Assembly: GCF_000719335.1 (NCBI RefSeq)
Contig: NZ_JOGB01000058.1
Span: 1 to 64,000 of the forward strand
Reading direction: 5' to 3'
Length of the DNA: 64,000 nt
Source: Streptomyces sp. NRRL S-87
GTDB taxonomy: Bacteria; Actinomycetota; Actinomycetes; Streptomycetales; Streptomycetaceae
Made by a program: the position numbers and the translations under genes. The notes under the pieces were generated by a model. That model did no database searches. It was given only the letters and a program-made list of their open reading frames with translations, and was not told where the DNA came from. Shown in pieces: positions 1 through 64,000 of the stretch; within the stretch, counting starts at the first letter, position 1; every line of letters begins with the position of its first letter.

Positions 1-1260
1 CCCAACCACTTCGTGCACCTGGACAAGATCCCCACCACCCCCAACGGAAAGGTCGACCGACGCGCCCTGCCGATCCCCGCGCAGGCCGCCCCCACCACCA
101 CCCGGACGGCACCGCGCACCCCGCTCGAAGCCACCATCACCGCCGTCTGGGCCGAGCTCCTCCAGGCCCCCGGCCTCGGCGTCCACGACAACTTCTTCGA
201 CCTCGGCGGCCACAGCCTCCTCGCCACGAAGACGGCCAGACGCCTGCGCAACTCCGGTCTCGACGTCACCGTGCGCCAGATCATGCAGTGGCAGACGGTC
301 GCCGAACTCGCCGCCGCCCTCGACGGGAGCGCGGACGGGACGGAGGGGGCCGGGACCGACCCGCTCGTCTACCGGCTGTCCGCCGGCGAGGCGGACCCGG
401 CGCTGCCGAACGTGTTCTGCGTCCACGCCAGCGGCGGCACCCCGAACGCGTACGGGCAGCTGGCCCGCCTGCTCCGGGCCGACTGCACCACGTACGGCAT
501 CCAGGCCGTGGGCATGGACCGTTCCGAACTGCCGCTGCGCGACGTCGCGGACATGGCCGAGCGGTACTGGAAGGCCATCCGCTCCGTCCAACCCGAGGGC
601 CCGTACCACCTCCTCGGCTGGTCGCTCGGCGGGGTCCTCGCCCACGAGATCGCCCGCCGGGGCGCGGCGGACACGGCCACCGTCTTCCTCGTGGAACCGC
701 CGGTGCACGGGCCGCGTCTGGAGCAGAGGCTGCGTCCCGGCGTGGAACTGTACGGGCGGGCGGCCGCGCTCTGGGACCGCGGCCAGGACGCCGACCCGCA
801 CGTACGTGAGGAGCTCACCGCCGAGCTGCGCCGCATCAGTGCACCGCTGGAGGTCCCCGCGGACGCGGTCGGCCTCGACGAATGGCTCCCCTACGAGACG
901 CTCGGGCTCCTCCTGGACGCGATGCTCCGCCACCGGCCCGGGGTGTCCGCGGCTCCGGCGGTGCTCTTCGTGAGCGACGAAGTCGCCCACAGTCGGGAGG
1001 GATCCGTGGTGAACGAGCGCGACCTCGCCGAATACCTGGACCACTGGGGGGCGCTCCACGAGAGTGCTCCTCCGATGGAGCGGACCCCGGGCGACCACGG
1101 CGCGATGATGACGGAGCTGCCGGCCGTCGAGAAGGTCGCCGAGGTCGTCCGGGCGACCCTCGCCGGCTCCCGGCCGGGGACGGGGACGGGGCCGGACGAA
1201 GGTTCCGGTGACGGTGACGGCGCCGGCGGCAGCGGCAACACGAGCGAGCAGGTGGTCTGA
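1..1260 (+). CDS. Non-ribosomal peptide synthetase, 3' end (A-tail, PCP, thioesterase), partial
   Basis: The frame is open from the first base, so this is the C-terminal 419 residues of a larger protein. The adenylation A10 motif NGKVDR lies at about residues 15-20. A carrier protein follows, with the phosphopantetheine site DNFFDLGGHSLL (Ser72 of the fragment). A type I thioesterase has the nucleophile elbow GWSLGG (Ser208) and a C-terminal catalytic His in GDHG (His366). This arrangement belongs to the last module of an NRPS, which releases the finished peptide by hydrolysis or cyclisation. The C-terminus is a Gly/Asp-rich low-complexity tail. The next gene starts 2 bases after the stop, so they are co-transcribed. 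Substrate specificity cannot be read because the A-domain core lies outside the window. Confidence 0.95.
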   Translation, partial: PNHFVHLDKIPTTPNGKVDRRALPIPAQAAPTTTRTAPRTPLEATITAVWAELLQAPGLGVHDNFFDLGGHSLLATKTARRLRNSGLDVTVRQIMQWQTVAELAAALDGSADGTEGAGTDPLVYRLSAGEADPALPNVFCVHASGGTPNAYGQLARLLRADCTTYGIQAVGMDRSELPLRDVADMAERYWKAIRSVQPEGPYHLLGWSLGGVLAHEIARRGAADTATVFLVEPPVHGPRLEQRLRPGVELYGRAAALWDRGQDADPHVREELTAELRRISAPLEVPADAVGLDEWLPYETLGLLLDAMLRHRPGVSAAPAVLFVSDEVAHSREGSVVNERDLAEYLDHWGALHESAPPMERTPGDHGAMMTELPAVEKVAEVVRATLAGSRPGTGTGPDEGSGDGDGAGGSGNTSEQVV

Positions 1261-1262
1261 TC

Positions 1263-1601
1263 ATGGTGAAAGTCATCGCCGAGGCGCTGGAGAGCGACCA
1301 CGGGCACAGCGTCGTCGGCCTGCGGGCGCGACTGGAGACGCTCGTCGACGACGGCTGGGAGCTCCTCGCCGAGCGCAGCACGGACGGGACCGGCCGGATC
1401 GAGGAGTGGGGCGAGGCCCTCGCCCACAAGGGTCTCTACCGGATCGTCTTCGACATCGACCGGTACTTCGCGGGCCTCGGCACGACCCCGGGCTACCCCG
1501 AGGTGTCGGCCACCTTCCGCGCCTCGGAGGAGGGGGTGGGGCACCGGCTGAGCCTCACCTTCTCGCCCCACCACTACGCGGCGGTGTTCACCTCCGAGTA
1601 G
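1263..1601 (+). CDS. Transthyretin-like / 5-hydroxyisourate hydrolase-family protein, degenerate active site
   Basis: A 112-residue protein with the TTR/HIUase fold signature. The N-terminal strand region ends in GLRARLE, TDGTGRI matches the family TDxxGRI (Arg retained), and YRIVFDIDRYFAG, PEVSATF and GHRLSLTFSP match the C-terminal half. True HIUases use a His near the N-terminus, an Arg, a C-terminal-half His and end in YRGS. Here the N-terminal His position appears to be Glu (EALESDHG) and the protein ends AAVFTSE, with no YRGS. It therefore looks like a family member that has lost ureide hydrolase chemistry. It is coupled to the NRPS (2-base gap), and its 3' end overlaps the convergent SARP gene by 14 bases. 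A role in peptide tailoring or release is only inferred. Confidence 0.75.
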   Translation: MVKVIAEALESDHGHSVVGLRARLETLVDDGWELLAERSTDGTGRIEEWGEALAHKGLYRIVFDIDRYFAGLGTTPGYPEVSATFRASEEGVGHRLSLTFSPHHYAAVFTSE

Positions 1602-4600
1602 CCGCCCGGGCGGCGTCGTCGGCCTCGTCCGCCTCCGCCTCCGCGAGGCGGGCGAGGACGGGGCCGGCCACCTCGGGGGGCAGGGAGCCGGCCAGCTCCC
1701 GCAGCTCGCCCAGGGCCCGTCCGGCGGCCTCGGGGTCCCCGGCCAGCAGATGGGTGGTGCGCAGCACGGCCAGCGCCCGGGCCTCCTGCGCCGGGGTCCT
1801 CATGACCCGGAACAGCGGCAGGGCCCGTCGCAGATGGGTGACGGCCTGGGCGAAGTCCTCGGTGGCGAGCGAGAGTTCGCCGAGCGTCACGAGGGTCCTC
1901 CCCATGACCAGCCGCTCGTCGCCGGTCTCGGCGAGGACGAGTGCGCGGTGCAGGGCTTCGGCGGCCTCCTCGAAGTCGCCGCGGTGGAAGCGGGCGGAGC
2001 CGATGCCCTGCAGGGCGTAGGCCTCCCCGGTGTGGTCGCCGATGAGCCGTACGACGTCCAGCACCTGGGAGAAGGCCTCCAGGGCCCCGCCGTACTCGCC
2101 CCGCTCCAGGTGGCTCTGGCCCATCCGGTGCAGCACCTGGGCCTCGACGCGGCGGCCGCGGCCCTCGCGGCTGAGCCGCAGCGCCTCGTCCAGCAAGGGG
2201 CCGGCGGCGTCCTCGTCGCCCATGCTCAGCCGCAGCTGGGCGAGGTTGTGCAGGACGTAGGCCACGGCGACGGTGCCGTCCCCCTCCCGGAACACCTTGA
2301 GGGCGGACTCGTAGTGGGCGGCGGCCTCGTGGAACCGGCCGTGCACGCGGGCCAGGTAGCCCAGGCCCCGCGAGGCGAGCGCGCCACCCGGCTCGTCCCC
2401 GATCTCCTCGAAGATCGCGGCGGACTGTTGGAAACGGGTCTCGGCGCCGGCAAAGTCCTGCTTGGTCACGGCGAGCGAGCCCAGGGAGTGGAGCAGGGCC
2501 GCCTGGCCGAGCCGGTCACCGCCCTTGCGGGCCGCCGCGAGGGCGATCTCGTGGGTGTCCCGCCAGTCGTCCAGCCGTACGTGGGTCTCCAGGAACGTCA
2601 CCGCGGTGACGGCGAGGCCCCAGCAATGCTCGGTGAGCCCCATCATGGCGGCCTGCCGGACACTGGGAAGCAGCATCTGGCGTTCCCGTGAGAACCATTG
2701 GAGAGGCTCGGCCAGGACCCGGTCCACGGTCCGGTCGGGCAGGGGATGAAGGGGAACGCCATGGCTGCGGATGAGCACGTCGCGCCCGTACTCGCGGTGC
2801 CTCGCCTCGGTGAGCAGGAACAGGAAGCAGCCGAGCACCCGGGCCAGCGCGGCCTCGCGCTCCGCCACGCCCTCCTCGCCGACCAGCCGCTCGCGCGCGA
2901 ACACCCGGATGAGGTTGTGCAGCCGGTACTGGCCGTGGCGGCCGGTGCCGGTGCCGGCGGAGTCCAGCAGCTGGGCGTCGGAGAGCTCGTCGATCAGGTC
3001 GCGCACCACCGCCTCGGGCAGCTCCAGCAGGGCCATGCACGCCCAGACGGAGAACGGCCCCTCCTCGATGACCGCGAGCCGCCGGAAGAGCCGGCGCGCG
3101 TCCTCGCTGACGCTGTCGTACGTGAGCGAGAGGCTGGCCCGGATGCCCACGTCGGCGTACTTCAGCTCGTCGAGGCGGCGGGTCTCGTCCTCCAGCCGCT
3201 CCACCAGCTCGGTGATCTCCCAGTGCGGCCGGGCGGCCAACCGCGCGCCCGCGATCCGCAGCGCCAGCGGCAGGTGGCCGCAGAGTTCGGCGAGCGCTTC
3301 GGTGGCCTCCGGTTCGGCCGCCACCCGATCGGGGCCGGTGATGCGCCCCAGCAGCTCGGCGGACTGCGCCGGGGGGAAGGTGGTGACGTCGACCCGGACC
3401 GCACCCGCGAGGCTTCCGATGTGCCGGCGGCTGGTGACGATCACGGCCGACGTGGGCTTGCCCGGCAGCAGCGGCTTGATCTGGCTCTCGCCGGCCACGT
3501 TGTCGAGGATGATCAGCATCCGGCGCTCGGCGAGCAGCGCCCGGTACATCTCGGCCCGCTCCTCCAGGCCGTCGGGGATCGCGGTGCCGCTGACGCCGAG
3601 GGCGCGCAGGAAGCGTTCCAGGACCTGGGCCGGGCCGACCGTCTCGGGGGCGCCGCCGTGCAGGTCGGCGAAGAGCTGCCCGCCGGGGAAGTGCGCGGCG
3701 ACACCGTGCGCGACGTGGACGGCCATGGACGTCTTGCCGACGCCCGGCTTGCCGACCACGGACACGATGGGCACCGCGAGCCGGGACTGGTCGTGGGAGG
3801 AGAGCAGCAGCCGGTCCCGGATCTCGGCGACCAGGTCGTCGCGGCCGGTGAAGTCGGCGATGTCGGCCGGGAGCATCTCCGGCACGACGGGCGCGGGCGC
3901 GGCCGCGGGCGCGGCCGCGGGCACGTCGACGGGAGCCTTTCGTGTGCCCGGCGGGTCGAGGCGGGGGTCGGTGGCCAGGATGGAGTGCTCGAGCCGTTTG
4001 AGCCGGGGGTCGGGCTCCACCCCGAGCTCGTCGATCATCCACTGTCGGGTGTCCCGGTACACCTGGAGGGCCTCCGCCTGGCGGCCGGAGCGGTAGAGCG
4101 CCAGCATGAGCTGCCCGCGCAACCGCTCGCGCAGCGGGAACTCGTCGACGAGCCCGATGAGTTCACCGACCAGCGCGCTGTGCTTGCCGAGCGCGAGCTC
4201 CAGTTGGACGCACTCCTCCGTGGCGGCGATCCGGTGCTCGGTGAGCTCGTCGGCACCGGACCGGATGACCTCGCTGAACATGCCGCCCAGCGCAGCACCC
4301 CGCCACAGCCCGAGCGCCTGACGGTACGCCGCGGCGGCGTCCTCCCGCTGTCCCGCGTCACGCAGCTTGCGCGCCCTGCCGACGAGGCCGCGGAAGCGCA
4401 GGGCGTCGAGGTCCTCCTCGGTCGCCCGCACCATGTAGCCCTGCGGATGGGTCGTGATGACGTCCGAGATGCCGTGGTTGCCGAACAGGCGGCGCAGGGC
4501 CGAGACGCTGATCTGGAGCTGCGCCCGGGCGGTGGCCGGTGGTGCCTCCTCGTAGATGGCGCGCACGAGCCGATCGACGCTCACGACGCGGTTGGCGTCG

Positions 4601-4743
4601 AGGAGGAGCGTGGCCAGAACCGTCTGTTGACGGACCCCGCCGAGGTTCAGCGGTGCGGAGTCGACGCTCGCCTCGAGCGGGCTCAGGATGCGGTACCCGA
4701 CCAAGGGCGCGTGCGCCCGTCGGTCGTCGTGGTGTGTGCCCAT
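1588..4743 (-). CDS. SARP-family regulator with NB-ARC and TPR domains (AfsR-like)
   Basis: A 1051-residue regulator. The N-terminal winged helix and bacterial transcriptional activation domain (about residues 15-260) are of the SARP type and bind direct repeats at antibiotic promoters. A STAND ATPase follows, with Walker A GKPGVGKTS near residue 330, a Walker B-like RMLIILDN and the CGHLPLALRIAG motif. The C-terminal third is TPR-like (repeated LGSLAV, GGALASRGLGYLARV, AYVLHNLAQLRLSMGD). The start is taken at MGTHHDD because upstream codons in the same frame are poorly conserved-looking and lie in the divergent promoter region. It is divergent from the MFS gene and convergent with the NRPS operon, so it is the likely pathway activator of the NRPS cluster. 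Control of the RiPP cluster is possible but unproven. Confidence 0.9.
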   Translation of the reverse strand: MGTHHDDRRAHAPLVGYRILSPLEASVDSAPLNLGGVRQQTVLATLLLDANRVVSVDRLVRAIYEEAPPATARAQLQISVSALRRLFGNHGISDVITTHPQGYMVRATEEDLDALRFRGLVGRARKLRDAGQREDAAAAYRQALGLWRGAALGGMFSEVIRSGADELTEHRIAATEECVQLELALGKHSALVGELIGLVDEFPLRERLRGQLMLALYRSGRQAEALQVYRDTRQWMIDELGVEPDPRLKRLEHSILATDPRLDPPGTRKAPVDVPAAAPAAAPAPVVPEMLPADIADFTGRDDLVAEIRDRLLLSSHDQSRLAVPIVSVVGKPGVGKTSMAVHVAHGVAAHFPGGQLFADLHGGAPETVGPAQVLERFLRALGVSGTAIPDGLEERAEMYRALLAERRMLIILDNVAGESQIKPLLPGKPTSAVIVTSRRHIGSLAGAVRVDVTTFPPAQSAELLGRITGPDRVAAEPEATEALAELCGHLPLALRIAGARLAARPHWEITELVERLEDETRRLDELKYADVGIRASLSLTYDSVSEDARRLFRRLAVIEEGPFSVWACMALLELPEAVVRDLIDELSDAQLLDSAGTGTGRHGQYRLHNLIRVFARERLVGEEGVAEREAALARVLGCFLFLLTEARHREYGRDVLIRSHGVPLHPLPDRTVDRVLAEPLQWFSRERQMLLPSVRQAAMMGLTEHCWGLAVTAVTFLETHVRLDDWRDTHEIALAAARKGGDRLGQAALLHSLGSLAVTKQDFAGAETRFQQSAAIFEEIGDEPGGALASRGLGYLARVHGRFHEAAAHYESALKVFREGDGTVAVAYVLHNLAQLRLSMGDEDAAGPLLDEALRLSREGRGRRVEAQVLHRMGQSHLERGEYGGALEAFSQVLDVVRLIGDHTGEAYALQGIGSARFHRGDFEEAAEALHRALVLAETGDERLVMGRTLVTLGELSLATEDFAQAVTHLRRALPLFRVMRTPAQEARALAVLRTTHLLAGDPEAAGRALGELRELAGSLPPEVAGPVLARLAEAEADEADDAARAATRR

Positions 4744-5000
4744 CAACGGTCGCTGCCCCACGTTTTCGAGTCCCCCCCAGGAATACGCGCAGGTCGACCG
4801 GAACTCTATGGATGTTTGAGGCAACCGGTCAACAGAGATCGACCACGGCGCCCACCTGCGACGCAACCCGCGCGGGCCCCCGGCGGGACGGCCCCCACCC
4901 GTGATGTGACACCCCGTCATGAACTGCCGGGCGTGCCCGAAATCCGATCATTGCGCACCGAAATCCGACCATTGCCGAACGAACGATCAGAGGGGGAGAC
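4744..5000. promoter_or_regulatory. Divergent promoter region with 21-bp-spaced repeats
   Basis: A 257-bp gap between the divergent SARP and MFS genes. CGAAATCCGATCATTGC (from 4938) recurs as CGAAATCCGACCATTGC (from 4959), and a weaker copy CGAACGATCAG starts at 4980, all at a 21-bp period directly before the MFS start. The MFS ribosome binding site GGGGGAG is 2 bases before ATG 5001. The repeat geometry resembles SARP targets, which use direct repeats at multiples of about 11 bp, but binding by the neighbouring SARP is an inference. Confidence 0.6.
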
Positions 5001-6236
5001 ATGGCTGCCGACCTGGTGACCGCGCCGGCGTCCGAGGAGGCCGCGCCGCTGCGGCGGAACCGGGACTTCACACTGCTGTGGGGAGGCCAGACCGTCTCGC
5101 AGGTGGGCTCCGCGGTGTCCGTCCTGGCGTTCCCGCTGCTGGTGCTGTCCCTGCACGGGTCGGCCGTGCAGGCCGGCGCGCTCGGTACCCTCCAGGCCGT
5201 GGTCCGGGTGGTCTGTCAGCTGCCCGCGGGGGCCTTCGCCGACCGCTGGAACAGGAAGCGCGTCATGCAGGTCTGCGACGCGTGCCGGGTCACGCTGTTC
5301 CTGGCCCTCGGAACCGCCGTACTGCTCGGACGCGCCCCGCTCGCCGCCGTCTTCGCGGTTGCCGGCGCGGCCGCCGTCGCGGACGTGCTCTTCACGGCGG
5401 CCGAGACCTCGATCGTCAGCCAGCTCGTCCACCGGTCCCAGCTGCCGGAGGCGTTCGCCAAGAACGAGGCGCGCTCGTACGGGGCCTCGCTGGCCGGCCC
5501 GCCGCTGGGCGGCTTCCTGTACGCCCTGGGCCGGTCCGTGCCGTTCCTCTTCGACGCCCTGAGCTACCTGTGCTCCTTCCTCGCCGTCTCCTTCATCCGC
5601 AGGCCGGCCGATCCCCAGCAGGAGGAGTCCGCCCCGACCTCCCTGCGCCACGACATGGCCGAGGGCGTGCGGCACGTCGTCGGCAGCCCGTTCCTGCGGG
5701 CCGTGATCCTCATGGCCGCACCCGTCAACTTCGCGCTCAGCGGCGTCCAGTTCTCCGCAGTCCTCGTCCTCACCGACGCCGGCCACAGTCCTCGTACCGT
5801 GGGCCTGGCCCAGGGCTGCATCGCCGTCGGTGGGCTGCTCGGCGCCCTCGTCGCGGCCCGTGTCCAGCGGCTGCTGCCCTTCCACCGGCTCCTCGTCGCC
5901 GCGGTGGCCGTGCTCTTGGCGCTGGTCACCGCGAGCACGCTGCTGGCCGGCCGTACGTACATGGTCGCGCCGGTCGCGCTGGGCCTGTTCCTGGCCCCCG
6001 CTGTGAACTCGGCCCTGTTCGGGAAGATCGCCTCGGTGACGGCCGCCCGCATCCAGGGCCGCGTGATCAGCGTCGTCGCCCTCTCCGCCACGGCGGCCGC
6101 CTCGACGGCTCCGGTGATCGTCGGCCTGGTCGTGGAGCACGGCGGCGGTCGGGCGGCCATGGCCACGACGATCGCCGCGACGGCGCTCTCGCTGCTGGCG
6201 GCGGTCGCGTCCCGCCGCACCCTCAGGACGGCCTGA
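5001..6236 (+). CDS. MFS efflux transporter (EntS-like)
   Basis: A 411-residue integral membrane protein with about 12 hydrophobic segments. The N-terminus RNRDFTLLWGGQTVSQVGSAVSVLAFPLLVL and the loop ADRWNRKRVM (motif A of the MFS) are typical of the enterobactin-exporter/macrolide-efflux MFS group common at the edges of NRPS clusters. It is transcribed divergently from the SARP regulator, behind 21-bp-spaced repeats. It probably exports the NRPS product or gives self-resistance; the substrate cannot be told from sequence. The start is supported by a strong GGGGGAG ribosome binding site. Confidence 0.88.
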   Translation: MAADLVTAPASEEAAPLRRNRDFTLLWGGQTVSQVGSAVSVLAFPLLVLSLHGSAVQAGALGTLQAVVRVVCQLPAGAFADRWNRKRVMQVCDACRVTLFLALGTAVLLGRAPLAAVFAVAGAAAVADVLFTAAETSIVSQLVHRSQLPEAFAKNEARSYGASLAGPPLGGFLYALGRSVPFLFDALSYLCSFLAVSFIRRPADPQQEESAPTSLRHDMAEGVRHVVGSPFLRAVILMAAPVNFALSGVQFSAVLVLTDAGHSPRTVGLAQGCIAVGGLLGALVAARVQRLLPFHRLLVAAVAVLLALVTASTLLAGRTYMVAPVALGLFLAPAVNSALFGKIASVTAARIQGRVISVVALSATAAASTAPVIVGLVVEHGGGRAAMATTIAATALSLLAAVASRRTLRTA

Positions 6237-6449
6237 CCCGCCTGCCCGCCTGCCCGCCTGCCCGCCGGCACGCGACCGCGGGTACGCGCCGGGGCGCAGG
6301 CCCGGACCGCGGTCCGGGTGGACGGCGGTGCGCGTGGACGGCGGTGCGGGCGTACGGCCGTGCGGGTGTACGGCGAAGGGCGGTGACCGGATCGGTCACC
6401 GCCCTTCGGGTGCGTCGGGTGCGTCGGGTGCGTAGGGTGCGTAGGGCGG
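6237..6449. terminator. Bidirectional terminator between convergent MFS and antiporter genes
   Basis: The 213-bp gap holds a 16-bp perfect stem, CGAAGGGCGGTGACCG at 6374-6389 paired with 6393-6408 around a 3-base loop, suited to end transcripts from both sides. The rest is short GC-rich direct repeats (CCTGCCCG units at about 6238-6266; GGTGCGTCG-like units at about 6409-6440). No gene is seen. Confidence 0.75.
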
Positions 6450-7724
6450 TCAGGGTGCCGCGGCGGGTTCGCGGGCGGGGGTCGGCGGGGTGGCCGGGGC
6501 GTCGTCGGTGGGGACGCCCGTGAGTTTCAGGAGGGGGCCCGTCATCAGGGTGGTGATCAGGGCCACCAGGGTCAGGATGGCGAACAGGGGGGCCGTCAGG
6601 AGGTGGGACTCGTGGCCGATCTGGAGGACGACCAGTTCCGTCAGGCCGCGGGTGTTGAGGAGGGCGCCGAGGCTGAGGGACTCGCGCCAGGACAGGCCCG
6701 TGGAGCGGGCGGCCAGACCGGTTCCGACGATCTTGGTGAGGACGGCCACGGCGAGGAGGGCGGCCAGGACGAGGGCGGCGCCGCCGGTGAAGGTCAGGGT
6801 GGAGAGGTCGACGTTCAGTCCGTAGCCCAGGAAGAAGAAGGGCAGGAGGACGGACTTCGCCGTGCTGGTGAGGGGGGTCGTGGCCGTCGTGGCGGCGGAG
6901 GGGGGCCACACCAGGCCGACCAGGAAGGCACCGATCAGCTGGTGGACGCCGAGCGCCGCGGTGAGGGCCGCGGAGGCGCCGACCGCGACGACCAGGGCGA
7001 TGCGGAGCGTGGTCGGGTTCGCGGTGGCGGCGTGGCGGTCGGACCAGCGGGCGGCGAGCTTGCGTACGGGCCCCAGGTAGAGGGCGATCAGGGCGGCGAC
7101 GGCGAGGGTGCGCGCGGCGGCGTCGACCGGGTCCGAGCCCTGGGCGAGCGCGAGGATCGCGGAGAGGGCGAGCCAGCTGCCGCCGTCCCCGATGGCCGCG
7201 GCCAGCAGGCTCAGCCGGCCCGGCCGGGTGCGGGCGATGCCGAGGTCGTCCAGCATGCGGGCGAGTACGGGGAACGCGGTGATGCTGACGGCGCACCCGA
7301 CGAAGAGGACGAAGACCAGGGGCGAGAGGCCCGGTGGCGCGTACCGGTCGGCGAGCGGGATGGCCACCAGCGAGCCGGCCGCGAAGGGGATGAGGAGCGA
7401 CGCCTGGCTGATGACCAGGCCCTGGCGGGCGGTGCCCCGTACACGCAGTGAGCACAGCTCCTGGCCGGTGGCGAACATGAAGACCGCCAGGCCGAGTTGG
7501 GCCAGGCCGTTGAACATCGGAAGGATCGAGGAGGGGAAGAGCCAGGCGGTGGCCCCGGGTGCCACCGAGCCCAGCAGCGAGGGGCCCAGGGCGATGCCGG
7601 CGATGACCTCGCCCATGACGCGCGGCTGGCCCAGGCGCGTGCACAGGGTTCCCGCGAGGTGGGACAGCGCCAGCACGACGGCCGCCCCGAGGAAGAAGTG
7701 ACCGGTCGTGTCGAGGGTGAGCAT
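6450..7724 (-). CDS. CPA2-family cation/proton antiporter (Kef/NhaP-like)
   Basis: A 424-residue polytopic membrane protein with the monovalent cation:proton antiporter-2 pattern. LGQPRVMGEVIAGIALGPSLLG near the N-terminus is the conserved Kef-type motif, followed by many helices and LGYGLNVDLSTL and SLGALLNTRGLTELVVLQIG, typical of the family. No C-terminal TrkA-N domain is present; the protein ends in an Ala/Pro-rich tail. Of two close in-frame Met codons (7730 and 7724), the second has GGAG at 8 bases and is preferred. It probably exchanges Na+ or K+ for H+. It is convergent with the MFS gene. Related antiporters occur beside antibiotic clusters, but a role here is not shown. Confidence 0.85.
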   Translation of the reverse strand: MLTLDTTGHFFLGAAVVLALSHLAGTLCTRLGQPRVMGEVIAGIALGPSLLGSVAPGATAWLFPSSILPMFNGLAQLGLAVFMFATGQELCSLRVRGTARQGLVISQASLLIPFAAGSLVAIPLADRYAPPGLSPLVFVLFVGCAVSITAFPVLARMLDDLGIARTRPGRLSLLAAAIGDGGSWLALSAILALAQGSDPVDAAARTLAVAALIALYLGPVRKLAARWSDRHAATANPTTLRIALVVAVGASAALTAALGVHQLIGAFLVGLVWPPSAATTATTPLTSTAKSVLLPFFFLGYGLNVDLSTLTFTGGAALVLAALLAVAVLTKIVGTGLAARSTGLSWRESLSLGALLNTRGLTELVVLQIGHESHLLTAPLFAILTLVALITTLMTGPLLKLTGVPTDDAPATPPTPAREPAAAP

Positions 7725-7730
7725 GCTCAT

Positions 7731-7880
7731 GCTCCGGGACTCCGTTCGTGCGGCGTGCGGCGTGCGGCGTGCGGCGGTGTTTCGTCCGTCGTTCCGCTGT
7801 TCCGCTGTTCCGTCGTTCGGCTGTTTCGCCGTGATCAACGCGCGGGGCCGGGTCCGGGCGCGGGCCCGGCCCCGACGCGG
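7731..7880. repeat. Short GC-rich tandem repeats upstream of the antiporter
   Basis: This 150-bp gap has GCGGCGT units (about 7749-7777) followed by TTCCGCTG/TTCCGTCG-like units (about 7795-7830). No gene or clear promoter is recognised. Confidence 0.5.
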
Positions 7881-8066
7881 TCAGTGGCGGGGGCGGCGGC
7901 CGAGGGCCATGCCGGCGAACAGGAAGAAGACGCCGATGGCGCCGGCGATGACGGCGGCCGTGGTCTGCGCGGGCTTGTCACTGGCGTTCAGGACGGCGGT
8001 CACGACGCCCATCACACCACTGATGTAGCAGAAGATCGTCAGGAAGATCTTGAGGTTCGGGTTCAT
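7881..8066 (-). CDS. Small two-helix membrane protein
   Basis: A 61-residue protein. Two hydrophobic segments (FLTIFCYISGVMGVVTAVL, about residues 8-26, and TAAVIAGAIGVFFLFAGMAL, about 36-55) flank a short polar loop, with a basic C-terminus GRRPRH. It sits downstream of the methyltransferase on the same strand. A second small two-helix protein of almost the same length lies at the far end of the RiPP cluster (33863-34051). It is not a family I recognise. An immunity peptide or transporter accessory role is speculative. The ribosome binding site is weak, so the gene call itself is moderately sure. Confidence 0.6.
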   Translation of the reverse strand: MNPNLKIFLTIFCYISGVMGVVTAVLNASDKPAQTTAAVIAGAIGVFFLFAGMALGRRPRH

Positions 8067-8234
8067 GGGATGATCGGTCCAATCGGTCTGGTGGTGACGC
8101 TGGGGCTGGTGCGGGTGGCCCGGAGAAGGGGCGGCGGATGCGCGGCCGGGACGACCGCCCTGCGGGGTACGGGTGCTGAGCCGCCCCCGCGGCCGAGCGG
8201 GGTAAGTACGCCGTCGGCCGGCCCGCCGGGCCGA

Positions 8235-9221
8235 TCACGGTGCCACCGGCGCCCGGCCCGCGGCCGTGAAGCCGAGCAGCATGACGTAAGCGTCCGGGTC
8301 GGCGCGGAAGCGGTTCCAGCGGTCCGCCGCCAGGGCGAACTCCGGCAGCGTCACCACCCCGGAGGCCACCAGCGGCTGCAGCCGGCCGGGGCCCAGGTGC
8401 GGGGCGAAGGCCTCGGTCGGGTGGTCGTCGTTGGTGCTGGCGAAGGGGCGCAGCGCGACGTCCGCGCAGCCGGCGGCGCGCAGCATCCGCGTCAGGCGGC
8501 GGCCGAGGGTCCGGTCGCCGCCCGCCGAGGCCTGGGCCTGCGTCAGCTTGCCATGGATGCCGGCCAGTTCGGGGTACGAGGGTTCGGCCAGGCCCCAGCA
8601 GGAGGCGTCCACCTCGGTGGCGACGAGCAGCCCGCCGGGCCGCAGGACGCGCAGCGCCTCGGCCAGGACGGCCCGCGGGTCGGCGAGGTGCTGGAGCACG
8701 TAGCGCAGCAGGACGACGCCGGCCGAGGCGTCGGGCAGCGGCAGGGCGGCGCCGTCGGCGACCACCAGTTCGGCGCCGGCCCCGGCGGCGTGCGCGAGCA
8801 GGTCGCCGTCGATGTCGACCGCGGTGAGGGGGAGGGCGGGGAAGGCGGCGCGCAGGCGGCGGGTGACGGCGCCGGAACCGGCGCCGACCTCGACGAGCGG
8901 GCCGGACCCCTCGGTCACGCCGAGCTCGCGCAGGATGCGCAGTTCGGCGTCGAAGGACAGCGCGGCCTGCGCCTCCAGGCGGGCCAGCTCGCCCGCCAGG
9001 CCTCCGGCGGTGGTGGCGGCCGGGTCGTACGAGCCGCCGACCCGTCCCGCGCCGGGCGTGCCGACCCGTCCGGTGCCGGACGCGCCGACCGGTCCGCTGC
9101 TGGTGCTGGTGCTGGTGCTGGTGCTGGTGCTGGTGCCGGGGCCGGGGCCGGGGCCGGGGCCGGGGCCGGGGCCGGGGCGGGTGCCGGTGCCCTGGTCCGT
9201 GCGGGCGGGGGACGTGGTCAT
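8235..9221 (-). CDS. SAM-dependent methyltransferase with low-complexity N-terminus
   Basis: A 328-residue class I methyltransferase. Motif I LVEVGAGSGAVTRRL, motif II LTAVDIDGDLL, motif III LVVADGAALPLPDAS and motif IV VVLLRYVLQHLADP are all readable. The first 35 or so residues are simple repeats, a Gly-Pro run followed by a Ser-Thr run, encoded by hexanucleotide repeats. It overlaps the upstream P450 by ATGA (9218-9221), so the two are translationally coupled. Membership in the RiPP cluster suggests N- or O-methylation of the peptide; the site is unknown. The frame stays open far upstream through the P450 gene, but that reading is a shadow. Confidence 0.88.
   Translation of the reverse strand: MTTSPARTDQGTGTRPGPGPGPGPGPGPGTSTSTSTSTSTSSGPVGASGTGRVGTPGAGRVGGSYDPAATTAGGLAGELARLEAQAALSFDAELRILRELGVTEGSGPLVEVGAGSGAVTRRLRAAFPALPLTAVDIDGDLLAHAAGAGAELVVADGAALPLPDASAGVVLLRYVLQHLADPRAVLAEALRVLRPGGLLVATEVDASCWGLAEPSYPELAGIHGKLTQAQASAGGDRTLGRRLTRMLRAAGCADVALRPFASTNDDHPTEAFAPHLGPGRLQPLVASGVVTLPEFALAADRWNRFRADPDAYVMLLGFTAAGRAPVAP
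9096..9180. repeat. Hexanucleotide repeats inside the methyltransferase 5' end
   Basis: About six GTGCTG units followed by about seven GCCGGG units on the + strand, encoding Ser-Thr and Gly-Pro runs at the methyltransferase N-terminus. Being multiples of 6, length changes would keep the frame. They are likely variable between strains. Confidence 0.8.
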
Positions 9222-10555
9222 CGGTTCCTCGCAGTCATCCGCATGCCGTGCTTGGGGCGCAGGGTCACCAGGGCTTCCGGCTCCACCGTGAAGCCGGGTT
9301 CGAGTTCGAGCCGGGTCGCGCGCATCAGGACGGCCAGCACCAGCGTGGCCTCGACCATCGCGAGGTGCTGGCCGATGCAGATGCGCTCGCCGCCGCCGAA
9401 GGGCAGGTACAGGTGGTGGGGCGGGGCCCCGTCGGCGAACCGGTCGGGTACGTACTCCTCCGGGCGGTCCCAGTGGTCCGGGTGCCGGTGCAGCACCCAC
9501 TGGCTGACGCAGACCAGCGCGCCGGCCGGGATCTCGTAGCCGTCGATGACGTCGGGGCCCACGGCGCGCCGCGAGACCAGCCACACCGGCGGGTAGAGCC
9601 GCATGGCCTCCTCGATCGCGCGGCGGCAGTGCACCAGCTCTGGCAGGTCGGCGGCGGTGGGGGTGCGGTCCCCGAGGACACGGTCGATCTCCGCGCGGAC
9701 CCGGTCGGCCTCCGCCGGGTGCCGGTCCAGCAGGTACAGCGTCCACGTCAGGGCCTTGGCGGTGGTCTCGTGGCCCGCCATGACCAGGGTGAGCACCTGG
9801 TCGCGCAGCGCCTCGTCGTCCAGCTCGCCGATCATCGCGTCCAGCAGCGAGGGCGAGGCGTGCGCGGCCCCGCCGCCCGCGGCCCGCCGCGAGGCGATCA
9901 CCGTGCGGGCGATCAACTGCAGGAACGTACGGGCCTGTACGTACCCCTTGCGGCGCAGCGCCGTGTCGAGGGGATCCGGGTCCGGGTCGGGTACGTAGTG
10001 CCCCATGAAGCGGTTGGCCGCGTCCACGGCGCGGCCGAAGCCCTCGCCCGCCGCGCCCATGTCCACGCCGAGCACGGCGCGCGTGAGGATCGAGAGGGTC
10101 AGCGACGTGAGGTGGTGCTCGACGGGCAGCGGGGTGCCGGACTCCATGGCCGGGCGCCAGCGCTCGAGCAGGGCCTCGGTCTCCTCGGTGATGATGCCGT
10201 CGAAGGTGGTGACGGCGGTGCGCCGGAAGGCCGGGGCGCACAGCTTGCGCTGCCGGGCCCACTCGTCGCCGTTGCTGGTCAGCAGCCCGTTGCCGAGCAG
10301 CGGACGCAGCATCGCGTCGTCAGGGGTGTCGGCCTTGGTGTAGTTGGCGACGTTGTCCTTGAGCACGTGCCGGACCAGGTCGGGCCGGTGCAGCATGTAG
10401 ATCCGCTCGCCGTCGCCGACGTGGCTGGTGATGTCGCCGTGGCGGCGGTTCATCTCCGTCACGAACGCCAGCGGGTCGGCCCGCATCGCAGCCATGTCCA
10501 CGGGTGTGTCGGGCCCCGGTGGGACGGTGCCCGCCGGTGCGGTGGTGGGTGTCAC
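9218..10555 (-). CDS. Cytochrome P450 (tailoring monooxygenase 1)
   Basis: A 445-residue P450 with all hallmark motifs: I-helix AGHETTAKA, EAMR (ExxR), the PERF-like region VPDRFADG and heme loop FGGGERICIGQHLA with the Cys ligand. The YLPFGGGERICIG form resembles class VII/CYP4-like bacterial P450s rather than the usual Streptomyces CYP107 type. The GTG start at 10555 is chosen because GGAGG lies 5 bases before it. It overlaps the methyltransferase by 4 bases and is divergent from the RiPP precursor. It needs ferredoxin partners not seen here. Likely role: oxidation of the modified peptide. Confidence 0.92.
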   Translation of the reverse strand: MTPTTAPAGTVPPGPDTPVDMAAMRADPLAFVTEMNRRHGDITSHVGDGERIYMLHRPDLVRHVLKDNVANYTKADTPDDAMLRPLLGNGLLTSNGDEWARQRKLCAPAFRRTAVTTFDGIITEETEALLERWRPAMESGTPLPVEHHLTSLTLSILTRAVLGVDMGAAGEGFGRAVDAANRFMGHYVPDPDPDPLDTALRRKGYVQARTFLQLIARTVIASRRAAGGGAAHASPSLLDAMIGELDDEALRDQVLTLVMAGHETTAKALTWTLYLLDRHPAEADRVRAEIDRVLGDRTPTAADLPELVHCRRAIEEAMRLYPPVWLVSRRAVGPDVIDGYEIPAGALVCVSQWVLHRHPDHWDRPEEYVPDRFADGAPPHHLYLPFGGGERICIGQHLAMVEATLVLAVLMRATRLELEPGFTVEPEALVTLRPKHGMRMTARNR

Positions 10556-10632
10556 GTGAACCTCCGTGGATGGCTGGATCTTGGCCGGATTCCCAGTGGC
10601 TGAATCCGCATTACGTACGCCCCCTACGCAAG

Positions 10633-10667
10633 GGCCGGTGCGTATGCGCGGCGCATACGTACCGGCC
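10633..10667. promoter_or_regulatory. 35-bp near-perfect palindrome (candidate operator)
   Basis: Two 17-base arms around a single G (10650), with one G-T mismatch (10640/10660). The inner core is GTATGCGC-G-GCGCATAC. It is placed 78 bp before the P450 start and about 360 bp before the precursor. It could be an operator for a dimeric regulator or an RNA hairpin in the P450 leader. Confidence 0.7.
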
Positions 10668-10846
10668 GTCGGTAATTCCGTAATCCCCGTCGGAATTCCG
10701 GTGTGCGCGGTCCGGGCACGCGCCGGGCGGCGTCCGGCGTGAGAGCATGCTTGCGCGGGTGGGGGCAACCGGCCTGCGGGCGCGGGTGGTTGGGCAACGA
10801 TATCCGCGGGAGGGAATCGGCTCAATGCTTAGTCCGAGCGGCTCGA

Positions 10847-10897
10847 TACTCACTCCCGGCCGGCCCGTTACTCACTCCGGATCGGCCCGTTACTCAC
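10847..10897 (+). promoter_or_regulatory. Three TACTCAC direct repeats at 22-bp spacing
   Basis: TACTCAC occurs at 10847-10853, 10869-10875 and 10891-10897. The second and third lie in a longer common unit, CGGCCCGTTACTCAC. A 22-bp spacing places the copies on the same DNA face. SARP regulators bind heptamer direct repeats at 11- or 22-bp intervals, so this is a good candidate activator site for the precursor promoter. Confidence 0.65.
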
Positions 10898-11024
10898 GAT
10901 CCGGCGGCCCGCGGATTACGTTCCTTTACGTCTTGGCGGCACGCTTCCGGCCATGTGAATCTTTTCCTCGTCGCCGGCACAACGACCGAATCGAATCCGC
11001 AGGAATCGCGAAAGGAGAGTTCAC

Positions 11025-11393
11025 ATGGCACTCGACCCGCAGCAGCGCGCAGAGTTCGTGAACGCCTACACCCGTGTGCTCATCAGCTCCTGGTCCGACG
11101 AGGCGTTCGCCGCCAAGCTCCGCTCGGAGCCGCGCACGGCCCTCGCCGAGTCCGGCATCGAGCTCCCCGCCGACGCCCAGGTCGTCATCGTGACCGAGGC
11201 GCCCGAGGGCCACGAGGAGGGCAACCTGGACGTCCAGGTCAACCTCTGGGAGCAGGGCCTGGCCACCGGCCGCTACGAGTTCCACATCCCGGCCAGCCCG
11301 ACGGTCGACGCCGCCGAGCTGAGCGAGGGCGACCTGTCCGACGTCGCCGCCGGCTGCAACTACTGCTGCTGCCCCTGCTGCTGCTGCACCTGA
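11025..11393 (+). CDS. NHLP-leader RiPP precursor with Cys-rich core
   Basis: A 122-residue precursor peptide. Residues 1 to about 75 resemble the nitrile hydratase alpha-subunit fold used as a leader (RAEFVNAYTRVL, FAAKLRSEPRTALAESG, IELPADAQVVIV). The leader ends in ELSEGDLSDVAAG, a double-Gly-like cleavage site. The core is CNYCCCPCCCCT (residues 111-122): eight Cys, one Tyr, one Asn, one Pro, one Thr and no Ser. With cleavage after Gly110, Cys1 stays as the N-terminus, so up to seven thiazol(in)es and one methyloxazol(in)e are possible. Azole-forming genes (23787, 26123) and NHLM-type export genes (27625-33711) are in the same cluster. The start has a strong AAAGGAG site. It is the only precursor seen in the window. 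Confidence 0.93.
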   Translation: MALDPQQRAEFVNAYTRVLISSWSDEAFAAKLRSEPRTALAESGIELPADAQVVIVTEAPEGHEEGNLDVQVNLWEQGLATGRYEFHIPASPTVDAAELSEGDLSDVAAGCNYCCCPCCCCT

Positions 11394-11433
11394 TCGGCGC
11401 CCCGCAAACATTCCCACTTCGCTGGAGCGTTCC

Positions 11434-12381
11434 ATGCCCACTGCGCAGACGGCGCATCCGGTTTCCGTCCGCGGACTTTCCAAGCACTACGGTGACGTGC
11501 GGGCCGTGCGCGACATAAGCCTCGATATCCATCAGGGCGAGGTGTTCGCACTGCTCGGGCCGAACGGCGCGGGAAAGACCACGACCGTCGACATTCTGAC
11601 GGGCGTGCAGCGGCGCACCGGTGGAGATGTGCGGGTCCTCGGCCAAGACCCGGCCGAGGACCCGCGGGAATGGCGGGCGAGAATAGGCGTCGTACCCCAG
11701 ACGACCGGCGCCTACGCGGACCTCACCGTGAAGGAGGTCGTCAGGCATTTCGCCGCGATGTACCCGGCCCCGCTGCCGGTCGGCGAAGTGCTGGACATGG
11801 TGGGCCTCGGGGCCCTCCACAACCGGCAGGCCACGGCCCTCTCCGGCGGCCAGCAGCGCCGCCTGGACGTCGCGGTCGGCGTGATCGGCGATCCCGAGCT
11901 GATCTTCCTGGACGAGCCGACCACGGGCCTGGACCCGGTGGCGCGGCGCGAGGCCTGGGAGCTGGTCCGCTACTTCGCCGACCGCGGCCGCACGACCGTA
12001 CTGACCACCCACTACCTCGACGAGGCCGAGGAACTGGCCCAGCGCGCCGGTGTCGTCATCGGCGGCCGGCTCGTCGAGTGCGGCCCCCTGGAGTCCCTCG
12101 GCGGCCGCGACCGCACCCCGGCCACCATCACGTTCCGCCGCTGCGAGGCCCTCGCGGACCGCGCCCTGCCACCGCTGCCCCCGGGCACCGAGGTCGTGCC
12201 GGCCGGGACGGCCACCGTCACGCTGCGCACCGCCGCGCCGTCGGGGGCCCTGGAGGTCCTGCTGCCGTGGGCGCGCGAGGCGGGCGCGCCCGAGCTCGCC
12301 GAGCTGCGCGTGCACCGGCCCACCCTCGAAGACATCTACCTGCACCTGATCGACAGGGAGAACAGGGAGACCGCCGCATGA
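11434..12381 (+). CDS. ABC transporter ATP-binding protein (DrrA-like)
   Basis: A 315-residue ATPase with Walker A GPNGAGKTTT, Q-loop VVPQTTGAY, signature LSGGQQRRL, Walker B LIFLDEPTTGLDP and switch His TTHYLDEAEEL. The domain plan and the long C-terminal part match DrrA/NodI-type drug exporters. It starts 40 bases after the precursor stop and overlaps the permease by ATGA. With the permease it forms an ABC-2 exporter separate from the NHLM system, so immunity to the product or a second export step is likely. Confidence 0.93.
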   Translation: MPTAQTAHPVSVRGLSKHYGDVRAVRDISLDIHQGEVFALLGPNGAGKTTTVDILTGVQRRTGGDVRVLGQDPAEDPREWRARIGVVPQTTGAYADLTVKEVVRHFAAMYPAPLPVGEVLDMVGLGALHNRQATALSGGQQRRLDVAVGVIGDPELIFLDEPTTGLDPVARREAWELVRYFADRGRTTVLTTHYLDEAEELAQRAGVVIGGRLVECGPLESLGGRDRTPATITFRRCEALADRALPPLPPGTEVVPAGTATVTLRTAAPSGALEVLLPWAREAGAPELAELRVHRPTLEDIYLHLIDRENRETAA

Positions 12382-13274
12382 CCGTGACCGACGCCGTAGA
12401 GCCGGTGAAGCCGGCGGACCTCCGGCCGGCCGGAACCGCTCCCGCCATCGTGGTCGTGCGGCCCCCCGCGCGCGGCGCCCGGGCGCTGCTGCGCGCCTGC
12501 GCGGCGCGCTCGTCCGTCGAGCTGCGCGCGTTCTTCCGCAACAAGCAGTCGCTCGTCTTCACCCTCTTCTTCCCGGTGATCCTGCTCGTCGTCTTCGGCT
12601 CGATCTTCGAGGGCAAGGTCGAGGGCACGAACGTCGACTTCCGCCAGGTCTTCATGGCCGGCGTGATCGCGGCCGGTGTCATGAGCACCGCGTTCTCGGG
12701 CCTGGCCATCAACGTGGCCATCGAGCGCGACACCGGCACGGTCCGCCGTCTGGCGCTGACCCCGATGCCCAAGTCCGCGTACTTCGTGGGCAAGCTGGTC
12801 CGCGTCGTGGTCACCACCGTCCTCGAGACGGTGCTGCTCATCGGCATCGCCGTGGCCGCCTTCGACCTGCAGCTGCCGGCCACCGCGCAGCGCTGGAGCA
12901 CGCTGGGCTGGTGCCTCGCGCTGGGTACGGCGGCCTGCGCGCTCGCCGGGACCGCGTACAGCGCCGTGATCCCCAACAGCCGGTCCGCCGCCGCGGTGGT
13001 GACCCCGGTCTTCATGGTCCTGCAGTTCATCTCCGGCGTCTTCTACCCCTTCGACAAGCTGCCGCTGTGGATGCAGAACACCGCCGCCCTGTTCCCCGTC
13101 AAGTGGATGGCGCAGGGCTTCCGCTCGGTGTTCCTGCCGGACTCCTTCACGGCGGTGGAGCCGGCCGGCTCCTGGGAACTGGGGCGCATCGCGCTGGTGC
13201 TCGCGGCCTGGGCCGTGGGCGGCCTGCTGGCCACGATGCTCACGTTCGGCTGGCGCGGACCGCGGGTGCGCTGA
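12378..13274 (+). CDS. ABC-2 type permease (DrrB-like)
   Basis: A 298-residue membrane protein with about six hydrophobic segments (for example LVFTLFFPVILLVVFGSIF and ALGTAACALAGTAYSAVI) and the ABC-2 pattern FRNKQSLVFT near the N-terminus. VMVLQFISGVFYPF is typical of the DrrB family. The ATG overlaps the stop of the ATPase gene (ATGA), so the two are coupled. It partners the protein encoded at 11434-12381. Confidence 0.92.
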   Translation: MTVTDAVEPVKPADLRPAGTAPAIVVVRPPARGARALLRACAARSSVELRAFFRNKQSLVFTLFFPVILLVVFGSIFEGKVEGTNVDFRQVFMAGVIAAGVMSTAFSGLAINVAIERDTGTVRRLALTPMPKSAYFVGKLVRVVVTTVLETVLLIGIAVAAFDLQLPATAQRWSTLGWCLALGTAACALAGTAYSAVIPNSRSAAAVVTPVFMVLQFISGVFYPFDKLPLWMQNTAALFPVKWMAQGFRSVFLPDSFTAVEPAGSWELGRIALVLAAWAVGGLLATMLTFGWRGPRVR

Positions 13275-13336
13275 GACCCCGCGCGCGGGTGGAGACCGCG
13301 CGCGGAGGACCGCGCGCCGACAAGGAGAACGCCTAC

Positions 13337-14641
13337 ATGACCAAGCCGACCGGGCTGCCCGCCCACCTGGCGCACCCCTTCAGCCCCGCCGGGCGGGTCG
13401 ACCCGTACCCGGCGTACGACTGGCTGCGCGCCCACGAGCCCGTGCACCGCGACCCGATGACCGGCATGTGGCTGGTCACCGGGTACGAGGACTGCACGGC
13501 GCTGCTCAAGGACCCGGCCTTCTCCGCGGCCGCCGGGCAGCGCGAGCGGTCCCGGGACGACGACCTGCCGGTGTCCATGCTGACCACCGACGGCGCCGAC
13601 CACGCCCGGCTGCGCGCCCCCGGCTCGCTGCTGCTCGGTACGGCCGCGCTGGCCTCCGTCGCCGACGGCATCGCCGCCGACACCGACGCCCTGCTGGAGC
13701 GGGCCGCCGCGCGCGGGGTGCTCGGCGACGCCGTCGAGGAGCTCGGCGCGCCCCTGGCCACCGCCGTCCTGGCCCGCCTGTTCGGCCTGGGCCCGGAGGA
13801 GCACGGCACGCTGGCCCAGCTGGCCCGCGCCGCCTCCGTCAACCTCGACCCGCTCGCCCCGCCGCACGTCGCCCGCCTGGGCCGGGCCGCGATGGGCGAG
13901 CTGACGCGCTTCCTCGACGCGCACACCGACGCCCTCGTCGCCCGGGCCGCCGACGACAGCCCGCTCGCCCGGCTGGCCGCCGATCCCCGGCTGACCCGCC
14001 GCGAGATGCTCGGCGTCCTCGGCCTGGCCGTCGTCGGCGGCTGGCAGCCGCTCGCCGAGGCCGTCGGGAACGCCCTGTACTGGCTGCTGCCCCGCCCCGA
14101 GGCGCGCGAGGCGCTGCGCGCCGGCGGCCCCGACACGGCCGAGACGGCCGTGGACGAGCTGCTGCGCCTGGAGGCGCCGATCCCCTTCACCGCCCGCGTC
14201 ACCGTCCGCGACGCCGAGCTCCCGGGCGGCCGGATCCCCGCCGGGCAGCGGGTCCTGGCGGTGCTCGCCGCCGCCAACCGGGACCCCGCCGTGTTCGCCG
14301 ACCCCGACGCCCTCGTGTGGGACCGCACCCCCAACCCGCACCTCGCCTTCGGCGGCGGCCCGCACTTCTGCCTCGCGGCCCGCCTGGTCAAGCAGTCCGG
14401 CGGGATCCTGCTGGGCCGCATCGTGCACCGCTTCCCCGAGGCGGCCCTGGCCGGCCCCGAGCCGCGCTGGGCCCCCACCCTCATCCCGCGCCGGCTCACC
14501 CGCCTGGGCCTGGACCTGGGTACGGGCGCCGGGGCCACCGACCCGCGGGCGGACGCGCAGGAGACCGTCCCGACCGCGGTCGCCGAGGCCGCCGTGGCCG
14601 CAGCCCCGCCCGTGGACGCCCCGGAGGCCGCCCGTGCCTGA
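13337..14641 (+). CDS. Cytochrome P450 with atypical I-helix (tailoring monooxygenase 2)
   Basis: A 434-residue actinobacterial P450. The N-terminus DPYPAYDWLRAHEPVH, DELLR (ExxR) and heme loop FGGGPHFCLAARL with the Cys ligand are all present. The I-helix reads AVVGGWQPLAEAVGNAL, where normal enzymes have AG-E/D-T-T; the acid-alcohol pair that delivers protons to oxygen is replaced by Gln-Pro. P450s without this pair often do non-standard chemistry or use substrate-assisted proton delivery. The start follows AAGGAG by 9 bases. It overlaps the amine oxidase gene by 8 bases. The C-terminus is Ala-rich. It belongs to the RiPP tailoring operon. Confidence 0.92.
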   Translation: MTKPTGLPAHLAHPFSPAGRVDPYPAYDWLRAHEPVHRDPMTGMWLVTGYEDCTALLKDPAFSAAAGQRERSRDDDLPVSMLTTDGADHARLRAPGSLLLGTAALASVADGIAADTDALLERAAARGVLGDAVEELGAPLATAVLARLFGLGPEEHGTLAQLARAASVNLDPLAPPHVARLGRAAMGELTRFLDAHTDALVARAADDSPLARLAADPRLTRREMLGVLGLAVVGGWQPLAEAVGNALYWLLPRPEAREALRAGGPDTAETAVDELLRLEAPIPFTARVTVRDAELPGGRIPAGQRVLAVLAAANRDPAVFADPDALVWDRTPNPHLAFGGGPHFCLAARLVKQSGGILLGRIVHRFPEAALAGPEPRWAPTLIPRRLTRLGLDLGTGAGATDPRADAQETVPTAVAEAAVAAAPPVDAPEAARA

Positions 14642-15938
14642 CGTCGTCGTGATCGGGGCCGGGATCGCCGGCCTGGCCTGCGCCGCCCGGCTGGCGGAGG
14701 CCGGCACCGACGCCCTCGTCCTCGAGGCCCGGCCCCGCATCGGCGGCCGGATCCGCACGTTCCGCCCGGCCGACGGCGGGCCCGCCCTCGAACTCGGGGC
14801 GCAGATCGTCCACGGGGACCGCAACCCCGCCCACACCGTGCTCGGCCCGCAGCCCGCCGCCCCGCGCCCGGAGGCGGCGTACGTCGTGGCGGGCCGCGTC
14901 GCCCGCCCGATGGGCGCCCTCGCCCGCGGCGGTCACCCGCCCTGGTTGCTGGAGGCCCGGCTCGCCGGCTACACCCCGGAGCCGGCGCCGTCCCCGCACG
15001 CCGGTGTCACCCCGACCTCCGGCGCCCCGCAGCCGCCGACCACCGGCGCCCCGCTGCCGGCGCCGGACCCGACCGTCGGCGCCTGGCTGGCCGCCAGCGG
15101 CGCCACTCCGGCCGAGGTGGCCACCGCGCGCGAGTGGGTCCGCCAGACGTGGGCCGCCGACCCCGACCGGCTCTCCGCCGCCGAGGTCGCGGCCGCCGTG
15201 CGCCAGGACCCCGGGGGCCGCGGTGAGTTCACCGTGCCCGGCGGACTGGACCTGCTGCCGGCCCGGCTCGCCGAGGGGCTGCGGGTGCGCACCGCCAGCC
15301 CCGTCCGCCGGATCGAGACGGCCGCCGACGGGTCCGGCGTACGACTGCTCACCGAGGACGGCGAGCTGACCGCGGGCCGCGTCGTCGTCGCCGTACCGCC
15401 CGCCGTCGTGGCCGGCGGGCTGCTCGGCATCGCCGGGCTCGGCCCGGACAGGAGCGCCGCGGCCCGCACCCTGGCGCCCGGCGACGGCTTCTGCGCCGTG
15501 GTCACCCTGGACCGGCCCGCCCCCGAGACCGCCTCCGTCTTCGACGCCGACGGCGTCGGCGGGTTCCTCTCCTGCCGGCGCGGCCGGCCCGAGGTGCTGG
15601 TCGTCGCCAAGGACGCGGCCGCCGCGTGCGTCCGCGAGGCGGTCGGCTCCGCGACCCACCTCGGCGCCCTGCTGGCGGTGGCACTGCCCTGGACCGCGGG
15701 GGCGGAGGTGCTCGGCGCCGAGACGGCCGACTGGACGGCCGACCCCTACAGCGGGGGCGCCTTCTGCGCCCCGGGGCCCGGGGCGGTCCGGGCGGCCCGC
15801 GCGTGGGCGCGACCGCTGGACGGGCGGGTGTTCTTCGCGGGCGAGGCCGCGGCGACCGGCCGGGCGCTGCCCTGGCTGCAGGGGGCGTACGCCGACGGGC
15901 GGCGCGCCGCGGAAGAGGTTCTGGAAGCAAGGAAGTAG
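14634..15938 (+). CDS. FAD-dependent amine oxidase / PPOX-like flavoprotein
   Basis: A 434-residue flavoprotein. The dinucleotide-binding start VVVIGAGIAGLACAARL, the RIGGRIRTF motif and the C-terminal FAD motif VFFAGEAAATGRALPWLQGAYADG define the monoamine oxidase/protoporphyrinogen oxidase superfamily. A Pro/Thr-rich insertion (about residues 115-145) interrupts the middle. The GTG start at 14634 lies inside the upstream P450, and the Rieske gene follows 4 bases after the stop. It probably dehydrogenates a C-N or C-C bond in the peptide; the exact reaction is unknown. Flavin amine oxidases are not part of the core azole-forming machinery, which makes it notable. Confidence 0.88.
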   Translation: MPDVVVIGAGIAGLACAARLAEAGTDALVLEARPRIGGRIRTFRPADGGPALELGAQIVHGDRNPAHTVLGPQPAAPRPEAAYVVAGRVARPMGALARGGHPPWLLEARLAGYTPEPAPSPHAGVTPTSGAPQPPTTGAPLPAPDPTVGAWLAASGATPAEVATAREWVRQTWAADPDRLSAAEVAAAVRQDPGGRGEFTVPGGLDLLPARLAEGLRVRTASPVRRIETAADGSGVRLLTEDGELTAGRVVVAVPPAVVAGGLLGIAGLGPDRSAAARTLAPGDGFCAVVTLDRPAPETASVFDADGVGGFLSCRRGRPEVLVVAKDAAAACVREAVGSATHLGALLAVALPWTAGAEVLGAETADWTADPYSGGAFCAPGPGAVRAARAWARPLDGRVFFAGEAAATGRALPWLQGAYADGRRAAEEVLEARK

Positions 15939-15942
15939 CGAG

Positions 15943-16881
15943 ATGAACGTGCACTCGGGGTGGTACCTGGCCGCCTTCGCGTCCGAACTGGACGGCGAGG
16001 TGGTCCCGTTGGACATCGGCACGCGGCGGCTGGTGGCCGTGCGCGGCGCGGACGGGGAGCTGCGGGCGTACGACGCGGACTGCCCGCACCGGGGCGCGCA
16101 CCTCGGCCACGGCGGCCGCGTGGAGCGCGGCTGCCTGGTCTGCCCGTTCCACGGCCGGCGCATCGGGCTCGGGGAGCCCGCGGGGGAGGGCAGCCGGCCC
16201 TGGGTGCGCGAGCACGAGGTGGTCGTGTGCGGCGACGCGGTGTTCGTGCGGCTGACCGACGGACCCGAGGACGACCGCGGCATGCGGGCGCTGCTCAAGG
16301 AGCTGTCCGCGACCAAGCCGCTGGTCAAGGCCGTGGAGCAGCCGGTCGCCGCGGCCGCGGACCTGATCGTGGAGAACGCCTTCGACACGGACCACTTCAC
16401 CGCGCTGCACAAGGTCCACCGGGTGCGCGGGATGCACCACCGTGCGGGCGCGCACGGCGAGCTGGTGATGGACGGCGAGTTCCCGATGCCGGCCTCGCCG
16501 TGGCGCGGCAAGGCCGCGGGGCAGGGGCAGGCCGCCGCGCCGTCGTACGTACCCCGCTTCCACGCCCGCGCGTTCAGCCCGGCCGTCGTGGTCACCGAGT
16601 TCGGGCCGAGCAGCGAGGTGCACGTCATCGTCACCGGCGCGGTGCCCGACGGGCGCGGCGGCTGCGTCGCGCGCGTCGCGGTGGGCGTGGGCGAGGGGCG
16701 CGAGGACCAGCTGCCGATGCTGATCGCCGGCAGCCGGCGGGCGCTGGCCGAGGACGTCGTCGTCTGGGAGCACCTCAACCCCCGCGTGACGCCCCGCTAC
16801 GACGCCGCCGACGCGGCCGTGGTCGCGTACCGGGAGTTCTGCGCGGGCTTCACCGAGCTCGACCCGCGGGAGGCGTCGTGA
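15943..16881 (+). CDS. Rieske [2Fe-2S] non-heme iron oxygenase
   Basis: A 312-residue protein. The N-terminal Rieske domain has CPHRGAHLG and CLVCPFHGRR, which give the Cys-X-His and Cys-XX-His ligands. A C-terminal catalytic domain has the non-heme iron motif AFDTDHFTALHKVH. This is the plan of aromatic-ring and aliphatic Rieske oxygenases, similar to those tailoring natural products. It starts 4 bases after the amine oxidase gene and overlaps the hydrolase gene by GTGA. A reductase partner is not encoded nearby. Likely reaction: hydroxylation, desaturation or oxidative cyclisation of the RiPP. Confidence 0.92.
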   Translation: MNVHSGWYLAAFASELDGEVVPLDIGTRRLVAVRGADGELRAYDADCPHRGAHLGHGGRVERGCLVCPFHGRRIGLGEPAGEGSRPWVREHEVVVCGDAVFVRLTDGPEDDRGMRALLKELSATKPLVKAVEQPVAAAADLIVENAFDTDHFTALHKVHRVRGMHHRAGAHGELVMDGEFPMPASPWRGKAAGQGQAAAPSYVPRFHARAFSPAVVVTEFGPSSEVHVIVTGAVPDGRGGCVARVAVGVGEGREDQLPMLIAGSRRALAEDVVVWEHLNPRVTPRYDAADAAVVAYREFCAGFTELDPREAS

Positions 16882-17750
16882 CGCGCCACGCGTCCCGCGA
16901 GCCGCTGCCGGGCGAGCGCGCCGGCCAGTGCGCCGGCCTGCGCACGTACACGTACGGCAGCGGCCCCACCGTGCTGTGGGTGCACGGCTACACCATGGAC
17001 GCCACCCTCTGGCGTCCCCTGTGGCGCCTGCTGCCGGGCCTGCGCCACGTCGGCGTCGACCTCCCCGGTCACGGCGGCTCCGCACCGCTGCGCCCGGGCA
17101 CGACCCTGCCCGAGGTCGCGGACCAGGTGGCGGAGGTCGCCCGGGCCGAGGGGGCCCGGCGCTGGGTGGGCCTGTCCTTCGGCTCCACCGTCGTCCTCCA
17201 GATGGCCCTCGCGCGGCCGGACGCGGTCGACCGCCTCGTCCTCGGCGCGCCCACCCCGGCCGGCGGCCCGCCCGACCCGGCCGCGCGCAAGCGCTACATC
17301 GAGCTGCTCATGCTGCGCCGGATGCGCGGCGCGGCCGCAGCCGAGCAGCTGGCCGACCTGTGGATGGCCGCGCCACCGGACATCTTCAAGGGGACCGAGG
17401 GCCACCCGGAACTCCGCGCGGAGATACGGGAGGTGGTGGCGCGCCACTCCTGGGCCGAGCTCTCCGACGGGTCGATGGCCGGACTCAGTGCCCACGTGCA
17501 CACGGAGGACGACCTGGCGGCCATCACTGCTCGTACGTTCGTACTGACGGGCAGCGACGACATGCCCGTGTTCCACTCCAACGCCGCGCTGCTGTCCCGC
17601 GTGCTCCCCGCATGTGTGGCTCAACTCGTACCTAGCGCAGGGCACTTGCCTCTACTAGAACAGCCATGGACCGTTGCCGCGCCACTGCTCGACCACCTTT
17701 CGGCGCGCGGGACCGACGAAGGGCATCCGGTCGAACGCGTGCCCGTATAA
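16878..17750 (+). CDS. Alpha/beta hydrolase
   Basis: A 290-residue hydrolase. The oxyanion strand VLWVHGYTMDATLW, the nucleophile elbow GLSFGSTV with Ser, an acid in LTGSDDMPVFH and the His in SAGHLPLLEQP make a full catalytic triad. The GTG start at 16878 overlaps the Rieske stop (GTGA). It belongs to the tailoring operon. It could be an esterase, a C-C hydrolase acting after the Rieske enzyme, or a peptidase trimming the product; sequence alone does not decide. Confidence 0.9.
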   Translation: MTRHASREPLPGERAGQCAGLRTYTYGSGPTVLWVHGYTMDATLWRPLWRLLPGLRHVGVDLPGHGGSAPLRPGTTLPEVADQVAEVARAEGARRWVGLSFGSTVVLQMALARPDAVDRLVLGAPTPAGGPPDPAARKRYIELLMLRRMRGAAAAEQLADLWMAAPPDIFKGTEGHPELRAEIREVVARHSWAELSDGSMAGLSAHVHTEDDLAAITARTFVLTGSDDMPVFHSNAALLSRVLPACVAQLVPSAGHLPLLEQPWTVAAPLLDHLSARGTDEGHPVERVPV

Positions 17751-17787
17751 AGTGATCAACCTAAGCAAAACGGGGGGCTGGGGGGAC

Positions 17788-18774
17788 ATGCCGGTATTCG
17801 CGCTCGAGTTCTTTGGGGCGATCCTCCAAGTGATGGGGGTGGTGGAGCAGGCGGACCTGTCGTTCTTCTTCGGACCACACCTCTTGGAGGAAGGTGCCGG
17901 ACTCGAACGGGCGGCACTCGTCGTGCATTTCGCCCAGCGGGCCGGTTCGGGGGCCACCGGAAACGAGGTGCGGGTCGTCGACGGCGAAGGCCGACTGCTG
18001 CGCCGACTGCCCTACCACGGCATCGGCGGCATCCCGCCGGTGCTGCCGCCCTTCGCGGCCATGAACCAGCGCTACGCCGTCGTCCAGGCCGCCGTACTGA
18101 CCCGCAAGGACAGCGTCGTCGCGCTCGTCGGCGGTATCGGCTCGCCCCGCAACTCGGTGGCCCTCGCCCTCGGCGGGCGGGGCTGGCGCATGGTCTCCGC
18201 CCAGTACCTGGTCGTCGACCGCGTCACCGGCCACACCCTGCCCTTCCAGCTGCCGCTCGCGCTGCGCGGCCCCGCCCTGGAGACCGCCCGCGCAGCCGGC
18301 CTCGTCGACGGCGCGCCGGACGTGCGCTCCGCCCGGTCGCCGCTGACCGGTGACTTCGTCCGGGTGCGCCCCGAGCGGCTGATCGAGACCGTGGGCATCG
18401 GGGAGCGGTTGGGCCCGGCCACGCTGGTGCGGCTGTGCACCACCGGCGGCCAGCGGTGCCACCTGGAGGAGCGGGACTTCGCCCTCTCGGTGTGGCCGCC
18501 CGACGCCGGCGCCGATCCCGCGTTCGCCGTCGCCCCGCGACTGCGCCTGCTGCTGCCCGAGTCCGGCGGGGCCGAGGAGGCCGCCGACCTGCTCGACGAC
18601 CGACTGACCGTGCTCGCGAAGGGAGCCGTGCCGTGCCCCGCCGTACCGCCTACACCGAGGGAACACCCTGCTGGGTCGACCACGTGGGAGTCGACCCCAC
18701 CGGTGCCAAGGACTTCTACGCTGCTCTCTTCGGCTGGGAGTTCCGACGCGAGGGCGGCCGCGGCTACCACCTGA
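17788..18774 (+). CDS. Unknown protein, possible degenerate HprK-like kinase fold
   Basis: A 328-residue protein starting MPVFALEFFG behind a G-rich ribosome binding site. The central part, VVALVGGIGSPRNSVALALGGRGWRMVSAQYLVVD, looks like the P-loop and following helix of HPr-kinase-like proteins, but the P-loop Lys is absent (GSPRNS instead of GSGKS). Such proteins occur in lasso and other RiPP clusters. I do not recognise the N-terminal 90 residues. The last 47 residues run out of frame through the start of the VOC gene, giving a 142-bp overlap; that tail is low-complexity and may be non-functional. The function is unknown. Confidence 0.65.
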   Translation: MPVFALEFFGAILQVMGVVEQADLSFFFGPHLLEEGAGLERAALVVHFAQRAGSGATGNEVRVVDGEGRLLRRLPYHGIGGIPPVLPPFAAMNQRYAVVQAAVLTRKDSVVALVGGIGSPRNSVALALGGRGWRMVSAQYLVVDRVTGHTLPFQLPLALRGPALETARAAGLVDGAPDVRSARSPLTGDFVRVRPERLIETVGIGERLGPATLVRLCTTGGQRCHLEERDFALSVWPPDAGADPAFAVAPRLRLLLPESGGAEEAADLLDDRLTVLAKGAVPCPAVPPTPREHPAGSTTWESTPPVPRTSTLLSSAGSSDARAAAATT

Positions 18775-19292
18775 TCCTGCTCGGCGGCGAGATCGTCGGG
18801 GGCCTCGGGCCGAGCCCGGCGGGCCCCCGGTTCGGCTCGGCGTGGAGCGTGTACCTCGCGGCGAAGGACCTCGACGGGGCCGGCCGGCGGGCCGAGCAGC
18901 GCGGCGCCCGCCTCCTGGTCCGGGCCGTCCCGGCCGGCGGGAACGGCCGGCTCAGCCTCGCCGTCGACCCGGTCGGCGCCCCCTTCGGGCTCTGGCAGGG
19001 CGCCCACGACGAGGGCGTGGTCCTCGTCGACGAGCCCGGCGCCCTGACCGGCGCCACCCTGCAGACCCCCCGTCCGGAGGAGTCGGCCGCGTTCTACCAC
19101 GGGGTGAGCGGTACGCACCCGGCGACCGAGCGGGCGGACGCACCGCGCTGGGTGCCGAGCTTCGGGGTGGCCGACGTCGGCGCCTTCGAGGACCTCGCCC
19201 GGGCCGCGGGCGCCCGGAGCCCGGCGCCCGGCCTCCTCGCCGACCCCTGGGGCGCGGTGTTCGCCGTGACGGAGCTCCCCGCCGCCGGTTAA
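18633..19292 (+). CDS. VOC (glyoxalase/bleomycin-resistance fold) protein
   Basis: A 219-residue, two-domain VOC protein. TPCWVDHVGVDPTGAKDFYAALFGWEF opens the first beta-alpha-beta-beta-beta module, and TPRPEESAAFYHGVSG opens the second. The GTG start at 18633 fits the family start and has GGGAG 7 bases upstream, so it truly overlaps the upstream gene by 142 bp. Members are metalloenzymes or drug-binding resistance proteins. In this cluster it may sequester the peptide for immunity or catalyse a tailoring step. Confidence 0.85.
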   Translation: MPRRTAYTEGTPCWVDHVGVDPTGAKDFYAALFGWEFRREGGRGYHLILLGGEIVGGLGPSPAGPRFGSAWSVYLAAKDLDGAGRRAEQRGARLLVRAVPAGGNGRLSLAVDPVGAPFGLWQGAHDEGVVLVDEPGALTGATLQTPRPEESAAFYHGVSGTHPATERADAPRWVPSFGVADVGAFEDLARAAGARSPAPGLLADPWGAVFAVTELPAAG

Positions 19293-19472
19293 GCATGCGG
19301 CGGGATTACGTAATTCCGCTACTGCGCATCTCCGCCTGTTCATCCGAACTCACCCGCCGTGCAAGGGTTTCTCCCGGAAGAAAAACCCCCGCTGCGACGA
19401 ATTCCCCGGCCGACCCGGCCGTGCGGAATGCGGCGGATTCCACCGGGGGAACGGGTGGGGAAAGGTGAACCG
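19293..19472. promoter_or_regulatory. Candidate promoter region of the halogenase gene
   Basis: The 180-bp gap has a perfect 10-bp palindrome ATTACGTAAT (19305-19314) in the context GGATTACGTAATTCC. Half-sites of the same form (ATTACG or CGTAAT) occur in the precursor control region. The ribosome binding site AAAGG lies 8 bases before ATG 19473. A separate promoter for the halogenase is likely. Confidence 0.5.
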
Positions 19473-20879
19473 ATGGCATCCGAGATCGTGGTCATGGGCG
19501 GCGGGCCGGCAGGCTCCATCGCCGCGGCGCTGCTGGCCCGGCAGGGCGCGCGCGTGAAACTGCTGGAGCGCGCGCATTTCCCCCGCTACCACATCGGGGA
19601 ATCCGTGGCGACCTCCTGCCGGTCCATCATCGAACTGGCCGGCGCCCTCGACAAGGTGGCCGAGCGCGGCTACATGGTCAAGGAGGGCCTCCTGCTGCGC
19701 TGGGGCGCCGAGCGCGACTGGGTGGTGGACTGGCCCGAGATCTTCGGCACCACCGCCCAGACCTCCTGGCAGGTCGACCGCGCGGACTTCGACGAGGTCC
19801 TGCTGCGGCACGCCGCCTCCCAGGGCGTCGAGGTCATCGAGGGCGCCCAGGCCCGCAAGGTGCTCTTCGAGGACGGCCGCGCCGCGGGCGTGGAGTGGAC
19901 CCACGAGGGTCAGGAGCACACCACCCGCGCCGACCACGTCATCGACGCCACCGGCCGCGCCGGCCTGATCTCCGTGCGCCACCTCGGCAACCGCACCCCG
20001 CATGACGTGTTCCGCAACGTCGCGGTCTGGGGCTACTACAAGGGCGGCGAGCTGCTGCCCCGCACCCCCAAGGGCGGGATCAACGTCATCTCCGCGCCCG
20101 AGGGCTGGTACTGGGTCATCCCGCTGGCGGACGACGTGTACAGCGTCGGCTTCGTGACCCACCAGGACCACTTCCTCAAGCGCAAGCAGCGGTACGCGGA
20201 CGTGGAGTCCCTGTTCCTCGACGCGGTGCAGGAGTCGGAGACCGTACGGGACCTGGTGGCGCACGGCGAGTTCCAGCACGACGTCCGGGTCGAGCAGGAC
20301 TTCTCGTACACGGCGGAGAGCTTCTGCGGGCCCGGCTACTTCCTCGCCGGCGACTCCGCCTGCTTCCTCGACCCGCTGCTGTCGACCGGCGTCCACCTCG
20401 CCATGTACAGCGGGATGCTGGCGGCAGCCTCCATCCTCGCGCAGGACGCGGGCGAGGTGACCGAGGAGGAGGCGCTCTCCTTCTACGAGTCGCTCTACCG
20501 CAACGCGTACGCCCGCATGTTCTCGATGGTGGCCGGCTTCTACGAGCAGTACCGCGGCAAGGCCACGTACTTCTGGCTCGCCCAGCGGCTCGCCCGGGGC
20601 CGCCACCCGGAGCTGATGAACCAGCGCCCCGCCCCCGAGCCGATGCGCTCCGCGCCCGACAGCGAGGCCTTCGCCGCGCTCACGGCCGGTGTCCTCGACC
20701 TCGACGACGCGGCGCGGGCGGGCGGCGCGACGCCGCTGCCCCAGGACGTGCTCGCCGCACGGATGTCCCGGCAGCACGACCTCGACAGCCACGACGCGGC
20801 CACCGGGCTGTTCCTGAAGACCACTCCGCAGCTGGGCATCGGCCGGGCCGGCCGGGCCGCGGAGACGGCGCACGCCTGA
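19473..20879 (+). CDS. FAD-dependent halogenase (phenol type)
   Basis: A 468-residue flavin-dependent halogenase. GGGPAGSIAAALLARQG (FAD), HFPRYHIGES, the halogenase WxWxI motif as W212-Y-W214-V-I216, and GDSACFLDPLLSTGVHLA are all present. The Lys in MVKEGLLLRWG (Lys70) matches the catalytic-Lys pattern KxGxxxxWG of halogenases acting on phenols and carrier-bound pyrroles, as opposed to tryptophan. In the RiPP cluster, the only phenol in the core is Tyr3, so chlorination of that residue is the simplest hypothesis. A flavin reductase is not in the window. The start is chosen by the AAAGG site and by the family N-terminus. Confidence 0.9.
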   Translation: MASEIVVMGGGPAGSIAAALLARQGARVKLLERAHFPRYHIGESVATSCRSIIELAGALDKVAERGYMVKEGLLLRWGAERDWVVDWPEIFGTTAQTSWQVDRADFDEVLLRHAASQGVEVIEGAQARKVLFEDGRAAGVEWTHEGQEHTTRADHVIDATGRAGLISVRHLGNRTPHDVFRNVAVWGYYKGGELLPRTPKGGINVISAPEGWYWVIPLADDVYSVGFVTHQDHFLKRKQRYADVESLFLDAVQESETVRDLVAHGEFQHDVRVEQDFSYTAESFCGPGYFLAGDSACFLDPLLSTGVHLAMYSGMLAAASILAQDAGEVTEEEALSFYESLYRNAYARMFSMVAGFYEQYRGKATYFWLAQRLARGRHPELMNQRPAPEPMRSAPDSEAFAALTAGVLDLDDAARAGGATPLPQDVLAARMSRQHDLDSHDAATGLFLKTTPQLGIGRAGRAAETAHA

Positions 20880-20902
20880 GCCCCCGAGGGCGGTGCGCAC
20901 GG

Positions 20903-20930
20903 GTGGGCGGGGCCGCAAGGCCCCGCCCAC
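20903..20930. terminator. Bidirectional terminator, 12-bp stem with GCAA loop
   Basis: GTGGGCGGGGCC pairs perfectly with GGCCCCGCCCAC around GCAA. It sits between the convergent halogenase and LAL regulator genes. Confidence 0.85.
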
Positions 20931-20995
20931 GACCGGATCGGGGGGTGTCGGCGTACGTCCCCCCAGGGAGAGCGGAGCATCCGGACCCCATGCGG

Positions 20996-23509
20996 TCAGA
21001 CGAGTACCTCCACCTCCTCGCCGAGCGCGCCCGCGAGCTCGTGCCGACTGTGGATGCCGAGCTTGCGGTAGATGCGGCCCAGGTGCGTGTCGACCGTGCG
21101 CTTGCTGAGGAACAGCTTCTCGGCGACCTCCAGGCTGGAGCAGCCGCGTACGACGAGCCCCGCCACCCGCAGCTCCGCGGGGCTGAGCAGGGTCCGCTCC
21201 GGCGCCGGGGCGGTGGACCGGGCCGGGCCCGCCGGCTCCTGCGGCGCGCCGTCGAGGATGGTCTCGGCGGCCGAGACCTCGCCGAGCGCCAGGTACGACT
21301 GCGCGGCCTGCGCCCGCCACGTCACGCACGCGGGATTGGTGATGCCGCGCAGCGCGAGCCGGTGCCCGCAGTCCAGGAACAGCCCCACCGCCTCGGCGTG
21401 CCGGCCGCGGGCGGCGGCGACCGTGCCGTGCGCCTGCAGCGAGAGGGCCTTGATGAACGGGTGGGCGTCCCCGGCCGACGGCTCGTCGGCCAGCAGCGCC
21501 GCCGCCTCGCCGACCTTGCCCAGCACCACCAGGGCACGGGCCGCGCTCGACACCGCCGCGCAGGCCAGTGCCGAGGTGCCCAGCCGGCGGGCCAGCCGCA
21601 GCGCGGTCTCGGCGTCGGCGAGTGCGGCGGTCGCCTCGCCCCGCCGGTGGTGGATCTCGCCGCAGATCAGGTGGCCCAGCAGCACGCTGGCCAGGTCGTC
21701 GGCCGCCCGCGCGGTGCTGATCAGCCGGTCGGCCAGGACGGCCGCCACGCCCAGGTCGCCGGTCCAGGTCAACGCCAGCGCGGCGCCCACCAGGCCGGCC
21801 GTCGTGGCGGGCGCCGCCCCGTCGGCCGCGCCGGCGGGGCCGGCCGCGACCCGCTGGGCCATCCGGCGCGCGGTGCCGAAGCGGCCGCTGGCCGCCGCGG
21901 CCGCGGCGAGCGCCCCGCCGAAGGAGAGCGCGGGCGTGTCCCAGGGCACGCCGGCGGCCAGGCGGGCAGCCCGGCGCAGCCCCGACCGGTGCCCGGTCAG
22001 CAGGCTCTGGGCGGTCAGCCGCAGCAGGTGCTCGCGCGGCGGCGCGGCCAGCGCGGCCAGCTCCCCGCAGACCCGGACGAAGGGCTGGGCGCCCTCGATG
22101 CGGGCGACCAGCGCGGGGGAGGCGAGCCGGGCCAGCGCCTCGGCGCGCCGGACCGGGCCGAGCGGACTGTCGGCGGCCGCCGAGGCCTGCCGGACGCAGG
22201 CGTCCAGGTCGCGGTGCAGTTCGACGGCGCCGAGCCGCACGGTCAGGTCGAGAAACGATTCAGCACGCTCCTGCGCGTCCTCGTCGGCCCCGTCGCCCGA
22301 CTCGTCCAGCAGGGCCAGCGCCCGCCGCAGGTAGCGCGCCGCGGACTCGTGGTCGCCGACGCCGGCCGCCTGGGCACCCGCGCCGCGCAGCACGTCGAGC
22401 CCCCACCCGCAGCCCGCCTTGAGCAGGTGCTCCGCGGTCTGCCGGGCCGGCGCGCCCAGCCGGGCCAGGACGGCGGCCGCCCGGCCGTGCAGCTCCAGCC
22501 GCTCGTGGGCGGACACCCGGGCCAGGACGGCCGGCCGTACCGCGCAGTGCGCGAACCGGGCGGCCGGGCCTGCCTCCAGGAGCCCGGCCCGGACGAGCGC
22601 CTCGCGGGCCTGCTGCTCGTGCACCTCGCCGCGCTGCGAGAGCGCCCCGCACACGGCCGGGTCGGTGTCGGGCCCGAGCACGGCCAGCTGGGTCAGCAGC
22701 TCGCTCGCGGCCGGGTCGTCCTCGTCGAGCCAGGCCAGCACGGTCTCCGACAGCGCCTGCGAGCCGATCGGCAGCACCTGGTCCGGGTCGGGCGCGCCCG
22801 GCGGCACGTGCGTACGCCGCAGCCGCGTCACCAGGTCGTGCAGGACCAGCGGGTTGCCGTGCGCGAGCGTGTGGCACAGCGCGGCCAGCTCCTGGTCGAC
22901 CGGGCTGTCGAAGGCGCGGTCCACCAGTTCGGTCGTGCAGGTCTCGCACAGCGGCTCCGGCCACAGGCGCAGCAGGTACGGCAGCGGCCCGAGCTCGTCC
23001 GTCACCTGCGCGGCGGCGCTGGCCGGCAGCGTGGCCACCAGCAGGACCGGCAGGTCGTCCAGCCGGCGCGCGATGTAGGAGAACCAGCGCAGCGAGGGCT
23101 CGTCGGCGTAGATCAGGTCGTCGACGAGGATGGCGACCGGCCGGTCCACGGCCAGCGACCGGGTCGCGCGCAGCAGCGTCAGCAGCGCCTCGTGGGTGGG
23201 CCGGCCCTCCTGCTCGGGACCCGGTACGGGCACGTCGCCGCCGACGGCGCCGCCGAGCACCGGGTCGAAGAGCTGGCTCACCATGCTGTACGGGAACTGG
23301 CTCTCGCTGGGATGGCAGCGCGCCCGCAGGACCAGGGTGTGAGGGGGAAGCATCCCGGGAATGGAGTTCAGCAAAGCGGACTTGCCGATACCGCGCGTCC
23401 CGTGCACGGTGGCCACGGTCGGGCGTCCCAGGGCGAGTTCGTCAACGGCCTCCCGGAGAAGTGCTGTCTCACGTTCACGGTGGTACAGATCCCCGTTGGG
23501 TGAATGCAT
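20996..23509 (-). CDS. LuxR-family LAL transcriptional regulator
   Basis: An 837-residue LAL regulator. The N-terminal AAA ATPase has Walker A GTRGIGKSALLNS and Walker B-like VAILVDDLIYADEPS. A helical TPR-like middle follows, then a C-terminal LuxR HTH (LSPAELRVAGLVVRG, AEKLFLSKRTVDTHLGRIYRKLGI). Start at MHSPNGDLYHRE, just before the ATPase. It lies within the RiPP cluster, divergent from the cyclodehydratase operon and convergent with the halogenase. It is the best candidate for the pathway-specific activator. Confidence 0.92.
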   Translation of the reverse strand: MHSPNGDLYHRERETALLREAVDELALGRPTVATVHGTRGIGKSALLNSIPGMLPPHTLVLRARCHPSESQFPYSMVSQLFDPVLGGAVGGDVPVPGPEQEGRPTHEALLTLLRATRSLAVDRPVAILVDDLIYADEPSLRWFSYIARRLDDLPVLLVATLPASAAAQVTDELGPLPYLLRLWPEPLCETCTTELVDRAFDSPVDQELAALCHTLAHGNPLVLHDLVTRLRRTHVPPGAPDPDQVLPIGSQALSETVLAWLDEDDPAASELLTQLAVLGPDTDPAVCGALSQRGEVHEQQAREALVRAGLLEAGPAARFAHCAVRPAVLARVSAHERLELHGRAAAVLARLGAPARQTAEHLLKAGCGWGLDVLRGAGAQAAGVGDHESAARYLRRALALLDESGDGADEDAQERAESFLDLTVRLGAVELHRDLDACVRQASAAADSPLGPVRRAEALARLASPALVARIEGAQPFVRVCGELAALAAPPREHLLRLTAQSLLTGHRSGLRRAARLAAGVPWDTPALSFGGALAAAAAASGRFGTARRMAQRVAAGPAGAADGAAPATTAGLVGAALALTWTGDLGVAAVLADRLISTARAADDLASVLLGHLICGEIHHRRGEATAALADAETALRLARRLGTSALACAAVSSAARALVVLGKVGEAAALLADEPSAGDAHPFIKALSLQAHGTVAAARGRHAEAVGLFLDCGHRLALRGITNPACVTWRAQAAQSYLALGEVSAAETILDGAPQEPAGPARSTAPAPERTLLSPAELRVAGLVVRGCSSLEVAEKLFLSKRTVDTHLGRIYRKLGIHSRHELAGALGEEVEVLV

Positions 23510-23786
23510 TGGTTCAATGTCGCATTCCGTAGGGTGCAGATCAAGCCAATGGACGTGACCTCGGGCCCTGTTGGTTCCCGCGGTAACCCTGGTAGCCGGA
23601 CTGTTCAACTCCGCACCATCCGCCGTACGCCCGACCGCTTCTCGGTACGTACGAATCGCGGCCTACCGATACGTATTTCAGGGTTGCTCTGCGTATCAGG
23701 TGAAGCATTTACCCCCGGCTGTCCCCGTGTTTGGGTGGGGAGCGTGATGCCACGTCAGGGCTGATCGTGAGAACAGAGGGGGACAG
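23510..23786. promoter_or_regulatory. Divergent promoter region: LAL regulator / cyclodehydratase operon
   Basis: A 277-bp gap. TACGTA-centred palindromes GTACGTAC (23645-23652) and ATACGTAT (23669-23676) are 24 bp apart and resemble the GCATACGTACC side of the 35-bp palindrome upstream of the P450 gene. A GCGTATC occurs again near 23691. No gene is seen. A shared regulator is an inference. Confidence 0.5.
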
Positions 23787-26039
23787 ATGGAAAAGCCGCG
23801 GCTCAAGGCCCATTTCCACGTCGAGGTGCTGGACGGGGAGCGGGTCTTCCTCTATGCGGAGGGCCAGGACTACCTGGTGCCCGGCAAGGCGGCCGCGGCG
23901 GTGGTGCCGTACCTCGACGGACGGCACACCGTCATGGAGATCGTGCAGGCGCTGGCCGGCACGCTGCCCATCCCCGCCGTGTTCCAGGCGATCACCCGCT
24001 TCAAGGCCGCCGGGCACCTGGCCGAGGGCCGTCCGGACCTGCCGGAGGGCACCCTCGCCTACTGGGACGCCCTCGGCGTCGACCCCGCAGCCACCCTCGG
24101 CACCGCCCCGGTCACCGTCTCCGCGGCGCCCGGCGTGGACCCCGAGCCGGTCCTCGCCGCCGTGCGCGCGCTCGGACTGGCCGCCCGTACCGGCGCGTTC
24201 GACGAGGTCCCCGAGGAGGGCGTGGCCGTCGTCCTCGTCGACGACTACCTCGACCCGGCGCTCGAGCGCCGCAACGAGCTCCAGCTGGCCGCCGCCCGGC
24301 CCTGGCTGCTGGCCCGCACCGGCGGTGTCGCCCCGTGGATCGGCCCGTTCCTCGACCCGGACCACACCGGCTGCTGGTCCTGCCTGGCCCAGCGCCTGTC
24401 CGGCAACCGGCAGTTGGAGCGCTACCTGGCCGGCAAGCGCGGCGAGACCGTGCCCCGCCACCCGGCCCTCGCCGGCATCGCGGCCGGCCCGCTCGCCGCC
24501 GCCGGCCTCATCGCCGCCGAGACCGCGCGCATCGCCGCCACCGGCGAACCCGGCGCCCTGTGCGGGCAGATGGTCACCCTCGACCTCGCCACCCTGACCA
24601 CCGAGCGCCACCGGCTGATCCGCCAGCCGCAGTGCCGTTCCTGCGGCAACCCGGCCCTGGTCAGCGAGCGCAGCCCGAAGATCGTCCTGGCCCCGGAGGA
24701 GGCCCGCCACACCAGCGACGGCGGCTACCGCGTCACCAGCCCCGAGGCCACCCTGGCCCGCCTGGAGAAGCACATCAGCCCCTACCTGGGCGCCATCACC
24801 AAGCTGGTGTCGCACACCCCCGAGAACAACACGCTGACCTACAGCTTCGCGGCCGGCCACAACTTCGCGATGGTCAACGACAGCATGGACCTGCTGCGCC
24901 GCAACCTGCGCGGGCAGAGCGGCGGCAAGGGCCGCTCGGAGATCCAGGCCAAGGTCAGCGCCGTCTGCGAGGCCATCGAGCGCTACGTCGGCGTCTGGCG
25001 CGGCGACGAGCCCGTCCTGCGCGCCGCCTACCAGGACCTCGACCCGAAGTCGGCCGTCCACCCCAGCCGCCTGCTGCACTTCTCCGAGGCGCAGGTCGCC
25101 GGCCGCGAGCAGTGGAACCAGGACCCCGCCAACCGGCTGCACAAGGTCCCGGACCCCTTCCCCGAGGACGCCGCGATCGACTGGACCCGCGGCTGGTCGC
25201 TCACCCACGACGAGGAGCGCCTGGTCCCGGCCGCCTACTCCTGGTACGGCCACCCGGACCTCAAGGACCACTTCTTCTGCATCGCCGACTCCAACGGCAG
25301 CGCCGCCGGCAACACCCTCGAGGAAGCTATCCTGCAGGGCCTGTGCGAGCTCACCGAGCGCGACGCCGTCGCCCTCTGGTGGTACAACCGGCTGCGCCGC
25401 CCCGCCTTCGACATGGACTCGCTCCAGGACCCGTACGTCGACCAGCTGCGCGCCTACTACGACGCCCAGGACCGCGACCTGTGGATGATGGACCTCAGCT
25501 TCGACCTCGGGATGCCGGTGTACGTCGCCGCCTCCCGGCGCCGCCACAGCGTCGAGGACATCATGGTCGGCTTCGGTGCCCACCCCGACCCGCGCGTCGC
25601 CGCCTTCCGGGCCCTCACCGAGCTCAACCAGTTCCTGCCGATGATCGAGAACCGCGACGCCGACGGGAACACCGCCTACCTCGTCGACGACCTCGAGACC
25701 ATGACCTGGCTGAAGGAGGCCACGGTCGAGAAGGAGCCCTGGCTCCTGCCCGACCCGGACCTGCCCGCCACCAAGGTCGGTCCGCCGGCCGGCTTCGACC
25801 TCGCCGCCCGCATCCGCGACCAGGTCGACCGCATCAGGGAGGCCGGTTCCGAGGTCATCGTCATCGACCAGACCCGGCCCGACCTCGAACTCAACGTCGT
25901 CAAGGTGATCGCCCCGGGCCTGCGCCACTTCTGGCGCCGGGTCGGTCCCGGCCGGCTGTACGACGCCCCGGTCCGCCTCGGGCTCCTCGACGAGCCCACC
26001 GCCGAGGCCGACCTGAACAGCTGGAACGTCTTCTTCTAG
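23787..26039 (+). CDS. Fused azole-forming cyclodehydratase (leader-binding E1-like + YcaO)
   Basis: A 750-residue protein. Residues 1 to about 80 (KAHFHVEVLDGERVFLYAEGQ, VPYLDGRHTVMEIVQAL) look like a RiPP recognition element. About 95-300 is a truncated E1-like domain with Zn-binding Cys pairs CWSC and CRSC. From about 310 on is a YcaO domain with ATP/Mg-type motifs AVCEAIERYVG and LQGLCELTERDAVALWWYN. It uses ATP to activate the amide preceding Cys/Ser/Thr and makes azolines in the precursor core. The C-terminus is LNSWNVFF; the Pro-rich PxPxP end of many YcaO cyclodehydratases is absent. First gene of the rightward processing and export operon. Confidence 0.94.
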   Translation: MEKPRLKAHFHVEVLDGERVFLYAEGQDYLVPGKAAAAVVPYLDGRHTVMEIVQALAGTLPIPAVFQAITRFKAAGHLAEGRPDLPEGTLAYWDALGVDPAATLGTAPVTVSAAPGVDPEPVLAAVRALGLAARTGAFDEVPEEGVAVVLVDDYLDPALERRNELQLAAARPWLLARTGGVAPWIGPFLDPDHTGCWSCLAQRLSGNRQLERYLAGKRGETVPRHPALAGIAAGPLAAAGLIAAETARIAATGEPGALCGQMVTLDLATLTTERHRLIRQPQCRSCGNPALVSERSPKIVLAPEEARHTSDGGYRVTSPEATLARLEKHISPYLGAITKLVSHTPENNTLTYSFAAGHNFAMVNDSMDLLRRNLRGQSGGKGRSEIQAKVSAVCEAIERYVGVWRGDEPVLRAAYQDLDPKSAVHPSRLLHFSEAQVAGREQWNQDPANRLHKVPDPFPEDAAIDWTRGWSLTHDEERLVPAAYSWYGHPDLKDHFFCIADSNGSAAGNTLEEAILQGLCELTERDAVALWWYNRLRRPAFDMDSLQDPYVDQLRAYYDAQDRDLWMMDLSFDLGMPVYVAASRRRHSVEDIMVGFGAHPDPRVAAFRALTELNQFLPMIENRDADGNTAYLVDDLETMTWLKEATVEKEPWLLPDPDLPATKVGPPAGFDLAARIRDQVDRIREAGSEVIVIDQTRPDLELNVVKVIAPGLRHFWRRVGPGRLYDAPVRLGLLDEPTAEADLNSWNVFF

Positions 26040-26063
26040 AAGCGCCCACCACCCGTCCGACCC

Positions 26064-26099
26064 GCGGGCCAGGGCTTGCACGCACGCGCCCTGGCCCGC
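26064..26099 (+). other. Strong intercistronic hairpin between cyclodehydratase and dehydrogenase
   Basis: GCGGGCCAGGGC (26064-26075) pairs perfectly with GCCCTGGCCCGC (26088-26099) over a 12-base loop, in the 83-bp gap. No T-run follows on the + strand. It may be a leaky terminator or an mRNA processing/stability element that changes the ratio of cyclodehydratase to downstream proteins. Confidence 0.6.
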
Positions 26100-26122
26100 G
26101 CCCCTACCCCAGGGCTGGAGCC

Positions 26123-27601
26123 ATGACCAGTACGACCATCAACCCGGGCGGGGCGCCGGAGACCGCTGCCGGCGCGTACACCCTCACCAGCCGGCTGGCC
26201 CGGGGCGCGGCCTTCGAGGACGGCCGCATCACCACCCGCTCCGGCGGCTCCGTGGCCCTGAAGCTCACGCCGGGCGCGACCGCCGCGCTGCACGCCCTCG
26301 CCAAGGACGACCAGGACGAGGCCGCGGTCACCGCCCACGTCGTGGCCCACGACGGCGAGACGGGCCTGCTGCGCTGGCAGATGCTGCGCGCCCGGCTGGA
26401 GGCCGCCGGCCTGCTGGAGCACGCCGTGACCGGCCCCGACGGCTCGACCTTCGCCCGCCTGGTCACCGTGGGCCGCGGCGGCACCACCCTCAGGCCCGCC
26501 CCGCGCGGCCCCGTACGCGTCAGCCGGCACGCCCTCCTCCTGCCCGCCGACGGCACCCTCGCCCTGCGCGCCCCCGGCAGCCCGCTCGCCGTGGAACTCG
26601 GCACCGCGGCCGCCGCGCTGCTCCCGGCCCTGACCACCTGGACCGACCCGGCCGACCGGGTCCCCGCGCCGCTGCTGCGCCTGCTGGCCACCGCGGGCGC
26701 CCTGGCCCCCGGCGGCCCCGACGCAGACCCGGAGGCCGAGGACCGCGGCAGCCTCCAGTGGGACCCGCTCGACCGGGCCTTCCACGCCCGCACCCGCACG
26801 CCCGCCAGCGCTCCCGGCTACGGCGGTACGTACCCGCTCGGCGACCGCTTCGCCCCCGAGCCCGTGGCGGCTCCGGTCGGCGACGGCCCCCGGGTCGCGC
26901 TGCCCGTACCCGACCTCGAGGAGATCGCCGCCCGGGACCTCACCCTGACCGAGGCCATCGAGCGGCGCACCTCCGTCCGCGCCCACGACCCCGCGGCCCC
27001 GATCACGCTCGCCCAGCTCGCCGAGCTGCTCTACCGGACCGTCCGCATCCGCTCCACCTTCACCGGCAGCGACGGCCAGGAGCTCGCGGACCGACCGCTG
27101 CCCAGCGGCGGAGCCGTCCACGAGCTGGAGGTCTACCCGCTGGTCACCCGGTGCGACGGCCTGGAGCCGGGGCTCTACCGCTACGCGCCCGACCGCCACG
27201 AGCTCGAGCTGGTCGCCGCCCCGGGCCCGGCCACCGGCGCCCTGGTCAAGGAGGCCCGCGACGCGACGATGATGCAGGACGACCCGCAGGTCGTCCTGCT
27301 GGTCGCGGCCCGCTTCGGCCGCGTCATGTGGAAGTACGAGACGGTCGCCTACCCGCTCGTGCTCAAGCACGTCGGCGTGCTCTACCAGACCGTCTACCTC
27401 GTCGCCACGGCCATGGGCCTGGCGGTCTGCGGCCTCGGCGGCGGCGACACCGCCGCGTTCGCCGCCGCGAGCGGCCGCGACCCGCTGCTGGAGGGCACCG
27501 TCGGCGAGCTCGTCCTCGGCAGCCGGCCGCCCGCCGAGCCCGCCGGGGACGCCCCCGCACCGACCACCACCGAGGGCACCAGACCCTCCAACGACGACTG
27601 A
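26123..27601 (+). CDS. SagB/ThcOx-type azoline dehydrogenase
   Basis: A 492-residue FMN protein. The C-terminal nitroreductase-like SagB domain has TEAIERRTSVRAHD, LPSGGAVHELEVYPLV, KEARDATMMQDDPQVVLLVAARFGRVMWKYE and TAMGLAVCGLGGGD. The N-terminal about 230 residues form the extended ThcOx-type region. It oxidises thiazolines and oxazolines to thiazoles and oxazoles on the precursor. The start ATG 26123 follows GGAG. It is second in the operon, after the cyclodehydratase, and is followed 23 bases later by the HlyD gene. Confidence 0.93.
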   Translation: MTSTTINPGGAPETAAGAYTLTSRLARGAAFEDGRITTRSGGSVALKLTPGATAALHALAKDDQDEAAVTAHVVAHDGETGLLRWQMLRARLEAAGLLEHAVTGPDGSTFARLVTVGRGGTTLRPAPRGPVRVSRHALLLPADGTLALRAPGSPLAVELGTAAAALLPALTTWTDPADRVPAPLLRLLATAGALAPGGPDADPEAEDRGSLQWDPLDRAFHARTRTPASAPGYGGTYPLGDRFAPEPVAAPVGDGPRVALPVPDLEEIAARDLTLTEAIERRTSVRAHDPAAPITLAQLAELLYRTVRIRSTFTGSDGQELADRPLPSGGAVHELEVYPLVTRCDGLEPGLYRYAPDRHELELVAAPGPATGALVKEARDATMMQDDPQVVLLVAARFGRVMWKYETVAYPLVLKHVGVLYQTVYLVATAMGLAVCGLGGGDTAAFAAASGRDPLLEGTVGELVLGSRPPAEPAGDAPAPTTTEGTRPSNDD

Positions 27602-27624
27602 CGGAAGGAAGAGGGGGAAACACC

Positions 27625-28437
27625 GTGAAGTTCCGCTACCAGGCCCTGCAGCGCAAGCGCGAGCCCGACGAGCTCGACGCCGCCGTGATGCTCGCGGCAC
27701 CACGCGGCTGGATCGCCGTCTTCGTCGTCCTCATCGTCATGGCGGGCGCCGTCGGCTGGGCCCTGGTGGCCCGGCTCGACGTCACCGTCGACGCGCCGGG
27801 CGTGCTCACCCACCCCGGCGGCACCAGCCAGGTGCAGAGCCCGTACACCGGCATGGCCAAGGAGCTGCTGGTGCGCCCCGCCGAGGAGGTCAAGGCCGGC
27901 CAGGCCATCGCCCGCCTCACCGACCCGGCCGGACAGGTCCGCACGATCACCAGTCCGTTCACCGGCAAGGTCATCAGCGCCCCGCTCAACACCGGCCAGT
28001 ACGTCCGCACCGGCGCCACCGTCGCCACCGTCGAACGCACCGACCTGCCCGAGGACCGCCTCGTGGCCCTGGTGTTCGTACCGGCCGAACGGGCGGCCCG
28101 GCTGGTGCCCGGCCGGCCCGTCGACCTGTCGGTCTCCACCGCGCCCCCGGCCGCCTTCGGCCTGCTGCGCGGCCGGGTCACCAGCGTCGACCCGTACCCG
28201 CTCACCCGCGAGGCCCTCGCCGCCATCGTCGGCGGCGACCTGGCGGTCGACAACTTCGACCACGGCCAGGCCCCGCGCCTCGTCACCGTCGACCTGATCC
28301 CCGACGCGGACTCCGCCTCCGGCTACGCCTGGAGCTCCGCCAACACCCCGCCGGTCCGGCTCGGCTCGCAGACCACCGTGTCCGCCTCGATCGAACTGCG
28401 CAACCAGTCGCCCTTCGACCTGGTGCTGGGGCGCTGA
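27625..28437 (+). CDS. HlyD-family membrane fusion protein of the NHLM export system
   Basis: A 270-residue protein. A short cytoplasmic N-terminus is followed by one transmembrane helix (WIAVFVVLIVMAGAVGWALV, about residues 32-51). The biotinyl-lipoyl-like half-motifs around VTVDAPGVLTHPGGTSQVQSPYTG and TSPFTGKVISAPLNTGQYV are those of HlyD adaptors. The GTG start at 27625 is preceded by a long purine-rich site. It should link to the ABC proteins encoded just downstream, though in a Gram-positive cell there is no outer membrane to reach; NHLM systems in actinobacteria carry the same adaptor. Confidence 0.87.
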   Translation: MKFRYQALQRKREPDELDAAVMLAAPRGWIAVFVVLIVMAGAVGWALVARLDVTVDAPGVLTHPGGTSQVQSPYTGMAKELLVRPAEEVKAGQAIARLTDPAGQVRTITSPFTGKVISAPLNTGQYVRTGATVATVERTDLPEDRLVALVFVPAERAARLVPGRPVDLSVSTAPPAAFGLLRGRVTSVDPYPLTREALAAIVGGDLAVDNFDHGQAPRLVTVDLIPDADSASGYAWSSANTPPVRLGSQTTVSASIELRNQSPFDLVLGR

Positions 28438-28441
28438 GCCC

Positions 28442-30730
28442 ATGAGCGACACGAAGACCCGGCCCGCCGGGACGACCTCCCGCCGCGAGGCCCGCCGCCG
28501 CAAGCGGGGCGCCGCCCGCACCCGCCGCTGGGCCCGCCGGCGCGCCCACCGCGTGCCCACCGTCCTCCAGATGGAGTCGGTGGAGTGCGGAGCCGCCAGC
28601 CTGTCGATGATCCTCGCCCACTACGGCCGGCACGTCCCGCTGGAGGAGCTGCGCGCCCTGTGCGGCGTCTCCCGCGACGGCGCCAAGGCCAGCTCCGTGC
28701 TGGCCGCCGCCCGCTCCTTCGGGATGGTCGCCCGCGGCTTCCAGGCCGAGACCGACCAGCTCGCCGAGAAGCTCCGGACCGGCCCGGTCATCATCTTCTG
28801 GGCCTTCCAGCACTTCATGGTCGTCGAGGGCATCACCACCCGCTTCGGCCGCACCCAGGTCGCCGTCAACGACCCGGCCGCCGGCCCCCGCCTGATGGAG
28901 TGGTCCGAGTTCGACTCCGGCTACACCGGCATCGTCCTCACCTTCGAACCCGGCCCCGACTTCACCCGCGGCGGCCGCCGCAGCTCCACCGCGGCGGCGC
29001 TCATCGACCGCCGCCTGCCCTCCGGGCGGGCCCTGCCGCTGGTGCTGCTGGCCAGCCTGCTCCTGGTCGTGCCCGGCATCGTCGGCGCCGCGTACTCCCG
29101 GGTCTTCGTCGACCGGGTGCTCACCTCGGACTCGCCCACGGCCGTGCTCCCGCTGGCCGCCGCGATGGCCGTCACCGCCCTGATGGTCTTCGTCCTGACC
29201 TCCGTGCAGCAGCACTACCTGCTGCGCATGGAGATCCGCACCGGCCTGGTGGCCTCCGCACGGTTCTTCCGGCACCTGCTGCGGCTGCCCATCGAGTTCT
29301 TCCTGCAACGCCGCCCGGCCGAGGTGGCCAAACGCGTGGCGAGCAACGACACCGTCGCGATGATCCTCTCCCGCGACGTCGCCGCCACCACCATCAACCT
29401 CGTCCTGGTCGTCTTCTACGGCGGCCTGATGATCCGCTACGACGTCCTGCTCGGCGTCCTCGGCCTGTCCACCGCCGCGCTCAACGTCCTGGTCCTGCAA
29501 CTCGTCGCCCGCTCCCGCAAGGACGCCGTCGACGCGCTGCGCGCCGACCGCGGCAACCTCGTCGGCACCACCTTCGCCACCCTCTCCACCATCGAGTCCG
29601 TCAAGGCCACCGGCGCCGAGCCCGACGCCTTCACCCGCTGGGCCGGCTTCCTCGCCAAGGTCACCACCGCGCAGCAGCGCCTCGGCCAGACCACGGCGGT
29701 CCTGACCGTGCTGCCGCCCCTGCTGGCCGTGGTCAACATCGGCGTCCTGCTGCTCGTCGGCGGCCTGCGGGTGGCCGACGGCGCGCTGAGCATCGGCATC
29801 CTGGTCACCTTCCAGACCCTGCTCGCCGCCCTCAGCCGCCCGGTCACCCAGCTCACCAACCTGGGCAGCCGCCTGCAGGACATGAACGCCGACCTCAAGC
29901 GCATCCACGACGTCGAGAAGTACCCGCAGGCCCGCTGCTTCGAGCCCGGCCGCGAGCGCCCGGACGACGACGCCCCGGTGGGCCGGCTCGGCGGCGAACT
30001 CGCCCTGCGTGACGTGACGTTCGGCTACGGCCCGCTGGCCGACCCGGTCGTCACCGGCCTCACCCTCACCGTCAGCCCCGGCTCGCGCACCGCGATCGTC
30101 GGCGGCTCCGGCAGCGGCAAGTCCACCGTCGGCCGCCTCGTGACCGGCCTGTACGAACCGCGCTCGGGCCAGGTCCTGATCAGCGGCCGGCCCCGTGACG
30201 AGGTGCCCCGCACCGTCCTGGCGGCCTCCATGGCGTACGTCGACCAGGACGTGGCCCTGTTCGCCGGCACCGTGCGCGACAACCTGACCCTGTGGGACGA
30301 CACCGTCCCCGACGAGGTCGTCCTCGCCGCCCTCCAGGACGCCGCGGTCTTCGACGAGGTCATGTCCCGCCCCGGCGGTCTCAACGCCCGCGTGTGGGAG
30401 CACGGCAGCAACTTCAGCGGCGGCCAGCGCCAGCGCCTGGAACTGGCCCGTGCGCTCGCGGCCCGCCCCACGCTGCTCGTCCTCGACGAGGCCACCAGCG
30501 CCCTCGACCCGGCCACCGAGCGCACCGTCATGGACAACCTGCGCCGCCGCGGCTGCGCCTGCCTGATCATCGCCCACCGGCTGTCCACCGTCCGCGACGC
30601 GGACGAGATCATCGTCCTCGACCGCGGCACGATCGCCGAACGCGGCAGCCACGACGAACTCCTCGCCGCCCAGGGCCCCTACGCCGCGCTGTTCGAGTCC
30701 AGCCGCTCCGAGGAGAAGGACACACTATGA
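28442..30730 (+). CDS. NHLM peptidase/permease/ATPase (C39 leader-cleaving ABC transporter)
   Basis: A 762-residue exporter. The N-terminal C39 peptidase domain has the catalytic Cys in QMESVECGAASL, the His in FQHFMVVEG and the Asp in VNDPAAG. It is followed by an ABC transmembrane domain of about six helices and an ATPase with Walker A GGSGSGKST, signature FSGGQRQRLE and Walker B LLVLDEATSALDP. The peptidase cuts double-Gly-type leaders, here after AAG of the precursor, during export. It overlaps the next gene by ATGA. It is a full-length member of the NHLM family that travels with NHLP precursors. Confidence 0.95.
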   Translation: MSDTKTRPAGTTSRREARRRKRGAARTRRWARRRAHRVPTVLQMESVECGAASLSMILAHYGRHVPLEELRALCGVSRDGAKASSVLAAARSFGMVARGFQAETDQLAEKLRTGPVIIFWAFQHFMVVEGITTRFGRTQVAVNDPAAGPRLMEWSEFDSGYTGIVLTFEPGPDFTRGGRRSSTAAALIDRRLPSGRALPLVLLASLLLVVPGIVGAAYSRVFVDRVLTSDSPTAVLPLAAAMAVTALMVFVLTSVQQHYLLRMEIRTGLVASARFFRHLLRLPIEFFLQRRPAEVAKRVASNDTVAMILSRDVAATTINLVLVVFYGGLMIRYDVLLGVLGLSTAALNVLVLQLVARSRKDAVDALRADRGNLVGTTFATLSTIESVKATGAEPDAFTRWAGFLAKVTTAQQRLGQTTAVLTVLPPLLAVVNIGVLLLVGGLRVADGALSIGILVTFQTLLAALSRPVTQLTNLGSRLQDMNADLKRIHDVEKYPQARCFEPGRERPDDDAPVGRLGGELALRDVTFGYGPLADPVVTGLTLTVSPGSRTAIVGGSGSGKSTVGRLVTGLYEPRSGQVLISGRPRDEVPRTVLAASMAYVDQDVALFAGTVRDNLTLWDDTVPDEVVLAALQDAAVFDEVMSRPGGLNARVWEHGSNFSGGQRQRLELARALAARPTLLVLDEATSALDPATERTVMDNLRRRGCACLIIAHRLSTVRDADEIIVLDRGTIAERGSHDELLAAQGPYAALFESSRSEEKDTL

Positions 30731-33711
30731 CGACGCCCCTCGCCGCGGCCGCGCCGGCGCGGACCGTGTGCCTCGACGACCCCGGGACCCTCCTGTACGT
30801 GGAGTCGGGTGCGGCCGACCTGTTCGCCGTGGACCGCGGCCCCGACGAGGCGGCCGACCCGGGCTGCGAGGTGGACGAGGGCCACGGCCGGCGCTACTTC
30901 CTGTGCCGGGCCGAGGCCGGGATGCTGCTGGTCTGCGGCACGGCGGACGACAGCCGGCACACCGTCGTCGCCCGCCCCGTCCTCGACGCCCGCCTCACCA
31001 CCCTGCCGCTGTCCCTGCTCGACGAGGTCCGGCAGGGCCGGGCCACCCTGCCCCAGCCCGCCACCGGCGGCGCCGGAATCGACCACGCCCGCGTCCTCGA
31101 CGGCCTGACCGCCGGGCTCACCGCCCTCGCCGAGGCACTGCCCGGCGCCCTGCCGCCCCGCCAGTTCACCTCCCTGGCCACCACCGGCAGCACGGAGCTC
31201 GACGCCGGCGGCGTCGCCCGTTCCGTCGACGGCGTGCGCTTCGTGCGCGTGGAGTCCGGCCTGCTGGAGCAGGGCGACCCGGCCACCGAGGGCGCCGCCC
31301 CCGGCGCCGACGCGGACGCGGGCACGGGCGCACTGGCCCCGGTCGGGCCCGGCGCCGAGCTGGTCCTCACCGAAGGGGACTGGCTGCGCGCCCGGGAGAC
31401 CTCCCGGCTGGCCACCGCCTCCCTCCTGGACCTCTACCGGCAGGGCCGGCTGACCGCCGCGCTCACCGAGCACGCGGCCCGGCTGCGCGCCACCGTCGAC
31501 CACCGCATCGCCCACCACCGGGCCCGCGAGCGCGCGGAGCTGGCGGCCCGCCGGGACCAGGACGGCAAGGTCCTCGCCCTGGCCGTCCGCAGCTTCGACG
31601 CGGTCCTGCACGACACCGGCACCCGGGTGCGGCTCGCCGACGTGGCGGCCGACCCGCCGCTGCTCGCCGCGGTGCGGCTGGTCGCCTCCCGCCAGGGCTT
31701 CTCCGTCCGTCCGCCGGTCCGCGGCCGGGGCCGCGGCCGGGTCGTGGACGACCTGCGGGCCATCGCCCTGGCCTCCGGCTTCCGCACCCGCGGCATCCGG
31801 CTGGAGGGCCGCTGGTGGACCAGCGACCTCGGTCCGCTCCTCGGCTACCACGTCACTGGCCGGCCGGTCGCGGTGCTGCCGCTCGGCCACGGGTACGTGA
31901 TGGTCGACGACGGCGAGGTCGTCCCGCTCACCTCCGAGACCGCGGCCCGGCTGCGGAACACGGCCGTGGCCCTGTACCGGCCGCTGCCCGACCGGGTGCG
32001 CGACGTCCGCGGCCTGCTGCGGTTCGGCTTCTCACCGTCCCTCGGGCACGGCCGGGACCTGGCCCGGTTCGCCGCCACCGGCGTGCTGGTCGCCCTGCTG
32101 GGGCTGATCATCCCGGTGATGACCGGCAAGGTGCTCGCCGAGTTCGTGGCCGACGCCGACCGCAACCTGATCGTGCAGGGCTCGCTCGTCGTCATCGGCT
32201 CCGGCCTGGTGACGGCCGCCCTGTCCGTCGTGCAGAACCTCGCGGTGCTCCGCCTGGAGAGCCGCTCGGGCGCCGCCATGCAGGCCGGCCTGTGGAACCG
32301 GCTGCTGTCCCTGCCCGCCGCGTTCTTCACCCGCTACTCCACCGGCGAGCTGGGCACCACCGTGCTCGGTGTCACCGCGGCCCAGGAGCTGCTCTCCGGC
32401 ATGCTCACCACGGCCACCCTCGCGCTGCTGACGGGCCTGGCCAACCTGGTGCTGGTCTTCTGCTACGACCTGACGCTGGCCTTCGTCGCCACCGGCCTGA
32501 CGGCCGTGGGCATCGGGTTCGCCGCGGTCGCCGGCCGGCTCCAACTGCGCTGGGCGAGGCGCGAGTACGTGCACGAACAGGCCATGTCCGCGATGGTCTT
32601 CCAGATGCTCACCGCCATGCCCAAGCTCCGGGTGGCGGCGGCCGAGGAGCGCGCGTTCGCCGAGTGGACCCGGCTGGCCGCCCGCGGCCACGGCCTGTCG
32701 GCGCGGGTGCGCCGGGTGCAGAACTCCGTGACCACCTTCAACGCCGGTTTCCCGCTGGTCTGTTCGGCCGTGGTGTTCGCGGTGACGGCGGGGCCGCTGC
32801 ACGGCGAGGTGCCGCTCGCCACGTTCCTGCCGTTCTTCGCGGCCTTCAACCTGCTGCTCTCGGCGGGCCTGCAGTTCACCGCCTCCGCCGTCACCGCGGT
32901 GGGCACCGTGCCCATGCTGGAGCGGCTCGCGCCGATCCTCGAGGCGGAGCCGGAGAACGACGGCACCAAGGTCGACCCCGGCGACCTGTCCGGCCGGATC
33001 AAGGTCTCGCACCTGTCGTTCCGGTACGGCCAGGACGGCCCGGTCGTCCTCGACGACATCAGCCTCACCGTGCACCCGGGAGAGTTCGTGGCCGTCGTCG
33101 GGGCCTCGGGCAGCGGCAAGTCCACCCTGCTGCGGCTGCTGCTGGGCTTCGAGTCCCCGCTGTCCGGCAGCGTCCTGTACGACGGCCAGGACCTGGCCGA
33201 GCTCGACGTCTCGGCGGTCCGCCGGCAGTGCGGCGTGGTGCTCCAGAACGGCGCGCTGCAGGCCGGCGACATCCTCGCCAACATCGTCGGCACCAGCGGC
33301 CACACCCTCGACGACGCGTGGGCGGCGGCCGAGATGACCGGCCTGGCCGACGACATCCGGGCCATGCCGATGGGCATGAACACCGTCCTGTCGGAGGGCA
33401 CCAACACCCTCTCCGGCGGCCAGCGCCAGCGCCTGATGATCGCGCGGGCCCTGGTGGCCCGGCCCCGCATGGTCTTCTTCGACGAGGCGACCAGCGCCCT
33501 CGACAACCCCACGCAGGGCCTGGTCGCCGAGAGCACCCGGCGGCTGAACGCCACCCGGATCGTCATCGCGCACCGGCTGTCCACCGTCGTGGACGCCGAC
33601 CGCATCGTCGTCATGGACCGCGGCCGGATCGTCCAGCAGGGCACGTACGAGGAACTGATCGCGGACGCCGACGGCGTCTTCGCACGTCTGGCGGGCCCTC
33701 AGATGTCCTGA
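30727..33711 (+). CDS. NHLM family ABC transporter, second component
   Basis: A 994-residue protein. The N-terminal about 430 residues have an unusual soluble region, including PGTLLYVESGAADLFAV, that resembles the cNMP-binding-like part of NHLM partners. An ABC membrane domain follows from about residue 440, and a C-terminal ATPase has Walker A GASGSGKST, signature LSGGQRQRL and Walker B MVFFDEATSALDN. No peptidase domain is present. ATGA overlap with the C39 transporter shows coupling, so the two probably form a heterodimer. It is the last large gene of the RiPP export operon. Confidence 0.92.
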   Translation: MTTPLAAAAPARTVCLDDPGTLLYVESGAADLFAVDRGPDEAADPGCEVDEGHGRRYFLCRAEAGMLLVCGTADDSRHTVVARPVLDARLTTLPLSLLDEVRQGRATLPQPATGGAGIDHARVLDGLTAGLTALAEALPGALPPRQFTSLATTGSTELDAGGVARSVDGVRFVRVESGLLEQGDPATEGAAPGADADAGTGALAPVGPGAELVLTEGDWLRARETSRLATASLLDLYRQGRLTAALTEHAARLRATVDHRIAHHRARERAELAARRDQDGKVLALAVRSFDAVLHDTGTRVRLADVAADPPLLAAVRLVASRQGFSVRPPVRGRGRGRVVDDLRAIALASGFRTRGIRLEGRWWTSDLGPLLGYHVTGRPVAVLPLGHGYVMVDDGEVVPLTSETAARLRNTAVALYRPLPDRVRDVRGLLRFGFSPSLGHGRDLARFAATGVLVALLGLIIPVMTGKVLAEFVADADRNLIVQGSLVVIGSGLVTAALSVVQNLAVLRLESRSGAAMQAGLWNRLLSLPAAFFTRYSTGELGTTVLGVTAAQELLSGMLTTATLALLTGLANLVLVFCYDLTLAFVATGLTAVGIGFAAVAGRLQLRWARREYVHEQAMSAMVFQMLTAMPKLRVAAAEERAFAEWTRLAARGHGLSARVRRVQNSVTTFNAGFPLVCSAVVFAVTAGPLHGEVPLATFLPFFAAFNLLLSAGLQFTASAVTAVGTVPMLERLAPILEAEPENDGTKVDPGDLSGRIKVSHLSFRYGQDGPVVLDDISLTVHPGEFVAVVGASGSGKSTLLRLLLGFESPLSGSVLYDGQDLAELDVSAVRRQCGVVLQNGALQAGDILANIVGTSGHTLDDAWAAAEMTGLADDIRAMPMGMNTVLSEGTNTLSGGQRQRLMIARALVARPRMVFFDEATSALDNPTQGLVAESTRRLNATRIVIAHRLSTVVDADRIVVMDRGRIVQQGTYEELIADADGVFARLAGPQMS

Positions 33712-33862
33712 CCGACAAGGCAGTCGGTGACGTCCGCAATCCGGCGTACCGTACCTCGAGGCCGGTTGCGGATGAGATGATCCGACCGGACCTCACATGT
33801 CCACCCCCCGTGCCCACGGCGCTCCGACCGGCGCCGGGCACCTCACGAAGAGCAGGGAAACC

Positions 33863-34051
33863 ATGTCGCAGGCTCCCAAGTCCGCCCTCTCCAACCTCAA
33901 CGTCGTGCTGCCCATGGTGTACGCGGCGGCCATCGTCGTCTCCGCCGCCTTCGGGAACGGCAAGGTGACCGGCGTGGTCGCCGCGGCCGGGGGCATCCTG
34001 CTCGGCGCGTTCTACGCCTTCCGCGGCCGCAACCGCGACTCCGGCGTCTGA
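33863..34051 (+). CDS. Small two-helix membrane protein at the right end of the RiPP cluster
   Basis: A 62-residue protein. Hydrophobic segments are VVLPMVYAAAIVVSAAF and VTGVVAAAGGILLGAFYAF, with a basic end RGRNRDSGV. The start at 33863 has AGCAGGGA nearby. It lies 151 bp after the second NHLM gene on the same strand. It mirrors the 61-residue protein at 7881-8066 in size and topology, but not clearly in sequence. An immunity or accessory role is speculative. Confidence 0.6.
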   Translation: MSQAPKSALSNLNVVLPMVYAAAIVVSAAFGNGKVTGVVAAAGGILLGAFYAFRGRNRDSGV

Positions 34052-34130
34052 CGGGTGGCTCCGCGCCGCGCGGCGCGCCCGGCGGGTCCCGACGGCGGGT
34101 CCGCGGGGCGTGCTCGGCGCGCGGCGGGCC

Positions 34131-35411
34131 CTACGGCCGTGTGACGCGGACCTGGTAGGCGCCCGTACGCAGCTGGCCGACGACCGAGACGGAGATGCCC
34201 GCGTCGTCGTCCTGGAAGGTCTCGCCGGGCGAGAAGGTCGCGTCGGACAGGTCCGCGTGGACGTTCGGCCGCCGGGTGCAGCCCCCGCTGCCCCGGGTGC
34301 TGTCGGAGACGGTGACGGGGCCGTGGCCGGTGTCGACGTCGGAGTCCACCTTGTAGATCAGCACGCCGGGCTTGCACACCTCCTCGTCGTTGCCGGCCGG
34401 GGTGCGGACCTCGATCGCGTACCCGGCCTTGTCGGAGACCGGTACGAACGCCAGCTTCTTGCCGCCCCCGACCGCCAGGGGCGAGAGCACGTGGTCGCTC
34501 ACCCCGGGCTTGGAGGCGCAGCTGATCTGGCTGCTGTCGAGCCAGCCCAGCTTCCACTTGTGCCAGCCCAGCAGGTCGTTGTTGGCGCCCCAGTCCTCGC
34601 TCATGATGTCCCAGTGGCCGACCGCGCCCCCGCCGTCCGAGGTGTAGAGGTCGGGCAGCCCGAAGACGTGCCCGTTCTCGTGGGGGAGGACCCGGAAGCC
34701 GGTCTCCCGGTACGAGCCCGAGCCGTCGTCCTGCCGGCTGTAGACGAACGACGTGTTCGCCAGCGGCACCCCGTCGGCCACCGGCGCCTCGGCGTTGCCG
34801 GAGAAGGTCACGGAGAGCACGGTGTCCAGCGCGGAGGGGCCGGCGTTCGGGGTCACCAGGACGTTGACCAGGTCGTACCGGCTGAAGTCCACCGCGGGGT
34901 CGGCGGCCGCGATGATGTGCTGCACCAGCTGCCGGTACCCCGGGTCGTACGCGGAGCCGCGCTCGATCCCGTACGCGGCGAACGGCATCGGCATCCGCAG
35001 CCAGGTCCGTATCGGCGCCTCGGCGCGGTAGACGAGCCGCCCGTACGAACTGGTTCGGAACCAGTTCGCGGTCTGCGGGAAGAACTCGGCCAGCCGGTCG
35101 GCCGCCGCGCCCTCCCCCTTGGCGTCCGGGAAGTCGATCATCAGGTTGAGGGCCCGGACCTCGCCCGTGGAGCGCGCGTACCCGGGGGCGGTGGGCAGCC
35201 CCTCCGACATCTGCACGCCCATGGCCCCGGAGATCCGGCAGGGCGCGAGCCCGGCCTCGGCCTGGGCAGCGGAGACCGGCCCGGAGGCGGAGTGGGTGCG
35301 GGAGCTGATACCCGTGCTCGCGGTGGCGGTGACGCCGAGGGCCAGCGCCGTCAGGCCGATGTAGGCCCTGGTGCGGCGGTGCCGGCATATGCCGTGACGG
35401 GTGTGCGCCAT
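34131..35411 (-). CDS. Secreted M6-family metalloprotease (immune inhibitor A-like)
   Basis: A 426-residue protein. The N-terminal signal is YIGLTALALGVTATASTG after an Arg-rich n-region. The zinc site is HENGHVFGLPD (HExxHxxGxxD variant with Asn in the third place), followed by GHWDIMSEDWG with the Met-turn. The start at MAHTRHG is preceded by a GAGG site. M6 proteases act outside the cell on proteins. It borders the RiPP cluster, but the C39 transporter already explains leader removal, so I take it as unrelated. It is divergent from the TetR gene. Confidence 0.85.
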   Translation of the reverse strand: MAHTRHGICRHRRTRAYIGLTALALGVTATASTGISSRTHSASGPVSAAQAEAGLAPCRISGAMGVQMSEGLPTAPGYARSTGEVRALNLMIDFPDAKGEGAAADRLAEFFPQTANWFRTSSYGRLVYRAEAPIRTWLRMPMPFAAYGIERGSAYDPGYRQLVQHIIAAADPAVDFSRYDLVNVLVTPNAGPSALDTVLSVTFSGNAEAPVADGVPLANTSFVYSRQDDGSGSYRETGFRVLPHENGHVFGLPDLYTSDGGGAVGHWDIMSEDWGANNDLLGWHKWKLGWLDSSQISCASKPGVSDHVLSPLAVGGGKKLAFVPVSDKAGYAIEVRTPAGNDEEVCKPGVLIYKVDSDVDTGHGPVTVSDSTRGSGGCTRRPNVHADLSDATFSPGETFQDDDAGISVSVVGQLRTGAYQVRVTRP

Positions 35412-35556
35412 GCGATCGCCCTCGGGGTCCCGGGGCAGCCGGCCTGGCCCGGGCTGCACTCTGTGCGATCACCCTCTGCCGGGACGCCGGGGGACGCTCG
35501 CCGGGGGAGGCCGAACGAGGAAGGCCTGTGACTCAGGTCACACAACAGGATGAAAT

Positions 35557-35619
35557 AACCGGGGAGGCTCTCCCCGTTTGCATCTACGTCGCCGGAAAGC
35601 GGGGACGCTCTCCCCGCTT
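35557..35619. promoter_or_regulatory. Two tandem palindromic operators upstream of the TetR gene
   Basis: Two palindromes sit exactly 40 bp apart: GGGGAGGCTCTCCCCG (35561-35576) and GGGGACGCTCTCCCCG (35601-35616), flanked by AACC...TTT and AAAGC...CTT. They share 15 of 16 bases. This is the usual form of TetR operators. They lie between the divergent M6 protease and TetR genes, so autoregulation is likely and co-control of the protease or of the nearby MFS pump is possible. Confidence 0.8.
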
Positions 35620-35677
35620 CGGCGGGACGGGGCCCGGCCGCCGAAGGCCGGACGGAACGAGGGAAGCAGGGACCGTG

Positions 35678-36355
35678 ATGGGCGCGACACACGTGATCGA
35701 CACGACGGGCACCGCCCGGCGCGTGCCGCGCCCGCGCGCCGACGCCGTGCGCAACCGCGAGCGGATCCTCGCCGCGGCCCGCGAGGCGTTCGTCGAGCAC
35801 GGCGCCGACGCCGCCCTCGACGACATCGCCCGGCGCGCCGGGATCGGCAACGCCACGCTGTACCGGCACTTCCCCGACCGCGCGGCCCTCGTCCACCACG
35901 TCGTCCTCTACGTGATGGACCAGGTCGCCGAGCGGGCCGAGGAGGCGCTGGCGGGGGAGTCCGACTCCGCCGCCGCCCTGGACCGCTTCGCGCACGCCGC
36001 CACGGACGAGCGGATCGGCGCCCTCTGTCCCATGCTCTCCGGGGACTTCGACCACCTGCACCCCGAACTGCTCGCCGCGCGCGACCGGTTGGAGGTGCTG
36101 GTGACCGAGCTCATGGAGCGCGGGCAGCGGGACGGCTCGATCCGGCCCGACGTGGCGGCCGGCGACCTGATGATGGCGCTGTCCCAGCTCAGCCGGCCGC
36201 TGCCGGGCACCGCGTGCCTGCAGGTCGACCGTTACACGCACCGCCACCTCCAACTGTTCCTCGACGGCCTGCGCGCCCCGGCGCGCACCGCCCTCCCGGG
36301 GGCACCGGCCACCCTCGACGACCTCAGGAAGCACCGGACGGACACCGGTTCCTGA
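35678..36355 (+). CDS. TetR-family transcriptional regulator
   Basis: A 225-residue repressor. The N-terminal HTH, RNRERILAAAREAFVEHGADAALDDIARRAGIGNATLYRHFPDRAAL, is a classic TetR DNA-binding domain. The C-terminal ligand domain has many Met and aromatic residues. The start is set at MGATHVID behind AGCAGGGA; an upstream GTG (35675) is also possible. Twin operators lie just upstream. The DHA2 MFS gene at 36602 follows on the same strand, so it is probably the efflux pump under this regulator. Confidence 0.9.
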   Translation: MGATHVIDTTGTARRVPRPRADAVRNRERILAAAREAFVEHGADAALDDIARRAGIGNATLYRHFPDRAALVHHVVLYVMDQVAERAEEALAGESDSAAALDRFAHAATDERIGALCPMLSGDFDHLHPELLAARDRLEVLVTELMERGQRDGSIRPDVAAGDLMMALSQLSRPLPGTACLQVDRYTHRHLQLFLDGLRAPARTALPGAPATLDDLRKHRTDTGS

Positions 36356-36601
36356 CGGCCGACGTCACAAACCCCGCGCCTGAGGCGTCTTCTCTTCACG
36401 GACACCTCCGGCACGCGGCCCAGCACGTCCCGCACGCCAGCACGCCAGCACACGGAGCACGTCCCGCAGGACCCGCACGTCCGCACAGCAGTCACGCCGG
36501 CGCGTCAGGCGAGCCGGCGCCCCAGCTCCACCGAAACGTCAGGTACACCAGCCCGGCCGCCGCGCCGTCCGGGCTGCCACGCATCACGAACGGGGAACCC
36601 C

Positions 36602-38149
36602 ATGCCCAAGTCCGCCGAGTCGGCGGCGCTCGTCCAGCCGACGGCCGATCCGAGCCGTTGGAAGGCGCTCGTCTTCATCGCCCTCGCCCAGCTGATGGTC
36701 GTCCTCGACGCGACCATCGTGAACATCGCACTGCCCTCCGCCCAGCAGGACCTGGGCATCTCGGACGGCAACCGGCAGTGGGTCATCACCGCCTACGCCC
36801 TCGCCTTCGGCGGTCTGCTGCTCTTCGGCGGCCGCATCGCCGACCTCTGGGGCCGCAAGAACACCTTCATCACCGGCCTCCTGGGCTTCGCCGCCGCCTC
36901 CGCACTCGGCGGCGCCGCCACGGGCGAGGCCATGATGCTCGGGGCCCGCGCCCTCCAGGGCGCCTTCGGCGCGCTGCTCGCGCCGGCCGCCCTGTCGCTG
37001 CTGGCCGTCATGTTCACCGACGGCAAGGAGCGCGCCAAGGCCTTCGGCATCTACGGTGCCATCGCGGGCGGCGGCGGTGCCGTCGGCCTGATCCTCGGCG
37101 GCTTCCTGACCGAGTACCTCAACTGGCGCTGGACGTTCTTCGTCAACATCCCGTTCGCGATCGTGGCCGCCGTCGGCGCGTTCCTCGTCATCCGCGAGCC
37201 CGTCGGCGCCCGCAACCGTTCCTCCCTCGACATCCCGGGCGTGGTCCTGTCCACGCTGGGCCTGGTCTCCCTGGTGTACGGCTTCACGCGCGCCGAGTCC
37301 GACGGCTGGACCGACCCGGTGACGCTGGGGCTGTTCGTGGCCTCCGCCGTGCTGCTGTTCGCGTTCGTGTGGACCGAGTCCCAGGTGCGCTCGCCGCTGC
37401 TGCCCCTGCGGGTGATCACCAACCGCAACCGCGGCGGCGTCTACCTCTCGCTGGGCCTCGCGGTCATCTCGATGTTCGGCCTGTTCCTCTTCCTCACCTA
37501 CTACCTGCAGGTCGTGAAGGGGTACTCCCCGGTCAAGACCGGCTTCGCCTTCCTGCCGATGATCGCGGGCATGATCACGGGCTCGACCCAGATCGGCGCC
37601 CGCCTCATGACCCGGGTCGCGCCCCGCTACCTGATGGCGCCCGGCTTCCTGCTCGCCTCGCTCGGCATGCTGCTGCTGACCCAGATCGAGGTCGGCTCCT
37701 CCTACCCGGCGCTGATCCTGCCGGCCCAGCTGCTGCTCGGCCTCGGCATGGGCACGGCCTTCATGCCGGCCATGTCGCTGGCGACCATCGGGGTCGACCC
37801 GGCCGACGCCGGTGTCGCCTCCGCCATGGTGAACACCTCGCAGCAGGTCGGCGGCGCGATCGGCACCGCCCTGCTGAACACCATCGCCGCGTCCGCCACC
37901 ACCGAGTTCCTGGTGTCGCACGCCGCCGAGGCCTCGCACGGCAAGGAGGCCGCGATGGCGGTCCAGGCCCAGGCCATGGTGCACGGCTACTCGTCCGCGA
38001 TCTGGTGGGCGGTCGGCATCCTGGTGACCTCCGCGGTCATCGCGTTCACCTTCATCACCACGGGTCGCCCGCAGCCGGGTCCGGCCGTCGCCGGTTCGGA
38101 CGGCACGGGTGCGGACGCCGAGACCCCCGTCCCGGTCATCGCCCACTGA
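36602..38149 (+). CDS. DHA2-family (EmrB/QacA) MFS drug efflux pump
   Basis: A 515-residue protein with about 14 hydrophobic segments. QLMVVLDATIVNIALPSAQQDLG is the DHA2 motif in helix 1, GGRIADLWGRKNTF is motif A, and GAIAGGGGAVGLILGG is motif C for drug/proton antiport. It sits 246 bp after the TetR gene; that gap has CACGTCCCGCA-like short repeats (about 36416-36480) and no clear promoter. A 14-bp stem terminator follows. It likely expels a drug or toxic metabolite. Confidence 0.92.
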   Translation: MPKSAESAALVQPTADPSRWKALVFIALAQLMVVLDATIVNIALPSAQQDLGISDGNRQWVITAYALAFGGLLLFGGRIADLWGRKNTFITGLLGFAAASALGGAATGEAMMLGARALQGAFGALLAPAALSLLAVMFTDGKERAKAFGIYGAIAGGGGAVGLILGGFLTEYLNWRWTFFVNIPFAIVAAVGAFLVIREPVGARNRSSLDIPGVVLSTLGLVSLVYGFTRAESDGWTDPVTLGLFVASAVLLFAFVWTESQVRSPLLPLRVITNRNRGGVYLSLGLAVISMFGLFLFLTYYLQVVKGYSPVKTGFAFLPMIAGMITGSTQIGARLMTRVAPRYLMAPGFLLASLGMLLLTQIEVGSSYPALILPAQLLLGLGMGTAFMPAMSLATIGVDPADAGVASAMVNTSQQVGGAIGTALLNTIAASATTEFLVSHAAEASHGKEAAMAVQAQAMVHGYSSAIWWAVGILVTSAVIAFTFITTGRPQPGPAVAGSDGTGADAETPVPVIAH

Positions 38150-38171
38150 CCTCGCGTCCTCCACGGACCCG

Positions 38172-38204
38172 GGCCCCGGTCGCGCACCCCGCGCGACCGG
38201 GGCC
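38172..38204 (+). terminator. Intrinsic terminator after the DHA2 pump
   Basis: GGCCCCGGTCGCGC pairs perfectly with GCGCGACCGGGGCC around ACCCC, 22 bp after the stop. Confidence 0.8.
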
Positions 38205-38237
38205 TTCCCGTACCGGCCCCTGAGCCGCACCCATCAG

Positions 38238-38295
38238 TTCAAATTCGAACGAAAAACTCCTTCAAATTTGAATCACTCGGGGGTACGCTCGAAGC
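38238..38295 (+). promoter_or_regulatory. Promoter with twin TTCAAAT palindromes, probably leaderless transcript
   Basis: TTCAAATTCGAA (38238-38249) and the perfect palindrome TTCAAATTTGAA (38261-38272) are 23 bp apart. TTCAAA (38261-38266) could be a -35, with TACGCT (38284-38289) as -10 at 17-bp spacing. That puts the start of transcription at or next to ATG 38296, which lacks a ribosome binding site. The palindromes look like operators of a MarR-type repressor overlapping the promoter. No such regulator is adjacent. Confidence 0.65.
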
Positions 38296-39084
38296 ATGAC
38301 CACGCCCAGCCCGGCCCGCATGCCCGCCCTGTACCTGAGCCACGGCGCCCCGCCCCTGGCCGACGACCCGGTCTGGCCCGGCGAACTCGCCGCCTGGTCC
38401 GCGGGCCTGCCCCGCCCGCGCGCGATTCTCATGGTCTCCGCCCACTGGGAGGAGGCCCCGCTCGCCCTCGGCGCCGTCGAGCCCGTTCCGCTCGTCTACG
38501 ACTTCTGGGGCTTCCCCGAGCACTACTACCGCGTCCGGTACGACGCCCCCGGCGCGCCCGAGCTCGCTGAGAGCGTGCGCAAGCTGCTGCGCGCCCCCGG
38601 TACGCCGGTGCAGGACATCCCCGACCGGGGCCTCGACCACGGTGCGTACGTCCCGCTCGTCGAGATGTACCCCGACGCCGACGTCCCCGTCCTCCAGGTG
38701 TCCATGCCCACCCTCGATCCGCAGGCCCTGATGGACATCGGCCGCCGACTGGCCCCGCTGCGCGACGAGGGCGTCCTGATCGTCGGCAGCGGCTTCTTCA
38801 CCCACAACCTGGCCGCCCTGCGCCACGCCGGCGGCGTGCCTGGCTGGTCGGCGGAGTTCGACGCGTGGGGCCGCGAGGCGCTCGCCGCCGCCGACGTCGA
38901 CGCCCTCCTCGACTTCGAGCACCGCTCCCCGGCCGGGCGCCTCGCCCACCCCCGCACCGAGCACTTCGCCCCGCTGTTCGTCACCCTCGGCGCCGCCGAG
39001 GCCGCCGGCGACCTCACCGCCCACCGCGACGTCATCGACGGCTTCTGGATGGGCCTCGCCAAGCGCTCGCTGCAGTTCGGCTGA
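38296..39084 (+). CDS. DODA-type extradiol ring-cleavage dioxygenase (YgiD-like)
   Basis: A 262-residue protein. LYLSHGAPP and VSAHWEE supply N-terminal His metal ligands; GLDHGAYVPL and GSGFFTHNLAAL supply the other conserved His residues. This is the class III extradiol dioxygenase plan of 4,5-DOPA dioxygenases, which cleave catechol rings using Fe(II) or Zn. The probable physiological substrate is a catechol. Its operator-rich, leaderless promoter suggests induction by phenolics or redox stress. Confidence 0.9.
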   Translation: MTTPSPARMPALYLSHGAPPLADDPVWPGELAAWSAGLPRPRAILMVSAHWEEAPLALGAVEPVPLVYDFWGFPEHYYRVRYDAPGAPELAESVRKLLRAPGTPVQDIPDRGLDHGAYVPLVEMYPDADVPVLQVSMPTLDPQALMDIGRRLAPLRDEGVLIVGSGFFTHNLAALRHAGGVPGWSAEFDAWGREALAAADVDALLDFEHRSPAGRLAHPRTEHFAPLFVTLGAAEAAGDLTAHRDVIDGFWMGLAKRSLQFG

Positions 39085-39096
39085 CGCCCGCCCCGC

Positions 39097-39738
39097 TCAC
39101 GCGGGGGCGTTCCGCGCGGGCCCGGTGATCTCCTCCCCGATCACGAAACCCTTGGCGGGGCCTTCCGGGATGGCGACCTCACGTCCGAACTGGGTTCGCA
39201 CCTCGCCCGTGTAGTCGGCCCTGCCCAGGTCGGGGGCCGTGAGGATGCTCACGGTCCCGTGCCCGTCATAGGCGTCGATCAGCACGTAAACGGGAATGCC
39301 GGCCCGAGCGTAGGCGCGACGCTTGCGAACCCTGTCGCGGGTGGTGCTGTCGTAGCCGGGGGAGACCACCTCGACGACCGTCTCCACGGCCGACGCTTCG
39401 GTTGCGAGGTCGGCCTCACCGTCGACCTCCTCCAGATCCTCCAGTGCGACGAACAAGTCGGGAATCCAGAGCTTCCGTTCGTGTACGACGTTGCCGTCGT
39501 GGTAGGTCACGTACTCGGTCGGCTCCAGGAACTTCTCCAGGGCTCGGCGCAGTCGGTTGATCACTTGCATGTGTGATCGACGACCCGTGGGTGACACCTC
39601 GATGGACCCCTCGATGATCTCGGCGCGGAAGCCCTCGGGGAGTTTCTCGACGGCAGCCTTCCATGCCAGCCACAGGGCCTCGTCGAGATCGCTTTGGGGC
39701 ATTTCCACCTCCGGAGCCTCATGGGCGAGAGCGGTCAT
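39097..39738 (-). CDS. Uma2-family (DUF820) putative restriction-endonuclease-like protein
   Basis: A 213-residue protein. EIIEGSIEVSPTGRRSHMQVINRL, VHERKLWIPDLFVA and VETVVEVVSPGYDSTTRDRVRKRRAYARAGIPVYVLID match the Uma2 family, a PD-(D/E)xK nuclease fold with the Asp in PDL and Glu in VVEVVS. Many copies occur in Streptomyces genomes, often of unknown role. The start has GGAGGAGGTG about 9 bases upstream. It is convergent with the DODA gene and divergent from hrdD. Confidence 0.85.
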   Translation of the reverse strand: MTALAHEAPEVEMPQSDLDEALWLAWKAAVEKLPEGFRAEIIEGSIEVSPTGRRSHMQVINRLRRALEKFLEPTEYVTYHDGNVVHERKLWIPDLFVALEDLEEVDGEADLATEASAVETVVEVVSPGYDSTTRDRVRKRRAYARAGIPVYVLIDAYDGHGTVSILTAPDLGRADYTGEVRTQFGREVAIPEGPAKGFVIGEEITGPARNAPA

Positions 39739-40238
39739 GGGTGCAACACCTCCTCCTCAAAGTCTGGGCGTCGGCGGCCCGGCGGCACAAGCGACGCCCT
39801 GACGCTAGGGAAAAGTCGCCGCATATGCCGGAGGGATGTCCCTCCGTCATCCGCAAGGGTGGCTCGGACCGACGTTCGGGCAACCGGAGGGGGCGGGGGA
39901 GCGTCTTCGGGGGTGTAGGTGTGACCTCGTGGACCGTGAGGGGCCCGACGGGGTGGTGACGGGGGTCTCGGCGGGTCGCCCGCCGCGGGTGCGGACCGTG
40001 CGGCCGTCCGTCGCCCAAGGGGCCTGACCTGCGGGTCCGTACCCGACGACGGAGTCGGGCGCAGGCGATCGCGGGGCGCGGCCGGGCAGGATACTGCAAG
40101 ATCGCGAAATTCGGGACGCCGCGTGGGAATTCTGTCCCGATTGCAGTCGTTGTTTCCTTCGGATGCGGGGCGCTCGCGAGAGAGTCCCGACAGCCGCACG
40201 AGCCACACCGCGACCGAACTCATCGCAAGGGAGCACGC
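39739..40238. promoter_or_regulatory. Intergenic region upstream of hrdD
   Basis: A 500-bp gap without a credible gene. Near the left, CGGAGGGA-TG-TCCCTCCG (39829-39846) is a small hairpin. The SigR promoter lies at 40125-40151 and gives an untranslated leader of about 80 nt before hrdD. Additional promoters may exist; nothing else is clear. Confidence 0.6.
40125..40151 (+). promoter_or_regulatory. SigR-type promoter of hrdD
   Basis: GGGAAT (40125-40130), 18 bases, then GTT (40149-40151): an exact match to the GGGAAT-N18-GTT consensus of the Streptomyces thiol-stress sigma factor SigR. hrdD is a known SigR target in S. coelicolor, so context and sequence agree. Confidence 0.85.
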
Positions 40239-41237
40239 ATGGCAACCCGCGCCGTCGCCCGTCGTCAGTCCGACACGGCCAGCACCGGTACGTCCGGCAC
40301 CGTCCGCGCCGTCAGCGGGGAGATCGCAGACCGCGACCTGGTCGGCATGTACCTGGACGAGATCGCGCGCACCCCGCTGCTCGACGCCGCGAAGGAAGTG
40401 GAGCTCTCGCAGATCATCGAGGCGGGCGTGTTCGCCCGGCAGATCCTCGACGGCGAGCTGGAGAGCACCTCCGCAGGCGCCACGCGCGAGGAGCTCCAGC
40501 AGCTGGCCGCCGCCGGAGACCGGGCCAAGGAGGTCTTCATCCGGTCCAACCTGCGCCTGGTCGTGGCGGTGGCGCGCCGCTACCCGCGCAGCGGGCTGCC
40601 CCTGCTCGACCTCATCCAGGAGGGCAACGCCGGCCTGGTCAGGGCCGTGGAGAAGTTCGACTACACCAAGGGCTTCAAGTTCTCCACGTACGCCACCTGG
40701 TGGATCCGCCAGGCCATCACCCGCTCCATCGCCGACCAGTCCCGCACCATCCGGCTCCCCGTCCACCTCGTCGAGGAGCTCGGCCGGATCCGGCGCGTGC
40801 AGCGCGAGTTCAACCGCGAGCACGGCCGTGAGCCGGAGCACGCGGAGATCGCCGCCGAGCTCGGCTCCACCGAGCAGCGGGTGGGCGACGTCCTCGACTG
40901 GGCCCGCGACCCGGTGAGCCTCAACATGTCCGTGGACGACGAGGGCGAGACCCAGTTCGGCGACCTGCTGGAGGACACCTCCGCGATCTCGCCCGAGCAG
41001 TCGGTGCTCTCGCTGCTGCGCACCGAGGAGCTCGAGGACCTGATCGGCAAGCTCGACGACCGCACCGCCTCGATCATCAAGATGCGGTACGGCATCGACG
41101 ACGGCCGGGAGCGCACCCTGACCGAGGTCGGCAAGGAGCACGGCCTGACCCGCGAGCGGATCCGCCAGATCGAGAAGCACGCGCTGCTGGAGCTCAAGCG
41201 GATGGCCCGCGACACGGGCTTCGACGCCGCCGCCTGA
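40239..41237 (+). CDS. hrdD: Group 2 (SigA-like) RNA polymerase sigma factor, HrdD-type
   Basis: A 332-residue sigma-70 protein. Region 1.2 is GMYLDEIARTPLL; region 2 is RSNLRLVVAVARRY, LDLIQEGNAGLVRAVEKFDYTKGFKFSTYATWWIRQAITRSI; region 4 is RERTLTEVGKEHGLTRERIRQIEKHALLELKR. The short N-terminus without the HrdB extension, together with the SigR promoter, points to HrdD rather than HrdA or HrdC. It directs RNA polymerase to a subset of housekeeping-like promoters and is not essential in S. coelicolor. Confidence 0.88.
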   Translation: MATRAVARRQSDTASTGTSGTVRAVSGEIADRDLVGMYLDEIARTPLLDAAKEVELSQIIEAGVFARQILDGELESTSAGATREELQQLAAAGDRAKEVFIRSNLRLVVAVARRYPRSGLPLLDLIQEGNAGLVRAVEKFDYTKGFKFSTYATWWIRQAITRSIADQSRTIRLPVHLVEELGRIRRVQREFNREHGREPEHAEIAAELGSTEQRVGDVLDWARDPVSLNMSVDDEGETQFGDLLEDTSAISPEQSVLSLLRTEELEDLIGKLDDRTASIIKMRYGIDDGRERTLTEVGKEHGLTRERIRQIEKHALLELKRMARDTGFDAAA

Positions 41238-41244
41238 TCCCGCG

Positions 41245-41271
41245 GGGCGCCCGCCCGGTCCGCGGGCGCCC
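41245..41271 (+). terminator. Terminator after hrdD
   Basis: A 10-bp GC stem, GGGCGCCCGC with GCGGGCGCCC, and a 7-base loop, 8 bp after the stop; convergent with the WYL regulator. Confidence 0.65.
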
Positions 41272-41343
41272 GCCCGCCGGTCCAGTCCCGGCCCGTACGC
41301 GCCCCCCGCTCGTAGGCGCTTCCCGGCTCCGGCCGGCGTACCC

Positions 41344-42345
41344 TCACGCCCCCGGCGCGGCGTCCGCGCCGCCCGCCACCGCCGCGGCGGTGAGGCGGGC
41401 GCCGAGCACCGCGGCGGCGTCCGCCAGGACCGCGGGGGAGCGCACCGCGAACGGCACGCCCGCCAGCGCCAGCCGCATCGCCACCCAGTCGGGCTGGTCG
41501 GACGTCGTGAACCGGAGCCGGCTGCGCCCGGGGTCCCCGGGCTCCGGCTCCGGCGTGCCCACCCAGTACGGCACCACAGTGGCCACCCGCTCCGCCGGCG
41601 CCTCGAAGACGACCTCCGCCCCGTACGGCGCCTGCCCCCGCCCCGACCGCATCGCCCGCTCCACGAACGCCAGCGCGTCCCCCATGGGCAGCTCCCGCGC
41701 CGCGAACCGGGCCCCCGTCCCGAACGGCTCGCGCACCCGGTCCACCCGGAACGTCCGCCAGTCCGCCCGCTCCAGGTCGTACGCCACCAGGTACCAGCGG
41801 CGCCCCGTCGAGACCAGTCGGTACGGCTCCACCAGCCGCTTCGAGCTCCGCCCGTCCCCCGCCTCGTACGCGAACCGCAGCCGCTCCCGCCCCGTCGCCG
41901 CGGCCGCGATGGACGTGAGCGTGTGCGGATCGATGCTCGCCCCGTCGCCGCGCGACAGCGCCGACGTGGCGGACTGCAGGGTGCTCACCCGGTGCCGCAG
42001 GCGCGACGGCAGCACCTGCTCGAGCTTCGCCAGGGCCCGTACGGACGCCTCCTCGACCCCCTCGATGGCGTGCCCGGCGCCGGCCCGCAGCCCCACCGCG
42101 ATCGCCACCGCCTCCTCGTCGTCCAGCACCAGCGGCGGCATCGCCGCCCCCGCCACCAGCCGGTATCCGCCGACGGCACCCTTGGACGCCTCCACCGGAT
42201 ATCCCAGCTCGCGCAGCCGGTCGATGTCCCGCCGGATGGTGCGGCCGCTCACCCCGAGCCGCTCGGCCAGCTCGCTGCCGGGCCATTCCCGGGGCGTCTG
42301 CAGGAGGGACAGCAGGGTCAGGAGGCGTGCGGGGGTGTCAGTCAT
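41344..42345 (-). CDS. YafY-type HTH-WYL transcriptional regulator
   Basis: A 333-residue regulator. An N-terminal HTH_11 domain (RLLTLLSLLQTPREWPGSELAERLGVSGRTIRRDIDRLRELGYPVE) is followed by a WYL ligand-sensing domain (RWYLVAYDLERADWRTFRVDRV) and a C-terminal WCX part. It is divergent from the DHA2 MFS gene (62-bp gap), which it probably represses or activates. Common in actinobacteria as a local efflux regulator. Confidence 0.9.
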   Translation of the reverse strand: MTDTPARLLTLLSLLQTPREWPGSELAERLGVSGRTIRRDIDRLRELGYPVEASKGAVGGYRLVAGAAMPPLVLDDEEAVAIAVGLRAGAGHAIEGVEEASVRALAKLEQVLPSRLRHRVSTLQSATSALSRGDGASIDPHTLTSIAAAATGRERLRFAYEAGDGRSSKRLVEPYRLVSTGRRWYLVAYDLERADWRTFRVDRVREPFGTGARFAARELPMGDALAFVERAMRSGRGQAPYGAEVVFEAPAERVATVVPYWVGTPEPEPGDPGRSRLRFTTSDQPDWVAMRLALAGVPFAVRSPAVLADAAAVLGARLTAAAVAGGADAAPGA

Positions 42346-42406
42346 GGACCCATTCTCGCGGTAAATAGGTCACGATCTGGCCTACTGCCGGGCTAGCGTT
42401 CCTCCC

Positions 42407-43960
42407 ATGACCAGCACCCAGAAGGAACAACAGCCCGCCGCGCCCGGGCCCGACCGCGATCCCGCCGACCCCATAGCCCCCTCCGCCGACCGGCGCCGCT
42501 GGTTCGCCCTCGCGATCGTCATGACCGCGGCGTTCATGGACCTCGTCGACGTCACGATCGTCAACATCGCCCTGCCCAGCATGAAGGCGGACATGGCCGC
42601 CTCCGACACGGCGATCCAGTGGATCACCGCCGGATATGCACTGGCCTTCGCCGCCGCCCTGATCACCGGCGGCCGTCTCGGTGACATCTACGGGCGCAAG
42701 CGCCTTTTCCTCGTCGGCATCGCCGGCTTCACCGCCGCGTCGGCGCTGTGCGGCCTGGCCGCCAACCCCGAGATGCTCGTCGCCTCCCGCCTCCTGCAGG
42801 GCGGCATGGCGGCCATGATGGTCCCGCAGGTGCTGGCGATCATCCACGTCACCTTCCCCGCCGAGGAGCGCGGCAAGGTGTTCGGCATGTTCGGCGCGGT
42901 CGTCGGCCTCGGTGCCGTCTCCGGCCCGATGCTGGGCGCGCTGCTCACCGAGTGGAACCTCTTCGGCCTCGAGTGGCGCCCGATCTTCCTGATCAACCTG
43001 CCCGTCGGCATCGCCGGCCTGCTGCTCGGCGCCAGGTTCATCCGGGAGTCCAAGGCCCCCGTCGCGCTGCGCCTCGACCTGGTCGGCGTCGTCCTGGTCA
43101 GCCTGGGCCTGGTCATGCTGATCTACCCGCTGACGCACGGCCGCGAGGCCGGCTGGCCGACGTGGGGCTTCGTCTCGATGGGCGCCACGCCGCTCGTCTT
43201 CGCCGCCTTCGTCGCGTACGAGAAGTACAAGACCCAGAAGGACGGCTCCCCGCTGGTCGAGCTCTCGCTCTTCCGCATCAAGAGCTTCGCGGGCGGCATC
43301 GCGGTCCAGCTGACCTTCGGCATCGCGACCGGCATCTTCTTCCTCTGCTGGACGCTCTACATGCAGCTCGGCCTCGGCTGGACCCCGCTGCACGCCGGTC
43401 TGACGGGCATCCCGTTCTCCCTGGCCGTCTCGGCCGCGGCCGGACTGTCCGTGCAGAAGCTCGTGCCGCGCTTCGGCCGCGGGGTGCTGCAGGCCGGTGC
43501 GCTGGTCATGGCCCTCGGCGTGCTGCTCTACATCTGGGAGGCCAACCGCTACGGCCTCGAGATCGCCTCCTGGCAGATGGCGCTCCCGCTGGTCGTCATG
43601 GGCGTGGGCATGGGCCTGATCGTGGCGCCGCTGACCGACGCCGTGCTCTCCGAGGTGCCGCGCGAGCACGCCGGCTCCGCGTCCGGTCTGATCAACACCA
43701 CGGGCCAGATGGGCAACGCGCTCGGCCTCGGCCTGGTCTCCGTCGTCTTCTTCACGATCGTCGACGACCGGCTTCCCGAGGCCGACCCCGCCCTGGCCTT
43801 CACGGACGCCTTCCAGAACGCGCTGTGGTACGTCATCGCGGTCCTCGCCCTGATCTTCGCGGTGATGTCCTTCCTCCCCCGCCACCAGCGACGCCCCGCC
43901 CCCGAGACGGCCGACGCCCCGCTGGACACCGCGGACGCCCCCACGAAGGTCCCGGCGTAA
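42407..43960 (+). CDS. DHA2-family MFS transporter
   Basis: A 517-residue protein with about 14 hydrophobic segments. FMDLVDVTIVNIALPSMKADM, GGRLGDIYGRKRLFL (motif A) and GAVVGLGAVSGPMLG (motif C) place it in the EmrB/QacA drug/proton antiporters. It is divergent from the WYL regulator, with only 61 bp between the starts, a standard regulator-pump pair. The substrate is unknown. Confidence 0.92.
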   Translation: MTSTQKEQQPAAPGPDRDPADPIAPSADRRRWFALAIVMTAAFMDLVDVTIVNIALPSMKADMAASDTAIQWITAGYALAFAAALITGGRLGDIYGRKRLFLVGIAGFTAASALCGLAANPEMLVASRLLQGGMAAMMVPQVLAIIHVTFPAEERGKVFGMFGAVVGLGAVSGPMLGALLTEWNLFGLEWRPIFLINLPVGIAGLLLGARFIRESKAPVALRLDLVGVVLVSLGLVMLIYPLTHGREAGWPTWGFVSMGATPLVFAAFVAYEKYKTQKDGSPLVELSLFRIKSFAGGIAVQLTFGIATGIFFLCWTLYMQLGLGWTPLHAGLTGIPFSLAVSAAAGLSVQKLVPRFGRGVLQAGALVMALGVLLYIWEANRYGLEIASWQMALPLVVMGVGMGLIVAPLTDAVLSEVPREHAGSASGLINTTGQMGNALGLGLVSVVFFTIVDDRLPEADPALAFTDAFQNALWYVIAVLALIFAVMSFLPRHQRRPAPETADAPLDTADAPTKVPA

Positions 43961-44301
43961 CCCTCCGGGCGCCCCGCGCCCACCCTCCCCGGGGCTCCGC
44001 CCCGGACCCCGCGCCTCGAACGCCAGCGAGGCTGGTCCTGCAGCCCCACCGCCCCGGACATGCCCGGGGCGGATGCAGAACCCAGCCCGCGCGGCGTTCG
44101 AGCGCACCCGGCGCGGAGCGCCTGGGGTTTTCGGGCGGAGCTCGGCGAGCCCGGGTTGCTGGTCGCTGAGCGGGCGATGCCAGCCCGCGCGGCGTTTGAG
44201 CGCACCCGGCGCGCAGCGCCCGGGTTTCCCGGGCGGAGCCCGGCGGGGCGGCGTCTGTGGTCGCAAGCCACAGTTGCGACCGGCACGGGAGCCGCACACG
44301 C
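43961..44301. repeat. Intergenic region with Streptomyces-type dispersed repeats
   Basis: A 341-bp gap. A small hairpin, CCGGGGC-TCC-GCCCCGG (43989-44005), may end the MFS transcript. A unit of about 65 bp beginning CAGCCCGCGCGGCGTTCGAG (44083) recurs at 44181 with a few changes, and an inverted relative, CTCGAACGCCAGCGAGGCTGG, is at about 44014-44034. The GGCGTTTGAG core is common in Streptomyces intergenic regions. No gene is seen. Confidence 0.75.
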
Positions 44302-45417
44302 ATGATCCTCACCGTCACGCCCAACCCCTCCCTGGACCGCACCTACGAGGTTCCGGCCCTGACCCGCGGCACCCTGCACCGCGCCACCGCCGACCGGGTC
44401 GAGCCCGGAGGCAAAGGCGTCAACGTCTCCCGCGCCGTCGCCGCCGCGGGCGGCCGCACCATCGCCGTCCTCCCGCTCGGCGGCGCCCCCGGCGCGCTCG
44501 TCGGGGAGCTCCTCGGCGCCCAGGGCATCGACGTGACCGCGGTGAGCATCGCCGGCAACACCCGCTCCAACATCGCCGTCGTCGAACCCGACGCCACCCT
44601 CACCAAGATCAACGCACTGGGTCCGGAGCTGACCCCCACCGAGGCCGCCCTGCTCCTCGACAGCGTGCGCGCCCAGGCGCCCGCCGCGGACTGGATCGCC
44701 TGCTGCGGCAGCCTGCCGCGCGGACTGCCGCAGGAGTGGTACGCCGACCTCATCGCGGTCGCCCACGACGCGGGCGCCCGCGTCGCACTGGACACCTCGG
44801 GCCCCGCGCTGCTGGCGGCCCTCCCGGCCGGCCCCGACCTGGTCAAGCCGAACGCGGCGGAGCTCGCCGAGGCGGTCGGCCGCCCGCTCGCCACCGTGGG
44901 CGAGGCCGCACAGGCGGCCCGCGAGCTCCGGCACCGGGGCGCCCGGGCGGTGCTCGCCAGCCTCGGCGCCGCCGGGCAACTGCTCGTCGACGCGACGGGC
45001 ACGTACTACGGATACGCCCGCGTGGACGCCGTCCGCAGCGTCGTCGGCGCCGGCGACGCGGCCCTGGCCGGCTTCCTGCTCGCGACCGCCGCGCCGGCCG
45101 CCGGGACCGCCGCGCCGGCCGCCGGGACCGCCGCGCCGGCCGCCGGGACCGCCGCGCCGGCAGCCGCGACCGAGGCCACCGCCGCGACCGACGCCGACGC
45201 CGTCGCCGGGACCGACGCCGGGCCCACCGGACCGGGGCCGGGCTCCGACCCGGCGGCCGCACTCGCCTCCGCGCTCGCCTCCGCCCTCGCGCACGGCGCC
45301 GCCGCGGTCGGCCTGCCGGGCAGCGCGATGCCCACTCCCGCCGACCTCGACCCGTCCGCGGTCACCGTCGTGACGCCCCCGGACGACATCCCCGCGGACC
45401 GCCCCCTGGACCACTGA
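44302..45417 (+). CDS. fruK: 1-phosphofructokinase (PfkB family) with repeat insertion
   Basis: A 371-residue kinase. MILTVTPNPSLDRTYEV at the N-terminus and the GGKGVNVSRAVAAAGG motif are those of FruK/LacC-type sugar-phosphate kinases; the catalytic Asp is in VVGAGDAALAGFLLA. It should phosphorylate fructose-1-phosphate. Unlike typical members of about 310 residues, it carries a low-complexity segment after the catalytic motif with four AAPAAGT-like repeats encoded by a 21-bp tandem repeat. No FruR or PTS gene is adjacent, so 1-phosphotagatose or other substrates are possible. Confidence 0.83.
   Translation: MILTVTPNPSLDRTYEVPALTRGTLHRATADRVEPGGKGVNVSRAVAAAGGRTIAVLPLGGAPGALVGELLGAQGIDVTAVSIAGNTRSNIAVVEPDATLTKINALGPELTPTEAALLLDSVRAQAPAADWIACCGSLPRGLPQEWYADLIAVAHDAGARVALDTSGPALLAALPAGPDLVKPNAAELAEAVGRPLATVGEAAQAARELRHRGARAVLASLGAAGQLLVDATGTYYGYARVDAVRSVVGAGDAALAGFLLATAAPAAGTAAPAAGTAAPAAGTAAPAAATEATAATDADAVAGTDAGPTGPGPGSDPAAALASALASALAHGAAAVGLPGSAMPTPADLDPSAVTVVTPPDDIPADRPLDH
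45085..45168 (+). repeat. 21-bp tandem repeat x4 within the phosphofructokinase gene
   Basis: Four units of ACCGCCGCGCCGGCCGCCGGG-type sequence (the last diverged), encoding Thr-Ala-Ala-Pro-Ala-Ala-Gly. In-frame and likely length-variable. Confidence 0.9.
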
Positions 45418-45427
45418 CCCGCACCGG

Positions 45428-45493
45428 CACCCGGGCCCACCCCTTACCGCACCCGGGCCCACCCCTTACCGCACCCGCGCCCACCCCTTACCG
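45428..45493. repeat. 22-bp tandem repeat x3 at the 3' end of the DUF6227-like gene
   Basis: Three units of CACCCGGGCCCACCCCTTACCG-type sequence (45428, 45450, 45472), with part of a fourth. The last full unit contains the stop codon of the leftward gene. The other units lie between the two convergent genes. Confidence 0.85.
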
Positions 45494-46333
45494 CACCCGG
45501 GCCCGCACCTCCATCGCCTCCCGGGCCGCCCGCTCGCTCGCGTAGACCTCGCACATGTGCCGCCCGTCGGGCGTGGCCGTGTGCTCCACCTCCCACAGGC
45601 TGCACTCCGTACCGTCCAGCAGCACGAAGGCGTGCTCGTACAGGGTGAAGCCGGCGTCGCGGCCGTCCGCCAGGCACTGCCGGCTCCCGAAGGCCTGCGT
45701 GATCTGGTGCGCGTACGCAGAGGTCAGCAGCCGGGCGACCGCCGGCCCCGGCCGGTCCGCGTTCTCCGCCCGGCGCAGGACCCGGCGCGCGTGGTCCGCC
45801 GAGTCGTCCACCGCGTACATCCGGCGCTGCCGCGGCAGGCTCGGCCGCGCGAACAGGGCGCCCAGCACCGCCAGATCGTGCTCCGGGCCGTCGTCGGCCG
45901 CCAGCGCCGCGTACGCCGCGAGGTCCGCGGCCGAGAGGTCGTACTCCTCGCCGACCAGCCGGTCCACGGCCAGGCCCAGCTCCTCCTTGTCCGCGAACAC
46001 CTCGTGCCGCAGGGCGCTCGCCCCGGGCGCGCGGTGGGCCAGCTCCCACAGCGAGACCGCCTCGCCGTCCGCCAGCAGGTAGGTGTGCCGGTACGCCTCG
46101 TGGTGCAGCCCGGTGACGGAGCTGTGGTGCGAGGAGTGCAGCGCGGAGCTGTGCGCGAGCGCCGTGCCGATGCGCTCGACCAACTGGTCGGGGAGGTCGA
46201 AGGAGTTCAGGGCGCGGCCCAGGAGTCGCTCGAGGTGGGCCTCGGTTGTCTCGTACGGATCGCTCAACGTGGTCTCCAGGCCGTCGCAGCTAGTCACTTC
46301 ACGGATGCTCAACGTAGCCCCTGGGGCCGACAT
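45488..46333 (-). CDS. DUF6227-like conserved Streptomyces protein
   Basis: A 281-residue soluble protein. It has two related halves: HTYLLADGEAVSLWELAHR and YEHAFVLLDGTECSLWEVEHT, each followed by a MYAVD/CEVYAS-type strand. I believe it is the actinobacterial DUF6227 family; no catalytic motif is visible and the function is unknown. The start is set at MSAPGATLSIREV. It is convergent with the phosphofructokinase gene. No membrane segment or signal peptide. Confidence 0.7.
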   Translation of the reverse strand: MSAPGATLSIREVTSCDGLETTLSDPYETTEAHLERLLGRALNSFDLPDQLVERIGTALAHSSALHSSHHSSVTGLHHEAYRHTYLLADGEAVSLWELAHRAPGASALRHEVFADKEELGLAVDRLVGEEYDLSAADLAAYAALAADDGPEHDLAVLGALFARPSLPRQRRMYAVDDSADHARRVLRRAENADRPGPAVARLLTSAYAHQITQAFGSRQCLADGRDAGFTLYEHAFVLLDGTECSLWEVEHTATPDGRHMCEVYASERAAREAMEVRARVR

Positions 46334-46438
46334 CCCGCCCGGGTAATCGAAAGACGTACGGCGCCCCCGCCGGGTTCCCGCCACCCGGGCGCACCGTCCC
46401 GGCCACCGTCTCCGCAGGTCGCCGCGCCGCCGCCGGCG

Positions 46439-47476
46439 TCAGTACAGGTCCCGGTACGCCGGGAACACCCCGCCCGGCCCGTCCACCCCCTCGGCCGCCA
46501 GCACCGCCCGCACCACCGCCCGCGCCAGCACGTCCGCGCCCGCCGCGAGCACCGCGTTGTACTCGTCCAGGTCCTCCGCCGGCCGTTCGCCGGCCGACAG
46601 GGCGAAGACCGTGTCCCCGTCGTGCATGAGGTGCACCGGCCGCACCGCCCGCGCCAGCCCGTCGTGCGCGGTGCCCGCCAGCTTGCGGGCCTGCGCCCGG
46701 GTCAGCCGGGCGTCCGTGCCGACCACGGCGAGCGTCGTGTTGAGCGGCGGCCGTACGAACCCGGCGGCGCGCTCCCGCGTCTCCTCCCGCGCCCGCTCCA
46801 GCCGGGCCAGCGCCGCCGCGTGCACCGCCTCGGCCGGGTACGCGATCCGCCCCTCGTGCATGCGCCCGTACAGCACCCCGGTCGCCGGATCGAGTACCGA
46901 GCCGACCGCGTTGACGACCACCAGCGCGCCCACGGTCGTCCCGGACGCCAGCCGGACGCTCGCCGACCCGGTACCGCCCTTCAGCCCCCCGGCCACCGCG
47001 CCGGCGCCCGCGCCCACCGAGCCCTGCGCCACCCGCGCGCCCACCGCCGAGGCGGCCGCCGCCGTCACCGCGGCCCGCCCCAGGGCGGCGTCGGGCCGGG
47101 CCCGCCAGTCGCCGCCCCGGCCGAGGTCGAACAGCGCCGCGGCGGGCACCACCGGCACCACCTGCCCCGGCTCCGGTCCGACCGGCACCCCGCGCCCCTG
47201 CTCCTCCAGCCAGGCCATCACCCCGGAGGCCGCGTCCAGCCCGTACGCGCTCCCGCCGGTCAGCACCACCGCGTCCACCCGCTGCACCAGGGCCAGCGGG
47301 TCGAGCGCGTCCGTCTCGCGGGTGCCGGGGCCGCCGCCGCGCACGTCCACGGCGGCCACCGCGCCGCCCTCGGGCGCGAGGACCACCGTGGTCCCCGACA
47401 GCGCGCCCGGCCCGGTCAGTTCGGCGTGCCCGACCCGCAGCCCCGCCACATCCGTCAGTGCGTCTACCCGGTCCAT
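46439..47476 (-). CDS. P1-family (DmpA/NylC-like) self-processing N-terminal-nucleophile peptidase
   Basis: A 345-residue protein. VAGLRVGHAEL, GGSAYGLDAASGVMAWLEEQGRG and VGAGAGAVAGGLKGG are hallmarks of the P1 family. The likely autocleavage site is before the Thr in RPPLNTTLAVV, which becomes the N-terminal nucleophile. Members act as aminopeptidases or cyclic-amide/oligomer hydrolases. Divergent from the VKOR gene; a stand-alone housekeeping-type gene here. Confidence 0.87.
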   Translation of the reverse strand: MDRVDALTDVAGLRVGHAELTGPGALSGTTVVLAPEGGAVAAVDVRGGGPGTRETDALDPLALVQRVDAVVLTGGSAYGLDAASGVMAWLEEQGRGVPVGPEPGQVVPVVPAAALFDLGRGGDWRARPDAALGRAAVTAAAASAVGARVAQGSVGAGAGAVAGGLKGGTGSASVRLASGTTVGALVVVNAVGSVLDPATGVLYGRMHEGRIAYPAEAVHAAALARLERAREETRERAAGFVRPPLNTTLAVVGTDARLTRAQARKLAGTAHDGLARAVRPVHLMHDGDTVFALSAGERPAEDLDEYNAVLAAGADVLARAVVRAVLAAEGVDGPGGVFPAYRDLY

Positions 47477-47563
47477 GCGTCATCCGTACCAGTTCTCGTC
47501 AACTTCCGCCCCGGCGGGCGGGTTTGGCGGGGGTTCATCATGGAATGCGGGAGTATGAGGCGC

Positions 47564-48211
47564 ATGGCAACGAACACGACGGGCGAGGCCGTCCCGCGCC
47601 AGCAGGGCCGGCCCCGCACCCGACCTGACACCGAAGCGCCTCCCGCGGAACGGGGGTTGGCCTGGCTGCTGGCCGCCACCGGCGCCGCCGGGGTGCTGGC
47701 CTCCTGGGTCATCACCCTCGACAAGTTCCTGCTGCTGGAGGACCCGGACTTCAAGCCGGCCTGCAGCCTGAACCCCGTGGTCTCGTGCGGCAACGTCATG
47801 CAGAGCGAGCAGGCCGCCGCCTTCGGCTTCCCCAACCCGATGCTGGGCCTCGTCGCGTACGGCGTGGTCGTCTGCGTCGCCGTGGGCATGCTGGCCGGCG
47901 CCCGCTACCGGGGCTGGTTCTGGCTGGGCCTGTCGGCCGGCCAGCTCTTCGGGACGTCCTTCTGCGCGTGGCTCATGTTCCAGTCCCTGTACCGGATCAA
48001 CGCCCTGTGCCTGTGGTGCTGCCTGGCCTGGGTGGCGACCCTGCTGATGTTCTGGTTCACGCTCGCCCGGAACGTCCGCACCGGGGTGCTGCCCGCCCCG
48101 CGCTGGCTCCGGGGCTTCTTCGGGGAGTTCCCCTGGGTCGCGCCGGTCCTGCACGTCGGGGTCATCGGGATGCTGATCCTGACCCGCTGGTGGGACTTCT
48201 GGATCGGCTGA
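47564..48211 (+). CDS. Vitamin K epoxide reductase (VKOR)-family membrane protein
   Basis: A 215-residue protein with about four or five transmembrane segments. The VKOR loop Cys pair is in KPACSLNPVVSCGNVM, and the active-site CxxC is CLWC in ALCLWCCLAW. It oxidises DsbA-like proteins using quinones, supporting disulfide formation in exported proteins. That fits its place beside the chaplin genes, whose products contain disulfide-forming Cys, but the link is inference. The start at 47564 has GGGAG about 10 bases upstream; a Met at 47555 is also in frame. Confidence 0.9.
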   Translation: MATNTTGEAVPRQQGRPRTRPDTEAPPAERGLAWLLAATGAAGVLASWVITLDKFLLLEDPDFKPACSLNPVVSCGNVMQSEQAAAFGFPNPMLGLVAYGVVVCVAVGMLAGARYRGWFWLGLSAGQLFGTSFCAWLMFQSLYRINALCLWCCLAWVATLLMFWFTLARNVRTGVLPAPRWLRGFFGEFPWVAPVLHVGVIGMLILTRWWDFWIG

Positions 48212-48260
48212 ACCGCCCGTCCCCTTCCGGTGCTTCCCCTGTGACGACTACAACGACGGG

Positions 48261-48289
48261 ACCCCCGGCGGCTGGTGGCCGCCGGGGGT
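48261..48289. terminator. Bidirectional terminator between VKOR and rodlin genes
   Basis: ACCCCCGGCGGC pairs with GCCGCCGGGGGT around TGGTG: a 12-bp perfect stem between the convergent genes. Confidence 0.85.
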
Positions 48290-48343
48290 CCTGCACATCG
48301 CTCCACGGGCGTCACGGGCCCGGACGGGGAGAGGGAGCGGAGA

Positions 48344-48619
48344 TCAGCTGCCCACCGCGCCGTTGCCGGAGAGCACCGGGATGTTGTCCAGGATGTGCGA
48401 GAGCGGCTCGTCGCCCTTGGCCTGGGTCGAGTTCTCGGTGCACTGCTGGGTCAGGTCGCCGGCGGTCTTCTGGTTGCCGTAGATCTGCTGGGCACCGTTG
48501 CCGTTGACGGTGTTGATCCCGTTGTCGTTGCCGATGGCCATCGCCGGGGCGGCGACGGCGGCGCCGGCGCCGACCACGGCGGCGGTGGCGGCAGCGGTGG
48601 CCATAATCTTCTTGAGCAT
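48344..48619 (-). CDS. Rodlin protein (short form)
   Basis: A 91-residue secreted protein. The signal peptide KKIMATAAATAAVVGAGAAVAAPAMA is followed by [22 protein letters not shown] and the C-terminal [27 protein letters not shown], characteristic of rodlins that arrange chaplin fibrils into rodlets on aerial hyphae and spores. S. coelicolor RdlA and RdlB precursors are about 130 residues, so this one lacks some 40 residues in the middle. AGGA lies 7 bases before the start. A second, broken copy is at 52772-53021. Confidence 0.87.
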   Translation of the reverse strand: MLKKIMATAAATAAVVGAGAAVAAPAMAIGNDNGINTVNGNGAQQIYGNQKTAGDLTQQCTENSTQAKGDEPLSHILDNIPVLSGNGAVGS

Positions 48620-48798
48620 GGGGTGATCCTTTTGTCGCACGAGTGCCCGCTAGTGGAGCGCCCTGATCAACTGGGCCCGGCGGGGGTTGGTTCCGCTGCT
48701 TCACTCAAACGGCCCGTGCGCATTGCGCTCTGTAGACGCGGATCTCACGGTGGGTGATGGGGGATTCGTCCCGATCGCAGTCCATCGAAGGAACACCC

Positions 48799-49470
48799 AT
48801 GCACCCCAAGAAGGCGCCCCGCGTCCTGGTCCCGTCCGCGCTGTGCGCCGCCCTGTTGTTCGGCGCGGCCGCGCCCGCGGGCGCGGCGTCCGGTGACGAC
48901 ACCGCCGCCGCGTTCCGCAGCCGCCTCACCGACTCCACCGCCCACCGGCGCCCGACGGCCGGCGAGGTCGGCCAACGCCTCGCGGCCGTACGGGAGGTGG
49001 AGGACCAGATCGAGCGGCGGATCGAGCAGAAGGCCGACGAGCGCGCGGAGGCGGGTGCGGAGGACCGGTCGGCGGCGGCCGTCCAGGCCGGCCCGGTCGA
49101 CGACCTGCTCGCCGGTCTGACGAAGACCCTCGGCGACCTGCTCGGCTCCCTCACCGGCCTGCTCGGGGGGATCAAGCTCCCGCCGATCGAGCTGCCGAAG
49201 CTGCCCGACCTGCCCATCGAGCTGCCGAAGCTTCCGATCGAGCTGCCCAAGCTTCCGATCGAACTGCCCAAGCTGCCCGTCGAGGTCCCCAAGCTCCCCG
49301 ACCTCCCGGTGGAGGTTCCGAAGCTCCCCGTCGACCCGCCCGCCCTCCCGGACCTCCCCGTCGATCCGCCGAAGCTCCCGGACCTGCCGGCGGGCGCCCC
49401 GGACCTGCCGGTGGACGTCCCCGAACTGCCGGTGGAGGCACCGGGCCTGGAGGTGCCCGAGCTCCCGTGA
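48799..49470 (+). CDS. Secreted protein with Pro-rich heptad-like repeats
   Basis: A 223-residue protein. A signal peptide (RVLVPSALCAALLFGAAAPAGAAS) precedes a helical, charged section (RLAAVREVEDQIERRIEQKADERAE), then LLAGLTKTLGDLLGSLTGLLGG, then about 90 residues of repeated LPKLPxxxPIE/V units (PIELPKLP, PVEVPKLP, PVDPPALP). No anchor is visible. The repeats suggest an extended cell-surface or sheath polypeptide. AGGAA sits 6 bases before the start. I do not recognise the family. It lies among the chaplin and rodlin genes. Confidence 0.8.
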   Translation: MHPKKAPRVLVPSALCAALLFGAAAPAGAASGDDTAAAFRSRLTDSTAHRRPTAGEVGQRLAAVREVEDQIERRIEQKADERAEAGAEDRSAAAVQAGPVDDLLAGLTKTLGDLLGSLTGLLGGIKLPPIELPKLPDLPIELPKLPIELPKLPIELPKLPVEVPKLPDLPVEVPKLPVDPPALPDLPVDPPKLPDLPAGAPDLPVDVPELPVEAPGLEVPELP

Positions 49471-49478
49471 GCCCCCCG

Positions 49479-49517
49479 CGGTCGCGGGCCCCGGATCCGC
49501 TCCGGGGGCCGCGACCG
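49479..49517 (+). terminator. Terminator after the Pro-rich secreted protein
   Basis: A 17-bp stem with one mismatch (49479-49495 with 49501-49517) and a 5-base loop, 8 bp after the stop. Confidence 0.8.
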
Positions 49518-49650
49518 TGCATGTGGTTACGACTAATGGGCTGAACAGGGCGAGTTGGGGACCGACCCGTGTCGTTTCGCCGCGCCGCACCGTTTCGTTC
49601 GGTGTGAGCCCCGGATCGGGGCGGATCATCGAACAGAAGGTGCACTTCCC

Positions 49651-49890
49651 ATGAACTCTGCCAAGAAGGCCGCTCTGGTCCTGGCCTCCGCCGGTCTCGC
49701 CGCGGGTGCGGCCGCCGGCTCCGCCGTCGCCGACTCCCAGGCGGATGGCGCTGCCGTGGGCTCCCCCGGCGTGCTGTCGGGCAACCTGGTCCAGGTCCCG
49801 GTCCACGTCCCGGTCAACGTCTGCGGCAACACCGTGAACGTGATCGCGGGCCTCAACCCGGCGTTCGGCAACGTCTGCGTCAACGACTGA
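49651..49890 (+). CDS. Short chaplin
   Basis: A 79-residue precursor. After the signal peptide (LVLASAGLAAGAAAGSAVA) it is one chaplin domain: SPGVLSGNLVQVPVHVPVNVCGNTVNVIAGLNPAFGNVCVND, with the two conserved Cys. Short chaplins are secreted and self-assemble into amyloid fibres that make aerial hyphae hydrophobic. It has its own 14-bp-stem terminator at 49914-49946. One of four chaplin genes in this block. Confidence 0.95.
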   Translation: MNSAKKAALVLASAGLAAGAAAGSAVADSQADGAAVGSPGVLSGNLVQVPVHVPVNVCGNTVNVIAGLNPAFGNVCVND

Positions 49891-49913
49891 CGCAGCGGCC
49901 CGCTCGGCTCCCC

Positions 49914-49946
49914 GAGGCGCCCCCGGCTTCCGGCCGGGGGCGCCTC
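49914..49946 (+). terminator. Terminator after the short chaplin
   Basis: GAGGCGCCCCCGGC pairs with GCCGGGGGCGCCTC around TTCCG, 24 bp past the stop. Confidence 0.85.
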
Positions 49947-50124
49947 GACGTGTGCGCGGGGGTGTGCGCGTGCGGGTACGGGAGGCCGCGCCCGACCGTC
50001 GCGCAGGGGGGTGCGTGGGGGGCGACGCACCTCCGCCCGCGTCGCCGGAGGGGTCCGGGCGGCGCGGGCGGAGCGGTGCGGGGTGGTGCGGGGTGGAGAG
50101 CGATGCGGTGCGGGAGCCGTGGGC
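49947..50124. other. GC-rich gap with no recognised feature
   Basis: 178 bp between the short chaplin terminator and the 3' end of the next leftward gene; no gene or clear hairpin recognised. Confidence 0.5.
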
Positions 50125-50469
50125 TCAGCCGCCGTTGACGTGCAGGCCGCCGAGCATGGGGGCCACCGCGGGCAGGGTGTCCGTCGCGCCGGAGACGGCG
50201 CCCATGACCTTGTCGGGAGCGTGGTTGCGGAAGTCGTTGACCCCCTCGACGCCCTGCACGGCGGAGTTGACCGCGGAGCCCTGCTCGGTCACGGCGTTCT
50301 CGAGGTGCAGCGGCAGGTCCGAGGTGGGCGCGGAGGCGGCGGCGAGGACGTCCATCGCCCCGCCGTTCAGGCTCATGGGGGCGGGGCCGTCGGCGGCGAA
50401 GGCGGGGGAGGCCGCTCCGAGCGCGGCCACGGAGCCGGCGACGACAGCGGCGACCTTCGAGAACTTCAT
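50125..50469 (-). CDS. Small secreted protein in the chaplin block
   Basis: A 114-residue protein. The signal peptide is FSKVAAVVAGSVAALGAASPAFA. The mature part begins ADGPAPMSLNGGAMDVLAAAS and has no Cys, so it is not a chaplin. It ends in GGLHVNGG. AAGGGA precedes the start. The signal peptide start resembles that of the short chaplin at 52176 (MKLTKAAAVVAGVL). Function unknown; location suggests a cell-surface or morphogenesis role. Confidence 0.75.
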   Translation of the reverse strand: MKFSKVAAVVAGSVAALGAASPAFAADGPAPMSLNGGAMDVLAAASAPTSDLPLHLENAVTEQGSAVNSAVQGVEGVNDFRNHAPDKVMGAVSGATDTLPAVAPMLGGLHVNGG

Positions 50470-50598
50470 TTCAGATCCCTTTCTCCAGCGGCGACCGTCG
50501 CGCCACTCGCGCCCTGCTCAACGATTCCTCCGCGCAACGGAAACCCCGTCGCCACCGCTTTCTTGCGGGGCGCTCGGACATGCGCTCGGACAAACGCT

Positions 50599-50630
50599 CG
50601 GCCGGAGAATCCCAGAGGGATCTCCGGCCG
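50599..50630. terminator. Terminator downstream of the LAxTG chaplin gene
   Basis: CGGCCGGAGAATCCC pairs with GGGATCTCCGGCCG (one bulged base) around AGA. It lies 38 bp after the leftward chaplin stop; an A/T-rich run flanks it at 50631-50650. Confidence 0.8.
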
Positions 50631-50668
50631 ATATTTCTTAGTTTTTTCGATTCCCCCGACGGCCTCTG

Positions 50669-52048
50669 CTACGCCGACATGCTCCGGGAGCGCCGGTACA
50701 GGACGGCGCCGCCGAGCAGCAGGCCCGCACTCAGCGCGGCCGCGGGCACGAGCGCCCCGCCGGCACCGGTGGCGGCGAGCACGGGCACCTGCCGGGCCGG
50801 CATCGGCGCCGGGACGGGGGAGGGGGCCTCGGGCGCGGGCGCCGGGGCGGCGGCCGGGGGGCTCACCGGCGCCGGGGCGGGCGCGGGGGTCAGGTCGACC
50901 GGGCGGTCCTCCTCCGGGTTGGCCGGGGGCTGGTCCACGGCCGGTGCGGCCGGAGCCGGCGCGGCCGGGGGCGCCTCGACGACCGGGGCCGGCGCGGGCG
51001 CCGCGGGCGCCGGCGGTACCACCGGGGGAGCCGCCGGGACGGGAGCCGGCAGCTCGGCCGCCGGGGCCGGCGCGGGCTGGGCCGGGACGGGCGCCGGGGC
51101 GGGGGCCGGGAGCGGCGCGGGGGCCGGGACGACCGGGGGCAGGTCCTCCTGGTGGCCCTGCCGCGGTCGCGGCTCGGGGACCTCGTGGGGAGCGGGGGCC
51201 GGAGCGGGGAGCGGCGTGGCCTCGTGCACCGGCGGTGCCGGGTGCGGCTTCGGCCGGGGCTGCGCGTGCGGCCGGGGGGCCGGGTGCGGCGTGGCCGGGA
51301 CGTGCGGCTTGGGGTGGGGCCGGGGCCCGGCCTCGTGCGCGGGCGGTGCCGGGTGGGGCTTCGGCCGGGGCTGCGCGTGGGGCCGGGGGGCCGGGTGCGG
51401 CGCGGGCTGCGGGGGGACGTGCGCCGCCGGCCGGGGCGGCGGGGCGCCTTCCTCGTCGCACTCCTCGTCGTGGCCGCCGTAGCCCGGGCCGCGGTCCTCC
51501 TCGGCGCCGGGGCCGTACGCCCCCTCGTCCCCGTGCGCGGGGCGGCCGGGTCCCGCGGGGCCGCGGTCGGCGTGGCGCCCGTACCCGGGTCCGCGGTCCT
51601 CCTCGTACCGCCCGCGGTCCTCCTCGCCGCCGTCGGTGCGGCGGTGGCGGCCGCGGCCCGGTCCGGCGTCCTCGTCGTGCGAGGGGTGCAGGTAGCGCTC
51701 GTAGTCCCGGGCTTCGGGGGCGAGGTGGCGCTCGTAGTCGTATCCGCCGCCGTAGCCCCCGCCGCCGTAGGAGTGGTGGACCTCGTGGCCGGAGCCGTTC
51801 CCGCAGTTGTTCCCGAACGAGGGGTTGAGCGCCCCGCCCGGATCCACGGTGTTGCCGCACACGTTCGGGGAGAGCGTGACCGGTACCGAGACGGCGTTGC
51901 CGGACAGCACGCCCGGGGAGTGCGAGGCCTCGGCGCTGGCCGCGGGGTGCGCGAACGCGGCCCCGGTACCGAGGGAGAGCAGACTTGAGGCCGCCGCGGC
52001 GGTGAGTACGCCCTTGCTCAGTACTTGTCGGCTCAGTACTTGTCGCAT
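50669..52048 (-). CDS. Long, wall-anchored chaplin with one chaplin domain and LAxTG sortase signal
   Basis: A 459-residue precursor. A signal peptide is followed by a single chaplin domain (SPGVLSGNAVSVPVTLSPNVCGNTVDPGG, ALNPSFGNNC). Next come a Gly/Tyr-rich stretch, a charged Arg/Asp/Glu region and about 230 residues of Pro/Ala/His-rich linker. The C-terminus has LAATGAGG, a hydrophobic helix and a basic tail RRSRS, a class E sortase signal. Known long chaplins ChpA-C have two chaplin domains, so this one-domain form with a very long linker is unusual. It should anchor the chaplin layer to peptidoglycan. AAGGA lies 3-4 bases before the start. Confidence 0.92.
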   Translation of the reverse strand: MRQVLSRQVLSKGVLTAAAASSLLSLGTGAAFAHPAASAEASHSPGVLSGNAVSVPVTLSPNVCGNTVDPGGALNPSFGNNCGNGSGHEVHHSYGGGGYGGGYDYERHLAPEARDYERYLHPSHDEDAGPGRGRHRRTDGGEEDRGRYEEDRGPGYGRHADRGPAGPGRPAHGDEGAYGPGAEEDRGPGYGGHDEECDEEGAPPPRPAAHVPPQPAPHPAPRPHAQPRPKPHPAPPAHEAGPRPHPKPHVPATPHPAPRPHAQPRPKPHPAPPVHEATPLPAPAPAPHEVPEPRPRQGHQEDLPPVVPAPAPLPAPAPAPVPAQPAPAPAAELPAPVPAAPPVVPPAPAAPAPAPVVEAPPAAPAPAAPAVDQPPANPEEDRPVDLTPAPAPAPVSPPAAAPAPAPEAPSPVPAPMPARQVPVLAATGAGGALVPAAALSAGLLLGGAVLYRRSRSMSA

Positions 52049-52093
52049 GGGTCCTTCCCTGTCTACCGGCGCGCGGCCGGTGCGGTAAGTCAA

Positions 52094-52133
52094 GGTGGCC
52101 TCGGAGTGCACCGCCGTGCACTCCGAGGCCACC
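52094..52133. terminator. Perfect 18-bp stem terminator
   Basis: 52094-52111 pairs fully with 52116-52133 around CGCC. It lies downstream of the leftward short chaplin gene and before the LAxTG chaplin start. Confidence 0.88.
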
Positions 52134-52175
52134 CCGAGGAGGTTCGCCCTAGCGGGCGGCAGACGCGGCGTCGCG

Positions 52176-52409
52176 TCAGGCGTTGACGCAGGTGTTGCCG
52201 AACGCCGGGTTGAGCAGCGCGATGACGTTGACGGTGTTGCCGCAGACGTTGATCGGGACGTGGACCGGGACCTGGACCAGGTTGCCGGAGAGCACGCCGG
52301 GGGAGCCGATGGCCGCACCGTTGGCCTCGGAGTCGGCCATCGCGGGGGCGGCGGCACCGGCGGCCATCAGGACACCGGCGACGACGGCGGCTGCCTTCGT
52401 GAGCTTCAT
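52176..52409 (-). CDS. Short chaplin
   Basis: A 77-residue precursor. The signal peptide is KLTKAAAVVAGVLMAAGAAAPAMA. One chaplin domain follows, GSPGVLSGNLVQVPVHVPIN and VCGNTVNVIALLNPAFGNTCVNA, with two Cys. AAAGGA precedes the start. Nearly identical in its core to the other short chaplins at 49651 and 53192. It has its own strong terminator. Confidence 0.95.
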   Translation of the reverse strand: MKLTKAAAVVAGVLMAAGAAAPAMADSEANGAAIGSPGVLSGNLVQVPVHVPINVCGNTVNVIALLNPAFGNTCVNA

Positions 52410-52771
52410 TTTCTGTCCTTTCCCGCAGCGGTGTTCACCGCATACACGACCCTCGTGCTGCGCACACAGTTTCCTGTCCGTACAACACCACTGCGAGCTG
52501 AGTAACGAGCTGTCCGTGAAAAAGAAACCGAGAATCCGGGACGGGTCTCGGGGCTTTCACTCCAATGCCTCCGCGAAAGGATCCTGAAGAAACCTTCCGG
52601 AGGATATCCGCGCCGGTTTTCGACGGTTATTCGCAGGCGCCGGCCGGAGCCTCGCGGGGGTATTCCCACCGGGGCCACCGGGGCGACCGGGCCCGGCGGG
52701 GCCGGCGCGCAGACGACGAGGCCGCCGCGACCCGGAGGGTGCGGCGGCCTCGTGGCGCGGGGCGGTCGGGA
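52410..52771. other. Intergenic region between a short chaplin and the rodlin remnant
   Basis: A 362-bp gap. It holds a terminator hairpin, ACGAGGCCGCCGC with GCGGCGGCCTCGT (52716-52728 / 52741-52753), just downstream of the leftward rodlin remnant. The left part should carry the promoter of the chaplin at 52176. No gene is seen. Confidence 0.6.
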
Positions 52772-53021
52772 CTAGCTGTTGACCGCGCCGTTGCCGGAGA
52801 GCACCGGGATGTTGTCCAGGATGTGCGAGAGCGGCTCGTCGCCCTTGGCCTGGGTCGAGTTCTCGGTGCACTGCTGGGTCCTGGGAGGCGCCGTTGCCGT
52901 TCACGGTGTTGACGCCGTTGTCGTTGCCGATCGCCATCGCCTGCGGGGCCATCGCAGCTCCGACGCCCACGACCGAAGCCGCGACCGCCGCCGTGGCCAT
53001 CATCTTCTTGATCACTGTCAT
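52772..53021 (-). pseudogene. Second rodlin gene, frameshifted by an internal deletion
   Basis: It begins as a normal rodlin: a signal peptide (KKMMATAAVAASVVGVGAAMAPQAMA) and [18 protein letters not shown]. Then the frame is lost. The 3' half, read in another frame, still encodes [34 protein letters not shown] and a stop at 52772. Compared with the intact copy, the interval between the two conserved blocks is 32 bp shorter, which is not a multiple of three. If translated from the normal start, the product would end in 100 or so unrelated Arg/Pro-rich residues. The last 99 bp shared with the intact copy are identical. Confidence 0.8.
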
Positions 53022-53191
53022 CCCTTTTCTGAGGATTGCCCGGTACAGGAGCATCCGGATCAACGGCCGGCGCCTGGTTTGGGTTGCGACCCTTCACTCG
53101 TTCGGCCGAGCACCCCCGGGTGCCTGCGGACCGGGTCGGGTCGCGCCGACCGGGGCGGGGCCCGGTGGGGCCGCCAAGTGGGCCGCGGGTG

Positions 53192-53452
53192 CTAGGCGTT
53201 GACGCAGGTGTTGCCGAACGCCGGGTTGAGCAGGGCGATGACGTTGACGGTGTTGCCGCAGAGGTTGACCGGGACGTGCACCGGGACCTGGACCAGGTTG
53301 CCCGACAGGACGCCGGGGGACTGGGCCGCCGCGCCCTGGGCGAAGGCGCCGTTGCCGCCCTCGCCGTGGGCGGAGGCCAGGCCCGCGCCGCCCATGATCA
53401 TCGCGACCCCCGCGACGGCCAGGGTCGAGGTGCGGATCAGCGTCTTCTTCAT
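53192..53452 (-). CDS. Short chaplin
   Basis: An 86-residue precursor. The signal peptide (RTSTLAVAGVAMIMGGAGLASA) is followed by HGEGGNGAFAQGAAAQ and the chaplin domain SPGVLSGNLVQVPVHVPVN, LCGNTVNVIALLNPAFGNTCVNA. Both Cys are present. Third short chaplin in the block. It is divergent from the DUF3344-like gene. Confidence 0.95.
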   Translation of the reverse strand: MKKTLIRTSTLAVAGVAMIMGGAGLASAHGEGGNGAFAQGAAAQSPGVLSGNLVQVPVHVPVNLCGNTVNVIALLNPAFGNTCVNA

Positions 53453-53627
53453 CTCGTGTTTTCCCTTTCGGTTCGAACAATGGTGCACCGCATAACGACG
53501 CTCGGCCGTCAAGGGTGCGCACCATCGCCCGAAAGGCCGTACAAGCGAGTCCGACGTGATTTCCACCCCGATTTCTGACAAAGTGCACTCCTGTTTTGTC
53601 GCCTTGATCGAAATTGGAGACCGGGAC

Positions 53628-54803
53628 ATGTCGGAGGGTTCGAAGTCGACGGGGCGCAGGACCTTCCGCACCCTCGGCACGCTGTCCGGCCTGGGACTTT
53701 CCCTCGTCCTTCCGGCCGCCACAGCGGTCTCGGCACCGGCGGAAATGCCCGAGATTCCATTCACCCACCGTTACCAGGCTGTCCAGCACGGCGGATTCGT
53801 ACGGGCGTCCAACTCCGGCATCAGCTGCTGGCGCCGCGTCGACCCCGGCGTCGAGCCCTGCGCCGCGGTCAGGCGCGGCGCCGCCGCGGTCAACTCGAAC
53901 TTCGACATGCTCTACAGCGACGTCGACCAGGACCCGAACACGTACAACGCGACCCGTGCCGAACTGCTGCTCCCGCCCGGCGCCCGGGTCACCTACGCCC
54001 GGCTCTACTGGGGCGGCAACCTGCGGGTCGGGGAGCAGAAGCCGCCGGAGGACAACGGCCGGGTCCTGGTCGCCGAACCGGGCGGCTCGTACAAGGACGT
54101 GCTGGCCGACACCAAGGTGGGTCACCGCGACGGCGACGAGAGCGACGCCTACCAGGCCTCGGCCGACGTGACCCCCCTGGTGCGGAGGTTCGGCGGCGGC
54201 CTGTGGACCGTGGCGCAGCTGAACATCGCCAAGGGCAGCTCCGACGCGGGTGCCTGGGGCGGCTGGACCCTCGTGGTCGCGTACGAGAAGGCCGACGAGC
54301 CGCTGCGCCAGCTCTCGCTCTGGGACGGCTTCACCGCCCTGGGCGAGGACCCCGACGCGGACCCGGACGGGGACGCGGAGGACCGCGAGGGCGACGAGGG
54401 CGAGGACGACGTCCGGCCCGCGGACACCGGCCGGACGGTCGAGCTGACCGGTCTGGACGTCCCGGCGCGGGGTGCGGGCCGGGTGGGGGTGGTCGGCTAC
54501 GACGGGGACCGGGGGGTGCGGGGCGACTCACTCACCGTGACGGCCAGCAGCGGGCGTCGAACGAATATCGGCGACGCCGAAAACCCGTTCAACGACGTGC
54601 TGAATTCCACGATCACGGATTTCGGGCGGTCTGCTTTCAAGCGGCAGCCAGATTATATGAACAATCTCGGATATGACGCGGACGTGTTCGACCTCGGTCC
54701 CGCACTGTCCGAGGGCGCCCGCAGCCTGCGCTTCAGGTTCGGCGCGGAAAACCAGGGTCAGTTCGTCGGCGTGCTCTTCGTACAGGCAGACGCGCGCCGC
54801 TGA
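53628..54803 (+). CDS. Secreted DUF3344-like protein
   Basis: A 391-residue protein. A Tat-like or Sec signal (TGRRTFRTLGTLSGLGLSLVLPAATAVSA) precedes an all-beta-looking region. LLPPGARVTYARLYWGGNL, GGWTLVVAYEKADEPLRQLSLWDGF and FGAENQGQFVGVLFVQADARR match the DUF3344/LEPR-XLL-like surface proteins of actinobacteria. An acidic Asp/Glu-rich insertion (about residues 245-270) interrupts it. It lies between the chaplin block and the exopolysaccharide operon and is 21 bp upstream of the first glycosyltransferase, so it may be co-transcribed. The function is unknown. Confidence 0.78.
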   Translation: MSEGSKSTGRRTFRTLGTLSGLGLSLVLPAATAVSAPAEMPEIPFTHRYQAVQHGGFVRASNSGISCWRRVDPGVEPCAAVRRGAAAVNSNFDMLYSDVDQDPNTYNATRAELLLPPGARVTYARLYWGGNLRVGEQKPPEDNGRVLVAEPGGSYKDVLADTKVGHRDGDESDAYQASADVTPLVRRFGGGLWTVAQLNIAKGSSDAGAWGGWTLVVAYEKADEPLRQLSLWDGFTALGEDPDADPDGDAEDREGDEGEDDVRPADTGRTVELTGLDVPARGAGRVGVVGYDGDRGVRGDSLTVTASSGRRTNIGDAENPFNDVLNSTITDFGRSAFKRQPDYMNNLGYDADVFDLGPALSEGARSLRFRFGAENQGQFVGVLFVQADARR

Positions 54804-54824
54804 ATCGTACGGAGACCACTCCAC

Positions 54825-56006
54825 GTGCAGTCAGACCACGCGACCGGCGGCGCCAGGCCGACGGTCCTCCACCTCGTCCAGCCCGTGGAGGGCGGAGTGG
54901 CCCGGGTCGTCACCGACCTGGTCCGCGCCCAGACCCGGGAAGGCCTCCGCGCCGTCGTCGCCTGCCCGCCCGGCGGCACCCTCGCCGACAGCGCGCGGGA
55001 GGCCGGGGCCGACGTACTGACCTGGCGGGCCACCCGTGGCCCCGGGCCCACCCTCGCCACCGAGACCGCGGCCGCCGCCCGCCTGCTGGCCCGGGTGCGG
55101 CCCGACATCCTGCACGCCCACAGCGCCAAGGCCGGCCTGGCCGGCCGGCTCGCGGCCCGCGGCCGGCCGCGCACCGTCTTCCAGCCGCACGCCTGGTCCT
55201 TCGACGCGGTCAGCGGCACCACGGCCGCCCTCGCCCTGCGCTGGGAGCGGATCGGCGCCCGCTGGGCCGACCGGGTGCTCTGCGTCAGCGAGTCCGAGCG
55301 GCGCGAGGGCGAGTCCGCGGGCATCGCCGGCCGCTGGGCCGTGATCCGCAACGGCGTCGACCTCGACCACTTCCGGCCCGGCGACGGCGACGAGAAGGCC
55401 GTCGCCCGGGCCGGGCTGCCGCTGCTGTCCCGCTCCGCACCCCAGGGACAGCTCGTGGTGTGCGTCGGCCGGCTGTGCCACCAGAAGGGCCAGGACCTCC
55501 TGCTGCGCGCCTGGCGCGAGGTGACCGCGACCGCCCCGGGCGCCCGGCTCGTCCTGGTGGGCGACGGCCCCGACGCGCTCCGGCTGAAGCACGCGGCCCC
55601 GCCCGGCGTCCTCTTCACGGGCGCGGCCGCCGACATCAGGCCGTGGCTTCGGGCGGCCGATCTCGTTGTACTGCCGTCGCGCTGGGAGGGCATGGCGCTC
55701 GCCCCGCTCGAAGCCATGGCCTGTGGCCGCCCGGTCGTGGTGTCCGACGTCAGCGGGGCCCGCGAGAGCCTGCCCCCCGGCCAGGCGCCCCTGTGCCTCG
55801 TACCGCCGGAGGACCCGACGGCCCTGGCCAAGGCGCTCGGCCGGCTGCTGGCCGAACCGGAGCTGCTCGACTCGCTGGGGCGCCAGGCCCAGGAGCACGC
55901 GCGTGCGGAGTTCGACGTACGGAGGACCACCGCCGCGGTCACCGGTCTGTACCACGAACTGCTGGGCCTGCCCCGGCTCTTGAACCAGGAGCGCAACAGT
56001 CGATGA
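54825..56006 (+). CDS. GT4-family glycosyltransferase
   Basis: A 393-residue GT-B enzyme. N-terminal VLHLVQPVEGGVARVVTDLV, VVCVGRLCHQKGQDLLLRAW and the C-terminal donor site SRWEGMALAPLEAMACGRPVVVS (EX7E-like) are classic GT4. It transfers a sugar from a nucleotide donor to a lipid-linked acceptor. The start is GTG 54825. It overlaps the next gene by ATGA. First glycosyltransferase of the exopolysaccharide operon. Confidence 0.93.
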   Translation: MQSDHATGGARPTVLHLVQPVEGGVARVVTDLVRAQTREGLRAVVACPPGGTLADSAREAGADVLTWRATRGPGPTLATETAAAARLLARVRPDILHAHSAKAGLAGRLAARGRPRTVFQPHAWSFDAVSGTTAALALRWERIGARWADRVLCVSESERREGESAGIAGRWAVIRNGVDLDHFRPGDGDEKAVARAGLPLLSRSAPQGQLVVCVGRLCHQKGQDLLLRAWREVTATAPGARLVLVGDGPDALRLKHAAPPGVLFTGAAADIRPWLRAADLVVLPSRWEGMALAPLEAMACGRPVVVSDVSGARESLPPGQAPLCLVPPEDPTALAKALGRLLAEPELLDSLGRQAQEHARAEFDVRRTTAAVTGLYHELLGLPRLLNQERNSR

Positions 56007-57568
56007 CGATGGAGAGCGCACACGCGCCGCACGCCGGGCGGAAGGGCGCCGCACCCACGGCCCTGCGCCGCTCGGCGACCTCGATCCACCCGCCGCGGCG
56101 GCCCCGGGCCGAGCGGGCCCGCCCGGCCGTGCGGCGGCGGCGGACCCGCCGCCACCCCGGCGCGGCACCGCTGCTCGCCGTCGACGTGCTGGCCGCCCTG
56201 GCCGCCACCGCCGTCCTGCCCGCCCTCGCCGGCGGGGGTGCGGACACCCTCGCCGCCGGCCCGGCCGCCGCGGCCGACCCGCTCGTGCTCGCCGGTCCGG
56301 TCGCCGCGGGCCTGGCGGTGCTGCACGCCCGGGCCGGGCTGTACCGGCCCAGGCTCGCCCCCTCCGCGCTCTTCGAACTCCCCGCCCTGCTGGGCCGGTC
56401 CGCCGTCGTGTGGTGCGCCGCGGCCGCCGCCGTCGCCGCGGCCGCCCCCCGCCACGCCCTCGGCTGGGCCGCGCTGGCCACCGCCGTCTGCCTTCAGGTC
56501 GTACTGACGTGCGCGGGACGCGGGTTCGTCAACCAGCTGCGCCGCCGGGCCGCCGTCCGCCACCCCCGCTCCACCCTCGTGGTCGGCCCGCTGCCCGGCG
56601 CCCGCCAGGTGGCCGCCGCCCTCCAGGGCCGGCAGGAGTACGGGCTGCGCCCGGTCGGCCTCGCCGACCCCGGCCTGGACCCCGAGGCCGCCACCGGCCC
56701 GCTCCCGGTGCTGACCAGCCACGAGGACGTCCGCCGCGCGGTCATCCAGAACGCCGTCCGGGTCGCGGTCTTCACCCGGCCCCCCGAGGCCGACGAGCGC
56801 ACCGCCGCCCTGCTGCGGCTCTGCCACGACCACGGCTGCCGGCTCTGGCTCGCCGACGCCGCCGGCACCGCCCGGATCACGGGCCTGCGGGCGTCCCGGA
56901 CCTCCGGAGCCGCGGACGGGCCGGCCGGTGCCGACCACGTGTGGGGCTACGCCGCCCAGCTGCTGCTGCCCCGCCCCGCCCGGCCCGTGGAGCGGGCGGT
57001 CAAGCGCCTCATGGACGGCCTGCTGGCGCTGGCCGCCCTGGCGCTGGCCGCGCCCCTGATGGCCCTGTGCGCGGCGGCCGTACGACTCGCCGACGGCCCC
57101 GGGGTGATCTTCCGGCAGGAGCGGGTGGGCCTGTACGGGCGCCCCTTCACCCTGCTGAAGTTCCGTACCCTGCGCGCCGACGAGCACGAGTCCGCCACCC
57201 GCTGGACCGTGGCCGGCGACCGCCGCATGAGCCGGGTGGGCAGCTTCCTGCGCAAGTCCTCCCTCGACGAGCTGCCTCAGCTGTGGAACGTCGTCCGGGG
57301 TGACATGAGCCTGGTCGGCCCGCGCCCCGAACGCCCCTTCTTCGTCGCCAAGTTCGCCGACGTCCATCCCGGCTACGAGGCCCGCCACCGGATGCCCGTC
57401 GGCATCACCGGACTGGCCCAGATCAACGGCCTGCGCGGCGACACCTCCATCGAGGACCGGGCCCGCTTCGACAACCACTACATCGACACCTGGTCGCTCT
57501 GGCAGGACCTGTGGATCCTGGCCCGCACGGCGGCCTCCTTCTTCCGCTTCCGCCTGGGAGGCAGCTGA
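56003..57568 (+). CDS. Polyprenyl-phosphate sugar-1-phosphate transferase (initiating EPS enzyme)
   Basis: A 521-residue protein. Several N-terminal membrane segments precede a CoA-binding-like domain (LVVGPLPGARQVAAALQG). The C-terminal bacterial sugar transferase domain has KRLMDGLLALAAL, VIFRQERVGLYGRPFTLLKFRTL, SLDELPQLWNVVRGDMSLVGPRPERPFFV and GLAQINGLRGDTSIEDRARFDNHYI. It loads the first sugar-phosphate onto undecaprenyl phosphate (WbaP/CpsE-type). The ATGA overlap with the GT4 gene shows coupling. Confidence 0.95.
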   Translation: MTMESAHAPHAGRKGAAPTALRRSATSIHPPRRPRAERARPAVRRRRTRRHPGAAPLLAVDVLAALAATAVLPALAGGGADTLAAGPAAAADPLVLAGPVAAGLAVLHARAGLYRPRLAPSALFELPALLGRSAVVWCAAAAAVAAAAPRHALGWAALATAVCLQVVLTCAGRGFVNQLRRRAAVRHPRSTLVVGPLPGARQVAAALQGRQEYGLRPVGLADPGLDPEAATGPLPVLTSHEDVRRAVIQNAVRVAVFTRPPEADERTAALLRLCHDHGCRLWLADAAGTARITGLRASRTSGAADGPAGADHVWGYAAQLLLPRPARPVERAVKRLMDGLLALAALALAAPLMALCAAAVRLADGPGVIFRQERVGLYGRPFTLLKFRTLRADEHESATRWTVAGDRRMSRVGSFLRKSSLDELPQLWNVVRGDMSLVGPRPERPFFVAKFADVHPGYEARHRMPVGITGLAQINGLRGDTSIEDRARFDNHYIDTWSLWQDLWILARTAASFFRFRLGGS

Positions 57569-57570
57569 CC

Positions 57571-59031
57571 ATGAGCGCCCCGCCCGGGGTGCGGCTCGCC
57601 GTCAGCGGCGCCGCGCCCCTCCCGTACCCGCCGCACGCCCCCGCCGCACCGTCCGCGTCCCTCGCGCGGCTGCTGCGCCGGCACTGGCCGCTGCTGCCGC
57701 TGGCCGCCACCGTGCTGGCGCTGGTCGCCCCGGTGCCGGCCGGCGACGCCACCGCCTCCGGCAAGGTCGGCCCCGCCGACGCGGCGTCCCTGCTGCTGGT
57801 CCTCGTGTGCGCCGTGCAGGCCCTGCGCGGGCGGGTACGGCCGCTCACCCCGGCGGTCGGGCTGTTCCTCGCGCTGCCCGCGGTGGGACTGGCCGTGGCC
57901 ACGGTCACGGCGGGGGACCCGTACGCCGCGCTGCCCGGGTTCGTGCGCTACCTCCAGGTGTTCGTGCTGGTCCCGGGGGCGATCGTGCTGCTCGTGCGCG
58001 ACGGGTGGGAGTTCCGGGCCGCCGCCGGCTGCTTCGCCGTCCTCGCGCTCGTCCAGGGCGGGGTCGGCGTCGTCCAGTACGCCACCCGGACCGGGGCCTC
58101 GTACCAGGGCGAGAACATCCGGGCGGTCGGCACCTTCGGCCCCGGGGACGTCATGGGCATGGCCACCGTCGTCGCGTACGGGCTCATCGCCGCCGCGGCG
58201 CTGGCGCTCGCGCCGGGCACCCCGCGCCGGCTGCGGACCCCGGCGGCCGCGGCCGCCGGGGTGCTGGTCGTGCCGCTGGTGCTGTCCTTCAGCCGGGGGG
58301 CGTGGATCGCCACCGCAGCCGCCGGGCTGGCCGTCATGCTGCTCGCCGGCGTGCGACGGGCGCTCGCGGTGCTGGCGGCGCTGGTGGCGGCCGGGGTCGT
58401 GCTGGTCGGCGGCCTCGGGGTGGGATCCGAGATGGTGGCCGAACGCCTGACCAGCATCACGCAGGTCAGCTCCGCCCCCGACCAGTCCGTCACCGACCGG
58501 TACACGATGTGGGCGGCCGCCGGGTCGATGTGGGCCGAGCGGCCGGCCGCCGGGGTCGGGCTCAAGGGCTTCCCCGCGAACCGGGACGCGCACTCCACGC
58601 TCGGCCTCTCCTCCGGCAGCGACACCGCCGGAGCGGGCCAGGCCTTCATGCGCCAGCCGCTGCTGTCCCCGCACAACATGTACCTGCTCGTCCTGAGCGA
58701 GCAGGGGCTCATCGGCCTGACCGCACTGGTCGGCGGCTGGGCCGCGGTCCTCGCCGCCGGCGTCCGGCGGGCCCTGCGGCCCGACCCGGGCGCGCGGGCC
58801 GTGCGGGACTGCGGGCTGGTGGCCGTGGGACTGCTGGTGTGGCAGCTGACGGACTTCCTGTACGCCGACATCGGCGGGCCCTCGACCGTGCTCACCGGCG
58901 TCGTCATCGGCCTCGCGGCCTGGTGGGCCCTGGGCTCCGCGGGCGCCCCCGGCTCCGCCCCGGGCGGCGCCGGCACCGAGAAGCCGGCCCGCACCGCCCT
59001 TCCGGCCCCCGAAGGCGCGGCGGTCGCGTGA
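57571..59031 (+). CDS. O-antigen ligase/Wzy-like polymerase
   Basis: A 486-residue membrane protein with about 12 hydrophobic segments. The Wzy_C-type loop includes TDRYTMWAAAGSMWAERPAAGVGLKGFP and SPHNMYLLVLSEQGLIGL, typical of the O-antigen ligase family. It should polymerise or ligate repeat units outside the membrane. GGGAGG lies 9 bases before the start. The stop overlaps the flippase start as GTGA. Confidence 0.88.
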   Translation: MSAPPGVRLAVSGAAPLPYPPHAPAAPSASLARLLRRHWPLLPLAATVLALVAPVPAGDATASGKVGPADAASLLLVLVCAVQALRGRVRPLTPAVGLFLALPAVGLAVATVTAGDPYAALPGFVRYLQVFVLVPGAIVLLVRDGWEFRAAAGCFAVLALVQGGVGVVQYATRTGASYQGENIRAVGTFGPGDVMGMATVVAYGLIAAAALALAPGTPRRLRTPAAAAAGVLVVPLVLSFSRGAWIATAAAGLAVMLLAGVRRALAVLAALVAAGVVLVGGLGVGSEMVAERLTSITQVSSAPDQSVTDRYTMWAAAGSMWAERPAAGVGLKGFPANRDAHSTLGLSSGSDTAGAGQAFMRQPLLSPHNMYLLVLSEQGLIGLTALVGGWAAVLAAGVRRALRPDPGARAVRDCGLVAVGLLVWQLTDFLYADIGGPSTVLTGVVIGLAAWWALGSAGAPGSAPGGAGTEKPARTALPAPEGAAVA

Positions 59032-60833
59032 CGGAGACCGCGGCGCCGGTCCCGGGGGTGCCGCCCCCGGACCCCCGTGCCTCACACACCCCCGGACTCG
59101 GTCCGGGGGGACTCCCGGGCATGCTCCCCGGGCCCGGCTCCGTGCGGCCGGGCGTGCTCCCCGGTCCCGTACGCCACGCGGCCCGTCCCGTACGGCCCGC
59201 CGGCGCGCCCGGCGAACCCGGCGGTCCGCGCCTGGGACGGTTCCTCGCCAAGGCCGCCGCCGTCACGGCGGGGCTCACGGCCGCCGGGGCCGTGCTCGGG
59301 CTGCTGCGCGACCAGACCATCGCCCACCTCTTCGGCGCCGGCCACGACAGCGACGCGTTCCTGATCGCCTGGACCGTCCCGGAGATGGCCTCGACGCTGC
59401 TGATCGAGGACGCCATGGCGTTGCTCATGGTGCCCGCGTTCAGCCACGCCCTGGCCCGGCGGGCGGCCGTCCGCTGCGGCCTGACCCGGCGCGAGGCCCG
59501 CGCCCAGGACCCGGTCCGGCTGCTGGTCGGCGCCACCCTGCCCCGGCTCGCCGTCCTGCTCGCCGTGGTGGCCGCCGTGCTGATGGCCGCGGCTCCGCTG
59601 GTCGTCGCCGCGCTCGCCCCGGGCCTGCCCGACCCCCGGCTCGCGGTCCAGTGCACCCGCCTGACCGCCCTGACCGTGCTCACCTTCGGCATCGCCGGCT
59701 ACTTCAGCGCCGGACTGCGCGCCCACCGCTCCTTCCTGCCCCCGGCCGCCATCTACCTCGCGTACAACACGGGCATCATCGGCACGATGCTCGCCCTGCA
59801 CGCGGCCTGGGGCGTCCGGGCCGCCGCGGCCGGGGTCGCGGTCGGCGGCGCGCTGATGGTGCTGGTGCAACTCCCGGGGTTCCTGCGGCACGTCGGGCTC
59901 GTCGGGCCCCGCATCGGCAGCCGGGCGCGGCGGACTCGTCGCCTACGTGTGGCGCCGGACGGTGCCCGGCCCACCCTGCTGGCCCTCGGCACCCTCGCCC
60001 CCGTCATCATCTTCGCCGTCTCGCGCCAGTCCCAGGTCCTCGTCGAGCGCTTCCTCGCCGCCTCGCTGCCGCCCGGAGCCATCTCGCACCTCAACTACGC
60101 GCAGAAGGTCGCGCAGATGCCGATGGTGCTCTCCCTGATGATCTGCACCGTCACCTTCCCGGTCGTCGCCCAGGCCATGGCCGGCGGCGAGCGCGAGAAG
60201 GCCCGCCGCCGCGTCGAGCAGGACCTGGCCCTGGCCTCCCTCGCCGTCCTCATGGGCACCGCCCTGGTCGTCGGGTACGCCCCCCAGATCATCGAAGTCC
60301 TCTTCGAGCGCGGGGCGTTCACCCACGCCGACACCCTCGCCACGGCCTCCGTCATGCGCGTCTACGCCCTCGGGCTGCTCGGCCACTGCCTCGTCGGGGC
60401 CCTGTCCCGGCCCTTCTTCTCCACGGCCAGACCGACCTGGTTCCCGGCCGCCGCGATGGCCGCCGGGCTCGTGGTGAACATCGCGGCGGGGGCCTTCGCC
60501 GTGGGCCGGTGGGGCACGTACGGCATCGCCGCCGGCAACGCCGCCGGCATCTCCACCACCGCCGCCCTGCTGCTGTACGGCATCGGCTCGCGGGTCATCG
60601 CCATCCAGGTTCGCCGGGTGGCCGTCAGCCTCGCCCGGCTCTCCGTGGCCGCCGCGGCCGCCTGCGGCACCGGCTGGCTGGCCGGGCCGATGATCCCCAG
60701 CCCGCTGCTCAGCGCGGCGCTCGGCTGCCTGCTCGTCCCGGCCATGTTCATGGCCGCCGGTACGGCCATGCAGGCACTCGACGTCACCTCCCTGCCCGCC
60801 ACCATCACCCAGAGGTTCCGTCATGTCCGCTGA
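59028..60833 (+). CDS. MurJ/MviN-like polysaccharide flippase
   Basis: A 601-residue protein with about 14 membrane segments after a long Pro/Gly-rich N-terminus. LGLLRDQTIAHLFGAGHDSDAFLIAWTVPEMASTLL is the MurJ/MviN motif. SHLNYAQKVAQMPMVLSLMICTVTFPVVAQAMAGGE and IEVLFERGAFTHADT are characteristic of the MOP superfamily. In this operon it probably flips the lipid-linked EPS unit rather than lipid II. It overlaps the upstream gene (GTGA) and the deacetylase gene by 11 bp. Confidence 0.92.
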   Translation: MTETAAPVPGVPPPDPRASHTPGLGPGGLPGMLPGPGSVRPGVLPGPVRHAARPVRPAGAPGEPGGPRLGRFLAKAAAVTAGLTAAGAVLGLLRDQTIAHLFGAGHDSDAFLIAWTVPEMASTLLIEDAMALLMVPAFSHALARRAAVRCGLTRREARAQDPVRLLVGATLPRLAVLLAVVAAVLMAAAPLVVAALAPGLPDPRLAVQCTRLTALTVLTFGIAGYFSAGLRAHRSFLPPAAIYLAYNTGIIGTMLALHAAWGVRAAAAGVAVGGALMVLVQLPGFLRHVGLVGPRIGSRARRTRRLRVAPDGARPTLLALGTLAPVIIFAVSRQSQVLVERFLAASLPPGAISHLNYAQKVAQMPMVLSLMICTVTFPVVAQAMAGGEREKARRRVEQDLALASLAVLMGTALVVGYAPQIIEVLFERGAFTHADTLATASVMRVYALGLLGHCLVGALSRPFFSTARPTWFPAAAMAAGLVVNIAAGAFAVGRWGTYGIAAGNAAGISTTAALLLYGIGSRVIAIQVRRVAVSLARLSVAAAAACGTGWLAGPMIPSPLLSAALGCLLVPAMFMAAGTAMQALDVTSLPATITQRFRHVR

Positions 60834-61620
60834 CACGGCGACACCCAGCGCCTCGCGCCCCGCCCCGCCCGCCCGGGCCGGCGGTCGGACGCCCCGGAAA
60901 CCCAGGACCCCCTGGGTGCTCATGTACCACTCGGTCGCCGAGTTCACCGACCCCGCCGAGGACCCGTACGGCATCACCGTCACCCCCGCCGCCCTGGAGG
61001 CCCAGCTGCTGTGGCTGCGCGCCCACGGGCTGCGCGGGGTCTCGGTCGGTGAACTGCGGGCCGCCCGTGCGGCCGGCGGCGGCGCCGGGCTCGTCGGGCT
61101 GACCTTCGACGACGGCTATGCCGACTTCGTCACCCAGGCGCTGCCGCTGCTGCGCCGGTACGAGTGCACGGCCACCGTGTACGTGCTGCCCGGCCGGCTC
61201 GGCACCGACAACGTGTGGGACCCGCTCGGCCCGCGCAAGGCCCTGCTGACGGCCGCCGGGGTGCGTGCGGTGGCCGCCGCCGGCCACGAGATCGGCTCGC
61301 ACGGACTGCTCCACCAGGACCTGGTCGGCGCCGCCGACGACGTCCTCGCACAGGAGCTCGGCGGCAGCCGCGAGGCGCTGCGGGCGCTCACCGGAACCGC
61401 CCCGGAGGGCTTCTGCTACCCGTACGGCACGGTCGACCGGCGTGTCGCCGAGGCGGTGCGCGCCGCCGGCTACGGCTACGCGGTGGCCATCGCCCCGGGC
61501 CGGCTGGCGGGACCGTACGCGATGCCCCGGACCCACGTCAGCCAGGCCGACGGCGCGGCGCGGCTGGCCGTCAAGCGCCTGCGGCACCGCGCCCTGTACG
61601 TACGGGGGGCCGCCGGATGA
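60823..61620 (+). CDS. Polysaccharide deacetylase (CE4/NodB-type)
   Basis: A 265-residue enzyme. VLMYHSVAE, the metal-binding TFDDGYADF (Asp-Asp) and HEIGSHGLLHQDL (His-x3-His) are CE4 motifs; PEGFCYPYGTVD is motif 3. It removes acetyl groups from N-acetyl sugars in the exopolysaccharide. No signal peptide is obvious, so it may act on the cytoplasmic side or on short units. It overlaps both neighbours. Confidence 0.92.
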   Translation: MSADTATPSASRPAPPARAGGRTPRKPRTPWVLMYHSVAEFTDPAEDPYGITVTPAALEAQLLWLRAHGLRGVSVGELRAARAAGGGAGLVGLTFDDGYADFVTQALPLLRRYECTATVYVLPGRLGTDNVWDPLGPRKALLTAAGVRAVAAAGHEIGSHGLLHQDLVGAADDVLAQELGGSREALRALTGTAPEGFCYPYGTVDRRVAEAVRAAGYGYAVAIAPGRLAGPYAMPRTHVSQADGAARLAVKRLRHRALYVRGAAG

Positions 61621-63005
61621 GGGTCCTGCACATCATCACCGGCCTGGGCGTGGGAGGCGCCGAGCAGCAGCTGCGGCTGCTGCTGCGGCACCTGCCCCCG
61701 GAGGTCCACTGCGACGTGCTGACGCTGACGAACCCCGGCCCGGTGGCCGAGGGGCTGCGGGCCGACGGGGTGCGGGTGGTGCACCTGGGGATGGCCGGCA
61801 ACCGGGACCTGCGGGCGCTGCCGCGACTGGTCCGCTTCATCCGGGCCGGCCGCTACGACCTCGTGCACACGCACCTGTACCGGGCCTGCCTGTACGGCCG
61901 GCTGGCCGCTCGCCTGGCCGGGGTCGGGGCCGTGGTGGCCACCGAGCACTCGCTGGGCGAGCGCGAGATCGAGGGCCGGCCGCTGACCCGCGGGGTCCGC
62001 ACGCTGTACCTGGCCGGGGAGCGGCTGGGCGCGGCGACCGTGGCGGTCTCGGACACCGTGGCCGCCCGGCTGCGGGACTGGGGCGTGCCGGGGCCGCGGC
62101 TGCACGTCGTACCCAACGGGATCGAGGCCGTCCGCTTCCGCTTCGACCCGGCGGCCCGGCGGGCGGTGCGGGACCGGTTCGGGCTGCCCGCCGACGCCTT
62201 CGTGGTCGGCGGGGTCGGGCGGCTGGTGCCGGGCAAGCGCTTCGACGTGCTGGTGCGCGCGGTGGCGGCGCTGCCGGGGGCGCGGCTGCTGCTGGCCGGG
62301 GCGGGGCCGGAGCGGGCCGCGCTGGAACGGCTGGCCGACCGGCTGGGGGCGGCCGACCGGGTCGTCCTGCTGGGCGAGTGCGACCCCCTGGGCGGGGCCG
62401 CGCCGACCGGGGCCGGGGCCCCGGGGGTGCCCGCACTGCTGTCCGCGGTGGACGTGTTCGTCTCGCCCTCCCGCGAGGAGGCCTTCGGCCTCGCGGTGCT
62501 GGAGGCGCTGGCGGCCGGGCTGCCCGTGCGGTACGTGACCTGCCCGGCCGTCGACGACCTGCCGCCCGAGGAGGCGCCGGCCGCCCGGCGGATCGGCCCG
62601 GAGCCCGGCGAGCTGACCGCGGCCCTGGCCGAGGTGCAGGCCGCCGCCGGCGCGGGCCGGCCGGCCCCGCCGCCCGTCGTCCGCCGCTACGACATCGCCC
62701 ACAGCGCCGAGCTGCTGCTCGGCGTCTACGCCCGCGCCCTGGCCCCGCGCGGTGCCGTGCCGGCGCAGGCCGCGGGATCCGGCGCACGCCCGCAGCCGGC
62801 CGCGACCGCGCGCCGTCAGGCTCCGACCGCGCCGGACCCGGCCCCCGCCGCGCCGGACCCGGCCCCCGCCGGCCCCGCCCCGGGCCGCCCCGCCCCGGCG
62901 CGGGGGGAGCCGGCCGCCCCCGTCGCGGCACCGGCGGACGGCGGTCCGTACGACCGGAACCGACCGCACCACCCGACGCCCCCGCAGACCCCGTTTTCGA
63001 AGTGA
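61617..63005 (+). CDS. GT4-family glycosyltransferase with Pro/Ala-rich tail
   Basis: A 462-residue enzyme. VLHIITGLGVGGAEQQLRLLLRHLP at the N-terminus, GVGRLVPGKRFDVLVRAVAALPGARLLLAGAGPE and the donor site SPSREEAFGLAVLEALAAGLPV match GT4. The last 75 or so residues are low-complexity Pro/Ala with no predicted role. Overlaps the deacetylase gene by ATGA. Second glycosyltransferase of the EPS operon. Confidence 0.92.
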   Translation: MRVLHIITGLGVGGAEQQLRLLLRHLPPEVHCDVLTLTNPGPVAEGLRADGVRVVHLGMAGNRDLRALPRLVRFIRAGRYDLVHTHLYRACLYGRLAARLAGVGAVVATEHSLGEREIEGRPLTRGVRTLYLAGERLGAATVAVSDTVAARLRDWGVPGPRLHVVPNGIEAVRFRFDPAARRAVRDRFGLPADAFVVGGVGRLVPGKRFDVLVRAVAALPGARLLLAGAGPERAALERLADRLGAADRVVLLGECDPLGGAAPTGAGAPGVPALLSAVDVFVSPSREEAFGLAVLEALAAGLPVRYVTCPAVDDLPPEEAPAARRIGPEPGELTAALAEVQAAAGAGRPAPPPVVRRYDIAHSAELLLGVYARALAPRGAVPAQAAGSGARPQPAATARRQAPTAPDPAPAAPDPAPAGPAPGRPAPARGEPAAPVAAPADGGPYDRNRPHHPTPPQTPFSK

Positions 63006-63013
63006 GGACCGAC

Positions 63014-63811
63014 ATGGCCGACCCGAAGAACCCCGACACCCCGGCGACCGCGAAGGAGGGGGGCGCCCGCCGGGGCCACAGAGCGCGCCGCCGGCTCCTG
63101 CCGCCGCCGACCTGGTGGCCGCTGCCCGCCTGCGCCCTCCTGGGCCTGGTGGCCGGGGCGACGTACGGGCTGGTCAAGGCCCCCGAGTACGCGGCCACCA
63201 GCTACGTGGTCGCGGTCCCCGACGAGGACACCGAGCCCGCCACCGCCCTCGGCTTCGCCCAGGCCTACGGCCGGATCGCCACCAGCGCCTCCACCCTCGC
63301 GTACGCCCAGCCGCGCGCCGGGATCCCGGCCGAGCGGCTGCGCACCCAGGTCCGGGCCGAGACCTCGCCGGACTCCCCGATGATCGCCGTCACCGGGACC
63401 GCCGGGACCGCCGCGGAGGCGGCCGACGTCGCCAACGCCGTGGCCGACGCCCTCTCGCTGAACAGCAACCAGGCCGCCAAGAGCACCGGCGTGCAGCTGC
63501 TCCTCTTCAACCAGGCCGTGCCGCCCACCGAGCCGGCCTCCGCCTCGGCCGGGCTCAGCGGGGCCGTCGGGTTCTGCGCCGGCGGCCTCGTCGGCGGCCT
63601 GGTGCTGCTCGTGAGGCCCGGCGGCCGGCGCCGCCCGGAGGACGGCCGCGCCGAGGACGCCGCCGCCCCCCAGGAGGTCGGCGCGCCCGCCCCCGTCAAC
63701 GGGGTCACCTCGCTGCCCGCGCCGGCCCACGGCGAGGCCGCCACGGCGGCCGCGGCCGCCGTCGTGAAGGAGGCCGCGAAGGAGAAGAAGGAGAAGGAGT
63801 CCGTGCGATGA
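63014..63811 (+). CDS. Wzz-like polysaccharide chain-length/co-polymerase protein
   Basis: A 265-residue protein. A basic cytoplasmic N-terminus, a first helix (WWPLPACALLGLVAGATYGLV), an extracytoplasmic part (TSYVVAVPDEDTEPATALGFAQ, ADVANAVADALSLN) and a second helix (LSGAVGFCAGGLVGGLVLLV) are the plan of Wzz/CapA-type proteins. The C-terminal Ala/Lys-rich tail has no tyrosine kinase domain. It should control polymer length with the Wzy-like protein. ATGA overlap with the next gene. Confidence 0.82.
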   Translation: MADPKNPDTPATAKEGGARRGHRARRRLLPPPTWWPLPACALLGLVAGATYGLVKAPEYAATSYVVAVPDEDTEPATALGFAQAYGRIATSASTLAYAQPRAGIPAERLRTQVRAETSPDSPMIAVTGTAGTAAEAADVANAVADALSLNSNQAAKSTGVQLLLFNQAVPPTEPASASAGLSGAVGFCAGGLVGGLVLLVRPGGRRRPEDGRAEDAAAPQEVGAPAPVNGVTSLPAPAHGEAATAAAAAVVKEAAKEKKEKESVR

Positions 63812-64000
63812 CGGAGAGCTCCGCGGCGGCCCCGGCCCGGGCCGGGACCCGGGAGCTGTCGGTGACGCTGTGCCGCGACCCCCGGCAGTTCGCCGGGCTG
63901 GAGGAGCAGTGGAACCGGCTGCTGCGCGCCTGCCCCACCGCGACCCCGTTCCAGAGCCACGCCTGGCTGCACTCCTGGTGGCTGTCGTACGGCAAGGAGG
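63808..64000 (+). CDS. GNAT/FemAB-like acyltransferase (CelD-type), 5' end, partial
   Basis: The first 64 residues only. CRDPRQFAGLEEQWNRLLRACPTATPFQSHAWLHSWWLSYG is the opening of the Acetyltransf_6/CelD family found in EPS operons, which adds acyl groups to sugars. The gene runs past the window end. It starts within the stop of the chain-length gene. Confidence 0.75.
   Translation, partial: MTESSAAAPARAGTRELSVTLCRDPRQFAGLEEQWNRLLRACPTATPFQSHAWLHSWWLSYGKE

Follow-up and report, generated by a model that had tools for sequence, protein, structure and literature searches.

The locus at 8235-34051 of the window (the whole 64,000-nucleotide stretch of DNA that was analysed) probably makes a polythiazolyl peptide by the stepwise route proposed below, an explanation that we hold with good confidence. 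Its best reading is as a polythiazolyl LAP/proteusin hybrid that is finished differently by lineage. Coding frames were picked by third-position GC and backed by family matches (Pfam, NCBI/TIGR profiles). By frames and family matches, every gene that the initial annotation had named for this span lies at or inside it: an NHLP-type precursor, a fused E1-like/YcaO cyclodehydratase, a SagB dehydrogenase, an HlyD protein, a C39-ABC transporter and a second NHLM ABC protein, together with two P450s, a flavin amine oxidase, a Rieske oxygenase, an FAD halogenase, a methyltransferase, an alpha/beta hydrolase, a VOC protein and DrrAB, all within 8235-33711. Three genes had gone unnamed there: a 61-aa protein (SM61), an HPrK/PEPCK-fold protein and a LuxR-type regulator. 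Features are given below with coordinates, strand and profile scores; Pfam searches with SM61 and with the 62-aa boundary protein returned no match.

7881..8066, minus: SM61, 61 aa, two hydrophobic stretches (by eye); tblastn homologs in fetched regions of 30 of 37 genomes
8235..9221, minus: SAM methyltransferase; Methyltransf_11 69 bits, E 4.5e-19
9218..10486, minus: P450a, AGHETT I-helix and heme Cys motif; PF00067 251 bits
11025..11393, plus: NHLP-type precursor, core after AAG CNYCCCPCCCCT; TIGR03793 39.7 bits, E 3.3e-10; 91 homologs
11434..12381, plus: DrrA-like ABC ATPase; TIGR01188 218 bits, under cut-off 312
12378..13274, plus: DrrB-like ABC-2 permease; PF01061 91 bits
13337..14641, plus: P450b, heme Cys motif FGGGPHFC, I-helix GGWQPL; PF00067 56 bits
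14634..15938, plus: flavin amine oxidase; PF01593 142 bits; PDB matches are amine oxidases
15943..16881, plus: Rieske non-heme oxygenase, CPH...CPFH cluster motif, ENAFDxxHxxxxH iron motif; PF00355 54 bits
16878..17750, plus: alpha/beta hydrolase; PF12697 (Abhydrolase_6) 60 bits
17788..18774, plus: HPrK/PEPCK-fold protein without P-loop, 3' end overlapping the VOC frame; HprK_rel_A 28 bits, cut-off 200
18633..19292, plus: VOC/glyoxalase-like protein, KbpA-related; PF18029 30 bits; NF053614 85 bits, under cut-off 250
19473..20879, plus: FAD-dependent halogenase, CndH/RadH/CmlS type; PF04820 (Trp_halogenase) 131 bits
20996..23416, minus: LuxR-family regulator with AAA domain; GerE 50 bits, AAA_16 39 bits
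23787..26039, plus: fused E1-like leader-binding domain and YcaO cyclodehydratase; TIGR03882 143 bits (cut-off 37), TIGR03604 246 bits (cut-off 219), PF02624 320 bits
26123..27601, plus: SagB-type azoline dehydrogenase; TIGR03605 151 bits, above cut-off
27625..28437, plus: HlyD-like NHLM adaptor; TIGR03794 154.0 bits, cut-off 156.2
28442..30730, plus: NHLM ABC1 with C39 peptidase, predicted to remove the leader and export; TIGR03796 946 bits; PF03412 113 bits
30727..33711, plus: NHLM ABC2; TIGR03797 814 bits
33863..34051, plus: 62-aa hydrophobic protein, boundary gene; in 5 of 36 relatives, near relatives only

Azole-forming machinery and precursor

The locus combines a YcaO cyclodehydratase and a leader-binding domain, which pass both TIGR cut-offs in one open reading frame, with a precursor whose core is heterocyclisable, as expected of a LAP/TOMM locus; azol(in)e rings are predicted for the mature product. 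C39-ABC1 and ABC2 of the NHLM export system likewise exceed their profile cut-offs. The precursor scores 39.7 bits against the TIGR03793 NHLP leader, under the NCBI cut-off of 50.9, and we therefore call it NHLP-type and not a member of TIGR03793; 41 of 42 precursor rows match that profile at E<=0.001, and many precursor homologs carry a precomputed Pfam assignment, PF27793. A profile of the precursor leader (A1) matches nitrile hydratase alpha (4.5e-6) and the proteusin structure 8tb1 (4.3e-4). By these profile matches, the leader looks like a proteusin leader and homologous to nitrile hydratase alpha. Compared with 8tb1 by Foldseek, an AF2 model of the precursor gave a probability of 0.91, yet an E-value of 0.2.

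RiPP cores are often variable. Here the core has 12 residues, eight of them Cys, and its C-terminal end is a near-invariant CCCPCCCCT across precursor homologs. Columns were counted over 90 of the 91 precursors, leaving out P0091, whose last 12 residues contain no Pro. The residue after the core Pro is Cys in all 90, and the seven Cys columns hold 31 non-Cys cells, 28 of which are Ser or Thr. This is the pattern that cyclodehydration predicts, and it supports heterocyclisation; with the YcaO and SagB matches it bears out the initial annotation of an azole RiPP with an NHLP-type leader and a Cys-cluster core. That so many actinobacteria keep the core almost unchanged in sequence suggests a single strict target or function.

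Tailoring enzymes and conservation of the cassette

Precursor, YcaO and SagB occur together in 36 further genomes by tblastn, and about 30 of the resulting 37 contain most of the gene set. SagB is found in all 37, P450a, the methyltransferase, the Rieske oxygenase and the hydrolase in 32 each, and P450b and the amine oxidase in 30. Judged by these homologs, the cassette is conserved more than chance would give, and SM61 is part of it. Genes missing from G327, G350, G394, G783, G488 and G682 may lie past the point where the fetched piece or the contig stops. Both precursor and YcaO turn up in records from Streptomyces, Kitasatospora, Yinghuangia and Streptosporangium, and also from Nakamurella and Helcobacillus, where the gene set is smaller or matches weakly. 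The cluster is no isolated case, recurring as it does in several genera. It is still rare: within the class, the precursor profile matches 8 of 394 genomes. Other draws gave 15 of 297 and 3 of 248 genomes; the three draws overlap, the genome under study is counted, and G941 repeats G404. Matches in G173, G038 and G897 have E-values of 1e-14 to 1e-13. Within the genus, 115 of 392 genomes contain a YcaO relative at E<=1e-60, the majority about 40% identical, and the precursor was found in 18 of 21 genomes checked (missing in G309, G181 and G302).

Motifs of the oxidative enzymes are largely retained. P450a homologs have both AGHETT and the heme Cys in 32 of 32, whereas the usual I-helix acid-alcohol pair is missing from all 30 homologs of P450b, in which the pattern used recovered the heme Cys in 28 (missed in G785 and G880). 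The Rieske iron motif is present in 32 of 32 homologs and the cluster motif in 31, the pattern having missed G785; the best PDB match is dicamba O-demethylase (7.2e-6), and the homologs bear generic names where names are given. Most methyltransferase matches span about 80-95% of the query; its N-terminus is of low complexity, and the start may have been misplaced. The catalytic-residue pattern used for the alpha/beta hydrolase failed in many relatives. The HPrK/PEPCK-fold protein matches the HPr kinase fold with the P-loop missing in 14 of 14 aligned sequences; the HprK-like profile had no match among PDB sequences.

Other in-cluster enzymes are lineage-specific: a carbamoyltransferase (8 of 37), a B12 radical SAM enzyme (3 of 37) and the halogenase (10 of 37). 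The halogenase matches 3e1t, 8zop, RadH and CmlS in the PDB (E 3e-60 to 1e-68) and has the phenol-type features GxGxxG, GWxWxIP and a catalytic Lys; nine of nine homologs share GWYWVIP and the Lys of GYxVKE, which we take to be catalytic, and CndH/RadH/CmlS halogenases presumably act on phenol-type substrates. Several genomes, including G388 (53%), G401 (59%) and G495 (54%), have halogenase relatives outside the cluster. In G785, a halogenase with 64% identity lies on another contig and may or may not belong to the cluster. An in-cluster halogenase accompanies all nine C-x-Y cores (in G394 on the precursor's contig, beyond the fetched piece); since in the YcaO tree the nine clusters group as a single clade, these pairs amount to about one event. 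One halogenase cluster, G932, has a core without Tyr, DINCCCCPCCCCT, which makes chlorination of the core Tyr doubtful. Of the chlorinated product expected in the initial annotation, the gene is confirmed, while chlorination itself may apply to some lineages, given this distribution and the G932 core.

Proposed biosynthesis and alternative readings

By homology, the folded NHLP-type leader would bind the E1-like/RRE part of the fused cyclodehydratase. YcaO would then cyclise the Cys residues of the core to thiazolines, up to seven if the first stays free, as the substitution pattern suggests, and SagB would oxidise these to thiazoles, giving two oligothiazole blocks flanking the invariant Pro. 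The calculated mass of CNYCCCPCCCCT is 1317.29 Da without modification and 1177.11 Da when seven thiazoles are present, each ring lowering it by 20.03 Da. P450b, the amine oxidase, the Rieske oxygenase and the hydrolase may form a shared oxidation module acting on the part common to the cores, not on a lineage-specific residue, with P450a and the methyltransferase tailoring further. Lineage-specific enzymes, in this cluster the halogenase, would finish the peptide. Finally, C39-ABC1 would cleave after AAG and export the product with HlyD and ABC2; DrrAB probably serves export or self-resistance. We expect an antibiotic or antifungal, not a signal.

More tentatively, as something quite possible that falls short of our expectation, the locus may belong to a RiPP family that has yet to be described and that ranges across several actinobacterial families. 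Its hallmark would be a single, nearly invariant polythiazole pharmacophore (Cys block - Pro - Cys block), reshaped by enzymes that seem to have no precedent in azole RiPPs (Rieske oxygenase, flavin amine oxidase, a P450 without the acid-alcohol pair). Interchangeable final steps, differing by lineage, would then add the cap: chlorination, carbamoylation or B12 radical-SAM methylation. Should our reading of the locus hold, the cassette is a natural experiment, with one polythiazole completed in different lineages by chlorination, by carbamoylation or by radical-SAM chemistry. It also offers oxidative enzymes (Rieske, amine oxidase, unusual P450) for study on a ribosomal azole peptide.

The product may instead be saramycetin or a close analogue, in which case the kind of product would be familiar and only the genes would be new; this we consider possible, though less likely than not. 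Saramycetin, an antifungal thiazolyl peptide, has been known since the 1960s. Its hydrolysates contain Asp, Gly, Thr, Pro, cystine and thiazole acids, a composition that would presumably fit cores like GNSCCCPCCCCT. It is reportedly called a sulfur-rich RiPP in a structure paper from about 2022. Its name is absent from the record names shown for precursor and Rieske homologs, many of which are nameless or incompletely named. The available text of one source describes it as an incompletely characterised thiopeptide, perhaps outside the thiopeptide family (PMC3917276). That the initial annotation knew of no described product does not mean that none exists, and saramycetin is a candidate.

Eight Cys with near-invariant spacing in a 12-residue core would also suit a metal-binding peptide or metallophore that keeps many free or partly cyclised Cys. 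We think this unlikely: YcaO and SagB are present in the loci, Cys is exchanged for Ser or Thr (28 of 31) and not for other ligands, and none of the called genes in the span was recognised as serving metal uptake. It is very unlikely that two adjoining pathways have been merged here, one for a plain NHLP azole peptide (YcaO to ABC2), the other oxidative and unrelated (P450b to halogenase). The regulator gene does sit between the halves, and the G350, G495, G327 and G360 clusters lack the oxidation module in the fetched stretches; however, the precursor lies beside DrrAB and P450b, not YcaO, and in 29 of the 37 genomes the fetched stretches contain both halves, as does G394 on two contigs, with order and strand varying.

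Comparison with known systems

A single polythiazolyl pathway, the reading that we prefer, has parallels in several known groups. Thiopeptides and YM-216391/telomestatin-type peptides combine many azoles with P450s; here, in contrast, the leader is NHLP-type, the exporters are NHLM, and neither thiopeptide hallmark, a LanB-type dehydratase or a pyridine synthase, was recognised among the called genes of 7881-34051, family profile searches agreeing with the initial annotation as to the former. In the literature searched, which included few subscription papers, we found neither the core string CCCPCCCC nor the combination of YcaO, Rieske, P450 and RiPP. The literature searched likewise held no report with five or more of nitrile hydratase, halogenase, Rieske, YcaO, P450 and thiazole together, and nothing relevant, by titles and abstract openings, on oligothiazole peptides or a matching cluster. 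Karamomycin, a thiazole compound of Nonomuraea, was dropped as a candidate, being tied in the available text to a nonribosomal metallophore pathway (PMC12971057). Saramycetin, the candidate named above, shares the Streptomyces origin and is a thiazolyl peptide with antifungal activity (PMC3917276, available text).

The NHLP/Nif11 TOMM group also pairs an NHLP precursor with YcaO, and the window YcaO is 38-39% identical to Nostoc/Gloeothece plasmid YcaO proteins annotated as TOMM precursor leader peptide-binding proteins. As far as the available text goes, that group has hypervariable cores, with precursors not identified in the survey (Cox et al., 2015; PMC4603692), whereas the core here is nearly invariant. 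Close parallels are also the azole-containing proteusins, namely nostatin A from Nostoc and MprE/MprC/MprD, which, in the text available, share the NHLP leader, YcaO cyclodehydratase, dehydrogenase and core azoles (predicted here) (PMC11583998, PMC12455567). Nostatin is described there with a 30-residue core, dehydroamino acids, a LanM-like enzyme and an epimerase, unlike the present locus, where no dehydratase was seen and a 12-residue Cys block would be tailored by P450s, a Rieske oxygenase, an amine oxidase and a halogenase.

Cassette, precursor and core

Gene calling by third-position GC and family scans places a single cassette for a predicted azole RiPP at positions 7881-33711 of the window, on contig C58 of the 8.15-Mb genome. 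Its genes are:

leftward: SM61 (61 residues, 7881..8066), SAM methyltransferase (MT), P450a
rightward, in order: precursor, DrrA, DrrB, P450b, amine oxidase, Rieske oxygenase, alpha/beta hydrolase, HprK-like protein, VOC protein (18633-19292), halogenase
leftward, between halogenase and YcaO: LuxR-type regulator
rightward, in order: YcaO, SagB, HlyD, ABC1 with C39 peptidase, ABC2

The genes listed in the initial annotation were correct; SM61, the HprK-like protein and the LuxR-type regulator were missing from it. The VOC protein resembles KbpA, an AfsK-binding protein (NF053614, 85 bits, short of the 250-bit cut-off), and might have a regulatory role instead of acting as an enzyme or in resistance.

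The precursor has 122 residues, and weak but repeated evidence points to an NHLP-type leader. The core, CNYCCCPCCCCT, comprises the last 12 residues, following AAG, the predicted C39 cleavage motif. A search of 5.8 billion proteins returned 91 relatives, 90 of which were used for column counts (P0091 has no Pro, the alignment anchor, in its last 12 residues). Cys directly follows the core Pro in all 90, and the three preceding Cys are kept in 87, 89 and 88. Across the seven Cys columns (-3 to +4 from Pro), 28 of the 31 non-Cys cells are Ser or Thr, a count over related rows to which no probability is attached. Since YcaO enzymes can cyclise Ser and Thr as well as Cys, these replacements are more in keeping with azole formation than with disulfides or metal ligands. 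The stretch between AAG and the Cys block varies in length (e.g., VLDA, AASAEA), so the N-terminus may be variable or be trimmed further once C39 has cut. Second precursor-like ORFs occur at G403:C5:81489-82025 (divergent core CCSCCPSCCSASGSG) and G495:C1:912929-913405 (divergent core lacking the Cys block).

Conservation and surroundings of the cassette

Genes were counted at one fixed match threshold in 37 genomes, the window's own and 36 others carrying the precursor. SagB is present in all 37, and YcaO was recovered over most of its length in 36, being cut in the remaining one (G488) by the edge of the compared stretch. The Rieske oxygenase, alpha/beta hydrolase, P450a and MT each occur in 32/37, and P450b, the amine oxidase and SM61 each in 30/37. 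Gene order and strand vary by lineage, while the gene set remains together. The compared stretches of G350 and G495 hold little of the window's genes beyond precursor, YcaO, SagB and exporters, and G327 and G360 have DrrAB and P450a (cut by the edge in G327) without the oxidation module (P450b, amine oxidase, Rieske oxygenase, hydrolase). G880, in contrast, carries that module without SM61, P450a or clear DrrAB; G783 resembles it in gene content, its contig ending at that point. Such gene contents suggest that the cassette is built of two modules able to occur separately. A Helcobacillus cluster gave weak matches in P450b, amine oxidase, Rieske oxygenase and MT (28 to 34% identity). YcaO ends in VFF at 35 of 36 loci and VFV in G350, with no Pro-rich tail.

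Left of the cassette (13-4743), inspection by eye found the end of an NRPS-like gene, marked by an LGGHSLL motif, together with a large ORF resembling a regulator; both probably belong to another pathway. A Kef-type-looking antiporter gene beside the cassette (6450-7730) keeps its position in five near relatives at at least 65% identity, probably as genus-level synteny. Directly to the right, 34131-35411 encodes a protein that looks secreted and contains an HENGH stretch, possibly a metalloprotease; tblastn found no match to it among 26 compared regions. Short secreted-looking proteins at 49756-53452, with the repeat GSPGVLSGNLVQVPVHVP(I/V)N, are presumably chaplin-like. The genome has two further YcaO genes (G000:C13:60170-61219 and G000:C3:277097-278128).

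Halogenase and other proposed lineage-specific finishing enzymes

An in-cluster halogenase occurs in 10 of the 37 genomes, G394 among them, and this label needs two changes on the 36-row YcaO tree. The enzyme resembles PDB 3e1t (which we take to be CndH), 8zop, RadH and CmlS, with sequence motifs retained. All nine C-x-Y cores are accompanied by a halogenase, suggesting core Tyr as its target. G932, however, has a halogenase gene about 0.4 kb behind the VOC gene, yet its core lacks Tyr; the enzyme would then either have a target other than Tyr or be used differently in G932. The compound class initially proposed largely stands, whereas chlorination was put too strongly.

Eight of the 37 genomes contain a NodU-type carbamoyltransferase in their cluster regions, the G400 protein scoring 188 bits against PF16861; they include Kitasatospora xanthocidica, K. 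aureofaciens and Yinghuangia, the other five being mainly Streptomyces records. An in-cluster halogenase is absent from all eight. A KedN5-type B12 radical SAM protein occurs in G327, G360 and G403, and G520 has a weaker match; the G360 protein reaches 311 bits, less than the cut-off of 700.

Proposed pathway and known systems

The leader would be bound by the E1-like/RRE part of the YcaO fusion, and YcaO and SagB would form thiazoles in the core; these azole-forming steps are well supported by homology. The shared oxidation module with P450a and MT may then tailor the part common to the cores, in an order and at targets that we infer, with the halogenase as a putative finishing step. C39-ABC1 would cut the leader and export the peptide, and DrrAB would export or protect.

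Neither core nor enzyme set was found in the literature searched, which covered only a minority of subscription papers. Saramycetin, supported by one published passage, is a candidate product that we think somewhat doubtful; with such a candidate, the initial reading went too far on the lack of a known product. NHLP leaders feed YcaO enzymes in nostatin A and the Mpr system (PMC11583998, PMC12455567), and Cox et al. place NHLP within a YcaO group having hypervariable cores (PMC4603692).
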